From: Argyresthia goedartella | Lineage: Eukaryota > Arthropoda > Insecta > Lepidoptera > Argyresthiidae | NCBI GenBank assembly: GCA_949825045.1 | Contig: OX463836.1 | Span: 15,166,329 to 15,230,328, forward strand | Direction of reading: 5' to 3' | DNA: 64,000 bases | Part shown: one piece after another, positions 1 to 64,000 of the stretch | Layout of the letters: each line of letters opens with the position of its first letter | Position numbering within the stretch: the stretch's first letter is position 1 | The notes under the pieces: model-generated | Told to the model about the DNA's origin: nothing | Seen by the model: the letters and a program-made list of their open reading frames with translations, nothing else | Database searches by the model: none | Program-made: the position numbers and the translations under genes

Positions 1-588
1 CCCGACTGGCTCGCCAAGTGGCGGTTGTCCGTCAACGTTGGGAAGACGCAGGCGCTCATCACAGGCCAGTCCCCCCTTCCACCACCACTCCAGCTCCAAG
101 GACAGGACATCGCGTGGTCTCCGCAGGTGAAGTACCTGGGAGTGACCATCGATCGCCGGCTCACCATGAAGCAACATGTCGACAACGTCGTCAACCAGGT
201 CAAGGTGGCACGCGCCAAGCTGCGTCCACTTCTCGACTCCAGCCTCCCTCTGAGGGCGAAGCTCGGGATCTACAAGTGCTACGTGAGATCCCGCCTCACC
301 TACGCGGCCCCGGCATGGTACGCTCTGTGCTCGGAGACGAACAAACGGAGACTCCGAGCCCAAGAGAACCTCTCTTTGCGTACCATCGTCGACGCCCCCC
401 GCTACGTGAGGAATGCGACGATCCAGAGGGACCTCAGATGGGAACCAGTGGACCAGTTTGTCCAGAGGCTGGCGAAGGGCATGTTCGCGCGTGCGGATAG
501 CTCACAACATCCGCATATCCGCGACATGGCGCCGTACCACGCGCGCCCGCCCGACCGCCGCCGCCTGCCACGCGACCTGGTTGCCTAG
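1..588 (+). CDS. Jockey-like non-LTR ORF2, C-terminal end (element A1, partial)
   Basis: The frame is open from the first base of the window, so the gene continues to the left. The visible part is the end of a reverse transcriptase ORF: 'KYLGVTIDRRL' (RT thumb region), then 'LTYAAPAWYAL' and the terminal 'RPPDRRRLPRDLVA'. It is nearly identical to the end of the minus-strand copy at 29284-30627, so both belong to one family (A). The downstream 3' UTR also matches that copy until 'gtgcgtgagatgat' near 745. No lesion is seen in this part. Jockey-clade assignment is by RT resemblance and is an inference. Confidence 0.85.
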   Translation, partial: PDWLAKWRLSVNVGKTQALITGQSPLPPPLQLQGQDIAWSPQVKYLGVTIDRRLTMKQHVDNVVNQVKVARAKLRPLLDSSLPLRAKLGIYKCYVRSRLTYAAPAWYALCSETNKRRLRAQENLSLRTIVDAPRYVRNATIQRDLRWEPVDQFVQRLAKGMFARADSSQHPHIRDMAPYHARPPDRRRLPRDLVA

Positions 589-745
589 CCGGCGATCATC
601 CAACAGAACACCCCTCGTGAGAAGATCTCCACCGCCCGCGAGGGCCCCCCGATGACCTGTCCATAGGAGTGGACAGAGGCGCTTCTTCAGGAAGAGATCC
701 GATGATCTGACCCTGACTCCCCACGCCCCAGAATGGGTGCGTGAG
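589..745 (+). mobile_element. 3' UTR and end of element A1
   Basis: The sequence from the stop codon to about 745 aligns with the 3' UTR of the A2 copy (29112-29283, minus). Both share 'actccccacgccccagaa' and 'gggtgcgtgaga'. The copies diverge at a short tail ('gat aacttgattgattg' here), with no poly(A). The left end of the insertion is outside the window, so no TSD can be assigned. Confidence 0.65.
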
Positions 746-832
746 ATGATAACTTGATTGATTGAGTTGCGAGTTAGTGACATTTTAACTGCGATCGAGT
801 GCTAGTACAAGGATAATCGGAGCGAAAGACTC

Positions 833-962
833 TTCGTGTGAATAGTGAGTGCATAATTAGTGAAATAGTGTGTGTGTTTTAATTAGTGGATTTTAAGTAC
901 AGTTCGTGTGAATTGTAAGTGCGTAATTTGGGTAATAAAGTGAGTGTTTTATTTAGTGGATT
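833..962 (+). repeat. Two diverged direct copies of a ~70-bp unit
   Basis: 'ttcgtgtgaatagtgagtgc' at 833 recurs as 'ttcgtgtgaattgtaagtgc' at 903. Both units run through a '(t)ttagtggatt' end. The unit is about 70 bp and the two copies are roughly 80% alike by eye. They lie between the tail of A1 and the mariner remnant. No ORF is present. Confidence 0.6.
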
Positions 963-963
963 A

Positions 964-1052
964 ATTCGTGTTTTTTCCATCAAATACGAATCCCACTTCT
1001 GACACCAAATTTTACGAGCTTGGGGTTCGTATTTGATAGAAAAAACACGAAT
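964..1052. repeat. 31-bp inverted repeat (27-nt loop) at the break of the mariner remnant
   Basis: Arm 964-994 ('attcgtgttttttccatcaa...') is the reverse complement of 1022-1052 with two mismatches; the 27-nt loop is 995-1021. The right arm runs directly into the surviving transposase coding sequence. The structure therefore replaces the missing N-terminal part, and looks like a fold-back end rather than a normal transposon terminus. Confidence 0.7.
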
Positions 1053-1715
1053 GACGAAGAAGTGGACGATTTTTCGACCAAAATCATAATGAGCGATGAG
1101 GCTCATTTCCACCTCAGCGGGTACGTGAACAAACAAAACTATCACTTCTGGGGCACCGAAAACCCACGAGTGATGGACGAGGAGCCATTACACCCGCTCA
1201 AAGTGACTGTATGGTGCGCTGTTCACGCTGTAGGAGTCATCGGGCCATTTTTTTCAAAAATGCCGTTGACCAAACGACAACAGTGGACGGTGCGCGCTAT
1301 AGGGCCAAGTTGACCGAGTTTTTTCTGCCGCAATTGGACGAATTAGGACTGGAGGACATGTGGCTCCAACAGGACGGAGCAACGGCACACACTGCGCGAG
1401 CCACAACCGATATTCTGAAGGCAGCGTTCCCGGGTCGCCTCATCTCTCGTTTTGGCGATTTGCACTGGCCCGCAAGATAGCCCGATAGCTTTCCAGACTT
1501 TTTTGTGGGGTTTTTTGAAGTCCCGTGTTTACGTGAACAAGCCTGAGACTCTGGAAGCCTTCAAATACAACATTCGATACGAGTGCGAGAATCTGTCACC
1601 CGAAGTTCTCGCCGAAGTGATGAAAAATGTCACAAAACGAGCCCGTATGGCAATCAATTGTAACGGCGCCCATTTGGCCGATATAATCTTCTCGAGTTGG
1701 CCAATAAAATTCTAA
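1053..1715 (+). pseudogene. Tc1/mariner-superfamily transposase remnant
   Basis: Three overlapping frames together give a DDE_3-type transposase C-terminal half. 'IIMSDEAHFHLSGYVN' contains the first catalytic Asp and 'MWLQQDGATAHTAR' the second. The third catalytic region after 'DLHWPAR' is damaged by an in-frame stop and indels. The tail 'LAEVMKNVTKRARMAINCNG' is well kept. The N-terminal DNA-binding half is absent upstream of the inverted repeat. At least two frameshifts make it non-functional. The family spacing (DDxD) cannot be measured because the third motif is broken. Confidence 0.85.
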
Positions 1716-1760
1716 AGGTTCAAATAAACATAATCAAAAAACAGAATCGAAGTTTTTCAT

Positions 1761-2655
1761 TTAGAAAAAAAAAGAGAGCCAAACAACATCGGATGACTTC
1801 TTTTGGCCCACATGCAATGTGAATAGTTTATGGCGCTTGAAGAATGGTTTGCAGCTGTCTGTTCGTTTAAGTGAAAAAATAGACCTGATACATTTTTTAT
1901 TGTGGGCTTTAAAAGCACGATCTTTGTTAACTCCGTTGCCCCAGAATATTATGCCATATCGTAGTGTAGATACTACAAAACCATGATACGCCGTTAACAC
2001 TGAGGCAACGTCCACAACTTTGCGCAACATAAATAGTGCGTAAGAAAATTTATTAAGTTTTTTGGTGACGTAATCTATTTGGTCTTTCCAACTTAATTTG
2101 TTGTCAATTTTCAGTCCCAAAAATTTTGTGACTTGCACTTCATTAATGATAGTGTTGTCATGTTTAATAAGCAATGGTGTTCGTTCCTTTAATTGTTTAA
2201 AATTCATTAAGTAAGTTTTATTTAAATTTCTTTATCTTTAAATTATTATATTTGAGCCATGTAATTATGTCATTGATTGAGTTATTGATTTCATTTTCAA
2301 ATGTCAGATTATTATATTTCATATTTTGTTTATGTACTATCGTCAGCAAATAGAATCATAGGATGCGATGTTGATTTCACAATGTCATTGATATAAATAA
2401 TAAATAATGGAGGGCCCAGAACGCTTCCTTGTGGAACCCCGATTGTAACTTGAGATGCTTCGGATGAGTAGTCTAGTTCTATGTTTTGTTTGGAACACAA
2501 TCTGTGAATTTGTGTGATTTGTCTTCGATCAAATAAGTCATGTCATCAAATCTAAAACGTTGCCTCGGACTCCATATGTGTGTAGCTTTCGTTGTAATAT
2601 TCTATGATCTTCATAATCGAAAACTTTTTTCATATCCATATAAATGGCTGATACT
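1761..2655 (-). pseudogene. Decayed non-LTR reverse transcriptase (element H)
   Basis: On the minus strand, 'AIYMDMKKVFDYEDHRILQ' (2538-2655) is RT motif A with its Asp. A '[11 protein letters not shown]'-like motif lies near 2420-2440. 1761-2207 encodes the thumb and C-terminal part ('KFLGLKIDNKLSWKDQIDYV', 'LRYGIIFWGNG'). Stops and shifts separate these pieces. The domain style resembles elements D and F in this window (jockey/CR1-like), but it is a different family. No ORF1, endonuclease or clear termini are visible. Confidence 0.75.
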
Positions 2656-2665
2656 GGTGTCTTAT

Positions 2666-2795
2666 CGAACGACTTGTCGATGGCTGAGGTTCCTCCATCG
2701 AACGACTCGTCGATGGTTGAGTTCCTCCATCGAACGACTCGTCGATGATTGAGTTCCTCCATCGTACAGCTCGTTAATGGGTTCGGTTGCTCCAT
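2666..2795. repeat. Four tandem copies of a 32-33 bp unit
   Basis: The units start at 2666, 2699, 2731 and 2763. Consensus is 'cgaacgactcgtcgatggtt' followed by 'gagttcctccat'. The second and third copies differ least; the fourth is most diverged. The array sits between the RT remnant H and the transposon-end-like sequence, and is translated without stops on the minus strand, probably by chance. Confidence 0.8.
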
Positions 2796-2970
2796 GGATG
2801 CCAAGGTCAATCGTGTAGGCGGGAAAACAAAGTCCGGGTTATTACGTGCAATGGTCAGTCGATAAGGCAGAAAATCGGTGTCCAGTGTACAAGCGTAGGT
2901 CAATCGTGAAGACAAACAAACAAAGTCCAGAGGATAAGCCAAAGTCGTCAAAGGAAGCCACAACAAACAC
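2796..2970 (-). repeat. Sequence related to the terminal repeat of the THAP/SAP transposon
   Basis: Read on the minus strand, it aligns over about 170 bp with the inverted repeat cores at 59665-59836 and 62882-63053 (about 65% by eye). It has the same internal periodic motif 'cgattgacc...ctggac' repeated about every 45 bp. It ends where the tail of element E begins (2971). I read it as the end of a related DNA transposon or its non-autonomous derivative. No transposase is nearby, so this rests on similarity within the window alone. Confidence 0.5.
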
Positions 2971-2988
2971 ACTTTATTACTTTATACT

Positions 2989-3170
2989 TTATCGTGAAGG
3001 AACATAAATAAAATGGTTTTAGGTATAAATTCACACTTTTATTTGATAAAACGGGTTAAAAAGTATGGAGCACGTACAGCGAGTTAGAGAGACAGATTTG
3101 AAGAGGGTGAATGAATGGTAATGCCTAATTTTTACATTCATTCATGCTATTTGAGTGTTCGTTGCGAACA
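2989..3170 (-). repeat. 3' LTR of element G
   Basis: 182 bp, matching 22624-22805 without length difference. The inverted ends of the family are TGTTCG...CGAACA. Here the outer end reads 'ttatcg' instead of 'tgttcg' (two changes), while the inner end 'gttgcgaaca' is intact. It is preceded by TSD ATACT (2984-2988). The LTR is short for a BEL/Pao element. Confidence 0.85.
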
Positions 3171-3348
3171 TATTCCCGAGAGGCGGGTAAAACCCAATTT
3201 CAAGTTAAATAGAAAAGGTACAATTTTAATTTTATTTCTAGGTACATGCACCTGACGTTTGTTTGTACTAACAACTTAATATTAAATAAATATTTTGTTA
3301 CATATACAACATTTTTTATTTAAAAGTTTACAATTTACAACATTCCTT
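3171..3348. other. G 3' noncoding region (no gene)
   Basis: AT-rich stretch between the pol stop and the 3' LTR of G. No ORF or RNA gene is seen. A recognisable polypurine tract is not obvious next to the LTR. Confidence 0.6.
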
Positions 3349-4560
3349 TCATATATCTATAGGAAGCAAACATAGCTTATTTATAGCTCTACGGGTCGTG
3401 CCATTGGCAGTTTTAATATCGGCAACTCTTATTTTTTCATCAGGCCGTTTGTAAACCTTAACGACTCTGCCTGTTGGCCAATGCAAAGGCGCAGTATTGT
3501 CGTCCCGTAACAGTACTAAGCTTCCCTCAGCCATGTTTTCTTGGCTATTGTGCCATTTAGAACGGCTATTTAGCTGCGATAAATATTGCCTATGCCAGGC
3601 TTTCCAAAAATGCTGCTGTATTTGTGTGCAGCGTCTCCAGAAGCGAAGCCTGTTTGTAGGAATTGACGTTATATCAGGCTCTGGTACAGCTGTTACAGCA
3701 GCCCAAAAGAAAATGGACGGGCGTTAATATAGAAAAATCAGAGATATCGTTAGACATTCCTGTTATTCGCCTTGAATTGAGAATGCCTTCTATGCTAACT
3801 ATAATCGTATTGAATTCTTCATATGTGAATAAACTAAGTCCTACTATTCTTTTGAAATGATACTTAAAGCTTTTCACTGAACTTTCCCAGATCCCACCAA
3901 AGGTCGGGGAATAGCTGGGTATGTATTGAAAATTGATACCTTTGGAAGTAGCAAAATTATTCATTAAGGCTACATGTTCATTCGACTTATTAAGCAAGTA
4001 CAAATCTTTTAATATATTGTCAGCCCCTTTAAACGTTTTAGCGTTATCGCAATATATTGAATTGGGCACTCCGCGCCTTGCGATAAATCGTTTTAATGCT
4101 GCAAGAAAGCATTGAGACGTCATGTCAGACACAAGTTCTAAGTGAACCGCATTGGTGACAAAGCACACAAATACAGCAACATAGCCTTTGGTTATGACAG
4201 TTCGTCGCAATGACGATTGCTTTATTTGAAAGGCTCCACAGTAATCTATGCCGACTATACTAAATATTTTGGCTTCGTTTACTCTATCAGAAGGTAATGA
4301 GCTCATTAACTGAGAAGCGCACTTGGCTCTAAATCTGTAACAATTAATGCATTTGTTTATTATTCTTTTAACTTCTCTGTTGCAATTAACGATCCAATAT
4401 TTTTGGGACAAGTTACACATCATTAATTTTAACCCAGCATGCATTGAGTTTAAGTGCTCGTCTTGTATAACTATATCTGTTACATGACATTTTTTGGTAA
4501 AATTATCGAATATTTTTGAGAATACGGTATTGACGAGTTTTGTAAACGACCACTTACTCT
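3349..4560 (-). pseudogene. G pol: integrase and C-terminal domain
   Basis: 4444-3674 encodes the integrase. A zinc-binding Cys pair is in 'INKCINCYRF'. The catalytic Asp residues are in 'GIDYCGAF' and 'IYCDNAKTF', and the Glu in 'GGIWESSVK'. The frame stops near 3674 and the C-terminal DUF5641-like end resumes at 3534-3349 ('LVLLRDDNTAPLHWPTGRVV', ending 'LCLLPIDI'). The catalytic triad is present, but the break between 3534 and 3674 and the loss of frame upstream make it a pseudogene. Confidence 0.85.
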
Positions 4561-4701
4561 CATTACACTATTGCCATCTAAGAATGGTGCTAAGCTTTTT
4601 AAGCTCGATTTAATAGGTAAATTGTTTTTTACATTTTTCATTTCCTCATGGAAATATATATTCTGAATAACAGATATTATATTAAATCGGGCATTTTCTA
4701 A

Positions 4702-5291
4702 TTATTTTGAAGACAGGTTACCCGTGAGTTTGTTGCTTCTGTTTTTACAGTTATATTTTAATCGCAATATGCAAGCAAATATTCTTTGCATTTTGAACCA
4801 TGATGAATATTGGTTAAATATTGATGGTTCATTGACACCCAAGTGTGCTGCCTGCTCACGCGCGGCTGGCGATATTTTGGCGGCGGCGGCCTCACATAGC
4901 GTATGGTTGCACGAAACCGAAAAAGGCAGCGGCTTATAGTTAGGCAAGGAAATCTGAGGAGGCCCGCACCACCATAAGTTGTTTTTTAGCAGATCAGCAG
5001 GATCACAGCCCCGAGATAAGCAGTCAGCAGAGTTGGATGCTCCATCTATGTGGAACCAGTCACTATCTGATGTAATAGAGTTGATAACATTCACTCTGTT
5101 TTTGACATAAACAGGGATGGTATTTCTTTTCGACTTTAACCAACATAAGACTACTTGTGAGTCTGAAAACAAGTATTTTCCATGAAATTTAATTTTAGAG
5201 TACACCGTCATTACTTTATTGTACAACCTTGCTAATAATGCCGCATTAAGTTCGAGCTTCGGGGCAGTCAAGGTGTTTTTTACAGGTGAAA
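4702..5291 (-). pseudogene. G pol: RNase H region
   Basis: Reads 'TAPKLELNAALLARLYN' and 'FSDSQVVLCWLKS', the typical BEL/Pao RNase H signature with Asp in 'SDSQ', then 'SADCLSRGCDPADLL'. It ends at a stop near 4702, short of the integrase. The upstream coding is disrupted by the fold-back and tandem insertion at 5287-5381 and then by the maT element. Confidence 0.85.
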
Positions 5292-5381
5292 TTACAGGTA
5301 AGTTACAGGTAAGTTACAGTTTTTTACAGGTAAGTTACATTATTGTGTTCAAAGTCAAGACTTTGAACACAATAATGTAAC
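5287..5381. repeat. Fold-back palindrome plus short tandem repeats in G pol
   Basis: 5334-5356 and 5359-5381 are perfect 23-bp inverted copies with a 2-nt loop. Next to them (5287-5339), 'acaggtaagtt' is repeated three to four times. On the minus strand, coding of G (ending '...TLLCSKS') runs into the palindrome at 5359 and resumes as 'ISPVKNTLTAPKLEL' at about 5295. The insertion is therefore about 80 bp and one arm is an inverted copy of the adjoining coding sequence. Confidence 0.85.
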
Positions 5382-5414
5382 TGTTACATTTTCATTATGA
5401 ATAACTCTTATATA

Positions 5415-5441
5415 CACAGTCAGGTCATAAGTTCTGTCACA
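5415..5441. repeat. Left terminal inverted repeat of maT
   Basis: 27 bp; complement of 6687-6713 with one mismatch at the third base. The inner 24 bp are identical. Confidence 0.93.
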
Positions 5442-5557
5442 CAATAAAAACTTTTGAATTTAGAACGCTGGCCACAAAAAAGTTTATTGAATTCGAATTT
5501 CGAATTTTTCATGAAAATAAAAATGTGTACTTTTTAGAATTTTCCTCATTTTTAAAT

Positions 5558-6588
5558 ATGCAGTGGACACTTAAAGAATACCATGTCGCAGTTATTGCGT
5601 TGCATCGTTGCGGTTACGCGCCAATTCAGATTTTCGACTTACTGAAAAATTTGAATATAACCAAAAGATTCGTTTATCGTACCATAAAACGATACAATGA
5701 AGACTCTAGTGTAGATGACAGGTCAAGAAGTGGTCGCCCTCGCTCTGTTAGGACTCCAGCAGTGATAAAAGCTGTGAAGGCGCGAATTCAAAGAAATCCC
5801 ATACGTAAGCAGAAACTGTTGGCCCTTCAGATGGGGTTAAGCAAGACCACGGTGAAAAGGGTGTTAAATGTGTTAGGGCATATCGAAGAAAAACAGGACA
5901 TCGTTCGGACGCTCGTTTAATGGACCTGAGACTGAAGAGATGCCGCGCATTGTTGAAGCGGTACGCGGGAAAAAAGCATCGGGAAATTATTTTTTCGGAT
6001 GAAAAAATTTTCACCGTGGAAGAGAGCTACAACAAAGAAAATGATAAGGTGTACGCACACAGCAGTGAACAAGCGAGCAACCGTATTCCGCGTGTCCAAC
6101 GAGGTCATTTTCCATCCTCGCTCATGGTTTGGTTGGGAGTCTCTTATTGGGGCTTAACTGAGGTACATTTTTGTGAGAAAGGCGTAAAAACGAATGCAGT
6201 TGTGTATCAAAATACAGTCCTCAAGAACCTTGTGGAACCTGTTTCGCATACCATGTTTAATAACAGGCACTGGGTATTCCAACAAGATTCTGCGCCAGCT
6301 CATAGAGCGAAAAGCACACAAGACTGGCTGGCGGCGCGTGAAATCGACTTCATCCGGCACGAAGACTGGCCCTCCTCCAGTCCAGATTTGAGTCCGTTAG
6401 ATTACAAGATATGGCAACACTTGAAGGAAAAGGCCTGCTCAAAGCCTCATCCTGATTTGGAGTCACTCAATGCATCCTTTATTAAGGCAGCCGCCGATAT
6501 TGACATGGACCTCGTTCGTGCTGCGATAGACGACTGGCCGTGCAGAATAAAGGCCTGTATTCAAAATTGCGGGGGTCATTTTGAATAA
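5558..6588 (+). pseudogene. maT mariner transposase (one frameshift)
   Basis: The start chosen is ATG 5558 ('MQWTLKEYHVAVIALHRCG'), the first Met before the helix-turn-helix region. An N-terminal paired-like domain runs to 'LSKTTVKRVL'. The reading frame then shifts between about 5860 and 5885, and the catalytic domain continues in another frame to 6588. The triad is visible: 'IIFSDEKIF', 'VFQQDSAPAH' and 'SPDLSPLDY'. There are 37 residues between the second and third Asp, which fits maT (DD37D). The ending 'IQNCGGHFE' is typical. It is inactive only because of the frameshift. Confidence 0.9.
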
Positions 6589-6686
6589 ACTTTATTACCA
6601 TAAGAATCTATGTTTTATTAAGTTCATTTTGCTATATAAATGTTTTCATAAATAATAAACATGTCTAAATTATTTCATATTGCACA

Positions 6687-6713
6687 TGTGACAGAACTTA
6701 TGACCTGACTATG
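6687..6713. repeat. Right terminal inverted repeat of maT
   Basis: 27 bp; complement of 5415-5441 with one mismatch; followed by the TA target duplication. Confidence 0.93.
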
Positions 6714-7494
6714 TAAATGCAACATCTATATGCAATATTGGATGCAACACAGTACCCAAATATTTCTATGCATTGTGCATTACATGTGTTTAAATTTCTG
6801 TTGACTGATATGTCAGGCATTGATATCAAGTTCATATAAAAAGCTTGCCATGCTTTAAGCAATTGTGCTGGTATGGGGGAATCCCATTTAAGATTTTCCT
6901 TCCATACTTTTTGTAAAAATTCCTTAGCCCTAACTATAACGGGTCCTGCCAGCCCCAGAGGATCGAAGAAGGACCCTATCACACTCAGGATGGTCCTCTT
7001 ATTCCACGACTCTATATGCCTCGTAGGACAGCTTACTTTTAAAATATCATTGCTGACATCGTATGACAATCCTAAAGCTTTCATTGCTTTTTCGACCTCA
7101 ATTGCTTTTTCGATTGTTTGGGCTCCAAAAAGATCATCGTCTACATACATGGCTGTGCTGATTACATCTGCTGCTAACGGCATCTCAGCTTCATTACGCT
7201 CTGCAAGCTCCTCGAGGCATCTGGTGGCTTGGTAACTGGAACTTTTGACCCCTTATGTCAAGGTCTGTAATTGGAGAATAATTTTGCGGTTACAGTCATC
7301 TCTAATATATTTTGCAGATGCCTATGAGATGGATCAATCTTTATAGCTCTGTACATATGCCTTATATCTGTTATGAGTACATATTTGTGTGACCTGAATA
7401 AAATTAATATGTCAAACAGGTCTTTTTGCACCTTGGGTCCGTTTAAGAGAACTTCATTTAAGCTGTTATGATGAGAACTTGCTTTTGATAAATC
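6714..7494 (-). pseudogene. G pol: RT palm and connection
   Basis: Minus-strand RT between the BEL I and maT insertions. It has the catalytic 'TAMYVDDDLFGAQ' (YVDD) in 7183-6714, then 'VIGSFFDPLGLAGPV', a BEL/Pao hallmark. Upstream (7494-7200), 'NSLNEVLLNGPKVQKDLFD' and 'LITDIRHMYRAIKIDPSHRH' are RT motifs 1-3. A TAA stop and frame changes lie near 7240-7290, so it is dead. Confidence 0.85.
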
Positions 7495-8031
7495 CCACGC
7501 CTCAACCGAACGGGCGTGGAATCTTGGTAGGGTTGGTTTTCACCAGGAGTATCACAAGTGGTACTGACCTTTGACGCCGTGGACCGGAATTCGAAAGCTC
7601 AATTCGAGGCAGGAATACGGGATAAGGAGCACAAGGGGTGGGGGGAGAGGAGTCGAATCTTACTCTCGTCGTAGCCCGATGCTGTCGCCATCGCTGCCGA
7701 ACGCGACGAATTGGGGACCGAACCACTTCAAGCTTCACAACACGAAGCACTCACTCCGCTGACGTGAATCTACTTATTTCCCGACGATTGTTCCGTGCTT
7801 ATTATAATTAACATTCCGACCAGGCCCGACACCTGTGTTAGACAATTATTACTACTAAAATACAGCCAAGGCCCGAACGCCATGTGCCGACATTTTCTTC
7901 AAGTCAAAAAGTAACCTCTAACTCGTCATCTCGTTTCTATACAAGTGACAGCTGCTAGTTCCGTTTCCGATCACTCGCGGTCCGAGTCGCGCAACAAAAA
8001 GAGGTGCGTTCCGAAGCATAAATATTAAACA
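7495..8031 (-). repeat. 3' LTR of element I
   Basis: Copy of 13967-14503 with substitutions only (for example c/t in 'gttttcaycagg'). The outer end on the minus strand starts TGTTTAATATT. The opposite end 'ccacgcctcaaccgaacggg' forms a short inverted repeat with 'cgtgg' and lacks the usual TG/CA, so this boundary is uncertain by a few bases. Confidence 0.88.
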
Positions 8032-8062
8032 GTCACCCGCCCAGACAGGCCCGAACCTGTCC

Positions 8063-10168
8063 CTAATCAATAGGAAGGCGAGAAAGTGTTGCGACCGCTC
8101 TCTTGAGGACCGAGTCCCCCACCTTGACTTCTGCTGATCGAGGCGTGCCATCCCGACCCGTGTACAATTTGACGATCCGTCCTCGTATCCATCTCAATGA
8201 TGGCAGGTTCGCATCCTTAATCAGCACCAAATCACCGACTTGAGGGGGGCTCGTCCGGTCAGTCCACTTAAGGCGCTGCTGCAAGATGTGCAAGTACTCA
8301 AGGGACCACCGTTTCCAAAAATCTTGAGCCATCTGCTGCAACATCTGCCACCTAGTTAACCGACTTAACTTAACATCATCGAATGGGTATTCTGGCAGGG
8401 CGTTAAGGGGCTGACCTATCAGGAAGTGACCCGGCGTCAACGCTTCCAAATCATTTGGATCCGAACTGAGCGGGCACAACGGACGCGAGTTCAGTGTCAT
8501 TTCAATTTTACAGAACAGCGTCGCAAGCTCTTCAAAGCGTAGAGAGGTCTCACCGATGATCCTCGTCAGATGCGACTTAGCCGATTTAACCGCAGCCTCA
8601 AAAATTCCTCCCCAATGAGGACATCCCGGCGGACTGAAAACCCATTCAATCCCTCGTCGGGAGCAAGCCGTACCGATGGCGTCCTGGTTACCGTTCAGGA
8701 ATTGAGTGACCTCCTGCAGATATCGCCTGGCTCCGACAAAATTTGTGCCGTTGTCCGAACGGATTAATGTCGGGAGGCCCCTTCGTGAGACGAACCGATC
8801 TAGACATGCGATAAATGCCTCTGTAGTGAGGTCACTGACCACCTCCAAGTGGACTGCCTTCGTGGCCAAGCACACGAAGACGCACAGGTATGCCTTCACT
8901 AATCTGGCGTTCCGTAGCTGTGAAGACTTGACCATGAATGGTCCCGCGAAATCCGTTTCGACACCCGCAAAGGGCCGGATTTCGTTAACCCTATCCGAGG
9001 GCAAATCGCCCATCTGGGGCTGCATCGTAGCCGCCTTGGCCCGATAACAAGGCAGGCACCGAAATACGACGCTACGCACTAAGCGTCTTCCCGATAGAAT
9101 CCAGAACTCGCGCTGGAGAAACGCCATCAAGGCGTGGCATCCGATATGCCCATTCCGAATGTGTCGATCCTGTATCAACAGTTCGACCAACTTCCCTTCC
9201 AGGTTGGCATTCCGCAGCCGACCTCCTACCCTCAGCAATCCTTGAGGGTCAATAAACGGGTTGAGCCGAGCCACAGCTCCCTTCAGTTGGACGCGTCCGC
9301 GTCTCAGAATGTCCAGTTCGGACTTAAAGTGCACCGTCTGCACGTTCCGTACCAATGCGAACAACGCATGGTTCCGTTCCCGTGGTGTCAGGACCCGTGT
9401 CCGCACCCGTTGCGCCTCAGAACTGCGACAATTCCGCGCAAATCGGAAGATCCAGGCGGTCACATTGACCAGCTTGTCGAGCGAGCTGTACCGTTCCAGC
9501 AGGCTGAACTCGTCTTCCGGCTCTGGCCGCGTCGTACAGACACCAACTGTCAAGGCGCCGTTCGCCGAGGTAACGCGTGGACTCATTGGCCAATCCGATT
9601 CGGCTTGAGTCAACCATTTTGGACCCCACCACAAGGGATGTCCAACCAACTCCGGAGCGTGACACCCACGAGACGCACAGTCTGCTGGGTTCATCTCCCC
9701 TGGAACATGTCTCCAGATTAAGGGAACCTCCGAATTCAAAATCTGCGAAACCCGATTCGCCACAAAAATCTCCAGCTTGTGAACTGAAGCCTTCAGCCAG
9801 CATAACACGATCTGGCTGTCCGTCCAAGCGTAGACCGTATCTTTTAACGCTATTGACCCACGAAGAACCGTCATCGTGTGGTTGAGCAGACGAGTCAGGA
9901 GAGCCGCTCCCGAAAGCTCTAATTTGGGAATGGTCAGGCGAGTGCGCAACGGCGCAACCTTGCTCTTGGCCATGACCAACCGCACATCAACCTCCCGCGA
10001 GGAGTCGACCGTACGCAGATATACCGCAGCTCCGTAGCCCTTCTCCGAGGCATCGCAAAACCCATGCAGGGTGGCGGTGTATCGTTTGGTGGGGACCAAC
10101 CTCCTTGGCAGTGAAATCCGATTGATGCCAGGGATGGTCGAAAAGAACGAGTCCCACTCTGAGCTCAA
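8063..10168 (-). CDS. I pol: RNase H, integrase, DUF5641-like C-terminus
   Basis: Open frame of about 700 codons. RNase H begins at 'LHGFCDASEKGYGAAVYL' and includes 'AWTDSQIVLCWLKA'. The integrase has the zinc-binding 'HIGCHALMAF' and 'FRCLPCYRAK', then catalytic 'GVETDFAGPF', 'IRSDNGTNFVGA' and 'HWGGIFEAAVKSAKS' (D, D, E). The C-terminal domain ends '...VATLSRLPID' just before the LTR. It is joined upstream to the RT frame (9987-11600) by a frameshift near 10,000-10,170. This part could encode intact enzyme domains. Confidence 0.9.
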   Translation of the reverse strand: MSSEWDSFFSTIPGINRISLPRRLVPTKRYTATLHGFCDASEKGYGAAVYLRTVDSSREVDVRLVMAKSKVAPLRTRLTIPKLELSGAALLTRLLNHTMTVLRGSIALKDTVYAWTDSQIVLCWLKASVHKLEIFVANRVSQILNSEVPLIWRHVPGEMNPADCASRGCHAPELVGHPLWWGPKWLTQAESDWPMSPRVTSANGALTVGVCTTRPEPEDEFSLLERYSSLDKLVNVTAWIFRFARNCRSSEAQRVRTRVLTPRERNHALFALVRNVQTVHFKSELDILRRGRVQLKGAVARLNPFIDPQGLLRVGGRLRNANLEGKLVELLIQDRHIRNGHIGCHALMAFLQREFWILSGRRLVRSVVFRCLPCYRAKAATMQPQMGDLPSDRVNEIRPFAGVETDFAGPFMVKSSQLRNARLVKAYLCVFVCLATKAVHLEVVSDLTTEAFIACLDRFVSRRGLPTLIRSDNGTNFVGARRYLQEVTQFLNGNQDAIGTACSRRGIEWVFSPPGCPHWGGIFEAAVKSAKSHLTRIIGETSLRFEELATLFCKIEMTLNSRPLCPLSSDPNDLEALTPGHFLIGQPLNALPEYPFDDVKLSRLTRWQMLQQMAQDFWKRWSLEYLHILQQRLKWTDRTSPPQVGDLVLIKDANLPSLRWIRGRIVKLYTGRDGTPRSAEVKVGDSVLKRAVATLSRLPID

Positions 10169-11600
10169 TGATCGGGTCGTCCCATTTCAGCTCAGCAGAC
10201 CACAATTGCTGCATAAAACACTTGAGCTGAAATGTTACCGGGGTGATCCACCCGTTTGGATCAAATGTCCTAGCCACCGTTGAAAGGACGTTCCGTTTCG
10301 TGCAGACCTTCGGGGAGTCCAACTCGACCGGATACGAAAACATGTCTGACACCGGCTGGTACTGGACGCCTAATACCGACAACATATTTGGATTTTCCAA
10401 ATTTTCAAAAATGTGGGGATCCTGCTGGTAGTCATCCGGAAGACCAGACAGTAACTCTGGAGAGTTCGACATCCATTTCCGGAGCTCGTAACCTCTACCC
10501 CGTAGGAGCTCAACTAGCTCGTCCCGACGAGCGAGCGCCTCCTCTACGGAATCTGCACCGGTACAGATATCGTCCACGTAGAGATCCTGCTCCAGGATTG
10601 CTGCTCCTCTAGGGAAATTTAACCGTTCTCGATCCGCTAACTCCCGCAGAGTGCGAATCGCCAAATAAGGACTAGACCATAGCCCGTACGTGTTGGTGTC
10701 CAGCTCGTACACCCTGATGGGCTGATCTGGGCTCTCTCGCCACAGTATCAGCTGATACCGTCTATCGTCAGGGTGAATGACCGTCTGCCTAAACATCATC
10801 CGGATGTCAGCTACAAACACAACATTGTGTCGACGGAACCGTGTGATAATATCCGCGATGTCATGGTTCAACTTCGGCCCTGAATGCAAACACTGGTTCA
10901 GGTTCATGCCGTTAGATGTTGATGCCGATCCATCGAACACTACCCGTATTTTGCCCTCCGGGGTCCTCAAGACCGCGTGATGAGGCAGGAAGCAGTGGTC
11001 TTCACGCTTCCAGTCGATACCCGAAACCGACATGTGGCCGAGCGACTCGTATTCCCGCATGAAGTCGACGTACTTCTGCCGGAAAATCCCGTCACGCTTC
11101 ATGCGTCGTTCCATCGACAGAAGCCGCGTCTCGGCTGCATGGTGTGAACTGCCCAGCGGTGGGCGATCACTCCGGAATGGAAGACGTGTGAGAAATCGAC
11201 CTGACCGAAGGCAACCAGTATTGTTCCGATAAAACTGTTCAGACTCTTCTTCAACCGGGTCCAACCGGCGGACCGTAGGTGGTTCCTCCACCTCCCAAAA
11301 CTTCTGTATCACCTCCGAGAGTACAGAACCGAATAAGGGACTACGAGTCGCTAGGCGTGGGGCAGCCGGCATGACCGGACCCATTACCGCATGGCCCAGT
11401 CTGGTGTTGATCGAAACCAGACCAGTCGCCTGCAACACGTGGACACCTGGCACTAACAGGTATGCCAAGGCATCGACACCCATTAAAATGTCTACTGGGC
11501 CCGGAATATCGAACTCCGGGTCAGCCAGTGACAACCCAGCGACCAACTGTCGCACCGAGGGCGACAACCGTACGTGAGGGACGAGAGAGTAATCCGACAT
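9987..11600 (-). CDS. I pol: reverse transcriptase
   Basis: Carries the protease-RT linker ('VDILMGVDALAYLL') and the RT core: 'KIRVVFDGSASTSNG', 'VVFVADIRMMFRQTVIHPDD' and 'EQDLYVDDICTGADS' (YVDD). It is followed by 'VARTFDPNGWITPVTFQLK', the BEL/Pao connection. The frame changes at the end into the RNase H/integrase frame, and at the start from the protease frame, so expression as one protein would need frameshifting or repair. Catalytic motifs are intact. Confidence 0.9.
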   Translation of the reverse strand: MSDYSLVPHVRLSPSVRQLVAGLSLADPEFDIPGPVDILMGVDALAYLLVPGVHVLQATGLVSINTRLGHAVMGPVMPAAPRLATRSPLFGSVLSEVIQKFWEVEEPPTVRRLDPVEEESEQFYRNNTGCLRSGRFLTRLPFRSDRPPLGSSHHAAETRLLSMERRMKRDGIFRQKYVDFMREYESLGHMSVSGIDWKREDHCFLPHHAVLRTPEGKIRVVFDGSASTSNGMNLNQCLHSGPKLNHDIADIITRFRRHNVVFVADIRMMFRQTVIHPDDRRYQLILWRESPDQPIRVYELDTNTYGLWSSPYLAIRTLRELADRERLNFPRGAAILEQDLYVDDICTGADSVEEALARRDELVELLRGRGYELRKWMSNSPELLSGLPDDYQQDPHIFENLENPNMLSVLGVQYQPVSDMFSYPVELDSPKVCTKRNVLSTVARTFDPNGWITPVTFQLKCFMQQLWSAELKWDDPIIELRVGLVLFDHPWHQSDFTAKEVGPHQTIHRHPAWVLRCLGEGLRSCGISAYGRLLAGG

Positions 11601-11794
11601 ACTCCCTTAACGGAACTGACTTCCGTGTTCCCAATTCCCCTAATGGAATGTGGATACTCCCTTACCGAAATGCGCAACCATCTTACAAGGTTGCACGAGA
11701 CTAAGCACCCCTGGGCCCCCGAGTCCAATAGTGCTCGTGCCACACATGCTTTGCCGTCCGAACTCCACGCTATCACAGAGGCGGTGGGGAGCAT
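11492..11794 (-). pseudogene. I protease segment
   Basis: 'VARALLDSGAQGCLVS' is a retropepsin-type active site (DSG). It overlaps the RT frame by about 100 bp in a different phase, which indicates a frameshift near 11,550-11,600. Confidence 0.75.
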
Positions 11795-12329
11795 GACCGT
11801 CTGTGGAGTGGCGGCACCCTGTAAGTGGGCGGCGTGTCCCTAGCGGGAACCTCCGCGGGATCCGAACCCGCTCAGACCTCCGTCGGCCTTGGAGTAACTC
11901 GGCTGCTGATATGCAACCGGCATATCAGACCGTATGTGCATCAAGGGGTCCCAACCCGTATAATAGGCCCCTCGCTGTCCCGGTATCCGATCATACCGGA
12001 CGGTGTACGGTGTGCCCGGTGCGCACCGTGGATAAATGGGGGAGAGCGGATCCAAACTGGGGCGCTCTAGGAATGGGGGCGACATCCGACTGTTCGCCTC
12101 CCTGTTCGCCTCCCAGAGCGACGGGCAGGGTGGCGCAGAAGGTGGTGGACTCCCAGCCTTCGCGCTACTCATAGGTGCCATCTGACACCTGCCCGTAACA
12201 CGCAGTGAGCCAGCGGCCCGAAGTCCTCGCTGACCGTGGACAGCGGCGACCGAACCCCTGCTATCCCGCATGTTACCCCCCGCGCTGCCCCCTTCCCCTC
12301 GGGGGGGGTCCCGTCCGCGGGTACCCCAG
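11795..12329 (-). pseudogene. I gag-protease linker (frame-disrupted)
   Basis: Low-complexity Pro/Ser/Gly-rich sequence, open on the minus strand at 12271-11840 in the protease frame. No domain is recognised. The gag frame ends at 12330, so a stop or shift separates gag and pol here. Confidence 0.5.
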
Positions 12330-13300
12330 TCACCCCGTTGGTGACTCCCGTTGCCCGGAGGGGGACTGGGTCCGGCCCTGGTTGGGCCCTGTGGCCGACC
12401 AACCTGAGTCTCGGCCCTGGTGACCGTCCGAAGGGTCTGACCGATTCAGGCACAACACGATGTGGTGCTTGCCACCACAGCACTCACAGGTGAACGCGCG
12501 CGAGCACTCGCTCAGCGTGTGCGGCCCCAAACAACCGAAACACAATCGGTGGCGGAAGACTATCTTCCTGCGGGCAGCTACCCCGAGCGCCTTAAAGTTG
12601 GCGCAACTGGTCACTTCATGACCGGCACTGTCGCAGTGCACACAGCCGTCACCCGACGGCGCGGCATTCAAAACGCCAAATTGTTTCGACCGCCCACCCC
12701 CCCGTGGGGGCGGGGGGCGCGGCCCCTCCCGCATCCGCGCGGGTTGGCGCTGCACACTGGCCACCATGTCCAGTGTGTCACATCGCCTGCATTCACCCTC
12801 CAAAAAATCCGTCAATTGGACGAGCGTGGGCAGTTCCGTGCTACTGCCCCCATGCCGCTGTTCAAACCGACTTTGAACAGCTGCAGGCAACCGTGACAAA
12901 ACCATATACAAAACAATGTATGACCATTGGTCTACCGGAAGACCAAGGTTCTGAAGGGCCTTTGTGGCCACCAGCACAGGGTTGAGCACCTGTACTCGGA
13001 TGTCAACATCCCGGGTTACTTTTGGGATGCTAAACAGCTTCCCCAGCTGCGCATCAACCAACCGCCGTTTGTGTTGGTAGTGGTCAAACAATATGGACCT
13101 GGCAATCTCATAATTGCCCGCCGTGACCGTTAGGTGACCGACCAACTCCTTCGGTTCACCCCGCAGAGCCATCAATAGTTGGGCCAACTTGTAGGCGTTG
13201 TCCAGGTCGTCCCGACCGTGGACCAAACTATCAAATAAATTAATGAAGGCCGGCCACTCATCAATTGCCCCACTGAAGGCCGGAATATACCGAACTAAGT
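12330..13300 (-). CDS. I gag (DUF1759-like) with zinc knuckles
   Basis: Open from about 13,300 with 'AFSGAIDEWPAFINLFDSLV', the BEL/Pao gag (DUF1759) signature, then 'AQLLMALRGEPKELVGHLTV' and 'LVDAQLGKLFSIPKV'. Zinc knuckles follow: 'GCVHCDSAGHEVTSCANF' and 'RLCFGCLGPHTLSECS'. It ends at 12330. The N-terminal start is not clear; the frame remains open upstream of the first Met-like codon. It would form the element's nucleocapsid. Confidence 0.8.
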
Positions 13301-13966
13301 ATAGCCAGAGACCAGCACTTGCCCGTCAGCGCTGGGCACAGAAATTAAAACTAAGTTGTCAAAACTAAGGCAACCACTAAAAACAATTAAATCCTAAAAA
13401 ATATTTAATATGGTCGCCCTGTGGACATACACCTTATAACTATACACTCTAAATCAATTAGAGAATGCCACCTTAAGGCACAATAAAAAATAACACACAA
13501 AAATTTATTATAAGAAAAAAGGCTATTTTAATATAATGAAGGTAGCTGTGAACCTTCTAGAAGTGGCCCCTCCGATATGACCCACACTTCCACTGAGGTC
13601 AGCAAAATCAGCTTAATACCCCTTAAATAGCCTGACCCTGCTCTGTAATCCGAAATAACACTGCAATGCTATGGAACCCGACTGCAATACTATAGTCCGA
13701 CCGAATGACTGTTTCTTATGCACACCGAGTAGTTTCCGATTACAACTTTATAATAATTGTTAACTAAATCGTCAATTATACGTTCACTAACCGAAAATGA
13801 ACTTTAATTGTGGTATACCGACCACAAGACTCACTCACAAACTGGTTGCCGACCAATCTGAGATACCCTTTTCTCCCAACTACAATGTGGCAAAAAAACA
13901 ACCCTACAACCGTCCGTGAATCGATTTCCCACTAGGAAACCGCGCCTGCTACCAAAATTATAAATT
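13301..13966. other. I 5' leader (no gene seen)
   Basis: AT-rich untranslated leader between the 5' LTR and gag. On the minus strand, TGGTAGCAGGCGCGG (13940-13954), about 12 nt inside the LTR end, is a possible tRNA primer-binding site. No ORF is supported; the first part of gag may have been lost here. Confidence 0.45.
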
Positions 13967-14503
13967 CCACGCCTCAACCGAACGGGCGTGGAATCTTGGT
14001 AGGGTTGGTTTTCATCAGGAGTATCACAAGTGGTACTGACCTTTGACGCCGTGGACCGGAATTCGAAAGCTCAATTCGAGGCAGGAATACGGGATAAGGA
14101 GCACAAGGGGTGGGGGGAGAGGAGTCGAATCTTACTCTCGTCGTAGCCCGATGCTGTCGCCGTCGCTGCCGAACGCGACGAATTGGGGACTGAACCACTT
14201 CAAGCTTCACAACACGAAGCACTCACTCCGCTGACGTGAATCTACTTATTTCCCGACGATTGTTCCGTGCTTATTATAATTAACATTCCGACCAGGCCCG
14301 ACACCTGTGTTAGACAATTATTACTACTAAAATACAGCCAAGGCCCGAACGGCATGTGCCGACATTTTCTCCAAGTCAAAAAGTAACCTCTAACTCGTCA
14401 TCTCGTTTTTATACAAGTGACAGCTGCTAGTTCCGTTTCCGATCACTCGCGGTCCGAGTCGCACAACAAAAAGAGGTGCGTTCCGAAGCATAAATATTAA
14501 ACA
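13967..14503 (-). repeat. 5' LTR of element I
   Basis: 537 bp, same as 7495-8031. The outer end 'aatattaaaca' is followed directly by RT sequence of G ('ctttagtattgcc'). Confidence 0.88.
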
Positions 14504-15690
14504 CTTTAGTATTGCCATTGAAAACAATTCTAACTTTATTTGTTTTTCTATCATTTTTTATGACCGGTAAATGCTGCATGAAATACATATTTTCAGTATT
14601 GGCATCCTGTAAGAGTATGACCTTTGCATGACCTAGCTCAATATATTGATCTAAGAAGTCATTATATTGTTTATTTAGTTGCTCATCCTTAGTTAATCTT
14701 TTCATATAGAGCATAATTCTTTTGATGCAATGGGGAATGTGTTGCCTAAGTTAAGCTGATCTATTGGTAATTGAAGCGGAAGGGACACCTGAAACTCGCT
14801 GCTGAGCTGTACCGATTTTTTAAATTCGGCTTCACAGGTGGCCTGCTTTACTGTAACCTCCGCTTTCGTTTCAGGGACTAATTCAGTTTCCCAAAATTTT
14901 TGTAGGAGGCGATCAACATAATCCTCAGCGCTACTTGGAACAGCATGCATTGCTACAAGATTGCTTTTAAAAGATGAGCTTTTTGTTTTTATTTCACCTG
15001 ACAATATTGAGCCAAACTCTTTGTCCATTAAATAGAGATCACTATTTTGGAGTTTGACTTTGTTAGGTAACAGTATTTTAAAAAAACACATCAGCATATA
15101 GCAAAAAGGAGATGTCACCCGGAGTATAAAATTCATAGTCTGCGAGTACCACAGAGTCCGGAATGATCACATTCTGCAAATTAATTGTCTGCTGAGGCAA
15201 CTGTGTTGTGATTTGGTTCACAATGGAACATGTCACTTGACACTCATAGTCATTGTTGAGTGACATAAAATTGACAACAGCTGATTTTGAAGTTGTGTTT
15301 GTTTGATTACCTAAAACAGTTATGTTTAGATCATTATTGAAAAGCTTCAACTGTAATGAATTGGCCAGATCGGATGTTAAAAAGTTTACTTGACTACCAG
15401 AGTCGACCAGCCCTCGAGCAATTATGTGTGACTTTACGTCTTGGCTGAGGATCTTTACCTTTATTGTTGGCAGTAAAACTGTATTATTAACACCACTGTG
15501 CAATGAAGCTTTTGTTTTGTTTTGTTCACAGTGCAATAAGGTATTGTGTTCCTTGCTATTGCACTGAGAACACTTGAAGTGAAAGTGACACTTGTTACTG
15601 TGCATTCCTAAGCATATCTTGCATAAATTATTAGTGGTTGCAAATTCAACCCTTTCCTGAGGGGACAAGGCTTCAAATTTTGTGCATTTG
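14504..15690 (-). pseudogene. G zinc knuckle, protease and RT N-terminus
   Basis: 15690-15078: Cys/His knuckles ('NLCKICLGMHSNKCHFHFKC'), then the protease active site 'RGLVDSGSQVNFLTSDLA'. The frame shifts near 15083; 15080-14702 continues 'KEFGSILSGEI' and 'RLLQKFWETELVPE'. It shifts again near 14710 into RT N-terminus 'GHAKVILLQDANTENMYFMQ' and 'KVRIVFNGNTK', cut by element I. At least two frameshifts. Confidence 0.85.
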
Positions 15691-16382
15691 AATAATTTAT
15701 GCGCAGGGTGGTCTGAGCGACTGTGGGGGAGCTGAAGTGATGCAGTAGGATACGTCCGACTGTATAACTTCTGCTTCCTCCTGGTGCACCCTGGTAACAG
15801 CGGCTAGTGACTGGTCCCCGGACCTCTTACTAGCTGATGGCTAAAAGTCCCTCCGGTTCTGTCGGTTAAGGTAGGTGTACCCGGCAGACTATCTACACTC
15901 ACCTGCGTCTTGTGGTCTGCGCAGTTGATCACCGTAGGCCAGGATGAAGGGGTCCTGGGGGGTTGAGCCGAGCGTTGCTGTGGGTTTAGCTTCGTAAGGC
16001 AACACGCCCTCTTTGGCCTGAATTTCAGGGAAAACGGTAGCCTCGCCCGTAGCCGCGGGTTGGGGTAACGGCCAAGTGTCCCATCAAAGGGCCACGGCTA
16101 GGGGTGTAGGGTCCGCTAAGGCGTCAGCCAAAGCGGTGGGATGGGCCATGCTGACGGGGTAAGCTTCGGTGACTACGGCGGTGGGACCATGTCGCTGACA
16201 CCTTGGTTCCCATCGTCCACAGAAGCGAGCTCCCGATGTCGTCCCAAGTACCAGCCCTATGCTCCTATATATACTCGGTACTCTTAGCGACTGAAAGCTG
16301 TTCCAAGCGAGTAGGCGCTCCCAAATGTGCGGGCTCCGTGGAGGGTGGGAAACCGAGTAGACGAATCTTTATACATTTGACC

Positions 16383-17354
16383 ATGGATCATGTCAGGTCG
16401 AAAAACCCCTCTGGAACGCTTCCAGCGGTGAAAACCGCAAGCGTCTCCAAACAGGTGCGAGAATCTGCCTCGGCAGATCCTCAAGCCTTAACTGGGCGCA
16501 CTGCCACCATCAATGACCTACCGGTGCAAACCGGTAGTGCTTCCACTGTGGAGGTTAGCTGCACAAAGCCCGAAAGCGAGTTGAGAGGCAGGGCCACGGG
16601 GCAACCCGTTGCGCGGAGCCTTTCGACTAACATCGCCGAGCATTTTTCCAGCGCCTGGACGACGGTTGGTCGAAAAGGTAAACCACCTAAGCAATCCTTG
16701 CAAGAGAAGGGCCCATCGACTAAACGTCCCGATACGGTGCAAACCGGACCAGGGCGTAAGGCGAATCGCCGGTGGAAGAAGAAACAGCGTTTGGCTGCCG
16801 CATCGGCCGCTGCCGGCGCAGACGGGCTTCCATCTGCCACGGTGGCGACCGTTAGCGGTCCCGCTGTTAATACAGCCGGAGCTGCAGGTAAGGTGACCGG
16901 CTCCCGTGGTGTCAAAGGGGCAACCCTAGACTCAAACGGGGCTTAACCTACCGTAGCGTTCTCTGGTGGTCCGACTTCTAACAAGAAGTTGAAATCTGCC
17001 AAGAGACCCGGCAAAAACGAGCGCGCGGCTGCTAAGAGGGCTCGACTCGAGGAAAGTAATTCTCCTCGAGTGGAACCTAAAAAGCAGTGCACGGAAGCGC
17101 GCAGAGCTGGGGTCACCTATGCTCAGAAGATGAAGTCTGACCAGTACATCGCCGTTACTGACGTGGCTACTGGTCATATTTCACAGGATCTGTCAACGCT
17201 CATCCTTAACGAGATTGATGACAAAATCTTGAGGGAAGCGTTGGCGGATCCGAGCAACGAGAACCCCAAATTCGGTGGCAAGCCTCGTTACGAGGACGGC
17301 CACGGCCAACTGTTCGTGGAGGACGAGTACTCCCTGAACTGGCTGCGGGAGTGA
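16383..17354 (+). pseudogene. J ORF1
   Basis: The frame is open from 16203; ATG 16383 ('MDHVRSKNPSG') is a reasonable start. A TAA at 16944-16946 interrupts it, and the same frame continues to 17354 ('KSAKRPGKNERAAAKRARLE', ending 'LNWLRE'). Lys/Arg-rich, as in nucleic-acid-binding ORF1 proteins. I do not recognise a zinc knuckle. The stop 85 bp before ORF2 fits a bicistronic element. Confidence 0.65.
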
Positions 17355-17438
17355 AACGGTGGTGAAACGCCAATCGGAGATGGTCCGCAGGGTTCGATGT
17401 GGGGTGCTCATACCCAACGGAGGAGGGGTTGACCAAAA

Positions 17439-20400
17439 ATGGCGTCCCTCTCCCGCGGTTGTAAAGTCCTCCAAGCCAACCTCCAACACAGCCAAAATGC
17501 AACGGCCCAGTTAAGACGCTGGTTGGGGGCAAACAGCACTGCCGTGACTCTGATCCAGGAGCCGTGGATCAACCGCGGTAGCATTCGAGGGCTCGCCAAT
17601 TTGAGAGGTAAGCTTTTCGTTACAACTGATCACGATAACCCAAGAACGTGCATCATAACTACTAACAACATCCCAGCACAGCCATTAACAGAGTTCTGTT
17701 CCAGGGACCTGTGTGCCATAAGGCTGCAACTGCCCGACACAGCTAGGTGCCGCGAACTCGTGGTGGCCTCCGCCTACATGCCTGCGGAGGACAACCCGCC
17801 TCCACACGACCTGTGCCGGCTGGTGGACCACTGCGAGAAGTCGGGCCTCCAGCTCATCGTTGGGGCCGACTCGAACGCGCATCATCCACTGTAGGGCATG
17901 CCGGATATGAACAGCAGAGGTAAGACACTTGTTGAATACCTATTTACTACAAACCTTAATGTGCTTAACATAGGTTCTGAATTAACTTTTGTTACCAAGC
18001 TGCGTAGAACCATCGTGGCACCCTGGCAACGGCGGACATATCCGACGACGTTGGGGGCTGGCACGTGTCCAACGAGGCGTCATGCTCTGATCATCGATGG
18101 ATACGCTCGAGATCAACGCAGCGTTCTCCCCAACTGTCCCTAAGAGAAACCCACGCAAGATTGACAGAACCAGGTACAGAGCTATCCTAGGTGAAAAACT
18201 TGCTTGGGCTGAGACTCTACCAGATCCGGAGGGACCCGAACAAATCGAACAACAGGTAACAGATTTTACTAATACATCAATAGACTGCTACCATTCAACT
18301 TGCCCGCTTAGCACGCCAGCGCCTATCAACATCAAGGGGCAGTCTTGGTGGGGTCCTGATCTAGATAGGATGCGTGCTAAGATCAGAAGACTGCTAAACA
18401 GGGCGATGAATACCAGTGCTGATGAGGATTGGGACAACTACAAAGATGCCAAATCCAAGTACAAGAAACGACTACGGTTCAAAAGCAGCAACTCATGGAG
18501 GAAATTCTGCAGCGACATTGAAACCGTTGATCAAGCAAATCGGGTAAGGCAGGTACTAGCTCAACAAGGAACCTCCAGGCTAGGGTCGCTTAAAAACCCG
18601 ATGGAACATATACCTCTTCCACCACAGAAACACACAGTCTCTTGTTAGAAACTCACTTCCCCGGAAGTAGAATTATTCAAGAGATTGTGTGGCCGGAAGA
18701 GGTTCACCATGAAGCTGTTGACCACTTAGACATAACTAATAATATTATCACTGCTGACAAGGTAAGATAGGCCATTAATAGCTTTAAACCTTTTAAATCA
18801 GCAGGACCAGATGGAATCTTCCCAGCACTTCTACAGTGGGGTGGGGAACCCGTCATCAATATAATGGTCCGAATCATGAAAGCATGTCTTAGATTCGTAT
18901 ACGTTCCCAAAAGGTGGAGAGAAGTAAACGTAGTTTTCATACCGAAGCCAGGAAGGAGCGACTACACTAACGCTAAATCTTTCAGGCCGATTAGCCTCAC
19001 CTCGTTCTTGCTTAAGACTCTCGAACGATTGTGCGAGAGGCACCTGAGAGATTGAGCGTTAAAACATATACCCTTACACAAGAATCAGCATGCATATAGT
19101 TTGGGTAAGTCTACTGAATCGGCTCTCCATGCAGTTGTATTCACAATTGAAGAGGCGATTCAAAACAAATGCATCTGTCTTGGAACTTTTATTGATATAG
19201 AAGGTGCCTTTGACAAGACGCAGCATAGCAGTATAAGTGCATCTCTAACAAGGCATGGAGTGTCAACAGCTGTAAACAACTGGGTCACAAACATGCTTAA
19301 TAAACGTATCGTGCGTCTAGCTGGTGAGTCCCTGTCGGCGGAGGTAGTGCGGGGATGCCCGCAGGGAGGAGTGCTCTCCCCGCTGCTGTGGAATTTGGTC
19401 ATTAACGACCTGATTACCAAGCTTAACGCTAATGGATACTACACCGTAGGATACGCCGACGATTTGGTAATCCTCATCACAGGTAAATTTGCGAGCACAG
19501 TATGCAACCTTAAACAAACAGCTCTTCGCATCGTGGAGCGCTGGTGTTTAGAATATGACCTGGCGGTTAACCCAACAAAAACGGAAATGGTCATGTTCAC
19601 TAACAATAGGGCTCTTGGTATGTATACCCTACGGTAGGGTATACATACCAAGAGCCCTATTTATTTCCTAATAGCTTAGGTAGGGTCCCTACCTAAGCTC
19701 TTTGGAACGGAACTCCAGCTAGCAACTGAGGTGAAGTACCTGGGCATAACCTTGGACAGCAAGCTCAACTGGAGTAGCCACATTGACAACAAACTAAAGA
19801 AGGCGAGTATTGCTTTCTGGCAGTGTCGGAGAATGGTGGGCAAAAAGTGGGGACTTTCTCCCAACATCATTCTTTGGCTGTACGTGACGGTGATCCGTCC
19901 TCTTGTCTGCTACGGAGCTGTGGTGTGGTGGACCAGGACCAAACTAACCACAATGGTAAGCAAACTCCAAAGCTTCCAAAGGCTGGCCTGCATGGCTATC
20001 ACAGGTAGTATGAGAACTACTCCAACTGCAGCAACGGAGGCCATGTTGTGTCTTCCGCCACTCCAGCTGTACATTAAGCAGGAGGCCGCGTCATCTGCGG
20101 TGAGACTCAACACCTTAGGACTTTGGAGGAAAAACAGGACCTCACACACCGCCATCCTAGGGGAAGTTTACAAAAAAAATCCCATCTCTATGGCTTGCAG
20201 TGACAGAATCTTTATATTATATATATAGAATATACAGTTACATGAAGACCATCGGGTTGAGGGGCTCGACGTTAAAGAGCTCAGAATTTTCACCGATGGT
20301 TCAAAAACTGAAGAAGGCACTGGTTCAGGCACCTTCTCGGAGGATCTAAACATCAAGATAGCCATTCCACTGGGTGCCCATAATACTGTCTTTCAAGCTG

Positions 20401-21107
20401 AATGCATAGGCATCATCTCGGCCGCTAATGCCATAGCATCGAGAAAGGTAAGAGATTCCTCCATTCGAATCCTCTCGGATAGCATGGCCGTCTTACAAGC
20501 CCTAAATAGCAATACTATTAACTCAGGGCTAATCTACGAGTGTCACAAACGACTAATGGAGGTATGTCAACATAACCGCGTAATCCTTCAATGGATAAAT
20601 GGACACAACGGGTCAAGAGGTAACGATGCAGCGGATGAGTTAGCGCGTAAAGGATCTAGCTTGGCAGCGTATGGTACCGAACCTATCATCCCTCTTCCCT
20701 TCAAGATGGTACGCATGTTTCTGAGAGAGTCGACCAGGAATGATCATGCCACTCTTTGGACAAACCATGAGGAGTGCAGACAGGCTAAGCTGGCCTTGCC
20801 ATCCCCTAGCGCTAGGCTTGCTAAGACCTTGCTTCGACTGAGTAGGCCGCGCTTGCGACTGGTGACTGCAGCACTTACTGGCTATGGTTTCTTTAATAAA
20901 CATTTATATGTCCTAAGTGTTACCGACAGCCCCCTTTGCAGAGCCTGCTTGGAGGCAGAAGAAACGGCTGCGCACATCCTCATGGAGTGCACAGGAGTAG
21001 CGGACTACAGGGCTAAACACCTCGGTCAATCGAGGGACCTTCCAGGGATAGCCGGTAACGTAAAGGGCCTGCTGGCGTTCCTGGAGGAGTTGGGTTGGCT
21101 CGAATGA
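17439..21107 (+). pseudogene. J ORF2: endonuclease, RT, RNase H
   Basis: The APE endonuclease starts at 'CKVLQANLQHSQNATAQL', with 'LIQEPWI' and 'GADSNAHHPL'; a TAG at 17892 replaces the expected Trp. The SDH motif lies near 18080 in another frame. RT spans about 18660-20200 with 'SAGPDGIFPALLQW', 'GCPQGGVLSPLLWNL' and 'YTVGYADDLVILI' (YADD intact). RNase H follows: 'LRIFTDGSKTEEGTGSG' and 'LSDSMAVLQAL'. A Cys/His motif 'CRACLEAEETAAHILMEC' and stop come at 21107. At least four stops or shifts, plus palindromes at 19606-19699. Confidence 0.85.
19606..19699. repeat. Two adjacent near-perfect palindromes inside J RT
   Basis: 19606-19632 and 19634-19660 are 27-bp perfect inverted arms with a 1-nt spacer. 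19673-19685 and 19687-19699 are 13-bp perfect arms, also with a 1-nt spacer. They lie between 'FTNNRALG' and 'PKLFGTELQLA' of the RT, and add sequence not expected there. Confidence 0.88.
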
Positions 21108-21204
21108 TATCGCATTCCCACCCACACGCAAAATAGGCGCTTTCGTCGTCGAGTTGCGGAAACCAGCCCGTCTTACAATTGACAATTGACAATAATTTAT
21201 GCGC

Positions 21205-22185
21205 CTCAGAATTACAAAGTTTACAAGAGGATACTAATTTGCTTGCAAAATTTGACACTTTGTTTTTTAAATTACTGTTAAAATGGGTATATGTCTTACC
21301 TTCACTTTTTTGGCTCTCCTCGAAGCTGCTGGCTCTTCTTTCCATGAAGGTAAAGAGGTCTTCCAATGTTGGCAGCTTTGTATTGTCTCGCTCGCTATGA
21401 TATGCTCGACAGGAAAATTGGTCGATTTTTCGCAGAAGAATAGGTAGAAGAATATCTCAGCTATCCGTTGACTGCCCTAGAGTTTTCGAAGCTCCTAAGT
21501 GTCGGCGAGATTGTAAAATTAAATCTCGCAGATTGCTGGCAGAACTCCTTACAATCGGTTGGATATCCAACAATGCTTGAACATGGTTAGTTATTATTAA
21601 GAACTTGTTATCATACCTATTTTTTAACAATTCTAATGCTCTTTCATATGACTCCCCTATAATGGGAAGCCCTTCAATCAGTGATAATGGTTCACCTTTT
21701 AAAAACTTTCTTAAATAGAATAATTTCTGAATAGATTCTAATTTTACGTTATTATGTATCATGGCACCAAAGAGTTCAATGAATGTTTGATATTGCGTGT
21801 AGTCCTTGCCATCATACACGGGGATGTCCATCTGCGGCAAGGCAATGCTAGCACTGCACCGGTTTCAGTTTACGCACTCTGACGTTTGCTGACGAGCGTT
21901 TAGCAAACTCCGCAGTGTAGACGAAATCGTGAGGGCGCGATCCTCGAAGCCGTCGTCCACGAAGTTGTCCTTAAAATCATCAGTAGAATCTTCCTCGTCC
22001 AGTAGTTGTAGCTCTAGCGACAGATCATTGTATTTTGCTAAAACGCTGTCGATTTGTCGTGATCGTGATAAAACTGCCTCTTTGTCGAAAGGCCCGTTTT
22101 GCTGCTCCTGCCAGAAGTTTTCTGCCATCGTAAGCGATCCTCTGTATTGCGCCATCTGCGCTTTTATTTTTCTTTCATTAGGCAT
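21205..22185 (-). pseudogene. G gag
   Basis: 'MPNERKIKAQMAQYRGSLTM' starts an N-terminal coiled region, then 'MDIPVYDGKDYTQYQTFIEL' and 'LRKFLKGEPLSLIEGLPI' (DUF1759-type gag), 'YDNKFLIITNHVQALLDI' and 'LVSSCKLCNSEAHKL'. All pieces share one frame but are separated by two TGA stops (21865-21867 and 21457-21459). It is interrupted downstream by J. Confidence 0.85.
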
Positions 22186-22623
22186 GTTTTGATTGTTTTG
22201 AGGTTAGATACAACAAAACATGAAGTTGACAGTGACAGATGACAGACTATTAGTCTATGGCGATTGAATGAAGTGAATGCAGAGAATAGTTCCAGGCGGA
22301 TGTCACTGTGCTGTTCTGCGGCTATGTTCACATCACGATGAATTAGGCGGCGTGTCTCGATACCAACCGAGAGAAAAAAAAAGGCGGCCGTTTTCTTCTA
22401 ATTTTGCGTCGCGAAGATTGAAAATGCAGACGAGTGTAGCAATAATTCGTATGAAAATATTGACGGATATAGATTACACACACTTTTGGTCCGCAGTATT
22501 AGTCGAAACACTTTAATTATTCGCGATTCACTTTTAGTGTCAATGTACCGCACAATTACACTTTGAACAGAAAATTGTTAACACTTGCAGCCCGAGCAGA
22601 TATTTTGTTTCGGTTTTTATTTA
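22186..22623. other. G 5' leader (no gene)
   Basis: Untranslated region between the 5' LTR and gag of G. A convincing primer-binding site (TGG next to the LTR) is not visible. No ORF supported. Confidence 0.55.
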
Positions 22624-22805
22624 TGTTCGTGAAGGAACATAAATAAAATAGTTTTAGGTATAAATTCACACTTTTATTTGATAAAACGGATTAAAAAGTA
22701 TGGAGCACATACAGCGAATTAGAGAGAGAGATTTGAAGAGGGTGAATGAATGGTAATGCCTAATTTTTACATTCATTCATGCTATTTGAGTGTTCGTTGC
22801 GAACA
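22624..22805 (-). repeat. 5' LTR of element G
   Basis: 182 bp with intact inverted ends TGTTCG...CGAACA; followed by TSD ATACT at 22806-22810. About 95% like 2989-3170. Confidence 0.87.
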
Positions 22806-23636
22806 ATACTTTATTGCACAAAACAGTGATATCAAGATAGTGTTCTTTCAAAGGGCTTTTAAAAGTGTGAATTGACGGACTGTCTCTGATAGAGCTGGGG
22901 AGTTTGTTCCAGAGACTGATAGCTCGCAGTCTGAACCCATTCTCATAAGCGGCAGTGTTATGTTGCGGAGTTGTAAGTAATGACCGAGTGTGAGATCTCC
23001 GTGGCCTATCCGAAGACAGAAAAACGAAACGATCCCGTAAGAAGCCAGGATAGCGAGGATTACATAAAATATTGAAGAGGCAAATGAGGATATGGGAATC
23101 CCGTCGAAGGCGAATCGGGAGCCATTTCAACTCCCTGCGATACTCCGAGACGTGGTCGAACTTGCGCAGACCGAAAACAAACCGAATCCCGAGGTTTTGA
23201 AGTCGCTCGAGTTTGTTCAATTGCTCTTCGTTTGCGCTTGCCCAGCAGACATCAGCGTAATCGATCAGGGGAAGAAGAAGAGACTGCGCAAGCGTGATTT
23301 TTGTCTGACGGGGCAGGAAGATTTGAAGACGCCTGAGGGAGTGGAAAGTGGCGAAGACACGTCTACTAACCTCGCTGACATGCTCTGACCAGGACAGCTG
23401 GTTATCAAACATAACTCCGAGGTTTTTGGCCTTGGTGCTGTATGGGATTGCGGTTCCATCATAGGTTACAGGAGTAATAGAAATATGCTGTATCAGGTTA
23501 AGGGAATACCTGGAACCAATAATCATAGCCTGTGACTTAGTGGGATTGACAAAGAGACCCAAGCCCTGATCTTCTCGAGATCGGCATTTAATACCTCTAC
23601 AGCCGGTGCTATATCACAGGGGGGGAAATGGCGGTA
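22806..23636 (-). pseudogene. E ORF2, RT thumb and C-terminus
   Basis: Begins (minus) at 'YRHFPPCDIAPAVEVLNADL', directly completing the YADD region at 52821. A frameshift follows near 23560, then 'FVNPTKSQAMIIGSRYSL', 'KNLGVMFDNQLSWSEHV' and 'PLIDYADVCWASANEEQL', with 'GFRLRAISLWNKLPSSIRD' at the end. It closely parallels E2 (57720-58552). The stop falls in the 3' tail, which element G split. Confidence 0.88.
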
Positions 23637-23680
23637 AATCAAATCAAATCAAATTAAATCAAAAATCATTTATTTCCATA
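23637..23680 (-). repeat. 3' microsatellite tail of D
   Basis: On the minus strand, 'tgatttaatttgatttgatt' follows the 3' UTR and abuts E sequence. Pentanucleotide tails are typical of CR1-group and related non-LTR elements. Confidence 0.75.
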
Positions 23681-24005
23681 GGATATTGTTACATCACTTA
23701 GATCCGTCATTACATTTTTTTGGGTGAGTTCACTAACACAATGGCGGAACCTGTGGAGAAGAGCACACCGAAGAAACTCCACAGTCGTCGCATCTTTTGC
23801 GTTTCCTTTTTTAAATAAAATATTGTCAAATTACAAAATGAATGCTAATTATATATCGAAACAGCCTGTTACTCAAACAATCTATTCCCATGGACATCTG
23901 TCCTCTAAGTAATCAGATATCCTATAGTAACCTTTTTTATACAATTTCTGTTTTATTATTATTTTAAACTTGTCTAAAGGTAAGTTTTTAATATCAGTAG
24001 GGACC

Positions 24006-26017
24006 TTATTGTAATAGCGTACAATTGCCTTTAAAAGAATTACTAATTTTATGTAGTCGGCTTACATAAGCAACCAACTTGTCTTTATTTCTAGTATTAA
24101 AATTGTGTATATCACTGTACTTCTGAAAATTAGTTATATTTCTTTTTACATACACAAGATTGTCATAGATATATTGAGACACAAATGTCAGAATATTGAT
24201 TTCTTTAAACTTTTCCCTCAGTGACACTCTAGGCCCTAATCTATAAATTGCACGAACAGCCCGTTTCTGCAGAATAAATATACTATTAGCATTCGCAGCG
24301 TGACCCCACAATAAAATACCATAGGTCATTAGACTATAAAAGTAACTAAAGTAGACTAGTCTAGCGGTGTCTACGTCGGTAAGAGCTCTAATTTTTTTAA
24401 CTGCGAACGCTGCCAAACTCAGTCTGTTCGACAATTTATTTATATGAGGATCCCATTGTAGTTTGGCGTCTAAAGTAATGCCCAAAAAGACAGTCGACTG
24501 CACAAGGTCCAATCTCTGTCCTTTTATAAATATGTCTGTAGTTACCGGGTTCACATTGGGTAACACGAATTTAATACATTTAGTTTTCTTTTCATTAAGT
24601 AATAAATTGTTAACAGTAAACCAGTTCACTATACTAGAGATAGCATTGTTTACCTCGTCATAATTTGATTGCTGTCTTTTAACTTTAAATATCAAAGAAG
24701 TATCATCGGCAAACAATACTAACCCATGTTTTGCTTTAACAAGGTAAGGAAAATCATTAATATATACTAAAAACAAGAAAGGACCAAGAATTGAACCTTG
24801 CGGTACGCCCATACTTATTGAAGACCCAGGTGATCTTTTCCCATTAACATCGACCATCTGAACCCTATCTGTTAGATGTGACTCCAGAAGGCCAAGTGCC
24901 TGATCTTTTACACCATAATGGCGTAACTTCCTGACAAGAGTGTCATGATGGACGCAATCAAAAGCCTTGGATAGATCGCAGAAGACACCTATTGCATCCA
25001 TTGCGTCTTCCCAGGCATCAAAAATATTGTCGATTAGTTCAACAACAGCATCGGCTGTTGAACGACCCTTTGTGAAACCAAACTGAGCAATATGAATTAA
25101 ATTATTGAGATAAAAATGACTTTGCAATTGATTAAGTATGAGTTTTTCAAATATTTTGCTAAGCGTTGGTAGTATCGATATGGGTCTAAAATTGGTGGGG
25201 TCTGATGTACTACCAGCTTTGAATAAAGGTATAACTTTACTTAGTTTCATCAAGTCAGGAAACACACCATTATCTATACATTGATTAAATATACAACAAA
25301 GGTGAGGTGCAATACAATCTACAATGGAACTAATAATTTTTACTGATAGACCATGGGCGTCAGCTGTCATTTTCATTTCCAGGGATTTAAACGCTTTTAC
25401 AATGTCTTCATTATTTACGTGCCTAAATTTAAAATCTGTTTTACATTCCTCAAAGTTTTGTTTAAGTATAGATTCAGCAGCAGCGGGAGATGAATTTAAA
25501 GACTTGATTGTTGAAACTGGAATGTCCGTAAAGAAATTTTCGAAAGCTTTTGCTACTTCTAGGTCTGTACTTAGCAATTGATTATCTATCTTAAGCTTGA
25601 AGTTATTATGTGTAGCTTTGGCCTTTCCAGTCTCTCTGTTTATAATTTGCCAAGTCGTTTTCATTACATTGCTACTAGATTCAATTTTGTTTTTAATGAA
25701 ATTAGATTTAGCTACGGTACAAACGCGTTTAAACATTTTTGAATAACTACGAACATAATCTAGAATGGCCGTATTTTTGTTATATGATTTCTCTTCATAG
25801 AGTTCATATAATCTTCGTCTGCTCCTATGAATTCCAACTGTCGCCCAAGCACTAAACAAAGCTTTGTTATTAACTTTTATAGTTTTTGATTTAAATACCG
25901 TATCATATTCATTTTTGACAAGGTTAAATACTGAGTTGTACAACAAATTTGGATCGTCACTGTATGGTATTTCCCATAGTTTATCTAAAATATTATTCCT
26001 GTAGTGTTCAAGCCGAG
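24006..26017 (-). pseudogene. D ORF2: reverse transcriptase part
   Basis: Open for about 670 codons from the K insertion point (reading 'RLEHYRNNILDKLWEIPYSD') to the stop at 24006. RT motifs: 'FRPISILPTLSKIFEKLIL', 'CDLSKAFDCVHHDTLVRKL', 'GVPQGSILGPFLFLVYIND' and 'LVLFADDTSLIF' (FADD). The thumb is 'FLGITLDAKLQWDPHIN'. There is no internal lesion. It is a pseudogene only because K separates it from the endonuclease half. Confidence 0.9.
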
Positions 26018-27068
26018 TGTTAACGACGAAAGCGACGTCACTGTTTAAATGATTACTGTAAATATATTGTTAAAATAAATAAATAAAGATAATATTTGTA
26101 GGACATTAGAGGTAAGGAAAACCTAGTTAAGCAACTTATGTTTTGTGTTCATATTCTATTAGATTTAAGTATGTTATGAGAATAAAGATATTTTATTGGT
26201 TGTTTTTGATGTGTAGCCTGTGCGAACCGAGCTCCGATTGAAGCGACTCGAGGCGCGCAGGCACCTATATTTAATACCTCGGTGAGGCGGGGGACCGCGG
26301 GCCGGCCAAAATAATACAAAACCCTTATTAGAAAGCCCGCGGTCACCCAAATCATTATGTAAAAAGATATTTAGAGACTTAAGGTATTGAATAAGCATAG
26401 ATTTAAGACAATAAATGTAAAATAAAACCATTTTAATTAGAAATAAAGCCTAGCGGGGAAGGAGGGGCGAGGAAGGGGGCGGTGTGCGGCGCGGGGTCTG
26501 AGGTAAACAAAACTACTCTCAGGCGGTCCAATAAAAGGCGCGCGCGCGCCGCCGAAAATTCAATTCAATCAGAGGCTGGCAACGAACATGTTCGCACGAG
26601 CGGACGGCTCTCAACACCCGCTCGTGCGAGACCTGGCGCCATACCACGCGCGCCCGCCTGACCGTCGCCGCCTACCCCGAGACCTGGTTGCCGAGCCGGC
26701 AGCACCCCTGGATTGAGGCCACACAACCCGAAGAAGAACACCTCAGCCACCCAATGACCTGGCGGTAGTCACGGCCAGCGGAAGACTCCGCGGAAGGGGG
26801 CCATTGCCCCGGGACCGCAACCCCGCACCCTGGAAGGGGTGTGAGAAGATCACCAAGCCAAGCCGAAAATTCATTCCCGATCGAGCTACAGCAGAAGAAG
26901 CACCAAGGCCTCCCCCTCGCCTCTCCGCCTGCAAATATTGAAGAAATTGCGTTATCATTCGAGCCCTCTTCGCCATCAACCTAATAAGAAAATCTACAGT
27001 CCACGCTGCGCCCCGCAATAAGTACACACAAATACGAATTGCGGGGTGCTCTATGTACATCGCGTACA
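26018..27068 (+). repeat. 5' LTR of K (interrupted by A')
   Basis: Starts 'tgttaacgacgaaag' and ends '...catcgcgtaca' (TG...CA). 740 bp without A' and its 12-bp TSD copy. It contains 'ccaataaaaggcg' near 26528 as a possible core promoter or poly(A) signal, and a GC palindrome 'ggcgcgcgcgcgcc'. Confidence 0.92.
26563..26861 (+). mobile_element. Truncated jockey-like 3' end A' in the 5' LTR
   Basis: 299 bp flanked by 'gccgaaaattca' at 26551-26562 and 26862-26873. It encodes the last residues of a jockey-like ORF2 ('MFARADGSQHP...', '...RPPDRRRLPRDLVAEP', stop near 26716) and a 3' UTR ending 'gtgtgagaagat' plus a short tail. Related to family A, but more diverged than A1 is from A2. Dead on arrival. 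Confidence 0.9.
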
Positions 27069-27073
27069 TTGTT

Positions 27074-27092
27074 TGGTCCTCGTCGAAGCCGG
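27074..27092 (+). promoter_or_regulatory. Candidate tRNA primer-binding site of K
   Basis: 'TGGTCCTCGTCGAAGCCGG' begins 5 nt after the 5' LTR, where a tRNA 3'-CCA complement is expected. I cannot name the tRNA from sequence alone. Confidence 0.55.
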
Positions 27093-27121
27093 ATCACTGA
27101 AGCATCAAGAAAATTAAGAAG

Positions 27122-29111
27122 ATGGTTGTAACCAGAAGTAACAGCGGAAAAGAAGACTCTTCCGGCAGCGGCGGCACAACGACGGAAACCGTGACCGGGA
27201 CCGGTACCACGACTGGAACCGGTACCACGACCGGCACCGGCACAACCGAAGACACCAACGCGACGACGGGCACGAACACGACGGACGCACGTAGTCACGA
27301 CACGACCTCCGGCACCTGTAACGCCAGAGGCCACGTCGACACGTCAGGAATCAGAGCCACACCCGCCGCCAGCACAGACACGGTCATCGAACGCCACACC
27401 GCCGAGTTAATGCCGCCACCGACGAACACGAAAACGCTCAAGCCTGCTCGGTCGTGCCGATCCAAGGCCTCTAGCAAGAGACTCCTCGCGGAGTTGGAGG
27501 CCAAGGAGAGGCTAGCCGAGTTGGAACTGAGGCGTATAAATGCCGGAGAAGAACTAGCGATTCGGCAGGAACGCATCAACGCGACGTCGTCGCCGGAAGA
27601 GTCCGAAGAGGAGGAAGACCTTGCCCCACAAAGAATAGCCGATTGGCTCAACCGAAAGCCAGAAACAGAAGCCGCGATAGAAATCCCCATCAATGAAGAA
27701 CGACGGGAACTCACCGCGTGCGCCAGTACATTGCGCAAGCGGCGGGAGACGCCACAAGAAGCTCCACAGAGACCCGCCGTGATGGACGTTACGTCGCTAT
27801 CAACAGCCCTGGCCGAAGCCCTGCAAACAAGCAAATCAAACAAGAAGTACATACCAAACCTACCAGTCTTCAACGGCCTGTGCAACGAGTGGCTACACTT
27901 CAAGGCCGCTTACATCGAGTCCTCATCAAGTTTCTCTGCGTGTGAAAATGTGGCCCGAATCCGAAGAAGTCTCAAGGGTGTCGCTTGGGAGGCCGTCAGC
28001 GCCCTCCTCATCAGCCAGCCGCACCCGGAAGACGTCATCAAAGCACTAGAACGAAGATTCGGAAGACCAGACGCGCTACTAATGGGAGAAACAGAGAAGA
28101 TGAAGGGGCTGCCATGACTCACCGACAGCCCACGTGACCTATGCATATTCGCCGGCCGCATCGCCAACACCGTTGCCACAATCGAACTACTAAAAAAGCC
28201 GCAGTACCTCTACAACCCGGAGCTACTGCGAACGATTGTGGACAAGCTAACGCCGATATTGAAGAACAAATGGTATGACTACGCCATAGAAAAGGAAGAC
28301 ACGCCCGAACTTAAGAAGATCGCCGACTTCCTGAATAGAGAAGCAGACAAGTGCGCCCCCTACGCCCCGCCCGAACAAACGTCAGACTTCCGTGAAGCCC
28401 GGCCGACGGCGCGCAAGAGGACCGAGCGCACCTACGCTGCCACCACAGAAACTCCAAAGAAGAAAGAAAAGAAGCACGCGTGCCCACTATGCAAACACGC
28501 GTCGCATCTGCTCCCAGCGTGCCCACAATTCAACAAACTCACCGTGAACGAGCGCTGGGAAGTCGCAAAGAAAAACCACACGTGCTACCGCTGCCTGTCA
28601 AGCACACATCACCGCTTCACGTGCCGCGCAAAACCGTGCGGACACGAGGGCTGCCCCATGCGACACCATCAACTGCTGCATCACGAAAAAGCCGCTCCCA
28701 CCGGAGCAGCCGCCTCAGAAGAGTCGCAAAAAAGAAAAGAAGAGGTGGTGGCGGTCACCAGCGAGCGCACGGCCGCGCCCGCAACCGCTACTACACGAGG
28801 CTACTTGAAAATTGCACCTGTCATACTGCGGGGGCCCCGGGCCGAGATTCAAGCCTATGCCCTCCTTGACGACGGGAGCACCGTGACGATCGTGGACGCC
28901 GCACTCGCCGACGCCCTCGGCCTCGACGGGCCCACCGAACCTATGTGGGTCCAAGGCGTGGGCGGCAAAGAAATGGCACACAACAAAGGCAAGCGAGTCA
29001 CCCTACACATTAGAGGGCAACACGGCGGCACAGAAAAGAAAATTACGAACCGCGCATACAGTAGAAAGCCTCAACTTCACCACGCAGTCCATAAGCAACC
29101 AAGAGATGGAA
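27122..29111 (+). pseudogene. K gag-protease (one in-frame TGA, then cut by A2)
   Basis: ATG 27122 ('MVVTRSNSGKEDSSGSGG'), then Thr/Gly-rich repeats and a charged helix. Gag core: 'YIPNLPVFNGLCNEWLHFKA' and 'LKGVAWEAVSALL'. TGA at 28115-28117 stops it; the same frame continues with 'CIFAGRIANTVATIELLKKP'. Zinc motifs follow: 'ACPLCKHASHLLPACP' and 'TCYRCLSSTHHRFTCR'. The protease has 'AYALLDDGSTVTIVDAAL'. At 29111 A2 is inserted. Removing A2 keeps the frame into pol (30983 onward). The TGA is the only visible lesion of K itself. Confidence 0.9.
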
Positions 29112-30971
29112 GCTTGCTTGATAATCTTCTCACGCACCCTTTCTGGGGCGTGGGGAGTCGGGGTCAGGTCGACGGACCTCTTCCCGAAGAATCGCCTCTG
29201 TCCACTCCTGTGGACAGGTCATCGGATGGCCCCTGCGGGCGGTGGTCTTGATGTGGCGCTGGTGTGCAGTGGGTGATCGCCGGTTAGGCAACCAGGTCGC
29301 GTGGCAGGCGGCGGCGGTCGGGCGGGCGCGCGTGGTGCGGCGCCAGTTCGGCGATGTGCGGAAGATGTGAAGCATCTGCACGCGCGAACATGCCCTTCGC
29401 CAGCCTCTGGACAAACTGGTCCACGGTTTCCCATCTTAGGTCCCTCTGGATTGTCGCGTTCCTCACGTAGCGGGGGGCGCCGACGATGGTACGCAGAGAG
29501 AGGTTCTCTTGGGCTCGGAGTCTCCGTTTGTTCGTCTCCGAGCACAGGGCGTACCATGCCGGAGCCGCGTAGGTGAGGCGGGATCTCACGTAGGTCTTGT
29601 AGATCCCGAGCTTCGTCCTCAGAGGGAGGCTGGAGTCGAAAAGTGGACGCAGCTTGGCGCGTGCCACCTTGACCTGGCTGACGACGTTGTCAACGTGTTG
29701 CTTCATGGTGAGCCGGCGATCAATGGTCACTCCCAGGTACTTCACCTGCGAAGACCACTCGATTTGCTGTCCTTGGAGCTGGAGCGATGGTGGAAGGAGA
29801 CTCTGGCCTGTGATGAGCGCCTGCGTTTTCCCAACATTGACGGACAGTCGCCACTTGGCGAGCCAGTCGGGCAAGATGTCCAGGGTGCGCTGCAGTTTGA
29901 TGGCAGCGTGCGGAGCCTGGAACGACGACGCGTAGTAGGCTGCGTCGTCTGCGAAGAGTGCCAGCTGGGCACCCGGCCCGACGGGGATGTCGTCCGTGTA
30001 TCGGGCGTAGCAGGCGGGAGACAGGCAGGAGCCCTGGGGGACGCCGGCTGCGACGGGATGTTTCTCGGAGACGGCGTCTTCCACCATCACTCGGAAGCGG
30101 CGATTCTTCAGGAAAGAGGCGATTGTCTTGACCGTTCTTCTTGGGGCAGGGGACGTCGACAGCTTGTACAGCAACCCCTCGTGCCATACTCTGTCGAACG
30201 CCTTCTCCATATCCAGAAGTACTGCGACAGTGTATTCTTTTTTGTTCAAACAAACTGTCATGTCATTCAGTACTCTGGTGAGCTGAAGCGTCGTAGAATG
30301 CTCGGGCCTGAAGCCGAACTGTTCCGGGCGCGGCTGGATGTGGGGCAGTAACTTCGCTAACAGGAGCTTCTCAAACACCTTTGAGATGGTGCTCAGTAGG
30401 GTGATCGGCCGATAGCTCTCAGGCAGCTTGGTGTCCTTGCCCGGCTTGGGCAACATGATAACCAAGCCCTCCTTCCATTGGGTTGGAAAGTGACCCGTGC
30501 GCAAGATACCGTTAAACAGGCGCGCAACGGCCGCCACAGTGCGTGGCGGCAAATGTAACAGCGCCGTGTTGGGTATTCGGTCTGCGCCCGGGGCTTTCCT
30601 GGGCTTGGTACGTCGGAATACACGCACAATCTGGCCGGGCGTGACGACGACGTGACGCTATCGGCGTGGCGAAGTACTCTCGCAGGTGTCTCTCGACTGT
30701 TGCGACGTGCTCCACATCATCCGTTGGGTTCGGCTTGAATTGCTTCTCGAGGCATTCGGCGAAGATCTCCGCACGGTCTTGGGCTCGGAATCTTGGTAGG
30801 CCGTCGCTGCCCAGGATTGGTCGAACAGGAGCAGGAGTGGTCGAAAAAGCCCGGCACAGGCGATGCACGGAGGGGACGTGGTCGCCTATGGACTCGACGT
30901 GGCGTTCCCAAGATTCTTCAGCGTGGCGATCAAGTTGGCGCTTCAGCTCGCCGTCATGGCGTTGAGATGAG
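29112..30971 (-). mobile_element. Jockey-like element A2 (5'-truncated) in K
   Basis: 1,860 bp on the minus strand between 11-bp TSDs 'agagatggaag' (29101-29111 and 30972-30982). The 3' end is at the left and matches the 3' UTR of A1. It lacks ORF1 and endonuclease. Confidence 0.93.
29284..30868 (-). pseudogene. A2 ORF2: reverse transcriptase
   Basis: Full RT. 30868-30640 ('RAQDRAEIFAECLEKQFKPN') shifts by one base near 30640 into 30627-29284. Motifs: 'KPRKAPGADRIPNTALLHL', 'LLDMEKAFDRVWHEGLLYKL', 'AGVPQGSCLSPACYARYTDD' and 'LALFADDAAYYASS'. The C-terminus is nearly identical to 1-588. The endonuclease is lost by 5' truncation. Confidence 0.9.
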
Positions 30972-30982
30972 AGAGATGGAAG

Positions 30983-33900
30983 ATTGCACGCACATCGAAG
31001 ATATCAAGCACGAACTCACCTACAACGAAGCTACACCGAAGATACTCGTCGGACAAGATAACTGGGAGTTGATCGTGTCACGTGACATAAGAAATGGACG
31101 GCGCGATCAACCCGTAGCTTCGAAAACTGCATTGGGGTGGGTGCTGCACGGGTGCCGCACAACACAAGCGGCCCCAATAACATACTGCTGCGCTCACCTC
31201 ACACGCGTCAAGCCCGCCGACAAGACAGAAGAAATGATGAAGCAATACTTCGCGCTCGAGTCACTCTCAATTGAACCAAGAAGACAGAAAAGTGATCCCG
31301 AACTACAAGCACTGAAAATACTGCAAGAGAAAAGCCGCCGCCTCCCAGACGGCCGCTTCGAGACGGGCCTACTATGGCGTGGAAAAATAGACAAGATCCC
31401 AAATAACCGCAACGATGCACTGAGGCGCCTATACACGCTCGAGAGGAAGTTGGACCGCGATGACAACCTGAAAAAACAATATGAAGAACGCATCAACAAT
31501 CTTCTTACCTCTAACTACGCCGAGCGCGCCGACACGCCGCCTAGCGGAAGAACGTGGTACTTACCGCACTTCGCCGTCTGCAACCCGGAGAAAAAGAAGA
31601 TTCGAGTGGTCCATGACGCCGCAGCCTCCTCACACGGCCGCAGCCTCAACGACATGCTCCTTCCGGGCCCAGACCTCCTTCAGTCGTTGCCCGGGGTCAT
31701 CATGAGATTCCGACAACACAGCATCGCAGTAACGGCCGATCTGAAAGAGATGTTCATGCAGATAAAAATACGTGAAGAAGACAGAGATGCACTACGTTTC
31801 CTGTGGCGAGGCGATCGCCGTACGGGAGAACCAGAAGAATACCGCATGACCTCCGTGATGTTCGGCGCATCGTCGTCTCCGTGTACCGCTATATACATAA
31901 AGAACAGAAATGCACAAGAACACGCATCGCTGTACCCACAAGCTGCGCAAGCAATAGAACGAAACCACTACGTAGACGACTACCTGCAGAGCTTCAACAC
32001 TATAAGCGAAGCAAAGAAAATAACAAAAGAAGTCGACCACGTTCACAAACAAGCCGGTTTCGAGCTACGCGGGTGGGCCACAAACGAACGCGACGCTATC
32101 AACAACGTTGTCAACAAGAAAGAGCGAGATGGCAACACGGTCCCCATCGGCGGGAGTGAGATAGAGAAGACACTCGGGCTATTATGGGACACAAACGAGG
32201 ACACCATCCGTTTTCGTCTCAACGTACGAAGAGCTCCGCCCGAAGTCATCAACGATCTCCGCCCACCGACAAAGCAGGAGGCCCTCAGCATCATTATGTC
32301 AATATTCGACCCCTTGGGCCTCATCTCACCATTGACAACACCGGCGAAAAGAATCATGCAAGATACGTGGCGCTACAACACGGGCTGGGATGACGACATC
32401 ACGGAAGGCCTGCGCGGGCGCTGGAGCGAATGGCTAGGTCGCCTACGTGACCTAGGTAACCTAAAAATACCTAGATGTTACGACACGACTCCGGCCGCCC
32501 GCTACGAAGTCCACACGTTCGTCGACAGCAGCGGGGAGGCCTATGCCGCCGCGGTGTACTGGAGAATGATACGCGCCGACGGCTCCATCAAAGTGACGCT
32601 CGCTGCCGGCAAGAGCCGCGTCACGCCCACCAAACCAATCTCCATACCACGGCTTGAACTACAAGCGGCCGTGCTAGGTGTGCGGATCGCCCAAGCCGTC
32701 ATACAAGAACACGACTTCGAGATCGCCTCGAAAACGTATTGGAGCGATTCACGCACAGTACTAGCGTGGATACGGGCCGAGCCGCGCTCCTACAAGACAT
32801 TCGTGGCACACCGACTCGCAGAAATAGAAGACAACACTAAGAAAGACGACTGGAGGTGGGTGCCGACCGCACACAACGTTGCCGACGACGCCACCCGAGC
32901 GACGCCAGCGGACTTCGACTCGAAGCACAGGTGGTTCAACGGCCCCTCGTTTCTATACTCACCCGAAGCGAGTTTGCCCCGAGAGCACATTGTCGAAGTT
33001 GCCGCCACCGGCGAAGAAAAAGAAGTCTGCGCTGCAGCTACCTTCCCTCGGGAGCCAGAGCATCCGCACCTACCCCAGTTCGAGCGCTTCTCCAAATGGA
33101 CCCGTTTGTTGAGAGCGACAGCACGAGTACTGCAGTTCGTCGACCTACTCCGACACAGGCCTCCCCTCGCAGCGCCTCCGGCCACCGAAACAGTAGCGGC
33201 GGCAAAAAGAAAACGGACCCGCGCCAACAACGAACGAGATCAAGCCTGGAACAAGCGAATGAACAAAACGTGCACGAGAGCGCCCGTCGGCTCGGCGCCC
33301 CCCGGCGCAACACCTCCACAGAGAAAGTTTGTAACGCTAGAGGCGCCGTACCTACTCGCCGCCGAACAATTGTTAATTCGTGCCGCACAAGAAGACTCCT
33401 ATGCCCGAGAGAGACAACACATACAGGAGGGCCGCACGCCAGACAAGGAGGACCGACTAGCAAAGCTGAGTGTGTACATAGACGAAAAACACATACTACG
33501 ACTACGAGGCAGGATCGAGGCGGCCGACAACTTCTACGAAGAAACAGTGCGACCAATAATACTACATGGGAAACATTATTACACAAAATTATATGTTTCG
33601 CACGTATACGAGAAGCTACATCACGGCGGCACGGAAATAGTGGTCAACGAGCTCCGTCAGCGATTATACATAACGAAGATTCGCCCGACGGTCAAAGAAG
33701 CCATCGCCCGGTGCCCAAGCTGCAGACTGAAGAAGGCGAAGCCGGCGCAGCCCTCCACCGGAGACCTACCAGCGGCGCGCCTGGCGCACCACGCACGCCC
33801 CTATACCTACACGGGCCTAGACTACTATGGGCCACTGGAGGTCACCGTGGGCCGACACCGTGAAAAGAGATACATCGCGCTATTCACCTGCATGACTTCA

Positions 33901-34722
33901 AGGGCAATACATCTCGAAGTGGTGACCTCGCTCAGTATCTACTCTGCCATCAACGCACTGCGCCGTTTCATCGCACGGCGCGGGTGCCCCACAGAACTAT
34001 GGAGTGACAACGCGACAGCCTTCCGGGGTTCCTGCCGCGAGCTGGCGGAGGCAATGAAGGACGCCGCTCACGCCCGCCGCATCAACTGGCGCTTCCTGCC
34101 CCCCTCTGCCCCTTTCATGGCAGGGGCGTGGGAGCGTATGGTCCGCACCGTGAAGGAGGCGATGAAGGCCACGCTGCACGAGAAACACCCCAGCGACGAG
34201 ACACTGCAAACGCTGCTGGCGGAAGCGGAGGCCACAGTGAACTCCCGCCCCCTCACCTACGTGCCCGTGAACCCAGAGGACCCTCCGGCGCTGACACCCA
34301 ATATGATCCTGCTCGGGCCGGACTGCTACTCACCAGCGCCCGGCACGTTCACCGACAGCGACGCCAACGTCCGTCAACACTGGCGGCGCGCGCAGCAGCT
34401 CGCCGACACCTTCTGGCGCCGCTGGGTGCGCGAGTACGCGCCCTTACTCCAACATCGGCGGGAGCCGCAAAATAAAGGGACACCCCCGGCCGTCGGTGAC
34501 GTGGTCATCATCTGCGACTCCAACCTCCCCCGCAACACATGGCCGCGGGGTCGAGTGACGAGGACGTTCCCGGGCAAGGACGGCGTGGTGCGAGTCGTCG
34601 ACGTGGCCACCAGCAACGGCCACATCCTGCGGCGACCGACCAAGAAGATCGTCGTTCTACCAGTAGATTCGCAAGGCGACGGCGGGAGAAATGTTAACGA
34701 CGAAAGCGACGTCACTGTTTAA
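30983..34722 (+). CDS. K pol: protease end, RT, RNase H, integrase
   Basis: Continues the gag frame after A2. Open for about 1,250 codons. RT: 'KIRVVHDAAASSHGRSLND', 'SIAVTADLKEMFMQIKIREE' and 'IERNHYVDDYLQSF' (YVDD). 'IMSIFDPLGLISPLTTP' marks the BEL connection. RNase H: 'VHTFVDSSGEAYAAAVYW'. Integrase: 'LHHGGTEIVV...CPSC' zinc region, then 'YTGLDYYGPL', 'LWSDNATAFRG' and 'MAGAWERMVRTVKEAM' (D, D, E). The C-terminal DUF5641-like part ends inside the 3' LTR at 34722. All catalytic residues are present. Confidence 0.93.
34681..34691 (+). promoter_or_regulatory. Polypurine tract of K
   Basis: 'ggcgggagaaa' lies immediately before the 3' LTR, within the pol ORF, at the expected plus-strand priming site. 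Confidence 0.6.
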
Positions 34723-35239
34723 ATGATTACTGTAAATATATTGTTAAAATAAATAAATAAAGATAATATTTGTAGGACATTAGAGTTAAGGAAAACCTAG
34801 TTAAGCAACTTATGTTTTGTGTTCATATTCTATTAGATTTAAGTATGTTATGAGAATAAAGATATTTTATTGGTTGTTTTTGATGTGTAGCCTGTGCGAA
34901 CCGAGCTCCGATTGAAGCGACTCGAGGCGCGCAGGCACCTATATTTAATACCTCGGTGAGGCGGGGGACCGCGGGCCGGCCAAAATAATACAAAACCCTT
35001 ATTAGAAAGCCCGCGGTCACCCAAATCATTATGTAAAAAGATATTTAGAGACTTAAGGTATTGAATAAGCATAGATTTAAGACAATAAATGTAAAATAAA
35101 ACCATTTTAATTAGAAATAAAGCCTAGCGGGGAAGGAGGGGCCAGGAAGGGGGCGGTGTGCGGCGCGGGGTCTGAGGTAAACAAAACTACTCTCAGGCGG
35201 TCCAATAAAAGGCGCGCGCGCGCCGCCGAAAATTCATTC
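34692..35239 (+). repeat. 3' LTR of K, first part
   Basis: 548 bp matching the start of the 5' LTR except g/t and g/c changes near 34785 and 35142. Continued at 50701 after element C. The pol stop is 31 bp inside. Confidence 0.92.
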
Positions 35240-35548
35240 GACACTCACCGTCCAGCACCCGTGCAGGACGGTCGTGTTTACTCTCTCCCGCTGCCGCCCC
35301 GGCAGAAAGTGTTTCCCTCTCTTTCACCCGCGCCCGCGCCCGCGAGCGCGATCGCGCCTGCGTGCGAGAGACCTCTCTCTCGCACGCCCGTGAGACCCCC
35401 TCGGGTCAGTCCGCCGCGTGTGTTGTGCCCAGGTTGGATTGGTTCCAGTAAGGTCGTATTATTCGTCATCTCAAAAAACAAAAAGCGGAAGAACCGGTCT
35501 TCCGAGTCCCCCGTAAGCCCCGAGGCCAAACAGATCAGGCCCGCTACC

Positions 35549-35911
35549 ATGTCTCTGTCTCCGCTAACCCCAAAACCCACACCGTGTTCAACAAATTCCC
35601 CCGCCCCCCCCGCGCCCCGAACTCTGATACTTCAGAGCCCTCCATCCCCCACCGGTACCGCGAATACCGTAGCCCCACCAACCCCCGCGCCCCACGCGTA
35701 CCGCGCTCGCCCCCTACCACCAGTAATAATCCGAGACGAAACCGCCTGGACTCGGGTATCGATCCATTTGCAAAGAAATGGAATTAAATATACATCCGCG
35801 ATAACATCAGCCGGAACCCGCGTCCAGGTGGCAGAGTCCAAATGCCATCGCGCTATCACCAAATTTTTGAGGGCGAACCATATCGCCTTCCATACTTACT
35901 CTCTCCCCGAG
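35549..35911 (+). pseudogene. C ORF1, N-terminal part
   Basis: ATG 35549 ('MSLSPLTPKPTPCSTN') in a good context ('accatg'). Pro-rich, then 'TAWTRVSIHLQRNGIKYTSA' and 'HRAITKFLRANHIAFHTYSL', the jockey Gag-like region before the PRE_C2HC domain. The open frame extends upstream without an ATG, so a non-AUG start is possible. It is cut by L at TSD 'cccgag' (35906-35911). Confidence 0.8.
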
Positions 35912-36173
35912 CCGTGTGGTCTGCGGAGTGTGTTCTCGCGCGGAGCGCGAGGACCACTACGGTTGCGGGGTCGAGGACTTATGGTTGCCTCATGCCCGCG
36001 GCGTCAACTCGGGGGGTAACGTCCCACCCGGTCTTGGGTGGCCCCTACTTGTCAGGGGCCTCGCGTGGTCTTCGTTGCGCTGTGCTTTCGCCGTCTATTG
36101 GCATACACTGGCGACAACGGTGCGGGAGCTTCTTCTTCTCCACTGTGCCGTGCTTTCGCCCTCTTCTGCGGGC

Positions 36174-38891
36174 TTACACTGGCGACAGTGGGATGTGCAG
36201 CAACTCTCTTGGGAGTGGTCTGCCTTCAGGCGGACGTGCGTGGTGCGGAGCAATGTCGTGGAGATGTGCGTGGCGGCTGTTGTCGGCGCAGTCGTACATG
36301 CGCCGTGCCAGCCGCGCGACGAATTTCTCCACGGTGGGCATCCGGGTATCTCTCATGATTGTGGTGTTGCGCACGTACCGCCCGGCTCCTGTGATCACCC
36401 GCAGGGAGATGTTCTGGAACCGCTGCAGCCGTGCCTTCTGGGTCTTCGACAGCAGGGCGTACCATGCTGGAGCAGCGTAGGTGAGCCGCGAGCGCACATA
36501 GGCCTTGTACACCCGCAGCTTGGCTCTCAGAGGCAGGCTGGACGACAGGACAGGCCGGAGCATTGCCCGCGCGGCTTTGGCCCGGTTGATGCAGTGTTGC
36601 ACCATCGGGACCATGCGCAGCGAGCAGTCGATGTTGCAACCGAGGTATTTCACCGTCGATTGCCATTCGATGTCCCGGCCCCTCAGCTGTAGCGGGGTCG
36701 GACGGCGGGAGCGGGTGGTCAACAGGGCTGTTGTCTTCCCGACGTTCACCGCGGTCCGCCACTTGTCCAGCCAGGGCGGCAGCAGGTCCAGGAGTCGCTG
36801 CATCTTCCTGCAGGCGAGCTCGATTTTGCGCGACGACGCGAAGTATGCGCTGTCGTCCGCGTAGAGGGCGAACACGACGTCTTCCACCCCCTCCTCGAGA
36901 TGGCCCTCGAGTGTGGGGATGTCATTGGTGTAGAGCGCGTAGAGCACCGGCGAAAGGCAGCTGCCTTGCGGGACTCCTGCGCTGATGGCCTTCGTCTGGG
37001 AGTGTGCATTCTCGATCGAGACGAAGAACCGCCGGTCTTCCAGGAAGGAGGCCACGATCTGCCCGATCATTGGGGGCACACCTGCGTCCAGGAGCTTGTA
37101 GAGGAGCCCCTCGTGCCACACTCGGTCAAAGGCCTTCTCGATGTCAAGAAAGACCCCGACGGTGTATCGGCCCCTGTTCAGCTCCGACGCCAGGTAGTGC
37201 AGGACTCTCGCCAGCTGGAGCGTCGTGCTGTGGCTGTCACGGAAGCCATGTTGCTCTGCCCTCAGCTGGATGTGGGGCAGGATTCTCCGTAACAGCAGGT
37301 GCTCAAACAGCTTGGCGATATGAGGCAGCAGGGTGATCGGGCGGTAGCCTCCCGGGTGTCTTCTGTCCTTCCCCGGCTTGGGGATGACGATCACCTTGCC
37401 CTCCTTCCAGAGGGCGGGGAAGTGTCCGGTGCGCAGGATGCCGTTGAACAGCCGCGTCAGCGAGACGACGGCTCTCCTTGGCAGCTGTACTAGGGCCCCC
37501 GCGACGACTCCGTCCGGGCCCGGGGCCTTCCGCTGGTTCAGCTTCAGGGCCACCTTCCGGACTTCGCGGGGCGACATGAAGTAGTCGCCGGCGAGGGGAG
37601 GCGCGGGGGCCGCCAGGAAGCGCTCTACGCGCTCCACAACAGCGGCGTTGTGCTCGTAGTCGGCGATGGGGTTGGGCTGGAACTGCCCAGCGAAGTGGTC
37701 GGCCAGGATGGCGGCTCGATCTCGTGCGGCGTAGCGGCGCCTGCCCGTGTGATCGAACATGGGGCATACCGGCTCGGGAGTTGATGTCAGGCTGCGGTTC
37801 AGGCGGTGAAGGGCGGTGTCATCTTGGGAGGCCTGGTCAATGGTGTGTTCCCAGGACTGTCCCCTCAGCTCGATGATGCCCGCGCGCAGTTCTTCTCCGA
37901 GCCGGTTGATCTCCGCCTTGATCACGGGGCAGCGCGTGTGGTGCCAGGTTCGACGAAGACGGCGCTTGAGGTCCAACTTCTTGCGGAGGTGTGGAGGGAG
38001 CCTCTCCTTCCGCAAGACCGGCGGTGGCTTGGTGGTGGTGGCTGCGGCTTGAGCGGTGGTGATGGCTGTGGTGATAGCCACTGCCGCGGCTTCTACCTCT
38101 TCCTTGGTAGAAACACCGCCGGGGAGCTGCGTTGTGTTCAACTCCAGCTGGTATTTGTGCCAGTCCGTCTTCGTTCTTGGACGCGGTGCCGACGTGAGAT
38201 CGGCCTCCACCCCGAGGACCAGCAAGATAGGCAGGTGGGGGGTGTCGATGTCGTACAGCTCCCCGATGGCGATGGGGAACTGTACGTTCTTGACCAGGGC
38301 GACGTCTAGTACATCCGGGCGATGCATGGGGTTCGTCGGGTAGTGTGTCGGGGCCCCCGGGCTGAGAACTTCGTAGTTGGAGTTCTCAGCATCTTCCTGT
38401 AGGGCCCTTCCAGCGGGGTTGATGCTGTGGGAAGGGTCCCAGTGAGGGCACTGGTGGTGCTTGGCGTTGAGATCGCCTGCGACCAGTGTGGGGGTCGCTC
38501 CTTCCATCATCGTTCGGATGTCTTCCGGGTGGAAATGGTGGACGTCGCCGGGAGGCTTGTAGGCTGCGAAGACTTTGAGCTCCGTGTCGGCCGTCTTCAG
38601 ACGGACGCCTATGGACCGTGTCGTCTTGAAGGCGGGCAGCTCCAACTCTTCGTGGACGAGGTCCCGTCTCACGAGGACCGCCGTGCCTCTGTACGGCACG
38701 TTTCTCGGAGATAACTCGTCGCGGCGGTACACGAAGAAGTTGGGCAGTCGGAGCTCTCGGCTGGGGTGCAGCTTCGTCTCGCACAGAAGTACGACATGCA
38801 CATCATGCTCCTGCACGAGTAGCCTCAGGTCTATAGTCTTGTTGGTGATCCCGTCCGGGTTCCAGTACACAAGCCTTAGGTCTTTAGGCAT
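36174..38891 (-). CDS. L ORF2: endonuclease and reverse transcriptase
   Basis: 905 codons, uninterrupted. ATG 38891 lies in 'ATGCCTAA', overlapping the ORF1 stop. APE endonuclease: 'LRLVYWNPDGITNK', 'VVLLCETKLHP', 'VFAAYKPPGDVHHF', 'LVAGDLNAKHHQCPHW' and 'PDVLDVALV'. The usual SDH is replaced by 'DIDTPHLPILL'. RT: 'RKAPGPDGVVAGALVQL', 'VGVFLDIEKAFDRVWHEGLL', 'GVPQGSCLSPVLYALYTND' and 'FALYADDSAYFASS' (YADD). Thumb: 'KYLGCNIDCSLRM'. It appears able to encode a complete enzyme. Confidence 0.93.
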   Translation of the reverse strand: MPKDLRLVYWNPDGITNKTIDLRLLVQEHDVHVVLLCETKLHPSRELRLPNFFVYRRDELSPRNVPYRGTAVLVRRDLVHEELELPAFKTTRSIGVRLKTADTELKVFAAYKPPGDVHHFHPEDIRTMMEGATPTLVAGDLNAKHHQCPHWDPSHSINPAGRALQEDAENSNYEVLSPGAPTHYPTNPMHRPDVLDVALVKNVQFPIAIGELYDIDTPHLPILLVLGVEADLTSAPRPRTKTDWHKYQLELNTTQLPGGVSTKEEVEAAAVAITTAITTAQAAATTTKPPPVLRKERLPPHLRKKLDLKRRLRRTWHHTRCPVIKAEINRLGEELRAGIIELRGQSWEHTIDQASQDDTALHRLNRSLTSTPEPVCPMFDHTGRRRYAARDRAAILADHFAGQFQPNPIADYEHNAAVVERVERFLAAPAPPLAGDYFMSPREVRKVALKLNQRKAPGPDGVVAGALVQLPRRAVVSLTRLFNGILRTGHFPALWKEGKVIVIPKPGKDRRHPGGYRPITLLPHIAKLFEHLLLRRILPHIQLRAEQHGFRDSHSTTLQLARVLHYLASELNRGRYTVGVFLDIEKAFDRVWHEGLLYKLLDAGVPPMIGQIVASFLEDRRFFVSIENAHSQTKAISAGVPQGSCLSPVLYALYTNDIPTLEGHLEEGVEDVVFALYADDSAYFASSRKIELACRKMQRLLDLLPPWLDKWRTAVNVGKTTALLTTRSRRPTPLQLRGRDIEWQSTVKYLGCNIDCSLRMVPMVQHCINRAKAARAMLRPVLSSSLPLRAKLRVYKAYVRSRLTYAAPAWYALLSKTQKARLQRFQNISLRVITGAGRYVRNTTIMRDTRMPTVEKFVARLARRMYDCADNSRHAHLHDIAPHHARPPEGRPLPRELLHIPLSPV

Positions 38892-40980
38892 TGTGTCCGG
38901 ACGAGATTGTGGCCTTCAAATTGGATAGCCCCCGCAGTAGGGGCAGCAATGGATCGCGTCTATCCACGATCGCCTGTATGGCCGCGCTGATAAGGTCGAT
39001 GGCGTCGAGCAGCGCGGCCATGAGTGGAGCTTCCTGGCGCTCCGTGGATAGGACTGCGGGTGCTGCCGGCTCCCGTGGGCGGGGGCGGGCTGGCAGTGGG
39101 GGGCGGCTCGCAGGTTGGGCGGGCTCAAGTGGCGGCTCGGCGGCGGGCTCTTCCGGCGCCTTCTTCTTGTTCCGGCGCTTCTTGCCCCGCTTTCTACGGG
39201 GTTTCGCCTCTTCGCCTCGGGTGGTGGGCGGGTTGGCCGGCGTTCTGATGGTGGCGCCCTTGGTCTCGCCCGGCTGGGCAAGGCGGGGGCGCTTTATCGG
39301 CGGCGATGTTGGTGACCCCAGCGGCTCCACATCTGGGTGTGTGGAGGGGCCGGGGCGGGCCTCGTGTTGAGTGGCGGCATGGGTCGCAGGTTGAGGGGCC
39401 GTGCGGGCCGCGGGTTGGGCAGCCGTGCGGGCCGCGGGTTGGGCAGCCGGGCGGGCCGCGGGTTGGGCAGCCGGGCGGGCCGTTGGGCGCGCGGTCTTCT
39501 TGGGGCGCTGTTGTTGGGGCGGCAGTGGCGGCGCGATAGTGATGCCGCGCTTGCGCGCCTCCTCCTTCAGCGCCTTGCATCGGCGGCTGTTGGCCGGGTG
39601 GCCTTGGCCGCAGTTTGCGCAGGTGGCGGCCTCTGACTTTGGCCGCTGGCAGTCAGTAGCTGCGTGCCCTTCTCCACATCGCACGCAGCGTACAGGGCGG
39701 CGACAGTTGGTCGATGAGTGGCCGAAAGACTGGCACCGATGGCACTGCGAGGGCCCCTTTGGGCCGCGCCATCCCTCGATGGTGATGCCCGGCATGCAGA
39801 GCAGCTCCTTCACCCTGTAGAGCCTCTCGATGCTGCCGGGGGTCTGCTTCTCCGCCAGCAGGGCGAAGAACAGGCAGCCGGCGCGGCCCATCCGGCCGGG
39901 AATCTGGCGGACGTGCTGCGTCGGGAAGCCTACGCTAGCCAGCGCTGCGGCGACCTCTTCGGGCAGGGTGGTTGCCGGGAGCCCTCGGATAGCAATCTTG
40001 AAGGGGCGGTCCGCGTCCAGAGAGTAACAAAACCATGAGATGGTCTTGTCGGCACGGGCCGCCTCGTCCAGATACCGGACGATTTGCCGGTATTCTTCCG
40101 GGCTCTGCGGCGTAAAGCGGACCCCCTTTCCAAAGGGTCGCGCGTTGGGGGCATGGCCTAGGGCTTCCTTCAGCCGGGCAAAGTGGGTAGCCCAGGCCGG
40201 CAGGTTCTCCACCACGATGGGCGGGTGGTTCTTCTTCGGCTTGGGCTCTGTGGTGGCGGTCGCTGGCGGTGTGGTGGGTCGCGGCGATTTGGGTTTCGGC
40301 GGCTGCGACAGGGCCGCGGCGTAGGAAACCCCGCTTGGGGGCGTGGTCTGCAGTATCTCAGCCATCTCGGCTTCTTCCGTCGAGTCCGGATTTGGTGTGT
40401 CGACGGTGGGTTTGGTTGGTGCGACGGGGGGCGTGGCCAACGCTGGCTCCGCCCACTCACTGCTAATGCTGGGGTCGCGCGACTCTGTCTGCGCAGACCC
40501 CTGTAGCACCCGTATGAGCGGGTTAGGGGGCCTCGGGACGGCCCCCGGTGCGTTCCCCAGGTTGAGGTTGGGGAACTTCGTTGGCAGCGTCGGCCGCACC
40601 GGGCTTTTCTTCATTGCCGGCGGTGGTGGCGGCGATAGGGAGGCGAGCAGGGCGGTTGCCGCGGCTCTGCGGGCTGAGTCTTCGTTCGTCGGCACCTCGG
40701 CCGGGAATTCAGTTGGTGAGTCGGGGGGGGGGGCGGAAGAACTCTTCCATACCCCCCTCGTGCGTCGGTGTGACCGTGATGGGGCTGGAGGCGGCGCCGT
40801 GTTGTCCACGGGTGAGCAGGTTGCCGGCGAGGTCGAACGTCTCGCCGGTAAATATGTCGCGCTTCACGACTTGTATTACACGGCGCCGACGTCGGTCGAT
40901 TTGGATCCGCACATCAGGCGGATCCGGCTCGTCGTGGGGCGGGGGGGGGGTGGGTCCTCCGGCTTACGGCTTCTCTTCAT
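38884..40980 (-). pseudogene. L ORF1: Gag-like protein with CCHC knuckles (two homopolymer frame changes)
   Basis: The first ATG is 40980 ('MKRSRKPEDPP'). The frame changes at a run of 10 C (minus; 40941-40950), continuing 'VRIQIDRRRRRVIQVVKRDI', and again at a run of 11 C (40723-40733) into a 610-codon open frame to 38884. Domains: Pro-rich, then a PRE_C2HC-type region 'PPIVVENLPAWATHFARL', then knuckles 'CHRCQSFGHSSTNC', 'CVRCGEGHAATDC' and 'CANCGQGHPANSRRC'. Lys/Arg-rich C-terminus. It could be intact if the C-run lengths are assembly errors. Confidence 0.85.
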
Positions 40981-41353
40981 CGTTTCTTTTTAAAAACGGG
41001 GTCTTCCACTTACTTCTCCGGAGTTATGCAGGCTCTGTGGTGCCGACTTAACGCGGTCTTCCTCCACCGGGTGAGACCTCGAATAAATCCGAGGAGGCCC
41101 AGTGAAGTGCCGGCGAGCAGTCGGTCAACACCACAGGTGCTGCGTAGGGTCAACTCCGGAGACGGGCGTGTTCTTCTCCTTCCTCCTCTCCGTTTGGGGT
41201 CGGTCCGTGGGTGGTGGTGGCGGCACCGCGACGTGTCCTGCGCTTCTAGCTTTAGAAGCACGTAGGCAGCCGCGATGCGATGACGTCACTGCGGGCGCAG
41301 TGAGCACACGACGGGCGGGGAGAAGAGCTGAAGAGAGAAGAGCGGGGGCGGCG

Positions 41354-41427
41354 AGTGGGTAGTTACTAAAAACTTTTAGTTCTTGAAACTAGTGGGTAGT
41401 TACTAAAAACTTTTAGTTCTTGAAACT
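41354..41427. repeat. Two adjacent identical 37-bp copies (L 5' UTR)
   Basis: 41354-41390 equals 41391-41427; starts 'agtgggtagttactaaaaac' and contains the inverted motif ACTAAAA/TTTTAGT. Located in the 5' UTR of L; may be promoter units, as tandem 5' UTR repeats are in some non-LTR elements (inference). Confidence 0.85.
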
Positions 41428-41443
41428 GCCGTGCCGTGTCGGT

Positions 41444-41469
41444 GTCGTGTGTGTGTGTGTGTGTGTGTG
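41444..41469. repeat. (TG)n microsatellite at the 5' end of L
   Basis: About 12 TG units end near 41469, 6 bp before the right TSD of L. Confidence 0.8.
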
Positions 41470-41481
41470 AGAGAACCCGAG

Positions 41482-42258
41482 GAGAGAACTTTTCGTTACA
41501 TAGTCCGCCCCGTCCCCACAAATCTCCCCACATCCGTCATCAAAAATGACTTAATCTCTAAAAACTTCCCGGTAATGGAAGTACATAGGTTGCACCGCGC
41601 AAAAACCGCGTACCGGCCTGCAAAGGCATTTAACATGATCCTAGTAATTGCCGAACCCACCGCCGCAGGTAGGCAAATTAGCCCCCTTCAATCCCTCTGC
41701 GGTCTCAAAGACATTAGCGTCGAAAGCCCCAAATCCGCCAACATCATTTCACAGTGTTACAACTGTCAAATGTATGGACATGGCCAAAGCAGATGCTTTG
41801 CCCCCCCCCGTTGCGTGAAATGCGCAGGCAATCATGCCACCTCCGTTTGCGGGAAGGACGCGGCAACCCCTCCCACCTGCGTGTTGTGCGGACAGATCGG
41901 CCATCCAGCCAACTATGGCGGATGCCCGGCAGCCCCAGGCGCAAGTCGCAGGTGGGAACAGAGCCAGAGTTCTTCCCAACAAGCGCCCTCCCAACGCCCT
42001 CTAAAGTTTTCTAAGCCCCTATATCCACCCAACACCACCTACCCCCTTGGACAAGGCTTCGGGTCACGGCCCCATTTCCTCCAACGGCACCTTAAGCGCC
42101 GCCAACTTCATAAACTACCCCCCCCACCTAGGGCATTCATCCCAAGTCTTCTCGACCTCCCCACACTATATCCCCCAAACTTTGCCTCTTTCAGGCGCAC
42201 CCCTCTTACATACGCCTTCGTCACCTCCCCCACCCACCAACCCACCCTTTATACCTAA
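41482..42258 (+). pseudogene. C ORF1, C-terminal part with zinc knuckles
   Basis: Resumes after L in frame ('RTFRYIVRPVPTNLPTSV', PRE_C2HC region). Knuckles: 'CYNCQMYGHGQSRC', 'CVKCAGNHATSVC' and 'CVLCGQIGHPANYGGC'. Pro-rich tail ending at TAA 42256-42258. Typical jockey ORF1. Confidence 0.9.
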
Positions 42259-42267
42259 ACTACCATC

Positions 42268-42723
42268 ATGTATAGTACGCCCATTTTAGTAAACTCGACA
42301 AACGGACGGACAAAGCCCCACAGTCTAACTTTAGCGCTCTATAACGCTGATAGTCTCCTTAAACAGAGAAAAGAAGTCGCCGATCTTCTCAATAGACATA
42401 AAATAGATATCCTCGCGGTCCAAGAAACTTACCTAAAACCCAAACATAGGCGCTTCAATATAGCCAAATATAGTCTCCTCCGTACTGACCGCTTACCGAA
42501 TCAGGACCGACCAAATAACCCCAAAGGCGGTACCGCCATCTATTATAAAAAATCTTTGCACGTTTGTTCTATAGTCACCCCCCAACTAGATAATTGCGAA
42601 GCAACTGCCATCCGCATTGCAATGTCAGGTCACGATCCCATAGTCATAGCATCAGTCTATCTGCCGGCCGGACAGAAGATGATAGCTAATGATATCAAAG
42701 CCCTCTTAGAACTAGGTAGTACA
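42268..42723 (+). pseudogene. C ORF2, endonuclease N-terminal part
   Basis: ATG 42268 is 9 nt after the ORF1 stop and in the same frame. APE endonuclease: 'LALYNADSLLKQRKEVADLL', 'DILAVQETYLKPKHRRF', 'GGTAIYYKKSLHV' and 'IVIASVYLPAGQ'. It is cut by M after 'LLELGST'. Confidence 0.9.
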
Positions 42724-43134
42724 CGGAACGCGGCCACGAAATTGTAAACACAGTGTTTAGTTCACTCCACACATTTTATTAGATTCTATGGAAAATACTG
42801 GTTTAAACTTCAGGAAATCGACACTCAAGAAAAGTGCACAACTCAAGCCATCGATATTTATATAAATATCTGAAAGGAACCCCTAAATTCGTGAGTAACA
42901 ACATAAAGTAGCTCACATAGAATTCTCAAGAAATATCTCAACGTCATTTTGAAAGAAAGAGAAGGCGATATTAAACGTCAAACATCACTGCCGCTGTCAT
43001 TTTTGATAGTCACCTGGCCAATCAGAAGACTAAACCACTTGTCATCTGTCTCCTGTCACCCGCCTTAGGTTGTCATCAGTGTAAAACGTTCCGTTCCACG
43101 AAAAGTACATTTCGAACGAATCGACGTAATAAAA

Positions 43135-44190
43135 ATGAACATCTACGGACCATATCTTAGATGCGGGGCTTGCCTTGAGGACATTAAAGAAGCCGTGTAC
43201 TGCGCCTGCGTGGTCTGCAAAAATAGACTACACGAAAAGTGCATTTATGACTCAGTCATACTAAATGAAGCGGATGCAACCAACTCAACCTGCATATGTT
43301 CAGAGTGTAAAAGCAAGACAAAAAAAGGGGACAATACAAATACGCCGCTGCGAAAGCCGGATCCAGAAGGCAGAGACGAATATGCTAATGTTACACAGAG
43401 AAGAGACAAGAAAACTCTTACACTGGACTCCTCTTTGGACTATATTGAACATAGCAACAACGACATGGCACTTTTACTTCAAGAGATGCGCCAGATAAAG
43501 ATAGCAGTAGAAATTCTCACGAAACAAAGCCAAGAGATTGCACTGCTGCGAAAAGAAGTTCAAGACTTAAAAAATCAGTTGAATGCCACACAACCAGACT
43601 CTCTCACCATAGCAACCCGGGACAACGAGATCTCAGAACTCAAGGCCACTGTAACCCATCTCCAAAACTCATTAAGGGTACAAGAACAGCTGTCGTTAAA
43701 AAATGAACTGGAAATTGCAGGGATCCCAGAACAAGAGAGTGAAAACCTAAACCATATCGTATTCCTCGCGTCAAAAAAGTTGGGAATAGAACTTGTTGAA
43801 GCTGACATCGACGGGATTTTTCGAGCAGGCCCCTCACAGGCAAAAGCAGTCAATCGTTTAGAAACAGTCATTAAAATGCCTCGCCCCATTGTGGTAAAAT
43901 TAGTGCGTAGAGCTAAACGTGACCAGCTCATCAAGGCTGCCAAAATCAGAAGTAACCTCACTTCGGAAGGAATCGCCAATGGTGCTGCAACGAGACTCTA
44001 CTTCAATGAGCGACTGACGAAAGACAATCGTATTCTGTTTCGTGACGCGAGGCTCCGCACTAAACAGCACAACTTTCGTTTCTGCTGGGTTAGCGATGGT
44101 TGTATTTATGCGCGAAAAGCAGAGAAAAAACCTGCTATACCCATTAGATCTCAAAAGGACCTGGACCATCACGTCGGACTCGCCTCCTGA
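43135..44190 (+). CDS. M ORF1: PHD-like zinc finger and coiled coil protein
   Basis: 351 codons from ATG 43135. Residues 10-60 form a PHD-type Cys/His cluster ('CGACLEDIKEAVYCACVVCK', 'LHEKC', 'CICSECKSK'). Residues ~115-200 are heptad-rich ('EMRQIKIAVEILTKQSQEIA'). The C-terminal basic domain ('KMPRPIVVKLVRRAKRDQLI', 'RLYFNERLTKDNRILFRDAR') resembles the RNA-binding part of L1-type ORF1 proteins. Intact. Confidence 0.88.
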   Translation: MNIYGPYLRCGACLEDIKEAVYCACVVCKNRLHEKCIYDSVILNEADATNSTCICSECKSKTKKGDNTNTPLRKPDPEGRDEYANVTQRRDKKTLTLDSSLDYIEHSNNDMALLLQEMRQIKIAVEILTKQSQEIALLRKEVQDLKNQLNATQPDSLTIATRDNEISELKATVTHLQNSLRVQEQLSLKNELEIAGIPEQESENLNHIVFLASKKLGIELVEADIDGIFRAGPSQAKAVNRLETVIKMPRPIVVKLVRRAKRDQLIKAAKIRSNLTSEGIANGAATRLYFNERLTKDNRILFRDARLRTKQHNFRFCWVSDGCIYARKAEKKPAIPIRSQKDLDHHVGLAS

Positions 44191-44466
44191 ACTGGTTATG
44201 GGTATGCTTATCAAACTATTTTTAATCTCGCTTAATTGTTCTTTATTTTATACACACACACTTAATACAAACACCATCCACAATAACACTTACCGCATTA
44301 CAGACACACACATGAATTTTACCTGCAACACTCTCTACATAAATCATGCACATGCTAAAAAAATTCTCCATACCTCAATAACTCATGAATCTCTAACACA
44401 ATTCAACAATATGTATCTTAATAAAACAACCTCACTATTATCAAACTGCAATCATCAAAATAATAA

Positions 44467-47427
44467 ATGGCTAACTTAGAGTTTATAGACGAATTCGACA
44501 AATCAGTAGAGATTCCATGCCATCGAATAGCATTGCCAGAATTAACAAAGAGTGTGTTGCAAAAGGACCTCGATTTTAAAATTATATCTTTTAACATACG
44601 CAGTCATAATCACAATTTCGATAACTTTATTATAGCGCTAAACCGGTTCGAGATATCCTTTGATGTCATTATTCTAACAGAATGTTGGCTAGGACAATCG
44701 CCTTTAATACATACCATAGATGGGTACTCACATCATTATACACAAAAGTATACAAATCAAAACGGAGGCGTTATAGTTTATATAAAAGATTTCTGGAACG
44801 CTACTGTCTCTGAACCTGATAACAATCTAGATACTAACTGCCTTAAAATATCACTGCCCAATAACTATATAATTTTTGCAATTTACAGATCCCCAAATAA
44901 CAGCTTATCAAACTTCACGACCTTTCTCGAAGAAATACTAGAAGAACACAAAAACAGCCCTAAAATTATACTAGCCGGTGACATTAACATAGACATTTTG
45001 TCTTCAGATTCATCATCATCAAACAACATGCATTCAGATTACCTTTGTATAACTGCGGAGCACAAACTTATACCTGCAATTACCTTACCTACTAGGGCCA
45101 CTTCTTGTCTTGATCACATCTTTATAAAAAGCAATCATCAGGCAATTTCAATAGTATGTCAAACATCAGTCACTGATCACGATTTTACAGCTGTTGGATT
45201 GAAAACCAAACATTGCCAAATAAATACTAAAAGACAAATATCAAAAGTAAACTTTTCTGCAGTCGTTCAAGAGCTGCAATCTATTGATTGGTCAGATATT
45301 ATGCTTAGTTCGGACGTGTCTATAGCTACAGAGCTCCTATCTACAAAGCTACAGGATACTATACAAAATAATACTACTTTCAAGAGCATTAGTAGATCTA
45401 AATTTAACCTCAAGCCTTGGATAACTCCGGGGCTTATACGATGCATAAAACATAGAGACAAACTCCATCTTGCGTGTAGAAAATATCCCAAAGATGAAAC
45501 AGCCAAACTAATATTTACAAGATATCGCAACTTCTGCAACGATTTGCTTCACAAACTTAAGGCTCAGTATGAAAATAAACTGTTAACAGACAACAACAAA
45601 AACCCTAAGAAACTCTGGAGCGCTATTAAAAGCATATGCGATCTAAACACATCCAAATCGAATGCCCCCATGTCACTACTCACAGCCAAAGTCACACCTT
45701 CCGACTCTATTCACGACTGTAACCAATATTATGCATCTGTAGGCGAAAATTTAGCAAAAGAAATCCTAACTAAAACCAACCAATCCGAATCATCTCTAGC
45801 CTCTGATACCAATTCACAAAATTCTCTACCACACTCGTTTTTTATATATCCCACAGATGAGAGGGAAGTCAGTGACTACATATCTCAATTAAAAAACGAC
45901 AGCGCTCCCGGTTCAGACGGACTCAAACCATCTCTCATAAAAGAAATCAGTTCTTTGATAATAAAACCTCTCACACATATATGCAACTTAAGCCTGTCAC
46001 AGGGAGTTTTTCCACAGATATGGAAAACTGTCTCACTAACTCTGATTCATAAATCTGGGGATAAGACTACGCCCTGTAATTTTCGACCGATTTCACTTCT
46101 GAGCATCCTCTCAAAAATATTAGAAAAAACTGTACATAGACGTCTGTGCAAATATTTGGAAACTAACGACTTACTGTCTCCTTGTCAATTTGGATTTCGT
46201 CGGGGAAAATCTACAGAGGATGCAATTGCTAAGTTACTAGAGACAGTGACGGGTAATCTAGATAAGGGACGGTGCTGTGTTGGTGTCTTTCTGGATTTAG
46301 CAAAAGCATTCGACACAGTGTCCGTTCCAATCTTACTGAAAAAGCTGGAGAACCTAGGAGTTAGGGGCGTGGCTTTGCATTGGTTTTGGAGCTACCTCAG
46401 TAATAGACAAATTATTACTAAGATAGGGAAACTAATAAGTTCTCCTCTGCCGATAAACTTCGGAGTTCCACAAGGCAGCATCCTGGGACCGACATTGTTC
46501 CTTATATATATGAATGACGTTTCCACTTCTATATCCCCCTCTCTGAAAGCTGAAACTATATGTTATGCTGATGATACAGCGATAATTTTTAACGATTCTT
46601 CCTGGGACTCAGTGATAAAACAAGCAACTGCTGGTATCTCAGAAATCGCAATTTGGCTTGCAAAAAACTTACTTACACTTAATACCTCTAAAACAAAATT
46701 CATTTGCTTTCACAAAACTAAGGCTTCCCAACCAAAATCTAATTTCAAGTTACATATTCACACTTGCAACCAGTCATCTAAAGTATGTAACTGTGAATAC
46801 ATTAGTAGAGTCTGTGACATCAAATACCTAGGTATAGTGCTTGACGAAAAACTTACATTTCAAAAACACCTGAGCACACTCGCAGGTCGAGTACGCAAAA
46901 TTATTCACATAATGAAATCACTTCGCCGCGGTGCTCCGAAGGAAACACTAAAGCTGGTATATCTAGCTCTGTGCCAATCCGTCCTCACCTACTGCATCAG
47001 GTGTTGGGGAGGATCTTCGAAATCTTACATGTTAGAAGTAGAACGAGCACAGCGCTCGGTACTAAAAGTAATGTACAAGAAACCTCGCATGTATCCTACC
47101 ACTTTATTGTACGAGGAAAGCAAAGTGCTGAGTCTACGAAAACTCTACATTTTGAAGGTGGTGTTGATGCAGCATAGAATTATCATTAATAGTACGGAAT
47201 ACGAACAACTACTGTCAAAAAGAGTATTTAAAATTTCTAAACCTTCTGTAAACACTGCCTTTGCTCAGCGATTCGCACCATTTTTGCATACACACATATA
47301 CAACGTCGTGGTAAAAGAGTGTGAAGGAGGAATAAAGGAATGTACTGTAAAGGAAGCTAAACGAAAAGTTCTTATCTGGCTGAATAAAATAGATTATGAT
47401 GCCACAGAAACAACAATTGGTGTCTAA
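44467..47427 (+). CDS. M ORF2: endonuclease and reverse transcriptase
   Basis: 986 codons, intact. Endonuclease: 'FKIISFNIRSHNHNFDNFII', 'FDVIILTECWLGQ', 'FAIYRSPNNSL' and 'IILAGDINIDILSSD', with 'TSVTDHDFTAVGL' at the SDH position. RT: 'SAPGSDGLKPSLIKEI', 'FRPISLLSILSKILEKTV', 'VGVFLDLAKAFDTVSVPILL', 'FGVPQGSILGPTLFLIYMND' and 'ETICYADDTAIIF' (YADD). Thumb: 'KYLGIVLDEKLTFQKHL'. The start ATG 44467 is the first in the frame, 276 bp after ORF1. Confidence 0.92.
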   Translation: MANLEFIDEFDKSVEIPCHRIALPELTKSVLQKDLDFKIISFNIRSHNHNFDNFIIALNRFEISFDVIILTECWLGQSPLIHTIDGYSHHYTQKYTNQNGGVIVYIKDFWNATVSEPDNNLDTNCLKISLPNNYIIFAIYRSPNNSLSNFTTFLEEILEEHKNSPKIILAGDINIDILSSDSSSSNNMHSDYLCITAEHKLIPAITLPTRATSCLDHIFIKSNHQAISIVCQTSVTDHDFTAVGLKTKHCQINTKRQISKVNFSAVVQELQSIDWSDIMLSSDVSIATELLSTKLQDTIQNNTTFKSISRSKFNLKPWITPGLIRCIKHRDKLHLACRKYPKDETAKLIFTRYRNFCNDLLHKLKAQYENKLLTDNNKNPKKLWSAIKSICDLNTSKSNAPMSLLTAKVTPSDSIHDCNQYYASVGENLAKEILTKTNQSESSLASDTNSQNSLPHSFFIYPTDEREVSDYISQLKNDSAPGSDGLKPSLIKEISSLIIKPLTHICNLSLSQGVFPQIWKTVSLTLIHKSGDKTTPCNFRPISLLSILSKILEKTVHRRLCKYLETNDLLSPCQFGFRRGKSTEDAIAKLLETVTGNLDKGRCCVGVFLDLAKAFDTVSVPILLKKLENLGVRGVALHWFWSYLSNRQIITKIGKLISSPLPINFGVPQGSILGPTLFLIYMNDVSTSISPSLKAETICYADDTAIIFNDSSWDSVIKQATAGISEIAIWLAKNLLTLNTSKTKFICFHKTKASQPKSNFKLHIHTCNQSSKVCNCEYISRVCDIKYLGIVLDEKLTFQKHLSTLAGRVRKIIHIMKSLRRGAPKETLKLVYLALCQSVLTYCIRCWGGSSKSYMLEVERAQRSVLKVMYKKPRMYPTTLLYEESKVLSLRKLYILKVVLMQHRIIINSTEYEQLLSKRVFKISKPSVNTAFAQRFAPFLHTHIYNVVVKECEGGIKECTVKEAKRKVLIWLNKIDYDATETTIGV

Positions 47428-47699
47428 AACTTTAACATACACACACACACACACCCTCTCACATACATACATACACACACATGCAGATATCTATTAATTA
47501 TTTTAACATAATTTAATATAATATAAATTTAAATAATAACAGTGATTAATTGTTAAACTTAAATTCAAATTAAATTTTATTCAATTTTCATGTTATCGCC
47601 GCAAATAAGGATTGTCAAATGTTTATTTCCTCCCTCACAAGACAGGCTATGCCTAGTGTGAGGGTCAGCATACCTGTGAATTGTATTTCCTTATGGCAA

Positions 47700-47729
47700 T
47701 AAACGATTTTCATTTTCATTTTCATTTTC
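47700..47729 (+). repeat. (ATTTTC)n 3' tail of M
   Basis: 'attttcattttcattttc' directly abuts the resumed endonuclease frame of C at 47730-47733. It marks the 3' end of M. Confidence 0.8.
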
Positions 47730-47732
47730 ACA

Positions 47733-50255
47733 GTTATCCTAGCTGGTGACTTCAACAGCAAGCACCAGCAATGGAACTGTAATGAGACAAATACCAACGG
47801 ACGGACCGTACACAGACTTCTCGAATCCCTCGATGACTGCGAAGTCATAGCTCCCTATGCCCCGACCCATTATCCCTACACTGCTGACCACAGACCAGAC
47901 ATTCTCTCCTACTGTATCTTCAAAAACATTAGCCTCCCAGTCAGGGACATAAGTGTACATAGCGAGCTTCACTCGGATCATAGACCGGTCTTATACTATC
48001 TCGGCAGGCCATTCGACCAACCGACTGAAACCAGGACCGTTATTAACAACCGTAAATTCAAGCAAGCTCTCAGTAAGCGGGACCCAAGATTAGATATCAC
48101 ATCAGAAATTGACAATAGAGCCCAACTAGAAGCCAAAATCTCTGACATAGGCAGCAGTCTCAACGAAGCCCTGACCGGCGCCTCTAGCGAGGTCCCGGTA
48201 CAGGCTAACCATCGCTTCGAACTCCCAGAGGACTTGAGACTGCTGCTTAGTGCAAAGAATGCGGCACAAAGAGATTATGATAACTGTCCCTCAGACAATC
48301 ACAGAATTCAAATGCGTCGCCTCCAACGAGAGGTTACCAGATGCATGCGAGAGCTCAGAGGCAGTCGCATGAACGACTTTGTCTCCAGCATAGCCCCAAG
48401 TCACACTGCCATATTTAAATTCAGTAAATACCTCAAATCCGATGAGATTGTTCCCATGCCCCCCCTAAAACGGGATAACCAACCCGCAGCCTTTGATGAC
48501 GACGAAAAGGCCGAATGTCTTGCCGATAGTCTAGAAACCCAGTGCACTCCCTCCTCTCAACCAATAGACCCCGATCATCTTAACATGGTCAACTCTGAAG
48601 TTGAGCATAAAAGCTCTCTCCCCCCCATTGACTCCCTTCCCGAGATCACCCTTGAGGAAGTGCAAAAAGTAATAAAGGAACTCAAACCTAAGAAAGCCCG
48701 GGGGCTTGATAGAATCACTAATATGGCAATTAAATCTTTCCCTCTCAGACTCCTAACAACCCTTACGGTAATTTTCAATGCCTTCCTCCGTCTCTGTGCC
48801 TTTCCAACCGCATGGAAAGAAGCTGACGTTATTGGCTTTCACAAACCCCGGAAAGATCGAACCGACCCCACTTGCTATCGCCCCATTAGCTTACTTTCTT
48901 CAATAGGCAAAGTCTATGAACGGCTTATTCTCAACCGACTCAAAGACATTTGCATAGACAAAAATCTCATACCCAACGAGCAGTTTGGCTTTAGACCCAA
49001 ACACTCGTGCGTCCAACAGGTGCACCACATAACGGAGCACATTTACAAAGGGTTCCACACAGCGGCAAAGTCCAAAGATACCGGTGCCATATTCTTTGAC
49101 GTAGCGAAAGCTTTTGACAAAGTTTGGCACAATGGTCTTATTTATAAACTTTACCAACTCAACCTCCCCGATAGGCTTGTACTCATTATCAAAGACTACC
49201 TCACTGAGCGCAGTTTTTGCTATCGAGTAGAAAAATCGCGTTCTAGGCCCCACCCCATAGCCGCCGGAGTCCCGCAAGGCTCAGTTCTCTCCCCCACCCT
49301 CTTTTCACTTTACGTCCAAGACGTTTCCCGCACGCCATACGTCGAGCTAGCCCTTTACGCTGACGATACGGCTCTCTATTACACCAGTAGGAAGAGGGCG
49401 CGCGTTTGTCAAGTACTCCAGAAAGCAGTAATCGACCTCGGTGAATGGGCTCTCAAATGGAGAATAGAGATGAACCCCGAGAAAAGCGCAGCCGTGCTTT
49501 TCTCAAGGGGCAAAACTCGAGCTGACCGCGCGTCCTCTTCACTACCCGAAATCACCCTCTTTGACCGCCCTATCCCCTGGGAAAATAAAGTGAAGTATTT
49601 AGGCGTGACATTAGACTCCCGACTAAACTTCAAATCCCACATTAAAACGGTCCGCGACAAAGCAGCTTTCTACATGAGTAGGCTTCACCCGCTCATGAGA
49701 AGTAAAAGCAATCTTCCATTGCGCTGCAAAATAACTCTATTTAAAACTTGCATCCGTCCGGTCTTCACGTATGCAAGTCCAGTCTTTGCACACTGCTCCC
49801 ACTCCCTTAAGCCCCTTCAGGTTTTACAAAATCGCTTCATGCGAAAAGCCGTAGGTGCCCCGTGGTACATGCGAAACGTAGACCTCCATAGTGACTTTAG
49901 ACTCCCCACAGTAAAGCAATATATGAAAGAAGCGTCCGAACGCTTCTTCATTAATGCATCTAGCCACCCAAACCCGCTTATAGTACAAGCATCCCTTTAT
50001 GATCCGACCCCAGATATAAATAAGAAACACCTTTTCAAAAGGCGCCCCAAAGACGTCCTCCTAGAACCGGAGGACGATATCACGAAAGCTCTTAAAGCCA
50101 AACCACCCCCCGCCCCTCAGGCACGTCAACTTGACGAAGGCTGTGTTCCCGAAGCACTACAGCGTCTCAGATACCAAATTTGGATTGAAAGAGATCGCCG
50201 TCTTGATTCGACGAACACACAATCTCCCCCTGCCCCTTTAAACCTCCCGGACTGA
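47733..50255 (+). pseudogene. C ORF2, rest of endonuclease and RT
   Basis: Resumes 'VILAGDFNSKHQQWN' with the AGD..N motif, then 'HSDHRPVLYYL' (SDH). RT: 'KKARGLDRITNMAIKSFP', 'GAIFFDVAKAFDKVWHNGLI', '[20 protein letters not shown]' and 'LALYADDTALYYTS' (YADD). Thumb: 'KYLGVTLDSRLNF'. Stop at 50255. No stops; only the M insertion separates it from its N-terminus. Confidence 0.92.
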
Positions 50256-50687
50256 GGTCAGAGCCCCCCTAAATGACCCAAATACAAAATAGTTTAGGAT
50301 TAGGATAGGTCTCAAAAATTATATATAACCACTTCATAGTAGCGGGGGCAATCTGCCCCCCTAACATGCCGCCATCATGCCCGTTGACTATGAGCTGATG
50401 CCCGCTCATAAAATCGGGTAAGCAGGCAAACTCCTCCCATATATATCATATACACATATATATCGCCCAAAAGGGCAAATTGCAGGTAGAAAGCCTTCAG
50501 CATATACCGAGGCCATGGCTCACAGTAAAGTCTTAGTAGGACAACTGTAAACACAAAGGGGTTGTTTTTAGTCCGTATACCACACGAGCTGATGCCCGCT
50601 CAATATGTGGGGACCCGGACATAGCAGGGAGGTCTGACTCCTGGGCATGAGTAATTCCATTTTTTTCCCCTCCAACAAAAAAAAAAA
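50256..50687 (+). other. C 3' UTR and poly(A)
   Basis: No gene. 'gagctgatgcccgctca' occurs at about 50390 and 50586. An AT dinucleotide tract lies near 50440-50465. It ends with a run of 12 A just before the TSD. Confidence 0.8.
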
Positions 50688-50700
50688 CGAAAATTCATTC

Positions 50701-50892
50701 CCGATCGAGCTACAGCAGAAGAAGCACCAAGGCCTCCCCCTCGCCTCTCCGCCTGCAAATATGGAAGAAATTGCGTTATCATTCGAGCCCTCTTCGCCAT
50801 CAACCTAATAAGAAAATCTACAGTCCACGCTGCGCCCCGCAATAAGTACACACAAATACGAATTGCGGGGTGCTCTATGTACATCGCGTACA
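50701..50892 (+). repeat. 3' LTR of K, last part
   Basis: 192 bp matching 26874-27068 except t/g near 50764. Ends '...cgcgtaca' followed by TSD CCGAG (50893-50897) and D sequence. Confidence 0.92.
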
Positions 50893-50897
50893 CCGAG

Positions 50898-51700
50898 TGT
50901 CACTAACGGGCACACATGTAATATCCTCTTTTTGGTCCTTTTTTATTTTAATATTGAATATACCTATCTGACCAGAGTGATCAGAGGTTAATTTATTGAT
51001 GACCGATTTGAAAATGGGCGTAATGTTAGTAAATATATTGTCAATGCAGGTAGCAGATGTTGCAGTAATTCTAGTAGGCTCCAAAAACAGATAGTTCATG
51101 TTGTGACATAAAAATAAAGATTTTAATCTAGTACAAATATTATTATCCTCTAACAGATTAACATTAAAATCACCACAAATTATAAAAAAAATGTTTTTAT
51201 CGCTGATTTTAATCAACACTTCATCCATTTTCTTTTCGAATAAATCAAAGGATGAATCTGGTGGTCTGTATACGCTCATTACAATAAGTTGTTCAAGTTC
51301 AATACAGGCTATTTCCATGGTACGCTCAACAGACAGGCTCACTATGTCAACTCGTTCCTTATATTTAAAACTATTATTTACAAGTATTAAGGAGCCACCG
51401 CGATCAGCTGTTTTTCTGTTGAACGAACTAGCAACGTGGTGGTTATTAAAGTTGAACATGAATTGATAACTCTTTAAAAAGTGCTCTGTTATACATAAAA
51501 TATCAATATTATTACAGTTCATGAATAACTCAATTTCCAGTTCTTTACTTAACATGCCCTGTATATTTTGATGAACCACGTTTAAAATATTCTTACTTTT
51601 ACATTTTTCATTACTAGTAACTTGATTTAATGGGCAAGATGAAGGTATATTTAAACAAATATTAATATTACTGCCAGAGTTACTCTCTGTTGTCCTATGG
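50898..51700 (-). pseudogene. D ORF2: endonuclease part
   Basis: Open from about 51700. 'NVVHQNIQGMLSKELEIELF' starts the APE domain, then 'ILCITEHFLKSYQF', 'ADRGGSLILVNNSF', 'VMSVYRPPDSSFDLFEKK' and 'FIICGDFNVNLLEDN', with 'TSDHSGQIGIF' as the SDH motif. The frame continues into RT at 26017 when K is removed with one CCGAG. The first Met of ORF2 is not certain. Confidence 0.87.
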
Positions 51701-51824
51701 GTTAATTTAAAGAGCTTGGAACAGATTCCAAGGAGTACATGTCATTATTATTACACTGCTCAATAGAAGCAGGCGTTTCATTAGTCAAAAACTTGACTGA
51801 GTTCAAAATAAAATAAGATAGTGA

Positions 51825-52820
51825 CTATGCTATCTGTTTTGTATAAAACCTAGATAGGTAATACCTATCCTTAGTCAAATAAAAATATTTTCCAATACAA
51901 ATATTGGTGTCTATGAAATGAAATTTTTCAGTATGACGACATGTCAATGTGTGTATAAATTTATTATAATCATGTCTTATATGATTTTCATGTTGTGACA
52001 AAGATTGGCTGAAGGGAAACGCAAACAAGATTATTCTATCTACATTTTGTAAAGAATTTAATTTGGAAAAGTATTTAGTAATTAGTTTTTTAGATACATT
52101 TTCCCTTCTACCAATTAAAATAATTAGGGTGGTTGGTTCTAAAAACTGCGATGACAACACTTTGTTTAATATTTGTGAATATGTGGCGCCAGGCATACAG
52201 TTATTTAATATTGCCTGGCCCACGCGCTGACTAAGTTGTAAACCCATATTTTTTCCAAGTTCATCGCTGTACATTATATACCTATCCTTTGTCCGAGAGA
52301 AGGAGGCGTTATTGATAACACTATTAGTACTCAAGTCGACTGACGGCGGCGCCTGGGTCAGTATCAGCTGTTCGGCCGGCTGCTCGGCGGGACACACGGT
52401 CGGCACGGAACAGTCCGCTGGAGCTTGTTTACAATCACAGATGTGATTGTCGGTTAAAGATATGAAAGTGTCATAATTATACTTACACGTCTCCAACAAA
52501 CTATTCATAGCCGACACATGTTCCTTAATTTCGTATTGTGCTGACTCATATTTACGTGTAATACTTTGTAATGATGAGTTTAAAATATGCATATCTGACT
52601 GGAGTCGCCGTGTGTCACATTCATACTTTTCTGTAGTTTTTTCCAAACATAATCTACAATCATCGATTTCGTTAAATAATTCGACACGTTCCTTGCTACA
52701 ATTTACATTTTTACAAAATATTTTATTTCTATTAGCTAGTTTTTGTGTTTTTTTTATATAATTATTCAATTTAACATATTTTTTTAATTTATTTTTACTA
52801 CAGCTCATAGTGGTTACAAA
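51825..52820 (-). pseudogene. D ORF1 (5'-truncated): coiled coil and SGNH-like domain
   Basis: The first part is Lys/Asn-rich with a Cys-containing segment ('NVNCSKERVELFNEIDDCRL') and a long coiled coil ('RRLQSDMHILNSSLQSITRK'). The C-terminal half resembles SGNH/GDSL esterase domains of CR1-type ORF1: 'YIMYSDELGKNMGLQLSQRV', 'CMPGATYSQILNKVL', 'LIILIGRRENVSKKL' and 'DRIILFAFPF'. The usual GDS nucleophile block reads 'YSDE', so esterase function is doubtful. The frame is fused in phase to the RT of E upstream. Confidence 0.65.
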
Positions 52821-54855
52821 TATCTGGAGATCGTCGGCGTAAAGATGGTATGATGAGGAGAGGACATCTGAGATGGAATTAATGAAGATAGAGAAAAGAA
52901 GAGGAGAGAGGATATCACCCTGGGGGACTCCCGCAAAGAGATCACACCACTCCGTTGAAGTCGTCTCCGACTTTATACGCTGCTGGCGACCTCTCAGATA
53001 AGAGTCGTACCAGTTAGCAGAGTCGGAGGACACGTTCAAGGACTTCAGTATCTCCACGAGAATGTCGAAATCGACGCAGTTAAAGGCGCTGTTGAAGTCG
53101 AGCAATGCTAATACAGTGAGCTGTTTCGCATCCATTGCTTGCTGAATTTCGTCGGAGACTTTGAGTAAGGCCGTGACGGTACTGTGACCCGGTCAAAATC
53201 CGGACTGGAATCGATTCAACAAGTTGTTAGAGGAAAGGTAGGAGGAGAGCTGCGAATGGATAATGGATTCTAGGACTTTGGAGAGGATTGGCAGGATGGA
53301 TATTGGACGAAAATCTTTAAAGGAGGAGGGATTTGATGTTTTGAGTAAAAGGATAACTAATGCTTTTTTCCAGACATTAGGGAAGGAAAAACTGGAGATA
53401 GAGTGGTTTATAATATGTGTGATCGCTGGAAGTAGCTCGTCGAGCACACTACTGATAATTTTAGTGCAGATATTATCATCTCCTACAGCTTTGGAGGAAA
53501 TGGTGAGCACTGCTTTCTTAACTGCATCAATTCTGACAAGACTGAAGTCAAATGGAGTAGAGGTGGAGGCGGACCTCGAGCGCAGTAGACGCAGAGTGGC
53601 ATCCTTGACAAAGGGTTCAATGACGACAGGGACGACTGATAAGAATAAAGAAACACCGAGCGACTTGAGGAATTTCCACACCTGGAAAGGATTATAACTC
53701 TCAATGCACTGAAAGATGTGGCGTCGCTTAGCATCACGACACATGCGGTTACATCGGTTTCGAAGGATTTGAAAAGCGCAAGGTGCTTGGCGGTTGGCTC
53801 CTTTTTGTATTGGCTTTTGGCCCTATTCCGTTTAGCCATCAAGCGCTTGATAGCATCAGTTAGCCAGGGTGCTGGAAAGTGTTTTACCTTGACCTTCTTA
53901 ACCGGTGCATGCTTGTCGAACAGTCTCAGAATCATTGCATTGAAATGGTGGATCTTTCATCCACAGTCACACTGGAGATAACAGGTGACCAGTCGATCGA
54001 CGCGGCATCAGATTTAAGGGATGCAGTATCAATACCCTTGAAGCTACGAATATGGATAAATTTTGCTCTGCTCTTGGGCGGCTTAATCTTATACGAGAGA
54101 TAAATCAGGTCATGAAAGGAAAAAGGAAAGTTAAACTGTCCATGGGTCGCAACCTTTTCCAAATCCGAGATGATCATGAGATCAAGGAGGGAAGGAGTGC
54201 AGTGTAGTTGACAATGAGTAGCGTTGAGAAGAAGAATATGCAAATTGAAAGAATTTACAATGGACTGGAGTTTAGTAGAGCGGGAATCATTTTTGAGGAT
54301 AAATGTATTTATATCACCAAGAATGAGGGTATCATTGTAAAGAGGAGTCAGCTGATTGAGCAAAGACTCGAAAGAGTCGAAATAATCAATACGGAGTAAG
54401 GGACTATAGAGAACGCCCAACATAACTTCATAATGGTGAAGACAGATTTCAAGAAAAAGATGTTCTGCAGATTCGGAGTACTCACTCGGCGAGACACTTA
54501 CAACTCTGCAAGAAATATCCGAGTAAAGGTTAATGGCTACGCCGCCATCTGCCTTCCCAATTATGTCGTTTCGATAGAGCTGGAACCCAGGTAGCGAGTA
54601 CATAGTGGATGGTAAAGTCGGCTTAAGAAAGGATTCAGATACAAAAATACCATCCACATGTTTACTACTGAACGCTTCGAGTATGTCCGGGTAACTAGAG
54701 TGGATACTCGGGGCGTTGATATGAACAATATTTAAATTGTTGCCCAGGCTACCAAAAACAGCGGTAAGTTTGTCGGATAGTGGTTCCTCCACAATGGAAT
54801 TGTCACTCTCCGCACTAATATAGTCGTCGTTTGATGAACAAGAGAAGAAACTATA
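52821..54855 (-). pseudogene. E ORF2: endonuclease and RT through YADD
   Basis: 54845-53932: endonuclease 'NLNIVHINAPSIHSSYPDIL', 'GIFVSESFLKP', 'MLGVLYSPLLRIDYFDS' and 'LILGDINTFILKNDS'. Then shifted frames 53935-53483 ('FPAPWLTDAIKRLMAKRNRA') and 53744-53193 ('SKAVGDDNICTKII', 'FRPISILPILSKVLESII'). 53135-52821 gives 'LALLDFNSAFNCVDFDILVE', 'GVPQGDILSPLLFSIFINS' and 'YHLYADDLQI'. At least three frameshifts or stops. It ends at the D insertion. Confidence 0.88.
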
Positions 54856-54859
54856 ATCA

Positions 54860-55794
54860 ATATTTCATAGTATCAAGTAGTCGACCGATCACAGTCGGTG
54901 TCCCGCAGGGCAGTATTTTGGGTCCAACATTGTTTCTGCTGTATGTAAATCATCTGCCATCCGTCAGCAAAAATAAAGTTATTTTATTTGCGGATGATGT
55001 AACAGTTTTTTTTTAATTTCAAACGTGGTGATTACGCAAATTTACCCGAAGTCATAAATACAACTGTTGGCATATTGATCAATTGGTTTAATCGGCTCAA
55101 CTTAAACACAAACGTCAGTAAAACAAAATTGTTGCATTTCCGCAATTATAATACTCATGTGCCACATCTAGACATCGAACACAATAACAATAAAATAGAG
55201 TTCGTACCTCATGCTAAATTTCTGGGCATTTGCATAGATTGCAACCTTAACTGGAAGAAACACGTAGAAGTAATTGCAGGAAAACTAAGTAGTTTTTGCT
55301 ATGCCTTGCGATCCTTGGTTAAAATTTCTTCAAAGGAAGCCGCTTTGCAGGCGTACTTTGCTTTCTTTCAATCCAGGCTATTATATGGATTGGCAGTGTG
55401 GGGGAATAGAACTGATATTAAAAAGGTCTTCGTCCTTCAGAAGAGAGCTATACGCATCATAAATGGAATCAATTCAAGCATGGAATCCTGTAGGTCATCA
55501 TTTAAGGAGTTAAAACTTCACACCATTGTGGCTCTCTATATAATCGAGCTTTGCAAATTGGTAAGACGCTACCCAGAAAAAATTCCACAGAGAGTTCCAG
55601 GTGCAAATAGTAGGCTTAATGAAAGATACAGGTTCAACCTGGAGGTTCCGTTTAGCAGAACAGTGACATACACTCGCTCTACTAAATTAGCTGCAATGAA
55701 GGTGTATAATAAGCTCCCAGATGATATAAAAGCTTTGACAGGGTCTATGTTCATGAATAAACTAAAATTGTATTTGATTCAGATGACTCCCTAA
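54860..55794 (+). pseudogene. Non-LTR RT remnant F (C-terminal part)
   Basis: Starts in motif B ('ITVGVPQGSILGPTLFLLYV'), with motif C 'VILFADDVTVFF' (FADD). A T-run near 55007-55015 shifts the frame, then 'LINWFNRLNLNTNVSKTKLL', 'FLGICIDCNLNWKKHVEVIA' and 'RLLYGLAVWGNRTDIKKVFV'. Stop near 55794. Similar in style to D and H. The upstream half is missing. Confidence 0.85.
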
Positions 55795-55997
55795 GACTTG
55801 TCTGTCTGTTATGAGAGACTTGTCTGTTATGAGAGCTAGTTTAGTTATTGTTATATAATATGGGCCAGTATGTTCTAGACTTTAATTATATACTGTAATC
55901 TATACATTTTATTTTATTATTTTTAATAATTATTATCTGTTGCTATAGTGTGACATAAAACATTGATTTATTATTGCTAAGACTAACGTAAATGTAA
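55795..55997. other. F 3' region (no gene)
   Basis: AT-rich. 'acttgtctgttatgagag' is imperfectly repeated at about 55796 and 55822. No ORF. Confidence 0.5.
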
Positions 55998-58860
55998 AAA
56001 TGATCCGGTACTCCGAGTCTGCCGAATATCTCTTCCTCGAAATTCATCTTTATCACAATAAGGTGCTTCTTGGTGTTGTTTATAGCCCTTCTCTCCGTGT
56101 TGATTATTTCGACACCTTTGAATCTATCCTTAATGATTTGACCCCACTTCACGATGACACTCTCATTCTTGGGGATTTCAACACTTGTCTCCTCAAAAAT
56201 GATTCTCGTTCAGCCAAGCTTAGGTCAATAGTAGATTAATACAATCTGCACATTTTGCCGCTTGCGGCCACCCATTTCCAGCCACATTGCTCGCCATCTC
56301 TTCTTGACATCATAATCATTTCCAACCTGGATAAGGTGGCCACTCATGGTCAACTTAACTCACATTTTTCTTTTCACGACCTCATTTACGTCTCATATAA
56401 AATTAGGTCCCCTAAGTGCAGAACCAAATTTATTGAAACTCGCAGCTTCAAAGCCATCAACCTGGATTCCCTCAAGTCTGATGTTTCACTGGTCGATTGG
56501 TCCCCTGTCATCTTGAGCGAGAGCGTTGATGACAAAATTCACAGCTTCAATACAATTGTCCTGGGACTTTACGACAAACATGCTCCCATTAAAAAAGTTA
56601 GAGTGAAGCACCTGCCTGCTCCCTGGCTAAACGATGATATCAAGCGACTTATGACCAAGAGAGATCGGGCTAAGTGCAGGTACAAAAAGGATCCGACAGA
56701 TGACAATTTTCTCACCTACAAATCGCTTCGAAATCGTTGCAATCGTCTCTGTCGCGACGCCAAACGCCGCCACATCTTTGAATGTATCGAAAGGTACACT
56801 CCTGCTCAGGTGTGGAAATTTCTCAGGACACTTGATATTGGCAAGTCCCAGGCCCAGGACACGCATTCAGGTAATGTCGATCTCAGCGCTCTTAATCAAT
56901 TTCTCTCCGCACCGCCCGTTGTGATGGACTCTACTGTCAAGCAAGCCACTCTTCGGAGCCTGCGCTCTAGGTCACTTCCCAAAACCACTCCCTTCAACAT
57001 GAGATATGTCGGAGTTGACACAGTTAAAAGGGCATTGTTGGCGATTAGCTCCAAAGCAGTCGGACATGACAACATCTGCCTAAAAATGATCTTCACTATC
57101 CTAGATGACCTGCTTCCGGCCATAACGCACATTTTAAATTTTTCTCTCTCAAACTGCTCCTTCCCTACTGCTTGGAAACATGCACTAGTTATCCCTCTCC
57201 TTATATCATCCAATCCCACCTGCTTCAAAGAATATCGCCCGATTTCCATCTTGCCGATCCTATCAAAAGTCCTCGAATCCATTGTCCATACCCAGCTCTC
57301 CCAATATCTATCCTCTAACAACCTATCAAATCCTTTTCAATCAGGCTTCAGACCGGGTCACAGCACTGTTACGGCTCTACTTAAAGTGACGGATGATATT
57401 CAGGTTGCCATGGATCAGAAGCAGCTTTCGGTGCTTACCCTGCTCGACTTCAGCAGTGCCTTTAAATGTGTTGACTTTGACATTCTCGTTGAACTTCTCA
57501 AATCTCTTAATCTCTCTTCCCATTCTGTCAGCTGGTTCGACTCATACCTTCGTGACCGTAAACAGCGTATCAAATCGGAGACGACTTGCACGGATTGGTG
57601 TGACCTCACCTCCGGTGTCCCCCAAGGTGGTATTCTCTCTCCTCTTCTATTTTCTATATTTATTAACTCCATCTCCGATGCCCTCTCATCTTCTTATCAT
57701 CTTTACGCGGGTGACTTACAAATCTATCGCCACTTCTCTCCCGATAATGTAAACTCCGCTGTGGAGGCGTTAAACGCTTACTTAGAGGGTATTAGAGGAT
57801 GGGCCTCGTCATTTGGGCTACTGGTTAACCCAAACAAGTCCCAGGCCATGATTATAGGTACCAGACACTCACTTTGTTTGTTGAAGCAACAGTCTGTCCC
57901 TCTTGTATCTTATAACGGTACCGTAATCATGTATAGCGACACAGCGAAAAACCTAGGTGTTTTTTTCGATAACCAGTTAACCTGGTCAACGCATATCAGC
58001 GAGGTCAGCAGGCGAGTTTACGCTACCTTTCACTCTCTCAGGAGACTTCAGAACTTTCTTCCTCGTCAGACCAAAATTATTCTCGCCCAGTCTCTTTTAC
58101 TTCCTCTCATTGACTATGCTGATGTTTGCTGGGTAAGCGCAAATGAAGAGCAACTGAAAAAACTCGAACGACTTCAAAACCTCGGGATTCGGTTCATCTT
58201 CGGACTGCGAAAATATGATCACGTTTCTCAACATCGCAGGGAGTTGAATTGGCTTCCGATTCGTCTTCGACGGGACTCTCATATCCTATGCCTGCTCTAC
58301 AATATTTTGTGGAACCCTCGGTACCCTAACTTCCTGCGTGATCGCTTCGAATTTCTTTCTTCATGCAGGCCTCGGAGAACTCACATGGCTACTATGCTTA
58401 AAGCCCCACAACGCTCCACTGCAACCTACGAGCACGGGTTTAGAATCCGCGCTATACGGCTGTGGAATGAACTTCCCTGCACCATCAGGGACAGTCCATC
58501 ACTGAATATCTAGAACCGACTAAAGAAGCACTATCTTTCACTTTCTATTTAGCAATATAATGTATTAGTATTAGTATATTTGTAAGGTATTTATTGATAT
58601 GCTGTATTTATGTAACTATGTATGTAGTCTGTATTTCTTAGCAATAGGGTTTTATGTATGTGTAATATGTATTATATTAGAATATAGTCTTAATTGTACG
58701 CGCAATTCTTTCCCTTACCTATCATCTCCGTCTCCTATCCAACATGGTTTGCTGGAAGAAATCTCTTATTTAGAGATAAGCTCGCCTTTGTACACTTCTT
58801 TTATATCATAAGCTATTTTTATAGTCATGTGAGTGCAATAAAGAATTACGAATTACGAAT
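55998..58860 (+). mobile_element. Element E2: second copy of family E (5'-truncated)
   Basis: Starts in mid-endonuclease ('RYSESAEYLFLEIHLYHNKV', homologous to E at 54480) and runs through the RT to a 3' UTR. It ends 'gcaataaag' plus '(aattacg)n' at 58845-58860. E ends 'gcaataaag' plus a different repeat, so the boundary of the element body is 'gcaataaag'. Confidence 0.85.
56000..58552 (+). pseudogene. E2 ORF2: endonuclease (part) and RT
   Basis: One frame throughout, with TAA at 56237-56239 and TAG at 58511-58513. 'LILGDFNTCLLKNDS', 'LPAPWLNDDIKRLMTKRDRA' and 'SKAVGHDNICLKMIF'. RT: 'FRPGHSTVTALLKVTDDIQV', 'LTLLDFSSAFKCVDFDILVE' and 'SGVPQGGILSPLLFSIFINS'. The catalytic motif reads 'LYAGDLQIY': YADD has become YAGD, losing one essential Asp. 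Thumb and C-terminus are as in E ('NLGVFFDNQLTWSTHI', 'GFRIRAIRLWNELPCTIRD'). Confidence 0.9.
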
Positions 58861-59560
58861 GATTTTGTGTAAAACTGCAATATGATGAGAAGGTGATTGA
58901 GACGATTTCAGATGACTATGTAATGCTTTGTGACTTTAGAGATATTCTTATTTTTAGTGCAATTTTGCTACACCCGATAGGGTAAAATTACATTGGTACC
59001 AAATTTATTTTTTACAAGACCTGTATGACATGTAATTTATTGCAATGAATACTTACTTACTTACTATAAACTATCCATATATAAATACATACCTAAATGT
59101 ATAAAAAATATACTTACACAAACTAAAGAAAGTAACCTAAACAATAACTCAATAAATACTGACTTAGACCCTAACTACACAGGAGTGCTGAAAGGAATCT
59201 ATTAACTTACCACATTATATTTACATTCATAGAAAAAGATTAAATAACGAGAGAATAATAAGAAATAACATGCACGTTATCATAACGTTATGCAATGCGT
59301 ATCGTTAGCAGGAATCGGAACACCGAAATAAATAAAAGTAAAATGTCAGCACCAGACGGACGGAAGGCGTCGGAAGGTCGTGAGTCATAACAAAGGCAGA
59401 ATCATCAAACCGATGGAAGCCACCTTATAAGAAATTGATTGATTGAACAAATGAAATGTTATGAAGATAAATTTGTCAAAGGAGACAATGAGAGATTTTC
59501 TGACAGCTAAAAAAAGTAAAAAAATAGTTCTGAAAGCTACGGCAGACGGCGTTTGATTCG
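58861..59560. other. Non-coding AT-rich spacer
   Basis: No gene or clear repeat. Short (ttac)n near 59055. 59480-59560 may contain the outermost, diverged part of the next transposon's terminal repeat. Confidence 0.5.
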
Positions 59561-59664
59561 ACGTGGCTTTCAAAAATGGATCTGTGATCGGTGACTTCAT
59601 TCAATAATTTGTGTTCTGTGGCTGGTCATGTTGTCTAAATTCAATCCGTTTCTCCTGTGGCTAA

Positions 59665-59836
59665 GCGATGTTTTGTTTTCCTGTTCTCCTCTGTTTTGTG
59701 ACTATTACGACGACCCTGGCTATTCTTTCGGACTCTTGTAGCTCCTTCCCTCGACTGACCTCCGCGTGCACCCTGGACATTTGCTTGCCATTACGATTGA
59801 CCCCTGCCTGTGTATTGGACTTCGATTTTGTCATCA
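59665..59836 (+). repeat. Left inverted-repeat core (172 bp)
   Basis: Exact reverse complement of 62882-63053 over 172 bp by base-by-base reading. Contains two ~42-bp periodic units starting 'cgactgacctccgcgtg' and 'cgattgacccctgcctg'. It ends at the A of the SAP start codon, so it probably carries the promoter for that gene. Confidence 0.92.
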
Positions 59837-59951
59837 TGAGTTTTCCAGCACTGGGAAAGGATTACGGTTCTTGGTCTCTGACAGACCTGAAAAACGAGCT
59901 TCGAAAACGAAATGCGAAACTTTCTGGGAAAAAGGCAACGCTCATTCAGAG
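59836..59951 (+). CDS. SAP-domain exon of the transposon's second gene (partial)
   Basis: ATG 59836: 'MSFPALGKDYGSWSLTDLKN' continues into 'ELRKRNAKLSGKKATLIQR', a SAP DNA-binding motif (helix-turn-helix of ~35 residues). It is followed by a good splice donor GTATGT at 59952. No convincing later exon; a short open stretch at about 60105-60188 after 'tttatagaaag' could be one. The rest of the gene appears deleted. Confidence 0.65.
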
Positions 59952-61287
59952 GTATGTAGTTTGTATCTACAACAATAAATACTCTTCGTGATATGTCCAC
60001 CGAGCGAGACACCAGTTTAACGTTGGCCAAGATTGGGCATTAGGTGTATGATACAATAAGTGATTTTAAAGTAATGGTGATCCAAAGGAACAATTGTTTT
60101 ATAGAAAGCATGTTAGAAAAATTAGAGAAGTTTTATAATGACTACTTTAAGGAAGCCCTTGTTAATAAATTTCTGTATGATAAAAAATAATGACCCTAGT
60201 ATATTACCTCTTTTTTTTGTATTACCCCTTTTCATAGGACAAAGCATAACAGCAATGCAGAGAAGAGGGTGATTTGTATCTAAATCCCTAGTGCCTATAC
60301 AAAACGTAAAAGCTAAGTACAAAAGTGTAAAGGAGGCTTTCGACACATCATTGATGTTGCTTAATAAAACTTCATTTTACCTATTCATTTAAGCATCTTT
60401 ATTTATTATGCTAGACCTAAAATTAACCAACATTGCGCATATAAACACAATGTCGCTCGACAACACAATTTCTGTTTGATTCAAAGGTTGAGTCAAAATC
60501 TTATATGTCTTTAGCAAGCCAATAACCCTTTCTACATGAACCCTTTTGCTTGCCACTTTTCTGGAGGAGCTAAGTGACTGAGGTAGAATTTGATTGCCTT
60601 TTTTGAAGAAAGATGGCATGTTCACTTTGACACCATAGGGAACAAAAATGTATTGGACATTTAAGCCTTTATCCACCATTATTTCATCATTGTAGTCAAA
60701 TCTACTAAGTATTGTACTGCGTTCTATAACTTGCCTATCAGTAGCAGAGCCGCCATAGCATGGAGACACATAACTAATGAAGCCACTAGGGGTAATTCCA
60801 ATAAGGATCTTTAAGGTGTTCCTGTTTTTATAGGAAGAGAATGTGACTTGCTGCGCAAAAGGTAGTTTAGGTTTTTTAATAGGGATTTCTGTCGCATCAA
60901 GTTTAACCCGTGTTGATGGATACTTATCATGAATATCTAAAGGCATGTATGCTCTTACGCTATCTCTGTCTAACCACAAGTCCAAATTTTCCATTACAGC
61001 GAAATGAACCTGACCCAAGTGATAAATATATTATAGATTTGTTTGGTTGTTACTTGATACATCATAGCAATTTCTTCGAAAGGTTTATGTCTCCATACTA
61101 TCATTAAGGTAATGAAAAATTATTCGAATGCATTGAGGTTCTTTGGTGGATGTCCATAAAAATAGGTAAGATTATGAGCACATTGCCCTAAAGTGTCAAA
61201 CACAAGCATCACTTTTTAAAATTCTCTAGGCCAGTGTAGAAGTGCACAACTTTATCATTATTTTTGTACAAGTGGATGGTAAAACCC

Positions 61288-61377
61288 GAGACACTACACT
61301 CATGAGTTTGTACTGACTCATCTTTTGAAGTTGAGACACTACACTCATGAGTTTGTACTGACTCATATTTTGAAGTT
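61288..61377 (-). repeat. 45-bp tandem duplication in the transposase gene
   Basis: 'gagacactacactcatgagt' at 61288 recurs at 61333; the period is 45 bp (15 codons), with one difference seen. On the minus strand it encodes a repeated 'SVQTHECSVS' block. Confidence 0.88.
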
Positions 61378-61766
61378 ATCTTATCATCTCTCAATGATCC
61401 CTCCTGCACCAACTCTTCATGTTGAGAAATCTCTAACTCTTCTGCTTTATCATTGTGCAGTTCCACAGCAATATCTTCTTGCATGTCATCGTTGGGATTT
61501 GCAAAGACAGAGTCTGCATCTTCTTCACTCATGTGTAAGGGATCTTCATTTAAACTACTATCCACAGCGACCAAATATTGTTGCTCTTCTACAAATAATA
61601 TTGGACACACTGGAAATAAAAGAAAACATATTTGAATCTCTAGTTTTATTTTTACATTTACATACAGGCACATACATTGCTTCTGGTTTCACACTAGGAT
61701 ACCCTAGTGTTGTAGGAACCAGAAACAGCAACATCACAAACATGTAAACATCCATGCCATGAGGGT

Positions 61767-61857
61767 GTTTTTTCCTCCCGCCCCACCAGGAGTCGAACCC
61801 GGGACGTCTTACTTGTAAAGCACAGCCCCAACTGCAACGCTATAGAGGTCGTCAAAC
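61767..61857 (-). ncRNA. tRNA-derived SINE-like fragment
   Basis: Minus strand: an A-box-like 'tagcgttgcagttgg' (61828-61842) and a perfect B-box GGTTCGACTCC (61789-61799), about 30 bp apart as in RNA polymerase III genes. The anticodon region does not form a clear canonical tRNA, and no CCA end is seen. It lies in an intron of the broken transposase gene. A decayed tRNA or SINE head are both possible. Confidence 0.55.
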
Positions 61858-62881
61858 TACATTAAGTATACCTACCTACTTGCAATGCGGCATTTCTCAA
61901 TGTTTGTCACAGAATCTTGTTCATAATCCTGTCTGCAATACGGCCGGCTAAGCAGGACAACAAGCCACAGAACAATATTACTGTGCAAAGGACTACAAGC
62001 AGTGTTCCGAGTTTACAGGCCCTGTGCAGGATATCAAATAACTGCACCTGCGCGGTATCAAATATCATGTTTTTTGTGACGGTATTTCTATCCACCTTGC
62101 AGAACTACTTTGCATGCTTCGCAGTCCTGCAAGGCTCAATGCAAGACAGAATATTGAATGAATTCCTTTAGGCTATAGATAACAATAGGTGACTTACTTC
62201 GTGCATAGGTTTTTTCAACTTTGGTTAGGTTAAGAGTTAGCGAGTTTTGTTCTTCAGACGTTGATGGAGATTGTTGAGGAGTTGTTTTCCATGAAAACAA
62301 TGAAGGAACAGAGGTTTTCTTCAAAGTGTTTGGAGCAATATCTATAAAAAAAAACACATGTTAATAAGGACATTTTAGTAGCTATTTAATACTATTCGGG
62401 CTAGGCGAGCTGTTGACGTTGGCATCTGCCACCTGTCAAACGGATTATGTGTAAGGATAGGTACAGATTGGGCAAGAACATTGCTGATAAGCTTGCTCGC
62501 ATAAGCACTAATTAGTGCAAAAGATGAAATCACACCTGACTCGCGAAAGTAAGCACTCATGAGCACGGGTATGGTGCGTACTAGGCATACTCGGAAATCT
62601 TTAGGTAAACTTACCTGGCTGTAACAATGATAACGGTGTTCTATTAAAATCGGATGGCTTGAAGTGATCGGAGCATATCCTGCTATGCTTTCCTAGGGTA
62701 AATCCAGGCTTTGCTGGTTCAATAGCTTGAACCCATAGTGAACGTCGATGTTCATCACTAGGGAAACGGTGAGTACCATTTTTTTTACAAAACCTAACAA
62801 CGCATGGACTATTAGGCTTTTTTTCCATGGTAACCAAAGTCTGTCGAACAGCATCAACACAGGGTGCTCGCGAAGGTATCG

Positions 62882-63053
62882 TGATGACAAAATCGAAGTC
62901 CAATACACAGGCAGGGGTCAATCGTAATGGCAAGCAAATGTCCAGGGTGCACGCGGAGGTCAGTCGAGGGAAGGAGCTACAAGAGTCCGAAAGAATAGCC
63001 AGGGTCGTCGTAATAGTCACAAAACAGAGGAGAACAGGAAAACAAAACATCGC
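62882..63053 (-). repeat. Right inverted-repeat core (172 bp)
   Basis: Exact reverse complement of 59665-59836. It lies 54 bp upstream of the THAP start codon (62828, minus), so it likely promotes that gene. Confidence 0.92.
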
Positions 63054-63390
63054 GTAACCACAGGAGTAACGGTTTGACACATCACAGACCAGCCACCATC
63101 AGCCACAGAACACAAATTTTTGATCTGGCAACTGGCTGTGAAAGCCACGACTTTTCAACGACATCTATTGACAAATTTGGAACTTCTGAAGTTTTTTTTT
63201 TTAAAAATCCCTCATTGAAAGTCATAAAAGTAAAGACAATCTACCTCACAAAGCATGAAACAACAGTTAGATACAAAAAAAAAGTTATATGCGAAGCCGA
63301 CGAATGGAGTTCGCAAATCAACTGGTCACATCTTATTACATCTCGCCTAACATCACTTCACAAGACCTTGGAAGCCCGAGCTTGAGACGC

Positions 63391-64000
63391 TCATCTTCTA
63401 GTTACGACGTCTTTGACGGAGCTCGCCGAAGAAATCGCAGCAGGGTTCTTCCCCTTGTCCGCTGTCTGTGAGGTCTCCTTACTGGGGAACTTATCCAAGA
63501 GCGGCCGCAACTCCGCCCAACACTCGATCTTCTGGCGAGTCTTGTTCGGCAGCTGAAGAAAGATTCGACCATCGGATGGCCACGAGTTGTTGACGCCGAA
63601 GTGTTTGCGCGCTGCCATAAACACTTCGTGTCGCGACTTCGTCAGGAACTCGGTTATAGAGATGCCCGAGCCTTTGAGGGCCTTCTTCGACTCCCATACT
63701 TCGTCGCGAGCCTTTTGGGATGCAAAGCGCACAAGGAGAGGCCTTGTTTTGGTTCCCTTTGCCCCCAAGCGGTGAACCACTCTGATATCACCAAGAGAAT
63801 CTCCGGAGGACTTGAGGCGGCTAGCCAACACTGCAGTTAGCTCGGCGACCGGCTGCTCCTTCCGCCACGCCGTGGACAAGCAGGACCTTGCGCCGCATCA
63901 CCATCTCATGACTGTCAAACCCCAGACCCAGATGCTCAATTTGTGACTCTAACACACCGAGAGCTTTCCATATGAGTGATTTGAAGTCCTGTAACTGTTG
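63391..64000 (-). pseudogene. Non-LTR ORF1-like fragment (L1-type RNA-binding domain), partial
   Basis: From the window edge the frame reads 'LQDFKSLIWKALGVLESQIE' (coiled) and 'RRKVLLVHGVAE'. It then shifts near 63860 into 'EQPVAELTAVLASRL', 'VVHRLGAKGTKTRPLLVRFA' and 'SWPSDGRIFLQLPNKTRQKI', ending at 63391. The order coiled coil, RNA-recognition-like domain, C-terminal domain is that of L1-type ORF1 proteins, and is broadly like M ORF1. The gene continues right of the window. Confidence 0.65.

What the first reader, a model, noticed from the sequence alone, without database searches (positions are those of the whole stretch)
2971..54855. A five-level transposon nest spanning 52 kb, resolved to base precision at most junctions
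One ~2.9 kb remnant of element E is spread over 52 kb. E contains G (TSD ATACT) and D (no TSD); D contains BEL K (TSD CCGAG); K contains A', A2 and C; C contains L (TSD cccgag) and M. Parallel to this, G contains a maT, BEL I and J. Nearly every join restores a reading frame (E at YADD, D between endonuclease and RT, K gag-pol, C ORF1 and ORF2, G at J and maT). The order gives a relative timeline: E, then D and G, then K, then C, then L and M. Such depth with intact innermost elements suggests a tolerated heterochromatic or piRNA-cluster-like locus (inference).
Basis: partly seen in the sequence, partly recalled or inferred. Interest (0 to 1): 0.92.

Follow-up and report, generated by a model that had tools for sequence, protein, structure and literature searches.

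The report
Transposon nest with promoter-seeking LINEs
A moth or butterfly chromosome carries a real stack of jumping genes nested five deep, and at least one of the jumping genes in the stack appears to insert where genes start being transcribed, including in front of histone genes.

Summary
The nest is real. Unplaced contig C61 of the same genome holds a homologous copy of the locus (1.15% substitutions) that carries E, G, maT and J but lacks BEL I and the whole D-K-A'-A2-C-L-M block. It shows exact empty sites for I and D. Genome copies show the empty sites of A' and C in K and of M in C. Order: E; G, maT, J; C31/C61 split; I, D; K; A', A2, C; L, M.

The unexpected part is targeting. C in K's 3' LTR and A' in its 5' LTR lie within 2 nt of the same LTR position, and two other K copies carry C there. 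Of 40 C copies examined, 17 lie just upstream of histone H2A, H3 or H2B genes, in sense. In 9 of 11 distinct resolved C targets a TATA-like box starts 18-25 nt above the nick (random positions 11%). The A family shares four targets with C. Best reading: C, and probably A, insert at RNA polymerase II start sites, so the nest is partly built by promoter targeting. Start sites are inferred from motifs, not mapped. The piRNA or heterochromatin idea is untested.

The parts
52821..54855 (-). E, first piece of the outermost LINE (endonuclease and RT up to YADD)
Evidence: Pfam RVT_1 and Exo_endo_phos_2; collinear with F; C61 empty site.
22811..23636 (-). E, continuation after D, up to the G insertion
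2989..22805 (-). G, BEL element inside E, with maT, I and J inside it; TSD ATACT 2984-2988 and 22806-22810; LTRs differ by 5 in 179
   Evidence: shared with C61
5413..6715 (+). maT (mariner-like) in G, between the two parts of the Peptidase_A17 domain
   Evidence: TIRs; DDE_3 and HTH hits, A17 profile positions 2-99 and 118-162 on either side
7486..14503 (-). I, BEL element in G; TSD CTTT; LTRs differ by 8 in 544
   Evidence: absent from C61 with exact empty site
15880..21176 (+). J, LINE with RNase H in G; ends approximate
   Evidence: RVT_1 and RNase_H; no TSD found; shared with C61
23637..52820 (-). D, LINE inside E, holding K and all deeper elements; no TSD
   Evidence: exact empty site on C61; RVT_1, endonuclease
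26018..50892 (+). K, young BEL element inside D; TSD CCGAG 26013-26017 and 50893-50897; LTRs differ by 3 in 750
   Evidence: unbroken LTR copies
26563..26861 (+). A', fragment of the A-family LINE in the K 5' LTR; TSD 26551-26562 and 26862-26873
   Evidence: empty site
29113..30971 (-). A2, A-family LINE in K; TSD AGAGATGGAAG 29102-29112 and 30972-30982
   Evidence: RVT_1
35240..50687 (+). C, Jockey-like LINE in the K 3' LTR, holding L and M; TSD CGAAAATTCATTC 35227-35239 and 50688-50700; poly(A) end
   Evidence: PRE_C2HC, endonuclease, RT; empty site
35204..35212 (+). TATA-like AATAAAAGG of the K 3' LTR, 23 nt above the C nick (the 5' LTR has the same word at 26530-26538)
35912..41475 (-). 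L, G+C-rich LINE in C ORF1, relative of A (about 64% in DNA); TSD CCCGAG 35906-35911 and 41476-41481; ORFs of 659 and 913 aa open
42724..47729 (+). M, LINE (ORF1 with Baculo_FP_2nd, ORF2 986 aa) in the C endonuclease; TSD ACA
   Evidence: empty site
1..768 (+). 3' part of an A-family LINE that starts left of the window; its target (from 769) has TATAAAAG 23 nt above the nick in the C61 empty site

Best explanation
A genuine five-level retrotransposon nest in a lepidopteran genome whose growth is partly directed. C, a Jockey-like LINE, and probably the A family, insert at transcription start sites of TATA-type RNA polymerase II promoters: histone H2A, H3 and H2B genes, the K LTR, and other repeats with a TATA box at the same spacing. 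Shown: sense orientation at the histone genes, TSDs of 12-15 nt, and a bottom-strand nick about 18-25 nt below a TATA-like box in most resolved targets. Inferred: the TSD spans the start site; the endonuclease is brought to, or prefers, the melted or TBP-bound promoter; the new copy begins at the host promoter's +1 and is transcribed from it. K, a young LTR element, offered two such landing sites, and A' and C took one each. L and M then landed in C without that preference.
For: Nest: C61 empty sites, TSDs, unbroken K LTR in 40 of 40 listed copies, unbroken C at the M site in 40 of 40. Targeting: same K LTR position hit by A', by the window's C, and by C copies on C12 and C26; the C12 insertion is independent, since its C 3' end equals young copies and differs from the window's by 5 in 241, and K's flank differs. 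17 of 40 C copies before histone genes, all in sense (identity). TATA-like box in 9 of 11 distinct targets against 11.2%; without the K LTR and with H3 merged 7 of 9, P 6.6e-6. A and C share four targets.
Against: Start sites were not mapped. The 17-30 nt search range was set after seeing the first flanks. The 40 C copies are the best matches of 287 candidates, so the youngest; array copies may be duplicates of each other. Of 23 copies with both flanks looked for, 7 gave no junction and 2 only a 4-5 nt chance repeat. One histone copy lies 175 nt before the ATG. By eye, L101 shows no TATA box. A2 is not at a promoter. H2A gave no Pfam hit, only PDB sequence matches.
Confidence: 0.72

Rival explanations
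1. An ordinary nest: insertions landed at random in gene-poor, rarely recombining DNA and were tolerated (heterochromatin, a piRNA cluster, perhaps the W chromosome); the shared K LTR site is coincidence.
For: Nested TEs are common in large genomes (PMC6911290, abstract), and TEs inserted into each other are described for a lepidopteran W (PMC9834309, passages). D, I, A2, L and M show no start-site geometry, so much of the nest needs no targeting.
Against: Same site hit in two LTRs of one K and in two other K copies; 17 of 40 C copies at histone genes; four targets shared by two LINE families.
Confidence: 0.13
2. C and A prefer a DNA feature (G+C-rich or palindromic DNA, loose sequence motif, or open chromatin in general) that promoters happen to have; no promoter factor is involved.
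For: The K LTR site follows the palindrome GGCGCGCGCGCGCC, and nested plant LTR elements have a weak preference for palindromes (PMC6911290, abstract). Histone genes and LTRs are likely to be open chromatin.
Against: Eleven distinct targets share no obvious sequence at the nick (by eye); most have no such palindrome; the spacing to the TATA-like box is narrow, which general openness does not predict.
Confidence: 0.22
3. Misassembly joined unrelated repeats.
For: No reads were available; D has no TSD.
Against: TSDs at most joints, no N in the window, exact empty sites.
Confidence: 0.02

Closest known systems
Target-specific non-LTR retrotransposons (R1, R2, TRAS, SART, Utopia; seen)
   Same: LINE insertion at a fixed point of multicopy host genes
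   Different: [quoted passage not shown] here the common factor looks like a polymerase II start site, not one sequence. PMC4640811 places most target-specific families in early-branched, Tx1 and R1 clades; C looks Jockey-like.
Jockey-type LINEs (names of hits: 'mobile element jockey', 'transposon BS')
   Same: PRE_C2HC ORF1, endonuclease and RT, poly(A) end
   Different: Start-site targeting, which I know of in no Jockey element (recall)
Drosophila 297 and 17.6 LTR elements at histone TATA boxes (recalled, no call)
   Same: Histone promoter as target
   Different: Those are LTR elements using an integrase; C is a LINE and leaves the TATA box upstream
torimochi, an LTR element that collects other TEs in silkworm cells (PMC9946225, abstract and passages)
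   Same: A young LTR element gathering other transposons
   Different: piRNA output was shown there, nothing of the kind here; torimochi is gypsy-like, K is BEL
Nested LTR retrotransposons of plants (PMC6911290, abstract and section 7)
   Same: Insertions inside insertions, ordered in time
   Different: There LTRs were among the least-hit regions; here both K LTRs were hit at the same point, by LINEs

Membership tests
Nested transposon cluster | Elements interrupt each other and the interrupted flanks match unbroken copies | tested here: met
   not answered for K in D and L in C
Target-specific LINE (C) | Independent insertions recur at the same position of a repeated target | tested here: met
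   K LTR: window and C12 independent, C26 also (independence not tested); histone H2A, H3, H2B
Target-specific LINE (C) | One shared target sequence | tested here: not met
   targets differ in sequence at the nick (by eye); what they share is the spacing to a TATA-like box
Target-specific LINE (A) | Recurrent target positions | tested here: inconclusive
   four targets shared with C, but A2 and most of the 22 flanks have no shared target
Jockey clade (C) | APE endonuclease plus RT, PRE_C2HC ORF1, poly(A) tail | tested here: met
Jockey clade (C) | RT phylogeny | not tested
   only names of hits
BEL/Pao element (K, G, I) | Peptidase_A17 and integrase domains, LTRs, TSD of 4-6 bp | tested here: met
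   Peptidase_A17 and integrase zinc-binding domain in all three, integrase core (rve) called in G and I only; TSDs of 5, 5 and 4 bp
piRNA cluster | Produces piRNAs | not testable with these tools
   no small-RNA data
W chromosome | Gene-poor, female-limited | tested here: inconclusive
   2 of 136 scored kinase matches on C31, both short, but C24-C28 show none in that list; C31 carries a histone array; sex linkage not testable

The most novel reading that the evidence does not exclude
Two LINE families of this genome, Jockey-like C and the A family, choose targets by polymerase II promoter architecture: they nick the template strand about 21 nt below the TATA box, duplicate the start site, and so place their own first base at +1 of a borrowed promoter, histone genes and LTRs above all. 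Nests would then grow because each young LTR element brings fresh landing sites.
Probability: 0.62. Interest if true: 0.88.

Novelty: new variant of a known kind. Interest (0 to 1): 0.8.

Why it matters
The LINE targets listed in the passages I read are repeated RNA genes, telomeres, microsatellites and transposons. A LINE that aims at polymerase II start sites would mean target choice by promoter architecture, would show how an element can gain a strong promoter at each landing, and would tie LINE activity to histone genes and LTR promoters. It also gives a testable rule for why some nests form where they do. The locus itself offers clean filled and empty sites for dating.

Tried and rejected
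W chromosome as explanation: one gene-family census did not separate C31 from other contigs; left open. C61 as plain allele of C31: a probe from C61:1.75 Mb matched C4 at 99%, not C31, so C61 may be a mosaic or a segmental copy; allele or paralogue is undecided and 'polymorphic' is not claimed. K as an unusually fast trap: a simulation gives P 0.002 (an earlier run with rough counts gave 0.003), but the locus was picked for its depth, so I do not rely on it. rDNA as the C array: Rfam found nothing in 11 stretches, 10 of them C flanks. Composite K::C duplication as cause of the C12 copy: rejected on the C and K differences and flanks. M as control: TATA 0 of the 4 resolved 5' flanks out of 10 fetched, measured from the 5' junction; the 10 3' flanks share no target by eye; its initiator count (5 of 10) is spoiled by its own tail. 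Literature: searches (19 papers with 3 of 4 terms, 15 listed; no paper with 5 of 6 terms) listed no title or abstract start on a start-site-targeting or histone-targeting LINE; this is not proof of absence, and Kojima and Fujiwara 2004 is not held.
Full report
WHERE IT IS. The window is C31:15166329-15230328 (contig of 24.9 Mb) of a 1.1-Gb genome in 89 contigs. The organisms named among the listed relatives of two LINE proteins are Lepidoptera, except one protein filed under Acinetobacter, so the host is taken to be a moth or butterfly; the species is not known.

THE NEST IS REAL. Self-comparison, ORFs and Pfam give the elements. E flanks run through the relative F, and 40 of 40 scored genome matches run through the D joint. 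The best, on unplaced contig C61, shares E's deletion. C61:1601962-1636928 is a homologous copy of the locus: 295 substitutions in 25,567 aligned bases over the collinear pieces (counts, sum; the pieces with A and F, 2-5% different, were left out as other TE copies). It holds E, G, maT and J in the same places but lacks I (TSD CTTT) and everything from 23637 to 52820; GGCGGTA|TATCTGG is the D empty site. C61 has an insertion of its own in G, about 5.3 kb with a 13-bp TSD. K's LTR is unbroken at the A'/C site in 40 of 40 scored matches of 183 candidates; they were ranked by match to the unbroken query, so they say nothing about how many copies are broken. C is unbroken at the M site in 40 of 40 scored matches of 287 candidates, all shown as 100% (39 at the top score). 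A2 has an 11-bp TSD.

ORDER. E; then G with maT and J (shared with C61; G's LTRs differ by 5 in 179); then the C31/C61 split (1.15%); then I (8 in 544, within error of the split) and D; then K (3 in 750); then A', A2 and C; then L and M. Whether C61 is the allele or a paralogue is open: another C61 probe matches C4.

THE SAME SITE TWICE. A' in K's 5' LTR and C in K's 3' LTR begin within 2 nt of the same LTR position. A C copy on C12 sits at that position in the 3' LTR of another K. There K's flank differs, and the C 3' end equals young C copies and differs from the window's C by 5 in 241, so the two C insertions are independent. A further K LTR with C at this site is on C26; its independence was not tested.

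WHERE ELSE C GOES. Of the 40 C copies, 21 lie within C31:8.01-8.50 Mb. The 3' flanks of all 40 were fetched and read. Seventeen run into a histone gene: H2A 10, H3 4 (one on C21), H2B 3. Sixteen of the 17 lie 70-94 nt before the ATG, all 17 in sense; L069 lies 175 nt before it. Identity was checked on one flank of each type against PDB chains (H3 1.3e-31, H2A 1.7e-30, H2B 6.3e-29); Pfam agreed for H3 and H2B (a second H3 piece fell just under its cut-off) and did not call the 55-residue H2A piece. Two run into the K LTR (L053, L088). Eight form four pairs with the same target (L055/L094, L071/L098, L079/L090, L072/L074; by eye). Eight others are single. Five (L073, L075, L077, L092, L097) showed no poly(A) junction; a sixth missed by the first script, L079, was read. 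The array copies may be duplicates of each other, so the independent histone insertions are at least four by distinct site (H2A, H2B, two nick points at H3), not 17.

PROMOTER GEOMETRY. 5' stretches were fetched for 28 of the 40 (plus C12); 17 of the 28 showed C's 5' end. I tried to pair 23 copies: 7 gave no TSD or no 3' flank, 2 gave only a 4-5 nt chance repeat and were dropped, and 14 gave a TSD of 12-15 nt. Merging duplicates left 11 distinct targets, the K LTR among them. In 9 of 11 a stretch matching TATAAA at 5 or 6 of 6 bases starts 18-25 nt above the nick; the other two match 4 of 6. Random positions of the window, its C31 neighbours and C61 reach 5 of 6 in 11.2% (P 1.3e-7). Leaving out the K LTR, which prompted the idea, and merging the H3 sites: 7 of 9, P 6.6e-6; exact boxes 4 of 9 against 0.8%, P 5.5e-7. 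The search range of 17-30 nt was chosen after the first flanks were seen. Among copies with a 5' end but no TSD, L100 and L114 have TATATAAGAG upstream and L101 has none (by eye).

THE A FAMILY. The A copy that ends at 768 sits 23 nt below TATAAAAG, seen in the C61 empty site. I fetched 3' flanks of 20 of the 39 other listed copies (40 scored of 1355 candidates); two are identical, leaving 19. Together with the three window copies, A shares four targets with C: the K LTR, the repeat at 769, and two other repeats. TCAKT, an initiator-like word, starts within 24 nt in 8 of 22 A flanks (P 4.8e-6) and 6 of 20 C flanks (P 2.6e-4), random 4.8%; these sets are not fully freed of repeated targets. Against this, A2 is not at a promoter, and most A flanks have no shared target. 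I rate A as probable and C as well supported.

CONTROLS. M, a LINE of the same nest, is dispersed (14 listed copies at 100%, the window's included) with no array. Ten of the 13 others were sampled: the 3' flanks share no target by eye, and 0 of the 4 resolved 5' flanks have a TATA box; the initiator count is spoiled by M's tail. In the window itself A2, L and D score 3 or 4 of 6; M scores 5 of 6, at 28 nt. This control is small.

MECHANISM. Shown: sense orientation at histone genes, narrow distance from a TATA-like box, TSD of 12-15 nt. Inferred: the duplicated stretch spans the start site, roughly the region melted in an open promoter; the endonuclease is guided by promoter-bound factors or prefers melted DNA; the inserted element begins at the start site and is transcribed from the captured promoter. 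No start-site map or experiment supports the inferred steps yet.

NEST AND TARGETING. Of the eleven insertions (D, G, maT, I, J, K, A', A2, C, L, M), A' and C carry the start-site signature, plus the A copy at 768 outside the nest; G, maT, I, J and K were not tested for it. So targeting explains why both K LTRs are broken at one point, not the whole stack. The piRNA or heterochromatin reading stays untested; torimochi (PMC9946225) is the nearest precedent I saw for a young LTR element that collects others.

PAPERS. PMC6911290 (abstract and section 7), PMC9946225 (abstract and passages), PMC9834309, PMC5035012, PMC4640811 and PMC6327564 (passages only). Recalled only: 297 and 17.6 at Drosophila histone genes, and my general picture of R1 and Jockey clades.

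Noticed in passing
C31:8008443-8500738 (G000): A histone gene array holding 21 of the 40 listed C copies; 16 of them sit just before H2A, H3 or H2B genes, and an A-family stretch (L047, 98.2% to A2) lies there too.
   Followed up: partly
C61:1600001-1660000 and 1750001-1751500: Unplaced contig C61 resembles C31 in one part and C4 (99%) in another: mosaic, haplotig join or segmental copies.
   Followed up: partly
L058 (C12), C 5' junction: The K LTR next to the C12 copy of C carries an extra A-run before GAAAATTCATTC on the 5' side, perhaps a trace of an earlier insertion or of second-strand synthesis.
   Followed up: no
35463-35464: The window's C lacks a stretch of 5' sequence that the other C copies have.
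   Followed up: no
59601-63123: Inverted ends (92.7% over 245 bp) around a DDE_Tnp_4 ORF: probably a DNA transposon.
   Followed up: no
54881-56000: Part of another LINE RT on the + strand, read by eye, directly beside E's outer end; the C31/C61 homology stops inside it at 55030.
   Followed up: no
C30 (G000): About 35 of the 150 scored RVT_1 matches lie on contig C30 (counted by eye): a strongly retroelement-rich chromosome.
   Followed up: no
P0133: A Jockey-like protein filed under Acinetobacter baumannii on a 2.9-kb contig: probably insect contamination.
   Followed up: no
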